50,018 bases of DNA from Spirogloea muscicola (Eukaryota > Streptophyta > Zygnematophyceae > Spirogloeales > Spirogloeaceae), in the NCBI GenBank assembly GCA_009602725.1, contig WELB01000220.1:7200-57217 (forward strand). Direction: 5' to 3'. Positions 1 through 50,018 of the stretch are shown piece after piece. The notes under the pieces are model-generated. The model made no database searches. It was given only the letters and a program-made list of their open reading frames with translations, and was not told where the DNA came from. Position 1 is the first letter of the stretch, and each line of letters begins with the position of its first letter. A program made the translations under genes and the position numbers.

Positions 1-32
1 CGCCGCCCGCGCGGCGCGGCGGCGTGCCCTCC

Positions 33-3000
33 ATGGGCGCCGTGCGGGAGCCCGCCGCCCCGCCGTCGGACGACGACGCCGCCGCCGCGGACTTCGATCC
101 CAAGCGGCATGACTTCAGCTTCGCCTTCGACAATGGGGACTTCTCGGACCGCGTCGTCCGGCTGCAGGTCGCCACCAGCTTCGAGGACCAGCTTGACGAC
201 TTGCCGCCGCGAGCTCCTCCCGAGGGCGGTGAGGACGCGGCTCCCCCTCTCGAGGGAGCGTGCGGGTCGCCGGGCCACCGCGATGCCGCCTCCTCGGAGC
301 GGGACGCCGACTCGTATCGAGGTGCCGCTCGAACCCCCGACCTGATAATGGCAGGCACTGCGACCTATGCCAATCAAATGACACCATCGACCTGAGCTTC
401 CATCCTCTGACCTGCAGGCTGGGTGACCATCGCAGCAAGTCCGGATCAGGCCAAGGAGCTGCCCGGGAAATCAACGCCCTCTGTCCTCAAGATCGTGGAG
501 CTGCACCTCTCGTCTCCCATACTGGCATCGAAGTCGTCGTTCTTCCGGACATTGTTCACATGCGGCCTCAAGGAGACCGGCAGTGGTGACGTGGTCACGA
601 TCAATGTCACGCCCGACGGTCAGTCGAAGCACACGGCTGGTGCCACAGTGACACCATCACTGTAACATATCGGCCTTCTCAGAATATGCTTGTACGAGCG
701 CAGCCCTTTTGCCACCATGTCATTGATCTTATTAATGGTCATACTGAGCTCACTGTGCAGAGGAAGAACCTGTGATTGAGTTGCTCCGCTTCATCTACAC
801 AGGTCAGCTCTTTGACACTCATGTTGTGCCAAGCAAGAGCTCACAAAGAATCTGGGAATCCTTTGCAGGAATAGACAGACTGGATTTTCCCTGCAAGATT
901 TGCAACTGGGCTGCTCCTCCAATGTGGAGCTTACAGCCTGCACCTTGTCTTTCACAGAATAGTTGCCCGAGATGTACATAGTAGCTCATGCAGTCCAACA
1001 TCACAGCTTATAAGACCACCTTTGCATATGCCATACGCAGGAGAAATGCCGGAGACTCTGAGTGACCCAGAAGACATTATCCAGATGTTCATGGTCGCTG
1101 ATAAATTTGGAGTCAGCGAGTGCATGAGGATATGTCTCGACAGGCTGAGCAGTGTGCCACTTACAGTAGCAACAAGCTGCCTGTATCTTGACCTATCGGA
1201 GAATATGCACCATCACAGGTCTGAAAGGTCTCTTCTTGTAAATGTGCAGATGCTTGAATAGCACAGTATACCTCCTTGCCATATTTGCGGTTTCCTGCAT
1301 AGCACATGTATGTAGAGAGTCTGAAAGGAGACCGAAGTAGATGCAGGAAGATAAGTAGAGCAGACGACAGGGCTACAACTAGCACAGTGCCGTTGCTCGC
1401 AAGCGGGAATACTGATGCTGACTTGATAGAGGGTACTCACAGGGGCGTGGCACAGCTATTGGAAAAGAGCAGTAAGTTCCTTGTGGATCACTTCCGGGAT
1501 CTTGAGAAAGTACATAAAGAGGCAGATTTCCTGGACCTGCCAAAGATTGGCATTAAGGTCAGACTGATGTCATCTGTCAATAACAGCCCTAGCGCTTGGA
1601 GGTTAATGGATCCCTACTTTGCTTGTTGCTGGCGAGTACTGCCAGTACTGACTATATATTGCAACCTGTCGTACCAAGTGGTGATCTGAGCCTGCTGGTA
1701 CTGCTTGGTCCTCTTTTTGCAGACATTGCTGGCAAGTGATGAGTTGAATGTTCGGGACGAGCAGACAGCATTTGCTGCAATGGTGGAGTGGGTCCGTTAC
1801 AATCACCCAGATGTGGCAGGAAGAAAGGATGTCACTGCTCAACTTGCTGAGCATGTCAGATTCCCCTTGATGACGGGTGAGGAGTTGGAGGAGGTGGTAC
1901 TCAAGGCTCCAGAAATGGACAGCAAGATCTGTCAAGCCCTTGTTACAGAGGCCGCTTGGTTTCGCTCATATAGGTGGGCTGAGTGAATCCATGGCGCATT
2001 CCTTGGTTGGCTTATAGATTGTCTTTCCCCTGAAGTTCATGCCGTTGTTGTTGGTTTCGACAACATCATGAGCATATTTCACCTTCATATTGACAATATC
2101 ATGAGCATTATCCACCTCCATGCCAAGTAACCGGACACTCCTCTGGTGGGACTGTGCAGCCTTGTTCGGAGATTGCAGCTGATGAATGAGTACGCTCTTC
2201 AGCATCGTCGATTCTGGCAACGTCGTTGGAATCGCAACTCTTGCGGCTACGTGTACTTTGACATCCATTTAGAGCGATTCCAGGTACTATCTGCTACCTG
2301 AAGTGTACAGATTGAGCATGCTTGATTCTAATTGAGAGAAAGGATAGATGTCAGGGCGCTGTCTCATGTTGGAAGCGACTGAGCTGCCTTCTTAGGCAGT
2401 CATACATGATATATTACGCCTTTGTCTGATACTTGGTACTAGATGTTTAAACCGAGGGTGTCTCCAGATAGACATACTTTCAAGCAAGTGCTTTGACACC
2501 CTGCCGGCACGAGTAGATAGGCTTTGACCTTTGATTGTGTCCTTCTTGACTTGAAACATGCCATACATGCTGAGGTGTCTTTGCAGGCATTATCTATTGC
2601 TGCAACAGTGGAGTCGGCCACCTTTGGGATTGGAGGGAAACGTTTCTATCTTTCAGCACGACATGGTCGGCGGGAGGATGGAACAGAAACTCTTGATATA
2701 CATTTACATCTTGAAAATAGCCAAAGTGTACACTCTGAGGTTCAGGTAAGAAATCGTTAGAATTGTCTGCAGGACATGACTAAATGAGATGCAAATTGGC
2801 CCCTTCACCTATTTGCAAGGTACACGCATGCAAATTCACTCAGCCAGGACAGGTGAAAGCTGTCACCTGTTCTGTATAGTCACTTAAAAAGATTCTCTCT
2901 CACACATTCGAGGATGTCTTTCACTTCCAGGTGAGCTTCATCTTCTATGCAAAAAGGTGGCCAGAAGGCCACTACGACTATCTTAGGGACAAAGTGACAA

Positions 3001-3161
3001 AAGGATTTGGCCGCAATGCAAGCAACTGGGGTTACTCCAATATCTTGGGCAAGCCTTGGTCTGAGGTGGTGCAGGATAACAGTAAGTACTTCAATGACGG
3101 GGTAATGTCAGTCTTTGCTGATGTCCGCCTCTTGGAGATTGATACAAGCAAGCGACTGTAG
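33..3161 (+). CDS. BTB-BACK protein of the LRB/POB1 type (spliced)
   Basis: Likely substrate adaptor of a CUL3 ubiquitin ligase, like Arabidopsis LRB1/LRB2/POB1, which act in the nucleus on light-signalling proteins. The ATG at 33 begins a GC-rich exon (33-321) with the family's N-terminal motif (DFSFAFDNGDFSDRVVRLQV). Further exons: 418-618 (BTB core, SSFFRTLFTCGLKE), 761-802 (PVIELLRFIYT), 1041-1218, 1443-1557 and 1723-1973 (BACK domain, LNVRDEQTAFAAMVEWVRY), about 2531-2745, and 2931-3161 with the C-terminal MATH-like part, ending at TAG. Phases agree from 33 to 1557. The link between 1973 and about 2531 is not solved. A stretch at 2203-2283 (CGYVYFDIHLERF) could be an exon, but its phase does not fit the donor at 1974. 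Family identity is clear from domain order and several motifs; exact exon ends in the second half are less certain. Confidence 0.85.
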
Positions 3162-4227
3162 CAACAGAGGCTCCTCCCTCCCCCAAGACTTACTAGTATC
3201 ACATTGCTATAGGAGTCACCTCTTTGTGGCTCTCTTTGCTGATTGCTGATGCTCCACAAGTCACTAGCATGTGAAAGGTGGGAGTATCATTACTTTATGG
3301 AACTATATTGCTTGTATTTTTACCTTAGGGACCAGGATGCTTGTATCAAAGTGCTCATCTCGATGCACTGTGTATCTTCAGTTTTCAATGTCCCCCTTTA
3401 TAGGACTAGCCAAGCAGCCAAGTGTCTGCTTTTTCCAGTTAGTGCAAGTTGAGTTAAGCTATGTGCGAAGCTATGTGTGTCGTCTGGAATTTGAGCTCAC
3501 AAGTCAGTCTGGATTTTTGCGCAAAACGAAGTTGCTGCTTGCTATTTCACAGTGTAAGCCACCTCATCTTCGCTCATACTCACGTTATGTAGATAGCCAT
3601 GACATCTTCAAGGAGTCATACCAGCAGCGCGCCCGCCCTGGCCTGCATTTTGTGCAATGAGGATGGTGCATGGCGAAGTTGGTTTCAATAGAGCTTGATC
3701 AGCGTGCCAGAGGCTTGGGCGTCAAGAGCATCAAAGTGAGCAGATGCCCTGTTTCACATGGCCTTGTTGCTGCAGTAGGCCAGGCGGTTGCGCGGTCCAA
3801 GCTACTTGCTGTCCTTGGCAAGGCCCACTCTCCCTAGCCATGTCACTACATATTGCTCCCACTAATTGCTGGCCCTGTTGCACACAAGTGAACACCCCAA
3901 GAACACAGCTATCCATATTGCATTCTCACCTCACCTCCCATCGCTGTTTGCCTCAATCTGCCGTTAAACAACGATCAAACATCACGGATGCGTGGATGGT
4001 TCTTGTTCGCAGTCAATGGCTCTGCAAACAGCAATGTAAGAGTAGGGCTCAAACGAAGCCTCACAACGCTGGGCTGCCAAACTCAGAGCCTCATCAAGAG
4101 GGGGCGACGGCTGCGACCCCTTGAATGATGACTGTGCTACAAGTTTCGTGATGGTATTATGCATGCATGGATGAGTGATGGGTGAGGGCGAGGGCTGCTA
4201 AGGCGCACGCTACGCTCTTCCGGCGCC
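3162..4227. other. intergenic DNA, no gene seen
   Basis: About 1.07 kb between the BTB gene stop and the first retroelement. Open frames here are short and show no recognisable motif. The first part must hold the 3' UTR of the BTB gene. No hairpin or RNA gene was seen. Confidence 0.5.
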
Positions 4228-7124
4228 ATGCTGGGGGCTGCTAAGAGTCGCGGCGGCTCGCGCAGCTCTTCGCTCCGGCGCGCCGCTCGCTCTTACGGCA
4301 CCCGCAGCACGACTGCTGCGTCGAGGGCCGCCACTGCTGCAGGGGCCACCCTTCCCATCCCGCCAGCGGCTCCTCCAGTTCCTCCCCTGCTCTCAGCTCC
4401 AGCGAGTGCAGAGGCCGCCGCAAGCGAGGGTCGCAGCCCTCAGATTGTGCTCACGCCTGTGGCGACCACGACATCAACGTCGACACCGGGGCCCGAGTTC
4501 CTTGGCGTAGGAGTGTCTGCGCCTGTCGAGCCAGCCCAGCTGCTTGCGCAACCAAGCTCGGCCACCTAGGATGCAGACTCCGCGACCCCGAACATGGACC
4601 TGCGAGTCGGCATTGTCATCAGCCCACCACGACCTCGTGACTCCCCCACCTGGCGGCCACTGAGTGTGTCGGCTCTGCTCCGTCCCTCTCTTCCCCCAGC
4701 TCCATCCTTGCACTCTCCAGTACATCCCCCAGTGCCCGCCCCGGAGCCGCCACCGTTGCTCCCTCTACCTCCCCTGTCACCTCTACCTGTGACGCTGCCT
4801 GAGCGGGTTGTGGAAAGATGTCATCAAGCTGGAAGCCATCATGGACGTCATCGTCGTCGGCAGAGCCACACTCCTCAAGAGCGCCCAGCCCACACAGGCC
4901 TTGGAGCCCCAGACTCGCGGGTCCCCTGTCAGGGCTGCCAGGGCCGTTTCCTCCCGAGAGGGTCGCCACTCCATGCTCGAGCCTGCCAAAACCGCCAGAA
5001 TTGTGAAGCGCAGGCAGCAGCGTCGCACCTGCCGGGCACAGCCCGTCCTCCACCATCTCCCTCTTCCGAGAGCTGGAATTGGGCAGCCACAGTGGACCTC
5101 CTTCCCCTCCTCATCCCCGACGGACTCCACAACCTACGCCACATTCCACAATGGGCACGACGTGGGTGCTGCAAGGTGCTGACACCCATCCTCTCACGCG
5201 TGGAAGCTGATCCTCTGGACGAAGCGGCCTGGGCAATGTACCTGCTCTTTCCCAAGCTCGTGCTTGGCCCTCTTCCCTCCTTTGGCGTTGGTGGCCGCAA
5301 ATGCCTTCAGGACAGATTGGCTCGCTTTGCCAGCGGCAAGTGGGAGGAGCTGGCCCAGCAGCGTGCAGCAGCCGCTCGGGTCGCGCTCTCAGAACGACGT
5401 GCACGTGGAGGCACCCGCAACCGACCCTCTCAACAGTCCATGATTGGCAACCTAGCGCGTGCAAGACGCTTTGGCAGAGCAGGAGAGCTCTCTCGAGCGG
5501 CTCAGGCCCTCTGTCCCGACCCCTTGGCAGCCAACAATGATGCCACTGAGGCTACCTTGCGCCAGCTGCATCCTGCCCCTCAGAACCCTCTTGAGCCCTG
5601 GGTTGGCTAGCTCCCCACTCCTCTTGCACTCTCAGCAGAGGCGCTCCGCACGGCCCTCACCAAAGGCCCCCGAACGGTGTTTGGAGGCCCTTCTGGATGG
5701 CTCTTCGAGCACCTACGGGACATCCTCCAAAATGGAGACGAAAGAAGCTTCGCCCTGCTCCTCTCCACCTGCCGGCACATCACCAGAGCCACCGCTCCCC
5801 CGCGCATCGCCGACACTCTCAACTCCAGCCACCTGCTGGCTCTGACCAAGCCGTCAGGTGGTGTGAGGCCCATCGCCATGACCGAAGTCATCATGCGGCT
5901 GGTGACCAAGGCTTTGTGCGGCGAGCAAAAGTCCCGGCTGTCCACCCATTTTTCACCCCACCAGTTTGGTGCTGGCATGTCCTGCGGGGCAGAGGCCCTC
6001 GTCCACGGGATCCGTGCAGCACTGGATGTCAACCCATCACACATGGTCCTTGGACTGGACATAGACAACGCATTCAACACTGTGGAGCGCAGCGCCATCA
6101 TGGAGGAGCTGCGTGATCATTTCCCGTCCTTGATTTCATATTTCCTCATGGCCTATGGCCGGCCAGGGCTGCTGTGGTGTTCCGAGGAGTCTTGTACGAC
6201 CTTATGGTCCACAACTAGCACATGCCAGAGAGATCCCCTCAGCCCCATACTTTTCGCCTCAGCACATTCCCGGGCACTGAGACGCACCCAGAGCCTGCAC
6301 CCCAACCTCCTCTTCCCGTCCTACGCCGATGACACACATATCGTCGGCCCACCATCAATAATCATGGCGGCTTATCCCCTGCTCGTACACGAACTGAGCA
6401 CAATGGTCCTGCGGGTTTGCCCCACCAAGAACGTGGCATGGTCACCACACGGCCTCCCCACCAACCTCCAGCTCCCACCAGGCTGCCAGACCCCTGCCAA
6501 TGGGCTGGCTGCTCCCCATGGCGCTCCATCCCACGTTGCGGAGGACTTACGTGAACGTCTGCAGCAACACCTTGCCCCCCTTCCCTCCCTTCCTCTCCTC
6601 GGAGATCCGCAGCTGGCGCTGGCCATCCTTACTCGCTGCATTGGTCAACGAGCTGGCTACCTGCAGCGAACAGTCGCCCCAACGGACATGGTGGGCGAGC
6701 TGTACAAGGAGTTCGACACCTTCCTCCTGCAAACCCTGGCTTCCCTGATTTAACACCCATCCTTCCCCTCACCCTCATCCTCCCTGCAGGCATCCCTTCC
6801 CACACAAATGGGCGGCCTGAATTGCCCGGTCACTTGTACAGACTGCGCAGGCAGCCTTTCTCGGTTGCTGGCACCAGGTTGCCTCCTTTCTTCCCTTGCG
6901 CTTCCCTTGCCTGGCCGGCCCTGCAGCCGAGGTGGAGGCAGGCTCCTTGGCATTCCAAGTGCAATCGAGGAGCATCCGGGAGTCAGCACTCTGCTCCTTT
7001 TCCTCCCTACAAACCCTCCTCACCCCCTTCTCAGCGCTTGCTCAAGCACCAGACAAAGCGGCACAGCCTGCACTTCCAGGAGCCTAGCATCTCTGATCTG
7101 CGGCTGCTTAGCAGGGGTTACTGA
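4228..7124 (+). pseudogene. reverse transcriptase polyprotein of element 1 (two TAG stops, endonuclease lost)
   Basis: The coding part of element 1. It would bind and copy its own RNA at a nicked genomic target. Zinc finger, pre-RT region and RT lie in one frame, so the body is disrupted mainly by two amber codons rather than by frameshifts. The missing conserved G of QGDPL and the loss of the endonuclease segment between 6753 and about 7020 argue that it is inactive. Its C-terminal tail matches the other RGY-ended elements in this window. Confidence 0.75.
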
Positions 7125-7275
7125 GTGATTCGTAGCTTCTTTGTTCTCTTTGTTTCTTTGTGTGCTTGTTTTTCTTAGCGCTTCTTTCTTCTTTCCTTAG
7201 CGCTTCCCCTGGCCCCCTTCTCGTACTCTGTTCATTCTTTTTTAGGCTGGCTTTTCCAGCCCCTATTCTTCCGTC
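4228..7275 (+). mobile_element. non-LTR retroelement 1, decayed, with reverse transcriptase
   Basis: A single reading frame starts at the ATG at 4228 and runs to 6753, interrupted only by TAG codons at 4567-4569 and 5608-5610. In order it holds a Pro/Ser/Ala-rich N-terminus, a CCHC zinc finger at 4927-4986 (spacing C-x2-C-x11-H-x3-C), a region with HNLRHIPQWARRG typical of the segment before the RT, and the reverse transcriptase: KPSGGVRPIAMTE, the catalytic DIDNAFN at 6058-6078 and YADD at 6322-6333. The usual Q-G-D-P-L motif reads QRDPL. After the TAA at 6753 the endonuclease region is missing. A short tail in another frame ends SDLRLLSRGY at 7122-7124. A GGCTGGC hairpin lies at 7245-7261. 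N-terminal zinc finger plus RT suggests the R2/NeSL-like group with a restriction-like endonuclease. The right border is where subfamily A sequence begins. Confidence 0.8.
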
Positions 7276-7486
7276 TTCCGTATGCGTTTGGCCGTCTCGA
7301 TGCAGCGGTCCCTTGCCTTCGCTGTTCACTTGCGCGCAGGCCGGGCTTTGGCGGCGGCCTCCGGCTTCCGTCAGGGCGACGTCTGTCAGCCAGCTAGCCA
7401 CTCGGACTTGCATCTCCTGACTAGAGGTTACTGAGCGTTCCCTGGCTGATGTCTTAGTCTTAGTCGTTCGCACTCAGGCTTGAATG
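7276..7486 (+). mobile_element. 5'-truncated retroelement tail, subfamily A
   Basis: Starts abruptly in the C-terminal coding part of subfamily A (FRMRLAVSMQRSLAF) and runs through SDLHLLTRGY and its TGA (7432-7434) to CAGGCT at about 7473. It is nearly identical to 38650-38860 and, inverted, to the neighbouring copy. It is fused directly to the 3' end of element 1. Confidence 0.8.
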
Positions 7487-8052
7487 AAGCGCGGCCAGAT
7501 TGACTGGTGGCTGGGAAAGGCCAGCCCAAAGAAATGGACAAGGTCTGAGGGAGCCTGAGTGCGAACGACTAGGACTAAAACATCAGCCAGGGAGCGCTCA
7601 GTAACCTCTAGTCAGGAGATGCAAGTCCGAGTAGCTAGCTGGCTGAAAGACGTCGCCCTGACGGAAGCCGGAGGCCGCCGCCAAAGCTCGGCCTGCGCGC
7701 AAGTGAACCGCGAAGGCGAGGGACCGCTGCATCGAGACGGCCAAACGCATACGGAACACCTGAGCGAGGGACCCGGCGACGTTGAAGCCGGGCTGGTCGC
7801 CCTGCTGCCCGAGGCGGCGGGCCGCTGCACGCCGAGCCAGGCGGTGGAGCAAGTCAAGCCATTTCGAGCCAAAGGCTCCGTGCACGTCGACTGCCAGTGA
7901 AACGAACTCGTCTCCCACCGGGTGATCCGAGTACTTCCGTTCCTTGTCGCCCGCCGCTTGGCTGACTGCGCAGCCCGCCTCCTCCGACGAGCGCTTTGCG
8001 CTGCTGGAAACGAAGCTGTCGGTTGTGACGACGTCTGCGATGAGCCGAGGCT
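7484..8052 (-). mobile_element. 5'-truncated retroelement copy, subfamily A, inverted
   Basis: Read on the minus strand from 8052 down: the endonuclease end (ADVVTTD), the segment SSSAKRSSEEAG, then an uninterrupted frame at 7918-7598 (FGSKWLDLLHRLARRAAARR ... SDLHLLTRGY, stop), then the 3' UTR with the GGCTGGG hairpin at 7509-7526. This frame stays open across a point where the 38.5-kb copy has lost one base, so it is the better reference for the subfamily A C-terminus. The truncation near 8050 abuts plus-strand subfamily A UTR-like sequence. Confidence 0.8.
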
Positions 8053-8083
8053 CCCTCAGACCTTGTCCATTCCTTTCAACGTG

Positions 8084-8312
8084 CAGGGCGTGCTCTAAGT
8101 CGGGCCTCCGGCTTTCGTGGCGGCGCTCCAGCTCCCCAGATTAGCTTGTCAGATTTGTTTGTGCTCACCCGTGGGTACTAATGTCATCTTAGGTACCTTA
8201 GATTAGGTCTCCGTGTTATGTAGCATTGTTTAGTCTGCACTCGCCTCTGCCTGAACAATGTATTGGCTTGAATTGGCCTCCCTTTCAATTCATGCGCCCC
8301 GCGCGCCTTCTC
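8084..8312 (+). mobile_element. retroelement tail, subfamily C (copy 1)
   Basis: Plus-strand frame from about 8084 reads RAGRALSRASGFRGG and ends SDLFVLTRGY then TAA (about 8177-8179), followed by roughly 135 bp of 3' UTR ending in GCGCGCCTTCTCTCTC. From 8143 onward it matches 9127-9305 with only two differences that I can see. Confidence 0.75.
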
Positions 8313-8465
8313 TCTCTTTAGGCTGGCCTTTTCCAGCCCCTATCCTCAATGGGCGAGCCCTTTCTTTTCCAGCCACCAGTCAATCTGGCCGCGCTTCTTC
8401 TATTCTCATTGGGCGAGCACTGTCTTCTCTTTCCAGCCCGTATCCTTAATGGGCGAGCACTTCCT
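8313..8465 (+). repeat. short degenerate tandem repeat with GGCTGGC hairpin
   Basis: Starts with the hairpin GGCTGGCCTTTTCCAGCC at 8321-8338. The unit TTCCAGCCC-TATCCT-AATGGGCGAGC then recurs, with GGGCGAG at 8351, 8411 and 8451. Between the copies lies a piece of the subfamily A 3' UTR (CCACCAGTCAATCTGG, about 8374-8390). Confidence 0.6.
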
Positions 8466-8715
8466 TCTTCACCACGGAAGCCGTTAGCCTGGCCTGAAGC
8501 ACGCCCAGCACGCTGGTGTATCGCGAGTGCCTGGGCGAGAAAGAGCTCGCCTGTAGAGAAGAGGAGCTGGCAAAGCCAGCCCAAAAGGAATGGACAATGT
8601 CCAAAAACCAAGAAAGAGAGAGAAGGCGCGCGGGGCGCATGAATTGAAAGGGAGGCCAATTCAAGCCAATACATTGTTCAGGCAGAGTCGAGTGCAGAAA
8701 GAAGTGAGAGAGAGG
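8466..8715 (-). mobile_element. inverted, scrambled retroelement tail fragments
   Basis: On the minus strand: subfamily C UTR at about 8697-8610 (the reverse complement of 8230-8312), then the hairpin GCTGGCAAAGCCAGC at 8566-8580, then coding remnants AIHQRAGRASGQANGFRGEE at about 8535-8475. The last resembles the segment before the RGY terminus of the other subfamilies. The order UTR-hairpin-coding is not that of an intact element. Confidence 0.6.
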
Positions 8716-8879
8716 TCGGCCAACTGCGTCCACCCCAAGCGCCGTCTGTCAGCATTCGCGCCAGCGCCGAGGCGGCCCCCCCCTTCCGCCCCTATACCCT
8801 ACTCGAGAACATAGCGAGTCTGGGATATGCACGACGCGAGGATATGCTCCCCAGCCCAGATGGGTATGCCGGCAGCCTA

Positions 8880-9120
8880 TCTGTCATTTCTGCGTCGTCG
8901 AGTGTCAACCTGTCTGCAACGAGCTCAGGCGTATGCTCTGCATCAGAAAGCTGGTCGAGCCTTAGCTGCTGGCGCAAGAGCTAGTCAAATGCCGTCCGGT
9001 ATTCGAGCGTCAGCTAGCGACCTCTATGTGCTGACTCGTGGTTACTGAGCGGGTCAGCTTAGCAGCAGGTGACGTACATTTGTCCAATATGCTTGCCTTT
9101 GTACTTGTACTTGTACTTTC
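8880..9120 (+). mobile_element. 5'-truncated retroelement tail, subfamily B
   Basis: The frame ending at 9048 contains YALHQKAGRALAAGARASQ and ends SDLYVLTRGY, TGA. The UTR that follows (GCTTGCCTTTGTACTTG) recurs at about 35270 and 36230. The left border is not clear. Confidence 0.7.
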
Positions 9121-9356
9121 CCCAAGTTAGCTTGTCAGATTTGTTTGTGCTCACCCGTGGGTACTAATGTCATCTTAGGTACCTTAGATTAGGTCTCCGT
9201 ATTATGTAGCATTGTTTAGTCTGCACTCGACTCTGCCTGAACAATGTATTGGCTTGAATTGGCCTCCCTTTCAATTCATGCGCCCCGCGCGCCTTCTCTC
9301 TCTCTCTCTCTCACTTGGCCACACATGGCCTCCCCATCTCTTAATATACACGCATT
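9121..9356 (+). mobile_element. retroelement tail, subfamily C (copy 2), upstream of TRAPPC8
   Basis: Repeats 8143-8312 almost exactly: SDLFVLTRGY with its stop, the UTR, and GCGCGCCTTC followed by a (CT)n run at about 9293-9312. It continues into CTTGGCCACACATGGCC and CATCTCTTAATATACAC, which resemble the subfamily B UTR at 39230-39270. It ends about 50 bp before the TRAPPC8 start codon. Confidence 0.7.
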
Positions 9357-9407
9357 TCCGCGGGCCGGCGCCGCGGCGAGGCGCGGCGCCGCGGCGGCGG
9401 CGGCGCC

Positions 9408-12400
9408 ATGTTGCGCGCGGCGGTGCTGCGCGAGTCGGCGCCCGCGGTGCTGGTGCTGGCCGCGCCCGGCGCCGACGCCGCCTGCGCCAAAAATGGCGGC
9501 CTCTCCTTTGCCGACCTCCTCCGGCCCTACTCTGCGCTGCCGCCCGTCAACGGTAACCCTGCTCCCCCTCCTGCGCCGCCACCGTCGCAGTAACGCCCTC
9601 ACAGCACTGAAGTCCTCACGGCGGCCTCGCCTCGGCCCCGGAAGCGCCACTTATTCCATGCCGCTGTTGACGCAGTACCGGTGCGGACCGCCAGCGACCA
9701 GCCTTACCGGCTGCAGCACTTCCAGCTGCGCATTTTCGAGGCCTCGGAAGTGCGGCAGCCCGCCACCGCAGTGAGTCTCCGCGCACTCGGCTGGCTCGCT
9801 GGCTGTGCCAGGCTGCAGCTCATGTAGCGAGGTCTTCGCAAGCGCAGCTTCGCTGTGTGGGGTGTCTGGCCGCAGCTCATCTCGTTCGGCCTCGTCCTCA
9901 GTGTAGCTACCACCGTCACGTCGTGATGGCATTCCGCTCGGTGCCTTTGGCACCTCTCGTGCTTCTGCAGGGCTAGGCTCACTGCAGCAGCTTGCCTTGC
10001 CGTCTTCGCTCATTTGACCAGGATGCAGAGGCGTACCTCACCCAGCTTGTCACAAGCTCCAGCGAGGCGGCCGATGTCGAGCTCACAGGAGACCCCCGCG
10101 ACGTGCAGGCTGTGCTATCCAGTGAGTAGTCCATTGTCTCTTCACACCTTTCTTGCCTGACGTAGTGAAATTGTGGTCCTGCATCAGGAGACTACTTCGT
10201 GACTCAGTGTAAGACCAGATTCGGGGTTTCCATTGCAACTCTTAAAGACGTTTGAGAGGGGTTGCTTGAGTTGGCCAAACTCATGACACAACTCGTGAAG
10301 GCCTCGAAAAATAGCTTCAGCCTACGAGGAACTCTGCTTTGGCTTTATGCCTATGGAAGTTGTCCAGGAACAGCTAGTTAGACGCCTCTTGGTCAGCCTG
10401 CACATGACTTCTGTTAAACGATACGATTTGCTTGTTTGCAGTGGCTAAGTCAGAATCAGAGTCGTCATGGTATCAACGCTACTGCCAGGAATATATACGC
10501 ACATTGTACTTCTCTGAGCACGAGGCCCTCAATCATCCAGTGGCTTGTGAGTGACCGCTTTGTTCATCTTCCCAGCGGCTCAGCAAGGATGTGGACTGCT
10601 CAAGCAGCTGCAGTTGCATGACTCTACTGTGTCAGTGGACTTGACCCTCTGCGTGCATCTGTCGTGGGCACATAATTGTGCTTTGTGGCCTGATGTGGTT
10701 CGGGTGACCTGTGCTTGCCCTGGGCAGGCCTTCTGGTCGTACCTTCCACGGACAAGGACCCCATTAACGCTTTTGTGGATCTCTACAACACTGAGCACCT
10801 GCCTGCACTCTTCAACGAGGGAGCGATGGACCCGAAGATACACAAACATTTTGTGCTACTCCACGACATGCACAGTGGTCCCAGTACACGGTATGGCGTA
10901 CGATTGTGCACATACAGAACGCACAAATTCAAGATCCTTCAATTGTTGCCGCAGAATGGGAATGTGACTTTTCACTATCACCAGGCCAAGCTTGAGCATT
11001 GCATCCTTTGCCCATGGGCAAAAGATTACCCTTGCCTCATTTACTGTTTTGCGCCATTGTGTACCACCAACGTAATTGCTTGGCAAGCAGCCTGCTCGAT
11101 GCTATTTAGTGTAACGCTCATCATCAAATAAGTGGTTGTCCACTGCTCAAATAGGGCTGAGGAGATTATAAGCGAGATGAAGGGCACGCTTGGAGCCAAC
11201 AATTGTCACTTGCTCAGAATCAACTCTCGTCCTGCTGATGAAGCTGAGCCTCAAGCAGATATTTGGTCGAGCCATCGATTGACAGTTCTCAATCTCCCAA
11301 TGGAGGAGAAGGTGACTCCTAAGGCTTGGCGCCTTCTTTAGGCAAATCGCCTGTCAAATTTACAATGTGAAAGTGTGTGCAAAGCTGGGACTTCGAGAAC
11401 ACAGAATCTTCGATAGGTGCAAATCATGTATGTCAATCTAGGCTGTATTTTTGCAGAGTGGTTTGACGGTCCCAGTCAACTATATTGCTGTTGGCAGATG
11501 GAAACCACGCCAGCTGGGCAGCTTCGAGGCCAATACCTTAATCCAAATGACTTGAGACAGGTGCATGAAGCCTTTGAAGACAGCAGCAATTCGCTCAAGT
11601 ACAGCGATGCCCCTCAGCATCACACTTTTTCTCTCTTACTGCATGTGCTGCAAATGCTTGTCTATCAGCAGGAGCAGAAGTTGTACCAAAGGATCTTATG
11701 AGTGGCTGATTGTGCTTCAAGTATCACTTTCCCCTGCAGCTGCAGGAGTTTGTATCTGAGCTCGCCGTGAAGCAGATCATACCATATATGGAGCTCAAGA
11801 TTCGCAACCTCAACCAGCATGTGCGGCGTACTCCAGCCTCGGCACCTAGCTGGCAGAAACTTCTCTTAGAAACTTCTATGCAACATACAGGCACATATAC
11901 ACACACATGCGTGCACACAACTGCATGCAGAAACACCTGTGCAATGACACACACACGTACGCCTATACACTCGGGAACACACACACGCACGCACCCACAC
12001 ACTTGCATACGCACACACACAGAGAGGGGAAGGGAGGGCGAGGAGAGGGTGGGTGGGTGGGGGTTTTGGGGAAACCCCCTTTGCCGGCTGGGATATGAGA
12101 TGCCACTGCATTATGGAGCTGATTATGCTTTGGGAATGATGTTCAGGTCTCGGCAGCGAGGAAGGGCTTGAGAAACCAGCTGAAAAGCCTGTGGTTTCGG
12201 AAAGGCAAAGATGAACCTCAAGTCTCCCCCAATAGCTCCAGCACGTGAGTTGTCTTTCCGCCTGTCCTTGAGGGGCCGACAGGCTTCTATACAGGCGCAG
12301 ATGCTTGCTTGCTAGACCTTCAACTCAAGGCCCAGGCCAAGGACTTAAATCCTTGCTAGTGGTGATTGAACAGCTACTCCTACGGAAGTATGGAGCAGCA

Positions 12401-15400
12401 AATTCGGGTCTTGTCGGACTACTCTTTCATGCTTCAGGACTACGAGCTTGCGCTCTCCAATTACCGCCTCTTGGTGGGAGATTTTCGTCAAGATAAAGCG
12501 TGGAAGAGATTTGCTGGTGTCCAGGTACTTAAGCCTAGCTTGCTGGTGTCTCAAGTCAGGAGTGGGCATCAAATGTTGATCTGTCTGCCTGCAATACTTA
12601 GCTTCAAGTTGCATCCAAAACATGATCGATCCAGTGCACCGTCTTCTTGTTGATGTGAGCAGGAGATGATTGGACTTTGCTTATACATGTTGGACCAGTC
12701 TCGGCGGGAGGCAGAGTCCTGCCTAGAAACGGCCTACAATCATTACCAGGTGCAAGCAGCCCCCATGATGTCTTTTACCTCATGTACGATATATTGTTGC
12801 CTTTCCATCCTCCACCAGTGGGCTGAAGTTTCCCACTCTCTATCATGGCAACTTTGACAATCAGTGCTTGTGGCTCTGGAGACTGTTACAGAGGTCTGGA
12901 TCAGGTGGTACTAGGTTTGCAATGCGGACTGCAATGTGGCTGGTTGAAATGCACAAAGACCGTGGTCAATTTCGAGAAGCTGCCCAGACTCTCATGCGTG
13001 CTTCATTAGAGGTTGGACCTTCATCCTGACTTTGCAGTATTGCCTAAAGTATTTTGAAGTGCTAGTGTTGCTTTGCCTTATTCAATTGTATCAAGGCTTC
13101 TCTGCATGTTCTGCTTTCACAAAGTTATCTAACACAGTACAGTATGTGCTGGATCAGGAGACCAACCTCAGAGCAGGCATTCTACTTGAGCAGGCGGCTT
13201 ACTGTTTCTTGCGAGCCACACCACCAATGATACGGAAGTACGGGTTTCACATGGTACTTGCTGGCAATCGCTACAATCTCTGCGGCCAGGTCAGCAACAG
13301 TCATGGCCACTAATGTGTCATTTTCTCACTTCTCAATCTTGATCTACAATCAATATTTGGTGTTGATCAACTTAATTATCCTGTGTGCTTGTTACCTAGC
13401 AAGGAGCAGTCCATGTTGCTCTTAGTAGGCCCCTCAGTGCACAGGCTCCTGCAATCAGGTTGGCCAGAAGTACATAGGTGGTTGATCAGGAACTTTGTTC
13501 CTTTCAGCGCAAGCATGCTGCCCGAGCGTACACCTATGTGCTAGGTAATTATAAAGGTTTGGGCTGGCTTTTCATCAGCGATCACTGCAACTTCACGCTC
13601 GGAAGGTCTGTTTACAGTTGCAGATATTTTCTCATAACAGGCTGTGAGTCATATGCATGATTGAGCTGACAAGTATCTGACGAACATGCGAATAGTATCA
13701 GTGTAAGATGGTACTTAATATGGCACACCATAATCACATGACAGGTTGGCAGCGCACCTAGGGGATTATCGAGGTGCCTTGAAATTCTTCATGCAGTTAT
13801 TGGACTGCAGTCACCAATCTGCTAGCACGCAGTCTACATTTCTTAGGGAGTTTCTCTATGTAGTGCAGGTATGAGATAAACCTGTATGTGCAGTTATTTT
13901 CAGTTTATAGTGTCGTTGTCCTTCTTGCAGTCTGCTCCTGATTTATAATCATTATGATGTCGAGGGAGCCCCACTGGTCCTCTAGTCTCCCCCTCACAAT
14001 ATGCGACTGTCATTGGCAGTCATTGGACCTAGAGGAGGAATCTCTTGTGGCACTCTCGTTGCCAAGAGTCACTGCAGAGAAGGTCTACGTGCAGTCGGAA
14101 GGCATTCGGACCTTTTCCAATGCAGCAGCGGTATGCAAGTCACTAGCTTATATTACTTTGGCTTTTGGCATTGTTGCAGGTCATCTTGGCCTCTTGAATT
14201 CGTCGGGTCTCAATGCTCAGGTCAGGTGCCCTGCTTAGACTACTTAAGTGTCTGAACTCACTTCATTCCGCTGCTGGATCCTGGCAAACAAATCCCAGGG
14301 TGCACAAAGCCCTTCAGCTTGGAACCGCTTGGAGGAAGGGCTTGTGCCCGCTGTTGCAGCAATGGTGACGCCGACCTGGCTGGATGGACCAGCCTTTAAT
14401 GATACCACAGGCGGCGCAGCATATGCATTGACCACTAACACCTGCGTGTCTGGAGGTGAGCTGGAACAGTTGAGCTGGAAGAGATCTGGGAATTGGTTGC
14501 TGTGTCATGTTATACCTAAGCAACTCACATATGAGATGTATATCACAAAATTGGAGCCAGCGTCCACTTGCATGGGCCGAGCATGCCTTGGCTGCTCTAC
14601 TTCCTTGCTACAGATCCAGGCCTGCAGGAAGCTCGTAATTCTTCCTGTGTGTAGGTTGACTTGGCCACTGCAAATTGACTGTAAGTTGTGGTCTTGCAGA
14701 AGAGATAAGTGTCGATGTAGAGTTCTCAAACCCTTTGCTCATCGATCTTCATGTCAGTGAAGTACAGCTTAAGTGGGACTTCACACCCACATGTGCTACG
14801 GTGTCGACTGGCCAAGGTGAAAATAAGAGTAGTCTGCTCTGTACTGCCTACTCGAGATCATCAGCTGTGCTTCTTCATACTACTGACATGGCAACCGTCA
14901 CTCACTAACTTAGGCAGAGTACCTGTTGTGAAATAAATTCATTTGCAGGAGTGGCCCGCACTGTTAGCACACCAAGTTTGGAGCATCTGGGTGCAGAAGT
15001 CAGGACGCGAATGAAGTTGTCATCTGGGTGAAGCACCTAACCATCTGCACCATCATCTTGTCTTTAAGTGCATCTGTGCATTGTGTATGATGTTGCACGT
15101 GCTTGCTTGTAGTTGCCGCCAACTCAAATTGTATGTTGCTGCCAAATTACCTTGATATCTGCAGGCGCGGATCTAGCATGTCCGACTTCATGATGGCTGA
15201 CGTAGCAGAGGTTGAGAAAGCTGAGGCTTTCGAGCAGGGCAACGGGCATGTAGAGCAATCAGAGCAGCTAGATGGCGAGGACTCTCCATCATGCTCTGCT
15301 GAGGACTTGTCCTTCATCCTCAAGCCGACAGAACAAGTCATTGTACGCTCATTCTGACATTCTGTCGCAGTGTATGTGCATCTTGAACACTGACATGCTG

Positions 15401-18288
15401 CCAGTGCTTGAGTTATGAGATTGCGCTTCCTGTGGTACCTGAAGGTCCGCCTGCGAATGAGAGCCCATAAGGCCGGGACGCTACAAGTAAAAGGGGTGAG
15501 GTGGATGCTGAGTGGCATCGCCCGTGGCAGTCAAGATTTCAGAACAAAGGCTCCGCGCAAGAAGCGCCCCAAAGGGGGCGGAAGAGAGCCAGTCATTCCT
15601 CCCCATCTCCGGCTGACTTTCCTTGTCATTCCGGTAAGAGCAGGCCTCCCTCCCTCTGTCCTCGACTGTAGGTAGAACCGTGTATCTTCGATCAACAAAG
15701 CAAATGGTGATATATGTGTGGGCTTTGGGCTGTGTATGCAGCCAATGCCGAGGCTCGGGGTGGAGGTCCACAGGCTCCCTGAGCGAGCAGCAGAGGGCGA
15801 GCTTCATTGTGCAACTCTTGAGCTTTTCAACAGCTCCTCTGTGCCTCTCAAGGTACAAGCTTAGAAGTGTTCATGTTTGAATTGCTGGTATTTGCATGTT
15901 GCTGTTGACACCTCTTGTCTCTACAATTTACAAAAAGGCTCGAGCAGCATGCAACAGAAGTAGCTTCTCACAATCTTTCTGGTGGCCATCCTGCAGGCTC
16001 TACGGGTGAAGACAAGCCATCCGCAAGTTGTCATGGCTGGCCAAGCAACCGACCTGAATGTCCAGGTTCCAGCCCACTTCGAAGTAACTCCAAATGGCGA
16101 CCATGGCAATCCTTGGCCTGACCAGAACAATGGCATGTTCACGTTCTTCCAGGTATTGCACAATACATGGACCATGTGGCCACTTGTGTGAACACACAAA
16201 AGCATTGTGACATTAAGAAGCGCTCTTTTTGCTCCAGGACGTCACACTCTTGGGCAGATCCAAGCTGCAGTGGCCCGTATGGCTGCACCTCCGGGGTACA
16301 GGAGACATCATTGTCAACCTGGTCTTTTATTACGAGCCCGACGTGCCGAGCACTACCATGCCCTTCCGCACTCTGTGTGTCAGCTTCCAGCTTCAGGTCA
16401 CATTTCTGTCCACTTTCCTTAATTATTCATCTGGAGGGAGCCTTGTCTTGCATGTCCCATGGGCTGTCCAAAGCTGATTCAGAGGCTGCTTCACTCTTAC
16501 CAGATTGTTCCAAGCATGAAAATGGGGCTCCAGATCAGGCCCAGCCCAAGCCAGCTAGCAAACAGCATCATGCGGCTGGACATTGAGAATGTCCATGCCA
16601 CGGAGAGCTTCTGGCTACGACAGGTGTCCCTTGTGGGGGCTGCGTGGAAGCTCACCCCACTGCTTCCACCTGGTGCTGAGAAAGGAGCAGCATTCTTGGT
16701 CGCGAGCGTGTCTCCGCCGCAGCTCCTTTCGCCGTCCCAAGCAACGTCCCTCTTCTTCCATGTGCAGGTTATAAACATGAGCCCTCGTTTTATGCACACA
16801 GGGTGTGTTGTTCTAGAAAGCCCCTAAATGTCATTACCCTTGTTTGAGAAAGAGCTACTTGACGTTGTGCGTGTTGCAGATTGACAATAGACAGGAAGAG
16901 AGGAAAGCACTGGTAAGCAATGCAGCACTTGGCAAGGAGGCTGTGCTTGATGTGAGTCGTCAGCCATTGTACAACTTCCATTGCCAGGAGCGCTCAGTGC
17001 TGCCGGCTAAGGTGAGTTCTAAGTGACATTCTAAGTGAAATGCGATTCTAAGTGAAATGCGCCTTTGCAACAGAAAGTCTCAGCGAAGGTGCAATGAGAG
17101 TTGCTTGAGCATTTGATATGCAGGGCAACCGTTCTTGCTCGGAACCAGACGTGGTCGTTGTGTGGGAGCATGCTGTAAGAAGCCCAGCAGGGGAGGGTTC
17201 AGCACCTTCTGTGCTGCAAATTGGGACGCATCACCTCTGTGATCAGAGGTCGGGCATGCGAAACCAGAGCTCAAGCGGGGGGCCTTTTGCATTGCTGGGA
17301 TGTACATGTGCATCAACTTATACGCCACTGCTTTTGCTCCGTCATTGCTGTGGCAGTATTGTCTCATGCACCTGCAAGTGGCCTCTCCGTCTACAGATGC
17401 TTCTGGCTGAACGACACTTTTATGCAGGCTAGATAGATGTTTGGTCTATTCATGTATGCACACAATTCAAGGTGTGCAGTTCCTCAGCTGCGCTTGTGGC
17501 CGCTGTCCAGATTCAGTACAGGGCAACCTGTGAGATGGGCGGTGCAAGGGCCGTCAATCATCCAACATGACTTTGCATCCCAAAGGATGTGTGAGATAAA
17601 TATCTCGATCGCTGTGCGTAATTGCTCCACTCACCTGGCATCAGTCAAGGTGGAGACAGTTGACCCAACCGCCAAGGTCTCAGGTGGCGAGCCTGTGGAA
17701 GACGCTCAAAGTGTTGACACCGGCATCTGGCACGTCGATGAACTAACCGAAGCCAGTGCAGCTGTCAGCAGCAGCAATAGCAAGATTTACCCTCCCAGTG
17801 ACAAGTCTATACGAGGGCTTCCCTGCGGCACTTCCCCTTGTAAGTGGTCACTTCCTTGGCACAATAATTGTCGCTGTACTTCCAAGTATATATACGCAAT
17901 TGAACCCCTGAGCATGACTTGCCTATCTTTGCCGTGCTCCTCATGTCATGACAATCGTTTGTCTGCAGCTGGCCGGTACATCTGGACAGGTATGACGAGC
18001 ACTTGTATTACTGCTCTCGAACCAGGGGCCACAGTCCATGTGCCACTCCGAGCGGCTGTGTATGCCAATGGGGTGTACGACCTGTCCGCATATACATTGT
18101 CGTGGCGCACCTCACCCTTATCGCTTGGCGACGCTGATCCCCCTGCTGGGGCTCTCCATTCGGAGCACAATGTCCGCTCCACAGCAGCTGACGTTGTCCC
18201 TATGGGTGCTGAAAGCGGCAGCGGCATGGGACACCCATTCTTTGTAGCAGTTATCAAGCTCGACTGCAATGTGGAGCAAACAACTTGA
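9408..18288 (+). CDS. TRAPPC8: TRAPPC8 (Trs85-like TRAPP complex subunit), spliced
   Basis: Subunit of the TRAPPIII tethering complex, which activates a Rab1/Ypt1 GTPase in ER-Golgi traffic and autophagy. The ATG at 9408 opens a GC-rich exon (9408-9552) with LSFADLLRPYSALPPVN. Exons read with matching phases: 9676-9770, 10022-10121, 10442-10546 (SSWYQRYCQEYIRTLYFSEH), 10728-10890 (FVLLHDMHSGPSTR) and 11155-11311 (AEEIISEMKGTLGANNCHLL). Others follow: about 11521-11560, 11746-11820 (IIPYMELKIRNLNQH), 12147-12244 (LRNQLKSLWFRKGKDEPQ), from 12372 (MEQQIRVLSDYSFMLQDYEL), the helical repeats (LLEQAAYCFLRATPPMIRKY), and the beta-rich C-terminal half (EEISVDVEFSNPLLIDLHVS; RLGVEVHRLPERAAEGELHC). The end is GHPFFVAVIKL, TGA at 18286-18288. 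Identity is strong over the whole length; some middle exon ends (12.5-15.6 kb) are uncertain. Confidence 0.9.
11885..12022. repeat. imperfect (CA)n microsatellite in TRAPPC8 intron
   Basis: CA/CG-dinucleotide-rich tract with many CACACA runs, inside the intron between the exons ending at 11820 and starting at 12147. Confidence 0.85.
12023..12079 (+). other. G-rich tract with a G-quadruplex-type motif
   Basis: Directly follows the microsatellite. Four G-runs with one-base T loops lie at 12047-12063 on the coding strand, followed by a small GGGTTT...AAACCC inverted repeat. This is the classic arrangement for a parallel quadruplex, here in an intron. Confidence 0.7.
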
Positions 18289-18729
18289 TTGCTGCTGTTG
18301 TAGGGAAATGGATGACATATGGTGTTATATCCCGTCTAGTTGTGTTCACTGCCTGTTAAGCAAACCTGCCTCCACCTTCAGAAACTTGAGCTCGCTGCAC
18401 AACTCTGCAACAAGGCGTAGCACACCCCACTGAAGGTGATAGATTCTGGTTCTCTGTGCTGCCATCCTTGGGAATGGCAGAAAGTGGTGCCTGCTTCATT
18501 CCAAGCACTTCAATCCATGTAGATCTTAAACATTCCTGTACATTCCTTTGGGCTGGCCTCTCACAGCCATTGCCGTAAATTGGAAGAGCTGTTCCTGCTA
18601 AAAGTGGTCATTGTAGGCGCAGATAGCTGCGCAATCCTGTGCATGTGAGCTGACAGTGGACCCTGTTGTCCATAAGCCTAGCTGCCGAAATAAACGGTGG
18701 GCATCAGCTGCACTGGCTGCGAGTATGCA
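18289..18729. other. region between TRAPPC8 and the next gene, with retroelement debris
   Basis: Holds the TRAPPC8 3' UTR and then a hairpin-repeat copy (GGCTGGCCTCTCACAGCC, 18551-18568). The sequence after it aligns with the one after the 35.6-kb hairpin (TTGGAAGAGC). ASMHQKLGSPAW at about 18718 may be a worn remnant of the HQKAGRA segment. No intact gene seen. Confidence 0.5.
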
Positions 18730-19300
18730 TCAGAAGCTGGGAAGCCCGGCTTGGTTGTCAAGTCCTTGGGGAGCCTGGCGCTCAGCCCACGCGCGGGCTC
18801 TCTCCGAGGCCTCTGCCCACCGCCGCCTGCGCGCCTCCTCACGCCTCGCCGTGGCGGCCATCTGGAGCACTATACTCTGCTGGGCTTGTGCCTGCACAGG
18901 CAGGCGGGCGGTAGCTCGCATGAGGCCCTCGCCAGCAAAAGTCTGGAAGCATAGTCTGAGCCCCCAAGCCTTCAACCTCCAAGGCTAACTCCTGCATCGT
19001 GAGCCCTGGAGACGTTGCATGCGAGAGGTACGACGAGGCCGAGGATCACGCCAACGAGAGGCCCCTTAAACTACACACAGTCCGTCCTGCTCACAGCGGC
19101 AAACTGGGCTCGCAGCATCATGCGCTTGCGGTGGTTGCGGCCCTGGACGGCGCCGGCGTTGGGCCTGGACCAGGGGATGGGCTCGCCCTCCGGGATGGCC
19201 GGCCGCAGCTCCACGTACGGCACTGCACGGCGGGCGACAGAGCGCCGCCGAATGAGCTCAGCCGGGCCGGCGCAGGCTGGCGACCTCTCCGGGACGCCAT
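18730..19300 (-). CDS. unrecognised small basic, Ala/Arg-rich protein (probable, spliced)
   Basis: I do not recognise the family. On the minus strand an open stretch at about 19280-19090 reads RRRSVARRAVPYVELRPAIP and EGEPIPWSRPNAGAVQ, ending RKRMMLRAQFAA at a GTGAGC donor. An acceptor (GCTTCCAG) at about 18966 continues in the same phase with FAGEGLMRATARLPVQAQAQ, then an Ala/Arg/Glu-rich helical stretch (ARREEARRRRWAEASERARA), and stops at 18730-18732. The basic, helical C-terminus would fit a small organellar or RNA-binding protein, but that is a guess. The start is probably in the GC-rich island shared with the SMP/C2 gene. Exon structure is inferred from two splice sites only. Confidence 0.4.
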
Positions 19301-19513
19301 GGCTGGCCGCAGTCTGGGGGCTCCCACTTGAGCCAAGCCGAGCAGACTGGGGCCGGGCAAGCCGGAGGTTCCAGCGCGAGCGCCCGCCACAGCGAACAGC
19401 GGAGGCGACAGTGGCAGCTGCGGCGGAGAGGGGAGCCAGGCGGGCTTACGAGGCTTGCGGCGGCGCCGCGAGGCGGTGCCGGCGCCGGCGGCGGCGGCGG
19501 CGGCGGACGAGGC

Positions 19514-19784
19514 NNNNNNNNNNNNNNNNNNNNNNNNNNNNNNNNNNNNNNNNNNNNNNNNNNNNNNNNNNNNNNNNNNNNNNNNNNNNNNNNNNNNNNN
19601 NNNNNNNNNNNNNNNNNNNNNNNNNNNNNNNNNNNNNNNNNNNNNNNNNNNNNNNNNNNNNNNNNNNNNNNNNNNNNNNNNNNNNNNNNNNNNNNNNNNN
19701 NNNNNNNNNNNNNNNNNNNNNNNNNNNNNNNNNNNNNNNNNNNNNNNNNNNNNNNNNNNNNNNNNNNNNNNNNNNNNNNNNNNN
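19514..19784. other. assembly gap (271 N)
   Basis: Run of N flanked on both sides by GCG/GGC triplet repeats. It hides the start codon and first coding part of the SMP/C2 gene. Confidence 0.99.
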
Positions 19785-22700
19785 GCCCTGGCCGGCGGCG
19801 GCGGCGGCGGCGACGGCGAGGAAGACGATGCGCGGGCGCGGCTGCTGGCGCTGGCGCCCGGGTGGCTGCGCAGCCCGGGCAAGGAGCGCGCGTCGTGGCT
19901 CGACGCGCTCATCGCCAAGACCTGGCCCGTCACGCAGCACCTCGTCTTCGACCACATCCTCTGGCCGGTGTGCCGCCCTAAACCCCTAACCCTAACCCCT
20001 GAGTAGTCAATCCTGAACCCCAACATCAAGCTTAGAGCCTCAACCCCTAAACCCCTAAACCCTCAAACCCTAAACCCTAATCGCATTGCGATCTCAGCCT
20101 CGGGACTCGGATGACCGCCCGATGCCGAGCTCCATGACTTGGACTCCTGAACGTCGCGACCCTACGCTCCGGACCTTAACCCTAATCTCCTAAACCCTAG
20201 ACACCAAAACGCCTAACTCCAAAACCCCAAACCCTAAGCGCCTGGCTCGCTCACGCACGGCGCCACAGCCTGCCGCGCCCGCCAGAACCTCAAGAACACG
20301 TTCCCGCCGGGCGTCACCTTCGAGCTGCGCAGCGTGGACCTGGGCACCCTCCCCCCCCTCCTCCAGTACGTCGAGGTGGGCCCGCCCCCTCCCTTGGCAC
20401 GGCTGCCTTTCCAAACCCTAAACCCCTGAGCAGGGTAACGTGCTGGCGTTCTGCTTGTCCACCCGTGCCGTTGCCCTCGTCGCACCGTTGCGGGAGTCCT
20501 TGGCACCTGTGCCAAGTCCAGGCAGCAGACCACGATGCTCCAGCCCTCGCGGCCGAGCCTCGGGTCCAAGATGCCAACAGGGGCTCAGAAGACCAGGAAC
20601 TGTTGTCTGAAGCATCTCGCCGAAGCGACACTGCTCGCGCCAACGTCTGGGTGTCTTGGACTGGCGGCTGCGGGAGCAGGTGCTTGAGACGGCGGAAGAG
20701 GAGTGCATGATGGAGACAACTTTCATCATGGCGGGCAATGCCAGCATCGTCGGCGACATGTGCTTCCGCGGAGGGCCTAAGCTCCTGGTGCAGATCTGCG
20801 AGATCCAGGGCACCTTCGTCGGCCGCACGATTTTGCGGCCGCTCACACCAGAGTTCCCCTGCTTTGCCGCTGCTCATTTCACAATGATGGGTCAGGTCCG
20901 TCGCCTCGCAGCCACCACCTCAGCTTGCTGCAGTAGCCACAATTTTGACTCCACCAGCAACAATGGAGATGGCCGCCCTGTCTTTGGTGATGCCAATTCC
21001 ACTCATTTCTGGTCATCCTGGTCAACGTTGGCCATCCACCGTTGCTTTTCGTTGCAGCCTGAGCTTGACTGCGCGATCAAGGTGTTGGACATGGACGTGA
21101 TGTGCCTGCCGGGGGTCGACTCTAGGCTGCGCATGGACCTGCGCAATGGCATGTCTGGTCAGGTGGTCTGGCCCCGAAGCTTCCGGTTGGCGCTGCAGGA
21201 GCTGCACCTGCGCGGCGAGGCCCCGGAGGGCACACTCGCTGTCGAGGTGCTGCAGGCCCGCGGCCTCCCTGGCTCCCGGCTCCTTGCTGATGTCTTCGTC
21301 AAGGTGACCCCCTGGGATGGCACTGTGTACCACCCATGCCATGCTCGTTGCTATTACAGTGGACCGTCACAGCAATGTTGACTGATCTCTTTGACAAAGT
21401 TAGTGGCAACCCGGCTCTCAAACTCCTAAATGTCTTGAGAGTCGTGCAGATCTGGATACGGGATGGCCAGGAGGTCAGGACAACCACCCGGACAGGCTCC
21501 TGTGACCCACACTTTGGCGAGACGTTGCGTGCCACAGTCAATAATTCTGAGTCGGAAGTCTTGCACCTTGCCATGATGCACCGAGAGTTTTTTAGCACGG
21601 ACAGGCCAATGGGGGTCGCTGAAGTGTCTCTCTCGCAGCTCGAGCACCGCACGTCCCAGGTAGCTGGAGAGCCAGTAACGCTTCTCGCCGGGCGTAGCCG
21701 GCTCCTTAATTATTCCCACTTAAGGGTTTCTCTTGTTGCTTGCTGCCTTCTGTCAGTGCCCTGACTTTGCCCAGATATAAACCCTGGTCAGGCTTCTGGA
21801 ATTGACATGCAGAAGGTCAGAGGCCTTTGGGTTGTAGATCGTCTGCCGCCTGTTGTTGATCTGCGAGAATCTCGGAGCCGTGAACCTCACTCAAGTATTC
21901 TCCCAGGAGCTGCTTCTGGAGCTGCACCCGCCACCCGGCCAGAAGCTTCCCAAGGTCTGCCGGAAGCAGGGGCACGGCAGCCTCCAGGTCAAGCTGACCT
22001 TTGAGCAGTTCGAGACGGTGGACCAGTTGTGGCAGCAGGAGCACCCATCACTTGCCAACCCGTTCTTTGGGTCCGGGGAAGCGTCCGGCTCAGGCCTCCT
22101 GCTCGTGCACGTCATCGAGGGCCTCAACCTGCAGCTTCCCAAGGGCCACCACCAGAAGGTCTACTGCAAGGTGCACGCAAAGGGCGAGATGCACAAGACA
22201 AGGGTGAGTGTTGCCCTTGCTCGCAGAGCTGGCACAGAGAATGTGCAATAAACGCTGACTGCCTAACCATGAGTTACTATAAACCTGAGTGCTGGATGTG
22301 CTTGACTAGTAACCGGTGCTAGGATTGCACATTGTGGCTTGCTGCGCAGGCCCAGAAGGGTGTGCAGGACCCCAAGTGGGACGAGGAGTTCGAGTTCCTG
22401 CTGGAGCAGCCGCTGGAGGGGCCCATCTCGTTCGAAGTCTACCAGAAGAGCCGCCAGGTGCTCTACCTCGGCGGGCACCGCAGGTGCCTGCTGGGCGAGC
22501 TGACTGTGCCGCTGGCGGACGTGGTCGAGAAGGGCCGCCTGGCAGCTGCGCGGCGGGGCGGCGCAGGGCGGCCAGCTGCGCCTGGAGCTCACCTGGCAAG
22601 CGCACCACCACACCTCCTCCAACCCCCCTCCTCCCAACAAACCCCCCTCCCTCCTCTCCTCTGTCCTGGGTAACCTCCTCCCCTCCTCCTCCTCTTGGAC

Positions 22701-23199
22701 GGGCGACGACGCCGACGGCTCAGTAGGCTCCCCTCCTTCGATGCCCGACCAGACCTTTGCCTCCAGTGCTGCCAGCTACTTGCTGCCGCTTTTAGGTGTA
22801 GGCACACAGAGCACAGCAAGCTTGCACGCCCCAGGTGGGGCGCTTCAGAAGGACCTTGACTGCGATTCTGACAAAGAGTAGGAGAAATGCTGCGGGCTGG
22901 CAGACGTGCTCAGCGGGCCACCCAATCTAGGTGGCCGCTAAAGTGGACCTCACTGCTGTCCAATTTACACACATTTCTGATTCTGCTCTGCATTGCCTTA
23001 TTCTGTCCTCCATTGGGATCCTTGGTACCACAGGCGAAGCCTCCCGCCTAAGTTCTTTGAAGGCCTGGCGAACATTGGTAAGACAGCACTTCAGGAATAC
23101 AAATGGATGTCCCAGCTCTTCAGGCAACATGCAGCCGCATTCACATTTCCTGGGCCGCCGGAGGCGCATTACTCGAAAGATAGCGGTCTGTACACGTGA
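19785..23199 (+). CDS. SMP-C2 domain tether, extended-synaptotagmin/plant SYT-like (5' end in gap)
   Basis: Predicted lipid-transfer tether at ER-plasma membrane contact sites. Exons: up to 19967 (ERASWLDALIAKTWPVTQHL, start of the SMP domain), about 20240-20375 (TFELRSVDLGTLPPLLQYVE), 20680-20895 (LVQICEIQGTFVGRTILRPL), 21058-21303 (SMP end, then C2A TLAVEVLQARGLPGS), 21450-about 21693 (C2A end), about 21838-22203 (HGSLQVKLTFEQFETVDQLW, then C2B), 22350-22877 and 23034-23199 (SLPPKFFEGLANIGKTALQE, TGA at 23197). The donor after 22877 and acceptor before 23034 join in phase. The frame must shift within about 22545-22575 to reach GGQLRLELTW and the last exon. C2B lacks the usual first aspartate (KGHHQKVYCKV), so calcium binding there is doubtful. 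The N-terminal membrane anchor would lie in the gap. Confidence 0.8.
19976..20430 (+). repeat. telomere-like CCCTAAA tracts in introns of the SMP-C2 gene
   Basis: Degenerate plant-type telomere units at 19979-20085, 20178-20240 and 20413-20430, mixed with unique sequence. The second tract ends AAACCCTAAG right where coding sequence for the next exon appears to begin, so it may serve as the splice acceptor. Confidence 0.75.
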
Positions 23200-24447
23200 A
23201 TGAGTAAACATACACACGATCATTTCTAGCAGGTCAGTGTGGCTGAGTTCTGAGCACCACCCAGCAGCCACACCGATGCGAGCCACAAACCTGGACGCTT
23301 GCTGACCCATTCAAATGGCACAAATTTTCCTTGCACAAATGCTGGAGCAATAATCATACCCAGCCGAAGCAAGCTAAGGCGTCATGACCACATTGGTCAA
23401 ACATACGACCACATTGGCCGCTTGGCACCTTTGCAGAGGTGCACTGCCATATGTACAGATATGTAGGACAGTATGCAGACTATCTGCTTGCACCTATATG
23501 TAGGTGGACTCTCCAACAGTGCTAGCTTGGCATATCTCTACATATGCAAATCCAATCCCAGCTTGACCAAGCCTCGGAAACCATAGAGATTGGGAATGAG
23601 ATCACGATCAGCAAAGAAAGCCAATAATTAACATTGCAGAAACTTAAGGCAATATCAAAATGCTTGTCATTAGACTACAAGGCTCACAGAGGACCAACTT
23701 CGACCAAAAGAGGTGATTGTAGGTGGCAGTTTCATTGCATCAAATCAAATCCCATTGAGAAGCTGACTTCAAAATTTCAACGAGAGTGCACCTCTGCACA
23801 TCGACTGAAACAGCAGCTCAGTGTGCATACGCAGCTAGTAAGAAGATAGAGCTCCATGCATCCCTTGAGAGGTGAACGCTTTGGCACACAAAGAGCTAGC
23901 AAGGTGACAAGCTGCAATGCCTTCTCTCAGTTCCATGCAGGTAAGCTGCCCGAGCAGACCAGAACATGGAGGACTCTATCTGCAGAACTGGGATGGGGTA
24001 ATAGTCAGAGGAAAGCTGACGACCAACTGTGCACGACGGCAGATATTCTAGTCAAGGCCAAGCAATTATCGTCGTCATCGTGCAGCCACGCTTATGCAGA
24101 CCAACTTATGCAGACCAACTTCAAATGCAGGAAGTAAATAGAACAGCACTTCCTTCAATCTTAGTCAATTTGTTATCATGCTGCTCCCAGACTTCCACTG
24201 TTGAGATAGCTGGGATACAAGAGTAAGCGAGAAAGATGAAACTACAAGGGATGCCGTGTAGTCTACCTCCATCGAACAATGGTCTGACCTCCGCCGACAT
24301 CAGAGCGTCTAAAGATAGTGGAAGTGGGAGAGAGAGGCCGAGAGAGGAGGAAAGGAGGAGAAGGATTCGGGCAAGAAGGGTTTAGGAAAGCGCTTCGAAT
24401 TGCTCGACCAGGACAGATAGTGCCATCAGCTGCAGTTGTGGCCGTGC
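23200..24447. other. convergent intergenic region, no gene seen
   Basis: Lies between the stops of the SMP-C2 gene and RACK1 and holds both 3' UTRs. A repeated GACCACATTGG occurs at about 23387 and 23407. A perfect 15-bp tandem duplication (CTTATGCAGACCAA unit) lies at about 24090-24120. A purine-rich stretch runs from about 24315 to 24390. No coding sequence was recognised. Confidence 0.5.
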
Positions 24448-25941
24448 TCAGGTGCGGCCGACGCTCCAGACTCGGATGTGGCCGTCAGTGTAACCACCAT
24501 ACAATGTGCTGCCATCTGAGCTCCAGTTCAAGCTCGTGCAGTATGGAATCTGACCATGGGAGGGGGAGGGGGCAGGGAGCACAACAAAGCACGGAAGTTA
24601 GAGGTGACTGCTTGACAGACATCCGTTAGCCATGGCAAAGCACTGCAGGTGATGACACCCAGAAGCCTGACATGTCAAAAAGCCTTTGCAGGGGCCTCTT
24701 TCGGTCCACCGGTTGGAGCTAGTGCATGAAGACCAGGCTTGGTGCATCAGCTGCGAGAGAGCAGAGCAGGGCAGCCCACCTGCGCCTTCTTGGAGACAAG
24801 CGCGAAGGCCTCAGGGCGCAGCTCGTCCACGATGCTCTTGCTCTCCAGGTCCCAGATCTTGATGCAGCTCTGGGTTGCGGCGCACAGCCAGTAGCGGTTG
24901 GGCGAGAAGCAGAGGGAGTGGATGATGTCGCCGGCGTCCAGGGAGTAGAGGCGCTTGCCCTCTGCCAGGTCCCACAGCATGGCCACGCCGTCCTTGCCCC
25001 CGGACGCGCACAGGGAGCCGTCCGGCGACACCGTGGTCGTGTTGATGTATCCTGCAGCACGCGGTCGCCGGGTGCAACAAACGGGCGCAGTTAGCTAAAC
25101 AGCAGCCGCCACTAAAGCAACATAAAACTCAGTGCAGTCCAAGGCCAGGAGGCGAGAGCGGAAATTTTATCGTCCAATTCACAGTGAGAGCAGGAGCTGT
25201 CGATCACGTCTTCAAGGCCAACGCTGTAAATATTCAATACATCAATAAAGTACAGCTTACAGAATATGAACAGTTTACAGAATATGATCGAATCAATGAT
25301 AATGGAGAGAGGCGCTCACCAGTGTGGCCGACGAGGTTGGTGCGGAGCTTGCAGTTGGTGAGGTTCCAGACCTTGACAAGCTTGTCCCAGCCGCCGGAGA
25401 CGATGATGGGGCTGTTGGGCACGGGCGAGAAGCGGACGCAGCTCACCCACCCGGCGTGCGCCTCCTGGTCCTGGATGGTGTACTTGCACTCGCCCAGCGT
25501 GTTCCACAGCTTGATGGTGCGGTCGCGGCTGCCGCTCACGATCTGCCGGTTGTCGGTGCTGAACGCCACCGACAGCACGTCCTTCTGGTGGCCCACGAAG
25601 CGCCGCGTCGTCGTGCCCGTGTTCAGGTCCCACAGCCGCAGCGTGCCGTCCCAGCTGCCGCTCAGCGCGAACTGGCCGTCGGAGCTGATCACCACGTCCT
25701 GGACGAACCCGCCGTGGCCCGTCAGCCGCCGCTTGGCCACGCCGTAGGACGCCTCGGGGCCCGCGCCGCCCGCGCCGGGGTCCGCGGCGGCCGCGGCGGC
25801 GCGCGAAAGCGACCAGACAATGAGCGAGCGGTCGCGCGACGCCGAGAGCAGCGTGTCGCTGTTGTCCAGCGGGCACGCGATGCTCGTCACCCAGTCCGAG
25901 TGGCCCTTCAGCACGCCGCGCGCCTGCAGCGTCTCCGCCAT
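24448..25941 (-). CDS. RACK1: RACK1, seven-bladed WD40 scaffold of the 40S ribosome
   Basis: Beta-propeller protein on the head of the 40S subunit; it also scaffolds signalling proteins. Three exons with matching phases: 25941-25320 (ATG at 25939-25941, starting [20 protein letters not shown]), 25051-24780 ([40 protein letters not shown]) and 24549-24448 ([20 protein letters not shown], ending VWSVGRT, TGA). Blade motifs [36 protein letters not shown] and [17 protein letters not shown] match plant RACK1 closely. A small Ala/Gly-rich insertion ([12 protein letters not shown]) lies between the first two blades, probably in a surface loop. Divergent from CTR9, with which it shares a GC-rich 5' region. 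Length is about that of the family. Confidence 0.96.
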
Positions 25942-26222
25942 GGCGCCGGAAACGGCGGCGACAAATGCGGCAAAGGCGGCAAAAGCGGCAAAGGCCGGCG
26001 GCGGCGGCGGTTGTGACGGCGACGGCGACGGTGGCGGCGGCGGCGGCGGCGGCGGCGGAGGTGGGGGGCGGGTTCGGGGTTTAAGGGCACGGAGATGTGC
26101 GGGTGGGGTCGCTTTCACACCTGCCGGTGGTGGGCTGGGCTGAGCTGAGCCGGCGATTGAGCCACATCGGACGGCAGGCGGCCGCGCCCGCCACGCCGCG
26201 GGGGGCTTTGCGGACTCAAACG
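25942..26222. promoter_or_regulatory. GC-rich bidirectional promoter region between RACK1 and CTR9
   Basis: The two genes point away from each other across this interval, which is dense in GGC/GCC triplets (a run at about 26030-26065). Both 5' UTRs and both promoters must lie here or inside the first exons. No TATA box was seen. Inference from gene order and composition. Confidence 0.6.
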
Positions 26223-29200
26223 GCGGCGGCAACGACGACGGCCGCTGTGACGGCGAGGCCCGCCNCAGCCACCGGCGCCGGCGCCGGCGCTGCCGCCGCC
26301 GCGGCGCCGCGGTTCCTGTACGTGCCGGTGCAGAACTCGGAGGAGGAGGTGCAGGTGCCGCTGGACCTGCTGCCCGACCACGTGGACCTCCTGGACCTCC
26401 TCAAGGCCGAGCAGGCGCCGCTGGACCTCTGGCTCGTCCTCGCCGTGCGCACCTCCCTCCCCATGCTCTGCCCTCTCCTCGGCCTCGTCCTCCGCCATCG
26501 GCTCTCGTCTCCCCCTGACGTCGTTCGCCTGGCTGCGGACCTCTCTTCTTGCCCTGCAGCGCGAGTACTTCAAGCAGGGCCGCATGGACGCCTTCCTGGA
26601 GTTCCTCTCCGAGGGCTCCTCCGCAGGTGCGCGCGCGCTCAGCATGCCAAGCCGAATGCGTGCGGAGGTGGTCACCGCGGGCCAGCACTGTCGGCACTCA
26701 AGGGGGCGCAGTCCGACGACTGCTGGGCTGATGGGGGCCTGGCTGGCCCTGGCCTCGAGCAGAGGTTGACGACTTCTACAGCGACGTCAAGTACGAGCGC
26801 ATCGCCATCCTGTACGCCCTGGGTGCTCACCTCACGCACCTGGCCAAGATGGAGCCCCAGCATGCGGACCGCGACCGCCGCTTCATCGACGCCGTGGCGC
26901 AGTACACCAAGGCCAGCAGGATCGACCACCTCGATCCTACGCCGTGGACGGGCAGAGGTCAGGAGGTGGCACAGTAGCCCTGCCCCATGGCCTCTCAATG
27001 CATGTGCCAGCGGCCCTTCACTCAGCGCCAGGTCTCGGACGCTTGCCGAGCTCTCAGAGACCTGTGAGAACTCGAGAAGAACAAGCCATGCGAGACCAGC
27101 ACCTGTGTCTGCTGCTGTCGGGCCATTACCGGCTGGCTAGCAGACAATCCTCATAGTATATGATCACAACCGTTCAACGTAGGTCTAGGGTAAAGGGGAC
27201 CCAGAGGTTGGATCTAAGTTTAGGGTTTGGAGCTTGGGGCCAAGGGGTTCGGCGTAGAGCCCAGGGATTCTTTAGGGTTTAGGTTCACGCTCAAGAAAGT
27301 CAAGCTGGAGCTTAATCACTTGTCTTGTCTGAGTGTTGAGCTTTCTCAGGGTCGGCGCTGCTTGCCAAGTGGACGCTGGAGAAGCAGTCTCACATCCTCA
27401 AGTCTGAGGAGCAGTCCAAGCTGGAGCTGAAGCACGCCCACGACGCCTTCGGCTTTGGCATGGACGAGGAGCATGACTACGTGCCTGGCCTCCTGGGGCA
27501 GGTCTCTCACCACAGCCTCATCAAGTGCGTGGCTGCATGAATAGGGCGTGACATAGCTAGTAATGACAGCATGATGCGTCTCTGCGCTGGTCAGATACTG
27601 CGTCAAGGCAGGCTGGCAACTAAGCTAGGTGTAGCACCATGGAGCAGCGTCTGCTCGCTAAGCCTGCGCTTGAGAGGGCCCTTATTTTGGCAATTTGCGG
27701 GGGCGTCTTGGGCCAGGCAAGTGTGCACTTCCATAGTGGACGCTACCAGGAAGCTCTGAAGCTCTACAAGGTGCAGTAGCAGCAATGACCAGCAGAGAAC
27801 CTGCAAGCACATGCAAAGCCAGATTCATTGTGTTGGAATGAGCAGTAAGGTGATGAACGTCCTGCCAAACCGAGGCATACAGGGCCACGCACGGAGCGGC
27901 TGATTGATGATGAATGTGGGGCTTCTCTGGCAGAGAGCTCTGAGGCTGAATCCTGGTGGACCCGCAGTCATGCGACTGGGCATTGGCTACTGCCACTGGA
28001 GACTGCAATCAGTCAATGCTTCTCGCCATGCAGTACATGCATTGAAGGCCTGTCAGGCATTTGAGCGGGTGTTGCAGGTGCTCTCTTACCCTCTTCTGCA
28101 TATGGAGTCATTCTGGATCCTGATGTCATTCTGACTCTTCACTCTGTAACCGCTGCCTAACTGTACTCCCTGTCCCTGATTTCCAGCTGGAGTCTGATAA
28201 CGTGGAGGCTCTTGTTGCCCTTGGCATGCTGGACTTGCAATCGGAGGCTGGTGAGGTATCATCCTTCATTTTGTCCTGTCCAAATTGCAGGACGTTCTAA
28301 ACATCTTAGAGACCACGACTTGGAGTGTTGCGCTATGGGTTGAGATTGCGAAAGCTGCATCAATGACTGCTGCTGATGGTTGGAAATGACTCAGGCGATG
28401 ACCGGAGAAGGGGTTTGCAGCGGATGCAGGCTGCATTCCAGGCGTACCCGTACTGCGTGCAGGCTCTGAATCAGTTGGCGAGCCACTACTTCTTCACGGG
28501 GCAGCATGCCATGGTGGAGCAACTCATGGAAGCCGCTCTGGCTGCTTCCGACAACTCAGCAACAAAGGCTGAGAGCTACTATCACCTCGCCCGCTCTCTG
28601 CACAAGAAGGTGTAGGCAGTAAGCCCCACAATGCCCCTGGAGAGCAGGACACTGCATGTTACCAAGACTCTGGCACATATACAAGAACCTCCACTGTTGT
28701 ACGGCTGTGCACAAGTTAGGTAAAAGGAGCTGTGCTGATGCCTGCAACTACCAAATGTCATGCTTCCAGGGGGACTATGAGAAGGCGTTTGCATACTATC
28801 GAGCAGCAACCCAGGAGGTGAAAGATCCGAAAGATTTCATCCTTCCCTTTTACGGTGAGCACACTTAAAAAGGAATTCGGCTGAGCCCTACCACCTGCTG
28901 AGTGAGGTCCTCCTGGACTACTGTATAGCCCCTCTTTGCTGCCTTAATGATCTGGAGCTGTCGTCTTGGCAGGCCTGGGTCAGATGCACTTACGACGTGG
29001 TGAAAGCACAGCTGCTCTGGAGAGCTTCAACACAGTTCTTCGATGCGAGCCAGATAATCTGGACGCTCTCAAGGTACAACAGCACTCTTGCACCTCAGAC
29101 TCCTGCAACCTGATGCGACAGGTCTTGGAGAATGCATGCTGCTTGTGCAGTCACGCAGCAATTATGGGCCAAGCACCAATTTTGAAACAGTATCAGCACT

Positions 29201-32200
29201 TTTTTGCTCCGTGACTTGCAGGTTGTTGGCTCCATATATGCACAGCAGGGTCTTGACGAGCAAGCCCTTGCCAAGTTCAAGCGCGTGATGGAGCTTGATC
29301 CCAAAGCCATCGATGTCAGCCTGCTGCCCTTTGTAATCTTGACGCCCTGTGGATCTTCTTGCTGCCTGAGGTCCTTCCAATACCTCTTACCTGCTGCTGG
29401 TGAGGCGTATGATGTGCAGGCCTGGCTGGAGACGGGAGAGTTGCTGGTGAAGTCAGACTTCGGTGCAGCCCTTAAGGCTTTCCAGCGGGTGACTTTCTGA
29501 ACACTTTTGTTGACCTGTTTATTCCCTCTCTTGTCCAATGAGTTCCGCCTTGCTTGGCGGTGCGAGCATGACAAATCCACTGGCAAAAGGAGACCCTCAT
29601 TACTGACCAGTACGCCTAAATTTCGGCAGCTTTGATACAAATAGATGATCAATCTGGTAGAGCCCTTCTCGTTGATGGCAGGCCAGGGAGCTCTTGCAGA
29701 GCAGAAATCGGCCAGTCCCGTCAGCCCTACTAAATAACATAGGAGTGCTCCTCTATGAGCATCACGAGTACCAGGTACCTCTAAAGGAGCTGCTCATAAA
29801 ACTGTGGCTAGTCTATTTGAGCATGACCTCTTGCAAAGAGTGCTATATTGATGTCTTCTTGATCCTTTCTAATGTATTTCTGATTTAACAAACTTCCTCA
29901 TGATCTTCTGTCCTCAGCAAGCAAGAGACGCATTCTTGGAAGCACTGGGGCCAGGCCCGTGGACTGCTGCTACCACAGGGCCAACTTCAAGCGACAGGGC
30001 TGAGGAGAAGGAGGATGCTAGTCATATTGAAGAAGTTCCTCTAAAGAAAGTGACGACCATTTTCAATCTGGCGCGGCTACATGAAAAGAGCCATGACCTG
30101 GAGCAGGCGCAGAGGCTATACAGGATGATCCTCAGCAAGGTTAGCTTGAAGATGCTGGTACAGCACATAACTTTGGTCTGCCTTGGCAATGGTGGCTTTC
30201 ATTAGACTTATCATCACTCTACAATGTTCCAATATATTCTGCAGTACCCAAAGTATGTGGACTGCTACCTCCGACTGGGGGTCATAGCATTCGCAAGCAA
30301 GCAGATTGTGGAATGCCTTCGCCTGGTAAGTCCCATCTAATACTTCTGGCCATTAATCTGTATCTACTTGTTAGAATCAAGGTCAGCATCACCTCATGCA
30401 TAGCATGTGCTCATGTTATGCATGGCAGATTGGTGACACTCTCAGGCTTGATGAAAACAACCTGAATGCATTATCGCTGAGAGCCATGATTGAGATGGAG
30501 CGCGGAGAGTGGATACAATCCAAAGACACACTTAAGCATATCCTCAAGCTCACGAACAACGATGATGCTCATGCAACAGTGGCTCTGGTGAGGATCCTGT
30601 AGCCATGCTGGTCTGATCAGGAGTCTGCCCTACTCTTCACTGTAATTTGAAGTCTACATGTGACTCATATACTTGGCTTCGAGGTTGTGCTGCAGGGCAA
30701 CTGGAACTATTACACAGCCCTTCGAGAAGGGAAGCATGGGCCAGACCACCTCCTTCTGCACCTGGGCAAGGCTCAAGAGTACTATCACAAGGTTTGCAAG
30801 AACAGTCATTTCTTACTGAGGGCCATTATGTCCTTGCACAAGCAATTCTCAGTAATCGTGAGCAGTTTGTGGGTCAGCATCAAGACTCTCACACTCGGCT
30901 GTCCTTGCCAGGTGCTCGTGAGGAATCCTGGGAACATTTATGCAGCAAATGGGTTGGCCTGCATTTTTGCCGAGCGGGACCAGATTGACCTCGCGAAGGA
31001 ACTGCTAACTCAGGTCCGCTTGTTGCTTGCCTGGTTGCTGAAATGTAGATGTGAGCACATGCTTGCAAGCAAAGTCAATGACCAATCCCAGTTGGTCGTA
31101 TGTGCAGGTACAAGAGGCTGCTGCTGGCAGCAAGGCGCTTGAGATGCCAGAAGTGTGGGTGAATCTGGCCCACTGCCACCTTGCCAAGGGCGACCACACC
31201 TTGGCCATCAAGATGGTGAGTCCCCCTCACTTCCCTTTCCTGGAAAAGAGATTTTGATGTGCCTCAATTGTCATTTTGATGTGCCCCAACTCTCAAACTC
31301 CGCTTGTACTTGCAGTACGAGAAGTGCATGCAGACTTTCCATCGTGAGGGAGACACGGCCCTGCTCCTCTTCCTGGCCAGAGCTTTCTACGACTCGGAAC
31401 AGTGGGGGAAGTGCCGAAAGGCCTTGCAGAAGGGCCTACACGCTGCTCCTCACTACCACACACTCCGCTTCAACATTGCAGTCGTGATCCAGAAGTTTGC
31501 AACAACCGCACTTCAGAGCACAAACCGCTCTGCGCAGCAGGTCCAAAAACCCCACATGTTGACCCCTGCTGATGCCAGACTTAAGTGGGTTCTGAGTGGT
31601 CGATTTGCAATCTCACCCTGGCCGACTCACTTCGGCTTTGTAGGTACGAGATGCAGTAGGCGAGGTAAAGATTGCAATGCGCCTCTTCTCTCAGGTATGT
31701 CTTCTATCATCCACTTAGCATATAGCCCAGCCAGACAGTAATGCAGTCGCAGTTCGCTAACATCTCGTCATCCTCAGCGTCATCTATCGTCCTACTGTTA
31801 CAGCTGGCAGAGCTGGGGTCGCAGCATGCACATGGCTTCGATCAAAAGAAAATTGACACGCACATTGACTACTGCAAGGTGCAAGCCGGCTCACATTGAG
31901 GAGCCTTCTTGCGATGCGTTGCTGCGGTTTGGCGATTAGCGATTATGATAATCTTTAACAGTGGTCTGGCGGGGCTGTGATCTTACATCCTGCTGTGCTC
32001 AGCACCTGCTCGAGGCGTCAAAGGTGCACCTTGAGGCAGCAGAGCGAGAAGAACAGCAACAGAAGGTCAAACTTTCGCAGCACCCCTGCTTTCATCATAG
32101 CAGCTGGTTAACTTATGCACACACTTCGACAAGAGACATCTTTGAAGTGATATTAGTCGAAGGGTTTGGAATGTGCAGCAAAGAGTGGAATTGGCACGCC

Positions 32201-33300
32201 AACACGCTCTTGCTGATGAAGCACGGCGCCAGCGTGAGGCAGATAGGAAGCTGCAGGTCAGCTGGACAGGCTTTCAGCTGGGAAGTAATGTCTGTCCAAA
32301 TTTTTCTGTCTGCTAGCCGTCCTTACACCCATCTTAGCGTCAAAAGGATTGACCTCTGTCAATGAAAGGTATCTATACATAAGTATGACGCTCTTAAACA
32401 GGAAGCGAAGGCGAGAAAAGAGGAGCTTGAGAGGTTGGCAGTCGAGCAAGAGCAGCGGATGGAAGCAGTGAAGGTGTGATTAGGCAGATACCTTGAGCAC
32501 TTGCAGCAGCACATAAGCTGAATGGCTTCCAGCAACATGCATGGATGAGCATATTTGTGGCAGACATCTTACAGCCTTAGAAGGTCCATGGGGTCATCAT
32601 GGCAATGCTTGTGTCGCTGTTGGTTTTCAGGAGGAATGGCAGCGTCACAAAGCCCGCCTGCTGGACACGAAGGAAGAGAAGTCGGACGAGGAGAAGGTCG
32701 ACGGCGAGGAGCGGTCAGACAAGAAGGAGAAGCGGCGGAGGAGGAGGAGCAAGAAGGATAAACAGGCGCGCAGTGAGGGGAGGAGCATGTGGGAGGACGA
32801 AGAGGACGAAGAAGGCGCCACAGTCACGGCACTATATGACAGCGACGAAGGGGCTGCGCCCAGAGAGGAGGGGTCAGTACCAATGCAAGCGAGACCCAAG
32901 ACAGAGGCCAATGGTGCTCAGGATCCTGCGGAGGATATGGAGAGGGAGGGGACAGATGCTCTTGCAGCCGCCGGCTTACTAGATGACTATGATGATGACA
33001 ACGATCGGACACCAGTGAGCATGCATCCTCATTGTCACAGACATCCACTGCAACTCTGCATCTGCTTTTAGTCCAGGTGCTTCACCTCTGTCTGCATTGA
33101 GAAATTTATTTATCGGTCTGCTGTTCAAAGCATGACCACTTGCTCTGTGACTGACATGGAAGCAGGAGGGAGAGTCTGGACTGGTGCACAAGCGAAGAAA
33201 GAGAGGGCGTGTAGTTGACCGAGATTCGGATCAGGAGGATGAGCACAACAAAGTAGCACAAGAAGACGGGGAGAGGTCAAACCTTGGGGAGGAAGGTTAG
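26223..33300 (+). CDS. CTR9: CTR9, TPR subunit of the PAF1 complex (spliced, start codon unresolved)
   Basis: TPR scaffold of the PAF1 transcription-elongation complex, which promotes co-transcriptional histone marking in the nucleus. The N-terminus matches the family ([35 protein letters not shown]) but has no in-frame ATG; the frame is open back to 26097. Exons with consistent phases include 26560-26626, 26763-26957, 27350-27501, 27717-27770, 27934-28011, 28395-28609, 28770-28854, 28973-29073, 29222-29314, 29420-29488, 29682-29774, 29918-30139, 30245-30325, 30429-30587, 30696-30791, 30912-31013, 31108-31215, 31316-31540, 31644-31694, 31804-31878, 32003-32065, 32179-32256, 32402-32473, 32631-33014 and 33166-33300. 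TPR units run through 27.3-31.5 kb. The C-terminus is a coiled coil ([11 protein letters not shown]), then Lys/Arg-rich ([13 protein letters not shown]), then acidic, as in the family. The exon near 28050 is the least certain. Confidence 0.93.
27181..27292 (-). repeat. telomere-like TTTAGGG units in a CTR9 intron
   Basis: TAGGG/TTTAGGG-like units (AGTTTAGGGTTTGG, TTTAGGGTTTAGG) in the intron between the exons ending at 26957 and starting at 27350. Orientation is opposite to the tracts at 20 kb. Confidence 0.65.
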
Positions 33301-33711
33301 GCCTTGGAATGCAAGGGATAGTCAAGTACAGGGTGCCCCTGAAAAGTCAAAGTAGAGGGCAGATGTCTAGCTTGACCAATTCGAGACTGGCACCGATGCA
33401 CTACTAGTACTGAGGGCTCTACTGCGCTTTTGCCATGCTCAATCAGGAGAGCTCCCTTTATGGACTAAATGCTGCTGATACTACCCTTACTTCTCATTAG
33501 TTTGTCAAATAGTCCCTCGACAAGTGTTCTGTACACTATTACTGCCAATGATATCAAATGATCCAAATATCGTAAATTGTTCAAATGTGCCAGCAGTCAA
33601 AATGGCAAGTCCTGCTGATAAGATGAATTCTCAGCGAGGTGCTGAGTGCTGAAGACTTTCTTGCTTCAGCGAGGTGCTGAGTGCCAAAGGCTTCCTCGCT
33701 TCGAGTCTACG
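33301..33711. other. convergent intergenic region, no gene seen
   Basis: About 410 bp between the CTR9 stop and the DUF1279 gene stop. A short repeat (TTCAGCGAGGTGCTGAGTGC) occurs twice near 33630-33690. Nothing else recognised. Confidence 0.5.
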
Positions 33712-34682
33712 TCAAGGCAGCGGTGGAACGTCATCAGAGTCAACAGGCTTCTTTCCAATCCAACCTGCAACGATGGGCGTCAATGCAACGGTGGGCGGGA
33801 AGCGAATGGGAGACGCAGCCTTGTGGGCTGCATAAGCCAGCGCCACTGTGCCAACGGTCTCCCCAGTCTGGCCCACTTGCACACCCACCTGCACGATGAA
33901 GCAAGAGGAACATCTACTGCGTTGGCATCTGACCGCAGCTGAGAAAGGCAGATTGCGGTCAATGCCTATGAAGTGCCATACAGAAGAGCTGATACAGACA
34001 AATTCTAGACGAGCTGTGCAAAACAATTCTGCACCACACCAGCCGCTTACCTTCTCTAATAAGGCTGGGACGTCGACGCCGGCGCTGAAGAGGAGGTAGA
34101 AGAGGGAGAAGGAGACGCCGGAGAGGGAGATGGAGGTGGCCAGGTAGGCGACGCCGTAGCGGGCCAGCAGGTCCTTGGCGCTCACCTTGGACGCGCCGTC
34201 CTTGGACCGCAGGGCCTGCAGGACGAAAGGCGCGCGGTGCGCATGAATTGAAGGGAGGCCAATTTGAGCCTTACAAACTCCTGGTGACGAGCAACTTAGC
34301 TGGCTAAGTGGTCCTCTAGTAACCACAACTGAGCACAGGAAGGAGGCCCTGGTGAGGCGAGCTGGGCCGGGCCAGGCCAGAGTGCCGGCAGCCGGCCATA
34401 TCGAGCAGCCGAGTTGAACCCAGCTCGGAAATTGATGGGCCCGCACCTTCCACAGGCCGGCCTCAAGGCCCCACTTGCGGGTGACCGCGTCGACGTCGTC
34501 GCCTTGCCCCGGTGGCAGCTCCTCCCGTTTCTCCTGCTCCTGCTCTGCGGCGCCCCGCGGGGCAGCCCCCACCGCCCGCCAGGAGTTAGCCGAGCGCCAG
34601 TGGCGACGGCGGCACCGGCCGCACCGGCGGCGGCGGCGGCGGCGGCGGGCGGCATCATGCGGAGCCCACCGGTGGCGGCGGC
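33712..34682 (-). CDS. DUF1279 (FAM210-like) organellar membrane protein, 5' end in gap
   Basis: Small membrane protein of the FAM210/DUF1279 family, which in other eukaryotes acts in mitochondria or plastids; its biochemical role is unsettled. Exons on the minus strand: 34682-34447 (into the gap; Ala-rich, then KREELPPGQGDDVDAVTRKW, possibly part of a targeting peptide), 34215-34051 (DLLARYGVAYLATSISLSGV, a membrane segment, then LLFSAGVDVPALLEK) and 33888-33712 (GETVGTVALAYAAHKAASPI, then RFPPTVALTPIVAGWIGKK, TGA). All joins are in phase 0 with GT-AG borders. The first intron carries a small inverted piece of retroelement subfamily C UTR (34231-34272). The start codon is not visible. Confidence 0.88.
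34231..34272 (-). repeat. subfamily C retroelement UTR fragment in DUF1279 intron
   Basis: GCGCATGAATTGAAGGGAGG and neighbours match the reverse complement of the subfamily C tail at 8262-8305 with a few changes. It lies in the intron between exons 1 and 2. Confidence 0.75.
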
Positions 34683-35114
34683 NNNNNNNNNNNNNNNNNN
34701 NNNNNNNNNNNNNNNNNNNNNNNNNNNNNNNNNNNNNNNNNNNNNNNNNNNNNNNNNNNNNNNNNNNNNNNNNNNNNNNNNNNNNNNNNNNNNNNNNNNN
34801 NNNNNNNNNNNNNNNNNNNNNNNNNNNNNNNNNNNNNNNNNNNNNNNNNNNNNNNNNNNNNNNNNNNNNNNNNNNNNNNNNNNNNNNNNNNNNNNNNNNN
34901 NNNNNNNNNNNNNNNNNNNNNNNNNNNNNNNNNNNNNNNNNNNNNNNNNNNNNNNNNNNNNNNNNNNNNNNNNNNNNNNNNNNNNNNNNNNNNNNNNNNN
35001 NNNNNNNNNNNNNNNNNNNNNNNNNNNNNNNNNNNNNNNNNNNNNNNNNNNNNNNNNNNNNNNNNNNNNNNNNNNNNNNNNNNNNNNNNNNNNNNNNNNN
35101 NNNNNNNNNNNNNN
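34683..35114. other. assembly gap (432 N)
   Basis: Run of N beginning inside a GGC-repeat-rich first exon (DUF1279) and ending inside a retroelement tail. Confidence 0.99.
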
Positions 35115-35335
35115 CCTTGCACCAGAAAGCTGGGCGAGCTCTAGTAGGTGGCAGAAGGGCTCCGTTCCTGGCATCTAGTATTCATGCATCGAGTAGTGAC
35201 CTTTATGTTTTGACCCGTGGTTATTGAGCGGGTCAATCTGCTGTAGGTTATGTAGATTTTTAGATGTGCTTGCCTTTGTACCTGGCCATTTGGCCTACAT
35301 TTCTTTCTAATACACGATCTTTTCTGGAATGGAGG
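35115..35335 (+). mobile_element. retroelement tail, subfamily B, adjoining the gap
   Basis: Starts at the gap edge with LHQKAGRALVGGRRAPF and ends SDLYVLTRGY, TGA (35225-35227). The UTR shares GTGCTTGCCTTTGTACCTGG and the GGCC-type motif with other B copies. The rest of the copy may lie in the gap. Confidence 0.75.
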
Positions 35336-35402
35336 GTCTGAAAGGGCCAGAAGGCGCCAAGTAGCCAAACCCACTATCCGTGACTTATGCAAGCAGATGG
35401 AC

Positions 35403-35660
35403 GCTCAACAACCTTTAGTCAGCAACTGCAGATAGGAATAACTAGTGGGCGAAAAAACTTTGGCCTGGTGGAGCCCGGAGGCAGCAGCCAAGGTGCAGCC
35501 TGCCCGCAAGTGCACGGTAGAAGCCAAGGAATGCAGGGAGACGGTAAGGCTCATCCTGTGCACCTGAGCAAGCGACTCGACGTCATTGAAGCTCGGCTGC
35601 TCGCTCTGCTGTCCATTTTCAAGAAGGGCTGGCTTTTCACAGCCCTCGCCCCCTTTGGAA
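35403..35660 (-). mobile_element. diverged, inverted retroelement tail with hairpin at its 5' side
   Basis: Minus-strand frame 35620-35405 reads SLAQVHRMSLTVSLHSLAST and ends SYLQLLTKGC, TAG. This aligns residue by residue with subfamily A (SLAQVFRMRLAVSMQRSLA; SDLHLLTRGY). The hairpin GGCTGGCTTTTCACAGCC (35627-35644) sits exactly where the coding similarity stops. Confidence 0.7.
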
Positions 35661-36116
35661 GAGCCTCTTTGCGCACTGTATGCGCGTGTATCGCTGGAAC
35701 TCCGCTTTGCACGGGCGCCACGGAGCTGTGTAAATTGGCTATGAGTATGATATTGAAGGCCGGCCAAACCAAGCTAGTGAAGTGTTGGTAAGAACAAGAG
35801 AACAGTAGGGGCTAAAGTAACAGAACGAAAAGTGGGGGGCGGTAGCTATTATTTGGAGCTCATGAGTACAACGTGACATAGAGGGCTTTGTGCCTGCCAA
35901 GCCCAAGTGTGAGATGTGCGGCTAATGACAGATACCACCACCCCGGTGTGCGGCGACGTCAAAGTGTACGAAGGCATAGGATGGGGCCAAATGACGAAAC
36001 ATCATGAAGTGCGAAGGCGTCTGGAGGAGTAGGAGCTCAACCAGGCGCTCTCTCACATCCTCCCACAGAGCCCAACCTCTGCTCGCTGGCAAGGCTAGTC
36101 CACCCATTCCTCTCGA
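35661..36116. other. unassigned sequence between retroelement fragments
   Basis: No coding sequence or RNA gene recognised. Its composition is like the surrounding intergenic DNA. Confidence 0.4.
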
Positions 36117-36310
36117 ATTTGTCTATTCATCTTAGGCTGGCCTTTAACATCCATCGCCACATGAGCGACTTCTATGTGCTGACTCGTGGTTACCGGGTCA
36201 GCCTAGCAGCAGGTGATGTACATCTGTCAATTTACTTGCCTTTGTACTTGGCCACTCAGGCCCTCCAGCATTTAGTACACACTCCAATTTCCTTGGGAGA
36301 GCTTTCCTGA
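36117..36310 (+). mobile_element. short hairpin-plus-tail fragment, subfamily B
   Basis: GGCTGGCC at 36135 leads straight into NIHRHMSDFYVLTRGY (the stop codon is lost, GGTTACCGGG) and the B-type UTR (GTACTTGGCCACTCAGGCCC). Almost the whole coding part is missing between hairpin and terminus. Confidence 0.7.
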
Positions 36311-36590
36311 TCAGTAGACAGCTTTTGGAAGTGAGTCGCCTTCTGCAAGACTCTGACTTGCCTCGCACACGGCCGTCAAATATAGGTTGTTCCTACTTGC
36401 TACCTAAGGGAGGGAGTGGTGAGAGAAACAAAGATAATCCAAGGGGGGCGATGGCTGTAAAGAGAAAGTGGCTCAAAGGGGCAAGGTTATGAACTTTGAC
36501 TGGTCTGAAGGGGCCAAAAGCGCTTATTAAAAGCTGGGCCGGAACAATGAATCACGTAGGATTTGGACTGTGAAAGAAAAGCGCTTCCAG
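36311..36590. other. unassigned sequence left of the large retroelement
   Basis: No gene seen. Ends with an inverted copy of the GGCTGGC hairpin repeat (about 36588-36606). Confidence 0.4.
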
Positions 36591-36623
36591 ATGTGAAGGC
36601 CAGCCCAAACATAGAATGGAGCG

Positions 36624-38813
36624 GTGCACACCAGGCCCCTCGTCCTCTCCCTGCCCCAGCTGTGCTTCGCTGTTTCCATGTACCGCCTGGTGGGACGGGC
36701 ACTCTGGCAACAGCACGCCGCTGCGGCCCAGACACACCTGGCCCCACACCAGTATAGCGCAGGCCTGCGGAGCAGCGGCGAAGCAGTGGTCCATGGGGTG
36801 CAGGCTTCCCTCGACTTGCACCCCGAGTGGGTGGTGTTGGCAGTGGACTTCCGCAACGCGTTCAACTGCGTCGACCGCGCAGCTGTCGCCGAGGAGCTCC
36901 GTGACGCCTTCCACACTCTGCTGCCGTTCTTCCGGCTGGGCTACGGCCAGCCCAGTGATCTCCTATGGCGGCTTGGAGACGGAGGGGTGGAGGTCCTTCA
37001 GTCTTCCACAGGCACGCGTCAGGGGGACCCGCTGGCGGGGTTCTTCTACGCGCTGGCCCACGACCGCGCCCTGAAGGCCACGGCAGCTGCTCACCTGGGC
37101 GTCCTCATGCCCACGTATGCCGACGACACCACCCTAGTCGAGCCAGCAGACGAGGTCTTGGCTGCCTTTGCCACCCTCGAGGCGCAGCTGATGGAGATTG
37201 GCCTGGACATCCGCGCGTCGAAGTGCAGCGCTTGGTCCCCACAAGGGTTGCCAGCCCTCCTCCGCCTACCCTCCGGCTGTCAGACACCAGCGGGGGGCCT
37301 CACACTCCTCGGGGTTCCCTTGGGATCACCGGTCTTCGTGGACGAGCAGCTGCGGAGCAAGCTGCAGGAGCACCTCAGGCCGGTGGCCCGCCTCCCGGAG
37401 CTGCGCAACATGCAGCTAGGGCTCGCCATGCTGACGCGCAGCATAGCCCAACGTCCCCTGTACCTGGCCCGAGCTCTCCCCCCCTCCCCGGCGGCGCGGG
37501 CTGCCTATGCAACTTTTGATGCAGGTCTCCTCGCCAGCGCAGCGGCCCTGGTCCAGCACCCGGCCTTCCTGGCGACGCCGGCTGCCGTGCACCAGGCCTC
37601 CCTGCCTGTGAGCCGCGGGGGTTTGGGCTGCCGTCCGCTGGCTCGTGCCTGCCGGGCAGCCAACCTGGGGAGTTGGGCGCAGGTTGCGTTGTCGGTGGCC
37701 CAGCGTTTCATCCGGCATGGGGGTCGCCTTCTGGAGCAGGCGGCAGCGGACGTGGAGACTGGCACGTTGCCCTTCCAGGCGGCTCTCCGCTCTGCCCGGG
37801 ATGCGCTGCATGCAGATCACCCCGTCCTGGTGCCACGGGCCGTCCCGTTCGCGTACCTCGCGCGTACGGCCGACCTCCGGGCCCAACCTCCCTTCATGGC
37901 AGAGGTAGATGCGGCCTCCTTCACCACGGCGATGGGGCTTTTGCCATCGGCCGACCTCCGGGAGCGCGCGCGGTTGCTCTCGGCATCCTCACCAGGGGCG
38001 GCAGCTTGGTTGTGTGCCCTGCCTATCCACGACGCGCTCCGCATGCCCGACGACGCCTTCCGCACGGCGATGCACCGCCTCCTCAGCCTCCACCCACCCT
38101 GCCTCAGTGGAGTCCAGCAGTGTGAGCGGAGAGCGCGATTCCGACGCGGCATCGTTGGCAGCTCACATGCTCAGGTGCGCATGGGGCGGGGAGCGGACAG
38201 GAACACACGACCTGCTGCGGAGTGCCATGTTTGGCATCTCTGTCGAGGCCGGTTCTGCGGTGGCGCTTGAGAACGCCAGCGTCATGCCTCCGACCGCTGG
38301 GGCGGATGGCCGCATCCACACCCGGCGCGCCGACCTCGTCGCCAGCGCGCTCGGCGGGGGGCCTCGGCTCATCGCCGACGTTGTCACGACTGACTGCTTT
38401 GTTTCCAGCAGCGCCAAACGCTCGTCGGAGGAGGCGGGCTACGCAGTCGGCCAAGCGGCGGGCGAAAAGGAACGGAAGTACTCGGATCACCCGGTGGGAG
38501 ACGAGTTCGTTCCGCTGGCAGTCGACGTGCCGAAGCCTTTGGCTCGAAATGGCTTGACTTGCTCCCCCGCCTGGCGCGGCGTGCAGCGGCCCGCCGCCTC
38601 GGGCAGCAGGGCGAGCAGCCCGGCTTCAACGTCGCCGGGTCCCTCGCTCAGGTGTTCCGTATGCGTTTGGCCGTCTCGATGCAGCGGTCCCTCGCCGTCG
38701 CGGTTCACTTGCGCGCAGGCCGAGCTTTGGCGGCGGCCTCCGGCTTCCGTCAGGGCGACGTCTTTCAGCCAGCTAGCTACTCGGACTTGCATCTCCTGAC
38801 TAGAGGTTACTGA
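36624..38813 (+). pseudogene. RT-endonuclease ORF of element 2 (two frame changes, no 5' part)
   Basis: Target-primed reverse transcription enzyme remnant. Frame 1 covers RT and linker, frame 2 the endonuclease, frame 3 the C-terminus. The second change (about 38529-38535) is a one-base loss: the inverted copy at 7.9 kb has GTGCACGGAGCC where this copy has GTGCCGAAGCC. The first change near 38140 cannot be checked against another copy in this window. The N-terminal zinc finger and first RT motifs are absent. Confidence 0.8.
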
Positions 38814-38934
38814 GCGTTCCCTGGCTGATGTCTTAGTCCTAGTCGTTCGCACTCAGGCTCCCTCAGACCTTGTCCATTCCTTTGGGCTGGCCTTTCCCAG
38901 CCACCAGTCAATCTGGCCGCGCTTCTTCCAAAAG
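36624..38934 (+). mobile_element. non-LTR retroelement 2 with RT and restriction-like endonuclease (subfamily A)
   Basis: 5'-truncated inside the reverse transcriptase. The frame open to 38270 carries FRNAFN at 36846-36866, TGTRQGDPLAG, TYADDT (YADD at 37116-37127) and a long thumb/linker. A zinc-finger-like group (CLSGVQQC, then HMLRCAWGGERTGTHDLL) spans a frame change near 38130-38160. The endonuclease signature follows: RADLV at about 38325 and IADV at about 38370, resembling the P-D...D core of restriction-like endonucleases of R2-type elements. The tail ends SDLHLLTRGY, TGA (38811-38813), followed by a UTR with hairpin 38885-38902. Both catalytic RT aspartate motifs are intact. Confidence 0.85.
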
Positions 38935-39217
38935 CAAGCACTTTGTCAAATGCACAGAATGCGGAAGGGTGAAAGGCTCGCCGGAGGCCACATCAAGCCA
39001 TACTTTTTGTGGGCACAAGCTAGTATGGAATGTGCGGCTACACAAACCAATGACCCCATGCTACGGGGATTTCCTGGGGGGGAAAAAAAAGAAGCGCGGC
39101 CAGATTGACTGGTGGCTGGGAAAGGCCAGCCCAAAGGATTGGACAAGGTCTGAGGGAGCCTGAGTGCGAACGACTAGGACTAAGACATCAGCTAGGGAAC
39201 GCTCAGTAACCTCTAGT
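38799..39217. repeat. inverted repeat of subfamily A 3' ends around a 163-bp insert
   Basis: Left arm 38799-38927 and right arm 39091-39217 are inverted copies of the last codons plus 3' UTR of subfamily A (arms about 127 bp, few differences). The centre (38928-39090) reads on the plus strand KCTECGRVKGSPEATSSHTF followed by CGHKLVWNVRLHKP, a C-x2-C...C-x-H pattern that resembles a small zinc finger and is unrelated to the element itself. Confidence 0.8.
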
Positions 39218-39625
39218 AACCTTTTGTACTTGGCCACACAGGCCCTTCATCTCTTGATAAGCACTCCATTTTCCTTTGGCACCTCCTTGGCCAGGGCTTG
39301 GTGTAGCCCCCATTGTTTGCACGTCCTTTGCTTTCTGCATGAGCAGAGCTCGGCTTGGGCCCACCTTCCTGTAAATGAGAGAGAGACGCTTCCATGCGAG
39401 GAAGCGCGGCCAGATTGACTGGTGGCTGGGAAAGGCCAGCCCAAAGGAATAAGAGAGGGCGGTGGCTCTAGATGTTAGATGTAGAGTCCTCGCCGTCATC
39501 CTTGGGCCACTCAGACCCTCCATCAGTCATTACACGTCTTGCTGATCTTTCAAGCGCACCGTGCGCCTTCGTCCCGCCAGCTCCCGCAAAGCACCATCCA
39601 CATTCGGCTGGCCTTCACAGCCGCC
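39218..39625. repeat. further retroelement UTR debris
   Basis: Contains a subfamily B UTR piece (TTGTACTTGGCCACACAGGC, about 39224-39290), an inverted subfamily A UTR piece with hairpin (39403-39452), a worn GGGCCACTCAGACCCTCC (about 39504) and a hairpin-like GGCTGGCCTTCACAGCC (39606-39622). Confidence 0.65.
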
Positions 39626-40357
39626 CCTGTGATCAGCAGCTGCTTTGCGGTCACCCTGGGTGCTTCCCCGCAACCGCCTGCCAAGCCTCGGGCCCCCAAG
39701 GCAGGTGCTCTGTCCCACGGCTGACTGCCTTGCTAGCTGCGCTGTCCTACTTGCAACTGCTCTCTTTACTTGCAGCAGCACGCCAACCTCAATACTTGCT
39801 GCCCTGCCTCGCACAACCTACGGATTGCAGTGCTCGCTCGAATTGTCGTCACCGTCAGTAATTAGATACAGGGACAGACCCTTTCTCCATCATAAGCACC
39901 CAGACTCGAAGACTCGCTGCTCTGACCATCTCTTGGGAAGAGCATCGCCATGCTCCCGCCGCGTACATTCTTCTGCTCCTTCTTGACAGGTTGAGATGGT
40001 TTGAGAGGATTGAGGCTCTTACGTGCTGTTCCCGCTAGACCTCCCATGTTTGAGGACTCATTGGTAGCTCCTTCATCACACCAAGCCACGAGGTCTCAAG
40101 TATGCTGCTTGCTGGCGTGGCTACTACAGCCTAGGTGTTATGATGCAAGGAGCGTAAGGCTGTAAGGAATTGGATGAAGCACCAACAGATGTACTTGCCT
40201 TGGTCAGTAAATTCGACCTCAGCAGCATACGAAGGACCAAGACGGGAGCCGTCAACGAGCGTGGCCCCTGGTCGCAGATAGCAGCTGGAATGTGGAGAAT
40301 GGCAGATAGGAGGATGAGCCGTGCCCAGAGTTGACCGTTCGCATCTGGCGGGGGCCA
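39626..40357. other. upstream region of the beta-galactosidase gene
   Basis: No gene recognised. The promoter and 5' UTR of the beta-galactosidase must lie in its right part. Confidence 0.4.
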
Positions 40358-43300
40358 ATGCTCAGTCTCATGCCTTGCTGTAGACCAACGCGGCTCGTCC
40401 TGTGGCTTGCCACTGCAATTTGTATTGGCCTCCTCTCTACCAAGGCTGCCGAGAATTCTCAGGTGCGACTGCATCACCTGTACATTGTCCACGCATGATG
40501 GTGTGTGCAAGTCCCAAGGACAGCTAAGGCTGCATTTCATTACTTTAAAGAGTGCAATGTGGAGCTTCACTCAATCAAGTTGTTACTTTGCATGCATGGC
40601 TTTACACACAGAAATAATGCATCTGTGTTGCATCTATATACCAACAGGAGCGAGCATTCAAGATTCTTGCAGATGAATTCTGGCGCGATGGCAAGCCCTT
40701 CCGCTTGCTCTCGGGCTCCATACACTACTTCCGTATCCACCCGCAGGTAAGCCTCTCTGAGCTGGACTGTTGTTGTTACTTCTCAGCAAGGAAGCTTTCA
40801 CAATGTCAGTGAGGCGCTTAAATTCACAAGCACACGTACATGACGGAGCACCATGCTACCTCTTGTGGGGCAGTATTGGGAGGATCGCTTGCAGAGAGTC
40901 AAGGCACTTGGACTGAACGCTATCCAGACTTATGTGCCTTGGAATTTCCATGAGCCAAAGAAGGGTCTCTACAACTTTCAAGGGATGGGTGATCTGTTGT
41001 CCTTCCTTCGTCTTGCACACAATCTGGACCTCCTTGTCTTGTTGCGGGTCGGGCCTTACATCTGTGCAGGTATAGGGCTCTCTCTATTGACAATGTTTTG
41101 ATGGCAGTGAAGTCATCAATGCATCCACATGTCAGCTGCATATATGTGCAATGTTTGTTCACGGTTTCCCTGAAGGCAACAGTTAATCCTAATTCACTTG
41201 TGCTTCAGGACTTGAAACTCTTTGTTCTCTTGCAGAGTGGGATCTTGGAGGACTGCCAGCTTGGCTGCTTGCCATTGAACCGCCAGTGAGCTTGAGGACA
41301 GCTGATGAAGCCTTCTTAATTGAGGTGCCATTCCATCTGGGCTTGCCCTTGAGAGTACTCGAAGCAGTTGCCCTGCTCTCTTGCTTCCATGTGCTCAACA
41401 TTCTGGGAGTAGCTTGTGATGTAAGACAAGTCAATCTAAATTTGACTTGCTAATCTGCCAGCACAGCTCATCAGGTGCGGACATGGTTCAGTGTAATTCT
41501 TGGAGTGCTGAAGCCACTTACGTACCTTGAAGGAGGACCCATTGTCATGGTCCAGGTTCTCCTCGAGCTTCCACATCAGCAAAGCATGTCTTCCAAACAA
41601 GTGGCTTAGTAAGCACTACAAAGTGAGGGAGGAGCCCACAGGATTAGAAGCTCACAACTCTGGTGCTGGATTTTTCATGATCAAGTGCATGAGCAACAGT
41701 TGGTTGTACTCGTCTTACCAGTAAATTAACCTGGTCGTGCAGATAGAGAATGAGTATGGACACTATGGTAGCGACCATGAGTACATTCAACAGTTGGTGA
41801 CCTTGGTGAGAAGTCATCTAGGCAATGACACGATCATGTAGGCATCCTGAGCACCAGTATAGTGCTGGCAACCTTTCCAACACGTTCTTTCAGAAGTTCT
41901 GTTTCTTCTAAGTACGAAAGTGATTGACTGCTGTGACTATGGTGGATTGAAGCCTTGGCCCAATGTAGTTGATGCGTGTGTAACAATGCATGCCCAGAGT
42001 AATTGCATGTGCCAGAAAGTAAGGACTTGACATCCTCAAGCAATAACGTAGAAGAACGATAATGTTTGTGCCACAGTAGGCCTGTCATGATTGGCTATAT
42101 CTCTTCTGTGACCTTGGCACATCTGTGGTTGACTGGCAGCTACACGACTGACACAAATAGGTACGACAAGTTGCACGCAGGCTCTCTTCTCGGTTCTGCG
42201 GTATACACGGGTATGTCAATCTGGGGCTGACCTTGCAAAACTGTGGGGCAAATGCATGTCCAATACAGACACCTATGCCCAAAGTTTGTTGGGCTGTGAA
42301 ATCTTCCCTCTCATAATTCTCCATGTAGCAGCGGTGGACTTTGCGCCGAACGTGGATATCGAGTCTGCTTTTGCTCTGCAGAAGCTCTTCAATCCACCTG
42401 GGCAGTCTCCTGCATTCTGCAGGTGAGGTCCAACTCTGAGGCAAGCTTTTGCAGACAAGCATGTCGAGGAGCTGTGGAGGGCTCCCTTTGCTTGACAATA
42501 CACTCAGTATGGCTGAGCATGCTATTAAGCACAGCTTGTTATTCTGGCAGTGAGTTCTATGTTGGCTGGCTAGCATCCTGGGGAGGGCAGATGCCCAACA
42601 TGTTCCATCCTTGGCCATGGACTACCACTCTGCGAACTCTACAGCACCTTCTGGAGATCGGAGCTTCTGTCAACCTCTATGTTTGTGCTCTCCTTGGCTC
42701 CATAAGCTCAGTTCCTTGCTTGTTGCTAATGCCATTTGGCGGTGGATTTTAGACTTATCAGGAAATGATGCACCCTGCTATTTGTGCATACAAGTTCCAG
42801 GGTGGAAGCACTTACGTCAAGAGATTGATCTCCACGTCAAGAGATGAGAGATCAAGAAAATACAGATTTGAGCTGACCAGCTCCTTGCTTCGCATAGATG
42901 GCACATGGAGGCACCAATTTCGGCTTCTGGGCTGGTGCAAACAGCCAATGGCAGGCTGGGGATAGCAGCTACACATCTCACATCACCTCCTACGACTACG
43001 TGAGATTTTATCATCTACTTGCTTTGCACGATAGGCCAAGTCCTGTCGTGCTGATTGCACAGCTCTGACTTCGGGAGGTAGTGACGGAGTTATCACATGG
43101 AGGGCCGAATTTCCAGCATTTATGGTTGCAAAGAATGAGAGCCTTGCGCTCTACTGACTGAGCTAGGCCGGCCGTCGATGTGGGATTGCACGGTTGTGGT
43201 TTATGGGGGTAGTGACTAAGCCCGCCACTCGACTTTCGTCAGGCTAGTGCAGCACTACATTTGTCTCTGTTTCTGCACTAAGCTGTACATTCTTGCCGTC

Positions 43301-45591
43301 GTGGTGCCGGCAGGATGCTCCTGTGCACGAGGCTGGCGACTACGGAACTAAATTTGAGGGCAAGTATAGTAGCAGTCAATGCAGATATTTCAAGCTGCAA
43401 CCTCGTTCTCATTGCACGAGCGGTGTTCATGCTCCGTTGCTTATTTGGTACCTGAGGACATCTTCTGGTGCTTCTTTCCTCCTGTGGCCGCAGACATTCG
43501 GGCCCTTTTTACGAGGCACTCTGGAGCTCCAGAACCTCCTGCCCCACCACCTCCACTTCTACCAAGGATGGCCTTAGGACGGCTGGAACTGACTGTAGGG
43601 GCCTTCCTCCTGGATTGGTTGGACGTCCTGAGCATGCCCCCAGGTGGCATCAGGAACAGAGACACAATGACTATGGAACAGGCCGGACAGGTCTGCGATT
43701 TTCACCAATGCAATGTGACTTAGCGATGAGTGCACTATAAGCAAGCTTTTCCCTCCAACAGAAAGGCAGTGAGCACAGTCAGCATCCTCTAGGACCAACT
43801 GCTTGACAGACAATAAGGACCACAGTCAAGACAAAATTACATCTAGTCTCCTTTTAATACACAGTCAAGACAATCTACTATCCACAAACACACTGTGATT
43901 TCAAGGCTTGGTTGTCATGGTTCAGAGCTCCGGTGTCATTGTCTACCGTACCACTATCCCTCCTTGGGCAGGGCATGGTGGAACACTATCTGTGGACTTG
44001 GTGAGTATGGGGCAAGTGCGGTGGCCCAATAGCCAGCCTTAGGATAGCAAAGGGCTTAGAAGACTGCACTGTGCAATAGAAATATTAGCTGGTGTATAAT
44101 CACTCGTGCTGGAATCATGCCTCCTGTTCAAAATCTCAGGCCGTTATCTGACATGTGCTTCCATTTGTTTTCACTTCGATCTCATACGGGCCTCGTTCTC
44201 TACAGGTGCATGACTTTGCATCTGTATTCATTAGCCTGCCCAAGAGCAATGGCTCGCGACTGCACGTTGGATACATCGATCGGACTCAGCCAGCGTGCTT
44301 GAAACTGCCGACTGAGAGTGTTGCTGGATCGGTGTTGGACATCATGGTCTGCCCTCTCTAGAGTGCTTGAGCAGCAGATTACACTTGAGCTTCATAGTAA
44401 ACCACATTGAAGAGGAGATTGGAGGGAGTCCAATTTTGATTTCAATCTCATGATGTGGATAAATTTGTGACACAGCCTCCCATGATAAGTGTAAACCATT
44501 GCTAAGATTGTGCCAAACTCCCCTCATAGGTTGAAGAAAGAGGGCGGGTAAACTTTGCCGTCAACCTCCGTGTTGAGCAGGCACTTGTCAAGTCAACGCG
44601 TGGAGGCAACTTGAGCAACATGCGAGATGTCAAGGTCAGTTGCATATAGAGCCTGTGTGAGCAGTAATTGTTGCCTTCCATTGCAATGAGAAGGTTCTGC
44701 TTGCCTGAATTTGGGCAACCCTGTCACGATTGTGCTGTTGCCTTGCAGGGCATTACAGAGGGAGTTCTTCTGGATAACCATCACCTCTTCAATTGGACCA
44801 TGTACCCTCTCTCACTTGATAATCTGAATCTGATCTCATTCAATCCGCTGGCAAAGAGTGAGTTAAATCCACAGTTGTCAGGATTTTCCAATATGTTACT
44901 TCTTGTCTTATTCTGTTTTCAAGAGCGAAGCTCCTTGTTGTGGTTGCCTGCGTACTTACAATGGGTCATACTGATGAAGGCATGTTCTCAATACTTAGTG
45001 AATTGCAGGCAGACAGGCAGTGGAGCCTACTTTTGTAAGGTCCTTCTTCGAGTTACACAACGAGAATGAGCTCAAGGACACCTTCCTCAGTTTCCCCAAC
45101 TGGGGCAAAGGAGTTGCCTACATGAATGGTTTCAACCTTGGACGCTACTGGCCTGTGAGTACAGTCAGACAGGTGCAAAGCAGTGCTTTTGAATGCTAAT
45201 TTGGCTGATGTAATAGGAGCATTGAGTCATGTACTGAAACTCTGCTTCTTCCAATCTCATCTCCAGGCCAAGGGACCCCAATGCACTCTCTTTATCCCTG
45301 CTCCTCTCCTGAAAGTTGGGCTCAATGAGCTGGTCAGGAAGCTGAACTTGTCAATAGCAGCAAACACGGTGCAACTTGCAGGCAGCTATGTGTTGTCCTT
45401 CTTCACATGAAGCTATTTCAATTACGACTAGCCACTAGCCACTTGCTACTTGACACTAGCCACGTGTCGTTGCTTACTCTTGTGCTCCTGAGTAGGTTAT
45501 CTTGGAGCTTCTACACGTACCAAGTAACTGCACTGTGTGTTCGCTCGATCAACACAATTTCCAGTGTCCAGAAACTGCAACCGTCCTTTGA
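40358..45591 (+). CDS. secreted beta-galactosidase, glycoside hydrolase family 35 (spliced)
   Basis: Removes terminal beta-galactose from glycans or cell-wall polymers; probably secreted or vacuolar. The ATG at 40358 starts a signal peptide ([20 protein letters not shown]). Exons, with phases checked nearly throughout: 40358-40462, 40648-40746, 40874-41069 ([18 protein letters not shown]), 41236-41324 ([12 protein letters not shown]), 41475-41555, 41743-41837 (IENEYG, acid/base Glu at 41752-41754), 42140-42210, 42332-42422, 42551-42680 (SEFYVGW, nucleophile Glu at 42552-42554), 42898-42999 ([16 protein letters not shown]), 43314 onward, up to 43690, 43926-44000, 44206-44346, 44530-44634, 44749-44857, 45009-45154 (GFNLGRYWP), 45267-45332 and 45496-45591 (TGA). 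The join between about 43340 and 43400 is unclear. Closest in type to single-catalytic-domain plant or animal GH35 enzymes (BGAL17/GLB1-like). Both catalytic glutamates are present, so it should be active. Confidence 0.92.
43129..43173 (-). pseudogene. tRNA-like 5' half in a beta-galactosidase intron
   Basis: Minus strand: GGCCGGC, then CTAGCTCAGTCAGTAGAGCG (D-arm with a good A box), then a 5-6 bp stem CAAGG/CTTTG closing an 8-base loop (CTCTCATT). No convincing T-arm or matching 3' acceptor strand follows within about 100 bases, so it is most likely a tRNA pseudogene or the head of a tRNA-derived SINE. It lies in the intron between exons ending at 42999 and starting at 43314. Confidence 0.5.
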
Positions 45592-46514
45592 GGATTTGGT
45601 TGATCCTTTAAGTAAGCAATGAGCATTTCTCTTGAATGCATATCTTTCGAACTCAATTGGCAAGTTGTGATATCTGATCTAATAGTACTAATCACGTGGC
45701 AGATGTTACGCAAGCCAGTGATTAGTGAATGTATTTTGTTTGGTGATGTAGCTAGTTGCTGGAACACGTCTTGGGATCTCCTTGCATGCTCTTGGTACTC
45801 TTATTGACATTATATACGTCTTGGACGTCATATGCATTATTGTCAAAGTTGTCCTCACATGCCGCTAGTGATAGGGCCAGACAACCCTGATTCAAGTGAC
45901 TTGGTGTGTGCAGAATGTCTGTCGCAGGTCCGAAGACGCATGTCTTCACACAAGGTGAACTACATAAGATGAACTCTGATGTATACGTCAGCTAGTCATC
46001 TTTTGGCTTCTCTCTACCGGTGCACACAACCATGCACCGAGAAATTTAATGTATCCTTCAGAACAGAAAATCACATACTATTATCATGCGTGATTATTGT
46101 TGAAGCTTTTATGATTACTGCTCGAGATGAGCTCCTCCTTGGCGACGAGGATCAGGCCGATGCTTATCTTTGAAATGGAGCTATCACTTCGCATCCTCAA
46201 CTAAGGTAGGATGACATGTACACCATGCCTCTATTTGAGTGCAACTGGTGCTTGACTTCCTCGTGTCGTGCGAAAGCTCCAATAGCGGAGCCAATTTATT
46301 ACATTGGGACATTTCACTTATCGTCTAATGTATGCATACAGGATAGCTTGAGGGCCCTTATGTCTTGCTTTCACTACGGGTGAGATACATGCAGTAACAT
46401 ATGCGCGACATAGGTTTGCATCTTCCGTGTTAATTTGGAAACAACTAGAACCACACGGCACGCTGATACCCAAGCTCAGAGCGGACTAAGGAGGTGACAG
46501 ATTATTCAACTGTG

Positions 46515-46640
46515 CGGCAGCATCACAGGAAGGGACGCAGCAGTCTCCATCTCCCCTGACCGGGTCATATTGTCAAACGTGCGCCCATTTGTGGATGTGC
46601 CGTTGCTCACCTCCAAGAAGCACCTCCGCTATCCGCCCAC
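46515..46640 (+). other. possible orphan exon, unidentified
   Basis: The plus-strand frame reads AAVSISPDRVILSNVRPFVD followed by VPLLTSKKHLRYPPTQ, which looks more like protein than the surrounding frames. No neighbouring exon, start or family could be recognised. It could be a remnant of a captured gene. Confidence 0.2.
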
Positions 46641-46874
46641 TCAGCAAGAATCAATTAGCCATACTAGGACTTTGTCAAGCCGCCTTCCTGTGCCGTATGG
46701 CCGTGCCAAGCCACGTCAATGCATAATTGCATCTACTTCTCCTCGCTGTCTACTAAAGGCAGACATTGGAATCATTGGTACATCTTTTGCATGTGTTGTA
46801 CATTCACATGGTAGCTTCTGACGTTCAACATTCCTGTTGTGCAAAAGAATCATAAGACTTGCTGAATAGAATGA

Positions 46875-46904
46875 CTCAGCTTGTTCACATGTGAACAAGC
46901 TGAG
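46875..46904. repeat. perfect 30-bp palindrome
   Basis: Two 15-base arms (CTCAGCTTGTTCACA and its exact complement) with no spacer, centred on the ACATGT between 46889 and 46890. It does not extend further on either side. Confidence 0.95.
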
Positions 46905-47733
46905 CTCACGGGATACATGCTACAGTCATCAAATAGCCACAGGTATCGACCACTATGCATATGCTGCTAGGAGACAAGCCTCGTGTAACATTTGTTGAAA
47001 GAGGCACGAACATATATGAAATTTCAAATATACGAGGTGCACATACATTCGAAGTACAGTTCAGTAATCAGTACAGTGGTCACTTGGACAACTAGAAGCT
47101 TTATTACGATTTACTTTCTTGATTGCAAGAGATGAGCAATGAAAAAGACTAATGGTCACTACCAACTTAGAAAAGAATGTCACGGTGTGCCTCTCCCTAT
47201 AGATGAAGTGTCAAGTACGCTGCAAGCTCACCATTTGGCACCTACTTTACCCTTCTTCCGCATCCGCATGCACATCCTTAAGGAGCCATTTCGTGCACCT
47301 GCAAACCTCTCAAATTCTGCCATACTAGAGGTGTGCAATAGGCCACAATGACTCTTAACCTCCTCATACATTTCTGCAAGGTGCAGAGCAAGCATAAGGG
47401 GTCACTTCAGAAGAGATATTGGGCATGCCTGCAGAGGCTGACAAGCAAGGACTTTTGTCAATTTGCAGTGCATCAGAGAATGACCTCACACGGACCGATA
47501 ACAGCAAATTTTGTCAGAGAGGGCCCGAATTTCATATTCACAGTATGCACAAGGAGGATACACATATCTGACACTTGGTATTTACTGGGATGGTAGACTT
47601 CAGAGTGCAGTGAAGCATGCACATGCACAAACCTGGCGTACAGGCGATGCATGCCAGAGCAACTGATGGGCCTGTGCCAACCATCACGGACCCAGCCAAA
47701 AGTTCAATGATCTGGTGTCGCTGTCACCAAGCT

Positions 47734-50018
47734 TCATTGCCGAGTAGCAGCGTGCTTGGTTGCTATCTTCCTGGTATCACGCTGGTGGCTTGTACGCCTA
47801 GGTGGCCGCGACAGCGTAATAAGCTGCTCGTTCACTTTTGGAGGAGGGCTTGGACTCGCTAAGTGGGCTGTCTTTGGTATGCCCACTGCAGCTCGCACGC
47901 CTGGGTTCTTGAGGACTGCATGTCAACCAACAATAACTCCGTCAAAACTGTCCCCCGCACCTGCCACACAATGCATGCGCGTGCTTACAACTCAAGGATG
48001 TAATGGTTAAGGGTTGGCTCTTGTGCATACGGATAGAACAAGCTTAGTAAGTCGTACCTGCTGTCTGGACCAGGGAGAAGGCATTTGTCGTGAGCCAATA
48101 GCAAAACGTCGCCTGCCAACCAACAGTGCAATCCTGCTGAGTCAGATGAGTTGATGAGCTTTTGCCAGGGCTGCAAGACAAGAAGGCCCCATTCAATGAC
48201 TGATGAGCACCTTCGAGAATGAAGCTGTGAGTGGGATCATAGCCACTGCAAGTAACTGCATCAAGTTCTTCATCCTTGCTGCAGTTGCTTGATGACCCTC
48301 CATCCCCTCCGTTGCTCCCAACTGCAAACTCAAAATTCTTCCTCATATTTATCTCTTAACCATGAAAACAAGTACAAGGCAAGAACCCATACAAGCACCA
48401 GCTTCTCAACAGAGATTCAAGAGCCAGATACATGACTACCGGCAACCTGGGCTCAGGGTCAGGGGCTGCAGGCACAGGCATGGGCAAACATCAGCTATCA
48501 TTACCTCTACAGTGGCAAGGAAGGACAAGCCCGAGAGGGTGGGCATAATGTAGAACGGGTCTGGAGTAGAGAGGTCCTTGAACCAGAGTGCACCTCCTTC
48601 TGCAAAGGATGGGACGCCAGCTGCCATCCCCTGGATCTGTTCTCTCGCACAACCCCACCACATCGGGCACCGTAGCTCTTCAGCCCCTGTAGCGCTTTGC
48701 CGAGGATCTCATTGCCCTCGGTTTCATACACCAGTGGAGGACCAACGGAAAGAGCAGTGCATCGGGGCGGGGCCACAGGCAAGACAAGCAGAGGCTGGCC
48801 GCACCGCAAAGAAGAAGCCGATGAAGAGGGGCGCTTGGACGAGAGCTCCGACCATTGGACTGAACGGGCTGGTCTTGTGCCTGTGGAGCGGGCGGCGACG
48901 ATCAGCAGTGCAGCCCTTTGCATGCGACCACTTCAGTGCATGCATGCAGCAAAGTGACACGATGGCACTGTCAAGTGGAGCGGCTGTGAGGATGCCTCTC
49001 TGCAACATCCTCAAGAGGGTGCACGTCCTCTCACTCCTTGAAGAGGGCCTTGACTTCTTGTTGGTACCGCTGCATGGCCTGGGGATCCATGTCCTGATAG
49101 AGCAACCGGGACGAGTGGGTGCTCGTGGCGGAAGCAGGCAGGCAGGCGTCAATGCAGGCAACCACCGCTTCAGTGACATGCAGCGACACACGGGCGTTTT
49201 CGAGAACGTACGCTCTCCTTCATCCTGTTGGACAGTCTCTCCAGGTGTGGCCGGATCAGCTGCGCACAGAACGGGTGAGGCGCGGAGATGTTCACAGCGC
49301 AGTCTGTTAATCTTATCGGGATGATTCCTTACAGTTTTACGGTTACTAGTCATTTTATTGTAACTCTCGGTCTTTCCCTTTCCATCTTTATTGGAGTTAC
49401 GGAGAGGACGAGAGGACCAGCTGGAGTGCAAGCTGGACAACTTCGACGGGAAGGAGGAGGGGGGAAGAGCAAGGCTGCTAGCTGCCGGAGACTAGGCCAC
49501 GACATGCCACAGGCGATGTGCGGTCAGTAGGTGGAGCAGCGGAACGTGGGACCGGCGGGAAGCTCAGCGGCAGGCTTGGCGATGGGGAAGTCCCACGCAC
49601 CGAGAGGCGGGCGGTGGCCCTCATCTGGTAGAGCGTGACGGGGAGGAGCGCGAAGCGCAGGGCCAACGTGGTGGCCGCGATGGTGAGCCACCTGCAAGCA
49701 CCGGCGGTGAGCCGCGCTGAGGACGCGCCATCTCGTGTGGCCGCCGCAACGAAGCTAGTGCTATGAGAAGCACCTACGAAGATGAGCAATTATCCCAAAG
49801 AGCTACTGGGCCCAGGCGAAGCACGGGGGGGGGTGCTCGAGACGGGGGCGGGGCGCGGACGTAGGTGGGCGCCCACCAGGGGAGGGCGGTGTTGGCGTGC
49901 ACGGCGTCGAGGAGGTGCTGGAGCGCGGCGACGGGCAGCGCCGAGGCCGCGGCTACGGCCGCGACCTCGCTGCCGGCAGCGGCGGCGACGGCGGCGGGCA
50001 GGTCGGGCAGCGGCGGCA
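47734..50018 (-). CDS. OXA1: OXA1-type membrane protein insertase (5' end beyond window)
   Basis: YidC/Oxa1/Alb3-family insertase, probably of the mitochondrial inner membrane. Exons on the minus strand: 50018-49861 (ALPVAALQHLLDAVHANTAL, PWWAPTY), 49691-49601 (WLTIAATTLALRFALLPVTL), 49259-49212 (LIRPHLERLSNRMKES), 49093-49035 (MDPQAMQRYQQEVKALFK), 48880-48805 (SPFSPMVGALVQAPLFIGFF), 48630-48505 (GGALWFKDLSTPDPFYIMPT), 48321-48211 (RMKNLMQLLAVAMIPLTASF), 48112-48058 (ATFCYWLTTNAFSLVQTA) and 47915-47734 (VLKNPGVRAAVGIPK, TGA). All five membrane segments of the family can be placed, and the phases agree from 49691 to the end. The join 49861/49691 is out of phase by eye. The match to OXA1 rather than ALB3 rests on GGALWFKDL and the C-terminal VLKNPGVR motif. 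Confidence 0.9.

Follow-up and report, generated by a model that had tools for sequence, protein, structure and literature searches.

A conserved ten-residue tail at the extreme C-terminus of RLE-type non-LTR retrotransposons in Spirogloea muscicola

Analysis of a 50,018-nucleotide stretch of the Spirogloea muscicola genome (contig WELB01000220.1, positions 7,200 to 57,217; hereafter the window), together with related copies elsewhere, revealed a ten-residue peptide at the very end of the single protein of a group of retrotransposons, and these ten residues are guarded about as tightly as the best protected parts of the enzyme. The motif S-D-[LFV]-x-[LV]-[LV]-[ST]-R-[GN]-[YH]-stop ends 19 of 20 unmasked longest frames (8/8 and 11/12), all of which were read before any selection, masked loci being left out; the single exception, L022, carries a frameshift, with the tail in another frame. 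The tail also lies at the expected distance in 15 of 17 further loci, and a stop codon, be it TGA, TAA or TAG, adjoins the last conserved residue in all 26 continuous frames kept. As the subfamilies that carry the tail are down to 43% identical, the prediction that the protein has a fixed extreme C-terminus, lying past the endonuclease region, is borne out across diverged subfamilies. Among individual loci, L114 ends SNLFVLTRGY-stop and L113 reads SDMHVLTRGN, with the frame continuing past the tail; at the expected place there is no intact tail in L043 (rearranged), L112 (which breaks off inside the RLE) or L048 (a nested fragment only), none was readable in the masked loci L032, L115 and L116, and L013 gave no motif match.

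In the window, each of the ten tail peptides named in the original prediction is present as the 3' end of an RLE-type non-LTR retrotransposon (Table 1). A six-frame scan of the window with a loose motif returned these ten tails plus three unrelated strings, and a tighter motif returned the same ten and nothing else. Nine of the ten are followed immediately by a stop; the copy at 36164 reads through, because TGAG is absent after TAC. These ten tails are not independent and represent about four lineages, since several copies are nearly alike in DNA: the tails at 7402, 7601 and 38781 are 87-96% identical, those at 8149 and 9135 are 98% identical, and those at 9016, 35195 and 36164 are 72-88% alike. 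The RAGRAL segment, said to be shared upstream of the tail, was found in seven of the ten (worn to RAGCTL at 35437) but is missing from the copies at 7092, 9135 and 36164, in which similarity to the others begins at the tail or 16-21 bases upstream. Non-LTR copies are often 5'-truncated with the 3' end retained, which accounts for the many tails in the window, and variable 5' truncation was indeed seen in a sample of d-type copies obtained with a 42-residue query. We considered a SINE or other short mobile unit starting at the tail, given that most matches share a start at query position 72-74, where the a-type piece of the window begins; this was rejected, as full a-type frames run through the shared start. 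The d-type copies often start near TCTTCATCAACG, but these starts do not show a unit because the sample came from the 42-residue query.

Table 1. Retrotransposon fragments in the window and the positions of their tails
Feature	Position	Strand	Tail	Remarks
e-like element, RT-coding fragment	5611..6753	+		Pfam RVT_1 6e-12, genome matches; protein about 91% identical to family with 1267-codon frames
a-type 3' fragment	7071..7184	+	7092-7121	SDLRLLSRGY-stop; same ending in a-type frames of L025-L027
c-type 3' fragment	7273..7480	+	7402-7431	SDLHLLTRGY-stop
c-type 3' part	7480..8055	-	7630-7601	order: end of RLE-like region, helical segment, RAGRAL, spacer, tail, 3'UTR
d-type 3' fragment	8075..8317	+	8149-8178	SDLFVLTRGY-stop
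e-type 3' fragment (minimum extent)	8836..9107	+	9016-9045	SDLYVLTRGY-stop
d-type 3' fragment, shorter	9119..9303	+	9135-9164	
g-type 3' fragment, adjoins masked stretch	35118..35284	+	35195-35224	SDLYVLTRGY-stop; g-type frames of L020/L021
c-like 3' end, worn	35408..35617	-	35437-35408	SYLQLLTKGC-stop
e/g-like fragment, similarity starts at tail	36164..36254	+	36164-36193	SDFYVLTRGY without stop
c-type element: RT, CCHC knuckle, RLE-like region in shifted frames	36615..38859	+	38781-38810	RVT_1 1.5e-10; ends SDLHLLTRGY-stop
c-type element, final tail codons and 3'UTR	39089..39217	-		tail-to-tail with copy at 38781

By their predicted domains, the elements are a clade of RLE-type non-LTR retrotransposons, with the following features: 1) a single ORF that opens with an N-terminal CCHC finger pattern, continues with the RT, a CCHC knuckle, a putative RLE-like region and a helical segment to RAGRAL, and closes with spacer and tail; 2) an RVT_1 match in all 12 A1 members and all five full frames; 3) a knuckle of the form C-x-C-x(10-14)-H-x(3-5)-C between RT and endonuclease in 26/26 rows; 4) residues D621, D636 and K666, invariant in A1, which fit the PD-(D/E)xK motif, the region itself having no convincing Pfam or PDB match; and 5) no LTRs when the ends of seven families were compared. 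The description of the elements as R2-like holds for the domain order (CCHC finger pattern, RT, CCHC knuckle, RLE-like residues) but is not supported for membership of the R2 clade, as insertion flanks differ from locus to locus among the copies compared, instead of pointing to a single 28S rRNA gene site. The 3'UTRs are 95-133 nt long in six families; that they differ between subfamilies is true of the deep clades, where they are mostly unrelated, but not within the largest clade nor between types e and g. An Rfam scan of the window gave no family at gathering score. A Pfam RVT_1 search of the organism's own genome yielded short RT matches, which we take to be LTR elements.

The evidence that the tail is conserved as protein comes from seven independent sister pairs, in which its dN/dS of 0.06 was the lowest of seven regions, compared with 0.07 for the helical segment (near that of the tail), 0.11 for the RLE, 0.16 for the RT and 0.33 for the spacer preceding the tail; these pairs displayed 5.5 nonsynonymous differences in the tail vs. 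about 21.8 of 30 expected (P about 3e-9). Both checks set out with the original prediction, for near-identical subfamilies and for a tail dN/dS near 1, thus did not refute it. Subfamilies compared with one another agree in 0.73 of amino acids in the tail vs. 0.30 in the spacer, a contrast as steep as which occurs in 2 of 632 windows; single windows as conserved number 84/632 by identity and 144/632 by parsimony steps (the tail being counted in all three figures). Within a family, 20 c-type copies showed no extra constraint on the tail, its pN of 0.075 being the highest and its pN/pS of 0.25 comparing with 0.18-0.25 in neighbours; because the copies were picked by protein score, the sample says little in either direction. 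Since the tail is strongly guarded by evolution, it probably has a function.

It might be argued that the conservation lies in the RNA or DNA, either as part of a 3' signal that the RT recognises or as likeness left by recent spread, given that truncated copies keep the 3' end and that certain families are young, with almost identical copies. The comparisons speak otherwise: at four-fold third bases, identity in the tail is 0.33 vs. 0.31-0.39 elsewhere, pS between subfamilies is saturated at 0.76, dS in sister pairs is 0.64, serine is encoded by both TCN and AGY and arginine by both AGR and CGN, and the UTRs of deep clades are mostly unrelated. We regard this account as highly improbable, and an RNA-level signal was rejected as the main cause on the grounds of the four-fold positions, the switches between codons and the dS of sister pairs.

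What the tail may do is suggested by the stretch in front of it. The spacer is 17 residues long in 31 of 34 rows (exceptions include L041 with 24 and L046 with 18) and in all 57 measurable copies of 60 sampled, with its sequence hardly kept; its aligned part has no gaps in any of 13 columns, though it is the fastest-changing region. We surmise that the spacer would form an extended tether leaving the last helix, and that the tail would plug into a fixed site via its hydrophobic residues, its arginine and the free C-terminus; this site may lie on the RLE, linker or thumb of the protein that the element encodes or on its RNP, and once docked the tail might hold the endonuclease like a latch while target-primed reverse transcription proceeds. 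A spacer whose length is almost fixed while its sequence varies speaks more for such a C-terminal arm, seated on the complex of the element itself, than for a free motif that binds a host factor, and this docking at a set geometry is the reading to which we tentatively incline, at a little under an even chance. Counting against it, a host-binding motif could also follow a fixed-length tether. That the tail serves solely to bind RNA or DNA seems improbable, since the peptide has one acidic and only one or two basic residues. One AlphaFold model of the C-terminal 150 residues, for window proteins only, had a mean pLDDT of 46 and was not used.

A host factor as binding partner is possible. As a short linear motif with its C-terminus free, the tail could bring in a chromatin, replication, nuclear import or similar factor for targeting or RNP transport: it is short, exactly terminal and more conserved than its flanks, the subfamilies share one host genome, and residue 4 varies freely among fixed ones in the manner of a docking motif, although a free motif would have no need of a fixed-length spacer. 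On balance we find this explanation doubtful but worth entertaining. PCNA-type and NLS-type motifs were weighed and gave no fit to the tail. Alternatively, the tail may act as a nascent peptide that slows termination at the stop and so keeps freshly made enzyme attached to the mRNA that encodes it (cis preference), with the stop lying directly behind the last conserved residue in every continuous frame kept and the 3'UTR to be bound, short as it is in six families, coming next. Known arrest peptides usually need residues further upstream, which here fall in a nearly free spacer, and the type of stop codon varies; we consider this quite improbable. Taken together, a new kind of LINE C-terminal docking signal, whether an obligate-end motif for a host factor or a nascent peptide that would explain cis preference by tethering the enzyme to the mRNA it came from, is in our judgement possible but rather unlikely.

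A further alternative, that the RLE fold itself ends in the tail, as its final strand or helix, and that the tail seems separate only because the preceding loop is free, is close to the docking reading, the main difference being that the tail is counted as part of the domain. The near-fixed spacing would suit it. The R2 protein of R2Bm, with a length of 1114 and its catalytic Lys at 1026, has 88 residues after this lysine (PMC10499050), whereas the elements here extend 110-117 residues past the Lys of the K..Y..DHP motif, a residue called catalytic by motif only. The spacer and tail (27 residues) roughly equal this excess, in keeping with the docking reading, and fall about where R2Bm has already ended; we deem an RLE-fold end unlikely.

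Among solved structures, R2 chains match the profile best, over the RT part only, and R2, being 28S-specific, differs from these elements with their differing flanks. R2 has the same order of N-terminal finger, RT, CCHC knuckle and C-terminal RLE, and the excerpts of PMC12180492, PMC10499050, PMC5678591 and PMC13188248 describe no conserved C-terminal tail; two of them report R2 proteins made with C-terminal TwinStrep, 3xFLAG or His tags (PMC12180492, PMC5678591). Set against the RLE-type HERO, NeSL/Utopia, CRE and R4 clades, the elements here gave no match to Ulp1 protease or RNase H when five full frames were scanned at E 0.1. Dualen/RandI elements, from green algae, are likewise non-LTR elements with an RLE. 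They combine it with an APE (PMC4640811), but APE gave no match at E 0.1 in 5/5 full frames here. In the same paper, Utopia has a single ORF in which an N-terminal zinc finger and the RT precede a finger plus RLE, as in our elements, and the term 'C-terminal' occurs 0 times. No account of such a tail was recognised among the papers that literature searches listed. Searching for relatives, we confirmed none in IMG/VR and found two distant ones on GTDB contigs, L110, which runs off its contig, and L111, which has a different end; used as queries against the genome, they recovered mostly places already known and five further places, which were read.

Beyond the domains named above, the clade carries an additional C-terminal arm of spacer and tail. 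Few parts of the protein are as constrained in this clade as the last ten residues, and the tail may serve as a sequence mark for possible recognition of the clade in other genomes. RLE-type LINE enzymes are under development as gene-insertion tools, and C-terminal tags are common on R2 proteins; the tail bears on how the endonuclease of an RLE LINE may be held or guided.

Motif scans recovered all ten of the C-terminal peptides that the original prediction had placed in the window, 9/10 of them with a stop codon directly behind. Self-comparison of the window showed that these ten-residue tails, which end the ORF of probable RLE-type non-LTR retrotransposons, represent about four lineages and not ten independent cases, with DNA identity of 87-96% among the c-type copies at 7402, 7601 and 38781 and of 98% between the d-type copies at 8149 and 9135. 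Non-LTR copies are shortened at the 5' end and retain the 3' end, which accounts for the many tails in so small a space; the tail-bearing copies are also closely spaced or nested. Two RT-coding pieces were found in the window (RVT_1 at 6e-12 and 1.5e-10, Pfam). Other features of the window are tabulated below.

Other features of the window, with strand and basis of assignment
Feature	Position	Strand	Basis
tRNA-Ser (gct)	17713-17804	minus	ARAGORN prediction
Open frame with WD repeats, which we take to resemble RACK1	about 25234-26080	minus	frame reading

In the window's own genome, the one host genome searched (153 Mb, 471 contigs), protein queries each yielded at least 150 matches, many with long open frames, including a family with 1267-codon frames at no fewer than nine places among the matches listed. 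Loci with long frames were fetched and the longest frame of each was read. The tail ended this frame in 8/8 unmasked loci of a first set and in 11/12 of a second, whose 13th locus (L032) was masked; the exception, L022, has a frameshift and carries the tail in another frame, three additional loci of the first set, L008, L010 and L011, are mostly masked and yet retain the tail. Among further loci, the tail lay at the expected distance in 15/17, and seven of these 15 were open back to the RT. Continuous tail-bearing frames numbered 26, of which 19 had been kept for ending in RG-, RNY or RNH and 7 had been traced back from the tail; since the tail itself decided which were taken, quoting 26/26 is circular reasoning, and without selection the count is 19/20. 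A CCHC knuckle pattern was present in 26/26 continuous frames and an N-terminal CCHC-type finger pattern in 19/19 long frames. Asn replaces Gly in three variant tails (SDLRLLSRNY in L030, SDVRLLTRNH in L031 and SDLRLLTRNY in L044). Beyond this genome, scans of IMG/VR found no relatives, and a GTDB scan gave only two distant ones, L111, whose C-terminus differs from the tail, and L110, which is cut by the contig end.

After dropping 10 of the 26 frames as near copies, the 16 representatives ranged from 43% to 99% identity over the last 780 residues and formed four deep clades (L004/L021, L007/L024, L028/L045 and ten others). In 105 pairs under 75% identity, where pS is saturated, amino acid identity and pN/pS were 0.73 and 0.32 for the tail, 0.30 and 0.74 for the pre-tail spacer, 0.65 and 0.38 for the helical segment, 0.64 and 0.38 for the RT core, and 0.54 and 0.45 for the RLE region. 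Four-fold third-base identity in the tail was like that elsewhere (0.33 vs. 0.31-0.39), and thus there was no sign of RNA-level constraint on the tail-coding stretch. Seven sister pairs without a shared branch gave unsaturated dN/dS values of 0.06 for the tail, 0.07 for the helical segment, 0.11 for the RLE region, 0.14 for the post-RLE spacer, 0.16 for the RT core, 0.21 for the thumb/linker and 0.33 for the pre-tail spacer. Nonsynonymous differences in the tail numbered 5.5/30 vs. 21.8 expected (P about 3e-9); with 30 differences, tail and helical segment are indistinguishable. The proposed conservation at the protein level is thus borne out, the subfamilies being widely diverged and tail dN/dS being low between sister pairs. 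As a ten-residue window the tail is not unusually conserved, since 84/632 windows are at least as identical and 144/632 need no more parsimony steps; what stands out is its contrast with the preceding stretch, as steep in only 2/632 (tail counted throughout). Residue 4 of the tail varies freely, and a Ser two places upstream is invariant (14/14 rows). Among 20 c-type copies of one family, tail pN was 0.075 and pN/pS 0.25 vs. 0.18-0.25 in the three preceding stretches, showing no extra constraint on the tail in what is a weak test, because the copies were drawn by protein score. The plain family tail with its stop was kept in 19/20 e-type, 17/20 d-type and 13/20 c-type copies (60 sampled; Thr or Ser allowed at position 7 in c-type).

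The 3'UTRs, ended at the last base common to two copies, measured 95-133 nt in six families, the 83-84 nt of L023/L024 being cut by the end of the fetched stretch. The claim that they differ between subfamilies held between deep clades, where they are mostly unrelated (z about 0; largest 3.8, L028 with L035), but failed within the largest clade, where they are related (z 6 to 26); those of L004 and L021 are related as well (z 24). Of the UTR sequences, 5/7 (from 4/6 families) contain a perfectly paired hairpin, 5 bp or longer, positioned 25-32 nt before their end; this is weak evidence, given that 466/1400 shuffles had such a hairpin anywhere. It is of GGCTGG/CCAGCC type or GGCCA/TGGCC in L004, L006, L025, L028 and L002; no hairpin of 5 bp or more was found in the 3'UTRs of L021 and L007. 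The families that carry it have otherwise mostly unrelated 3'UTRs; it may be the RT recognition element.

The flanks differ among the copies compared, and therefore no single insertion target was seen. At window 7264-7759, window 38781-39217, L015 and L016 (the last with four tails within about 1.3 kb), the 3' ends of elements lie tail to tail or in tandem, no more than a few hundred bases apart, as if the 3' ends of existing copies were preferred insertion sites. The UTR motif occurred in 3/12 usable 3' flanks (about 20-25 bases) of 20 d-type copies vs. 0.2% of shuffles, and, judged by eye, some d-type copies seem to sit inside the 3'UTR of other elements. Several 5'-truncated copies in the d-type set L090-L109, again judged by eye, start at nearly one place, TCTTCATCAACG. 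One d-type copy, L099, breaks off inside the 3'UTR into a long A tract; other d-type ends are pyrimidine-rich.

The distance from RAGRAL to the tail is 17 residues in 31/34 rows; L041 has 24 and L046 has 18, and L001, missed by the search pattern, has the same spacing by alignment. It is also 17 in 57/60 sampled copies, the other three having a mutated RAGRAL that left it unmeasured. Because its sequence changes fast while its length is kept, the spacer reads as a tether. According to excerpts of the published R2 work, R2Bm has 88 residues from the catalytic Lys to the C-terminus, vs. 110-117 after the corresponding Lys in the Spirogloea elements, an excess of about the 27 residues of spacer plus tail if our motif-based guess at that Lys is right. 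Published excerpts also describe R2 enzymes expressed with C-terminal tags, which suggests that R2 makes no such demand on its C-terminus. With one acidic, one or two basic and several hydrophobic residues, the tail by itself looks like a poor nucleic-acid binder. It could serve as a host-factor motif, the main rival explanation, or, more boldly, act as a nascent peptide. The reading we tentatively favour over these is that tail and spacer would together form an arm docking on the element's own complex, which fits both the near-constant spacing and the terminal position of the tail.
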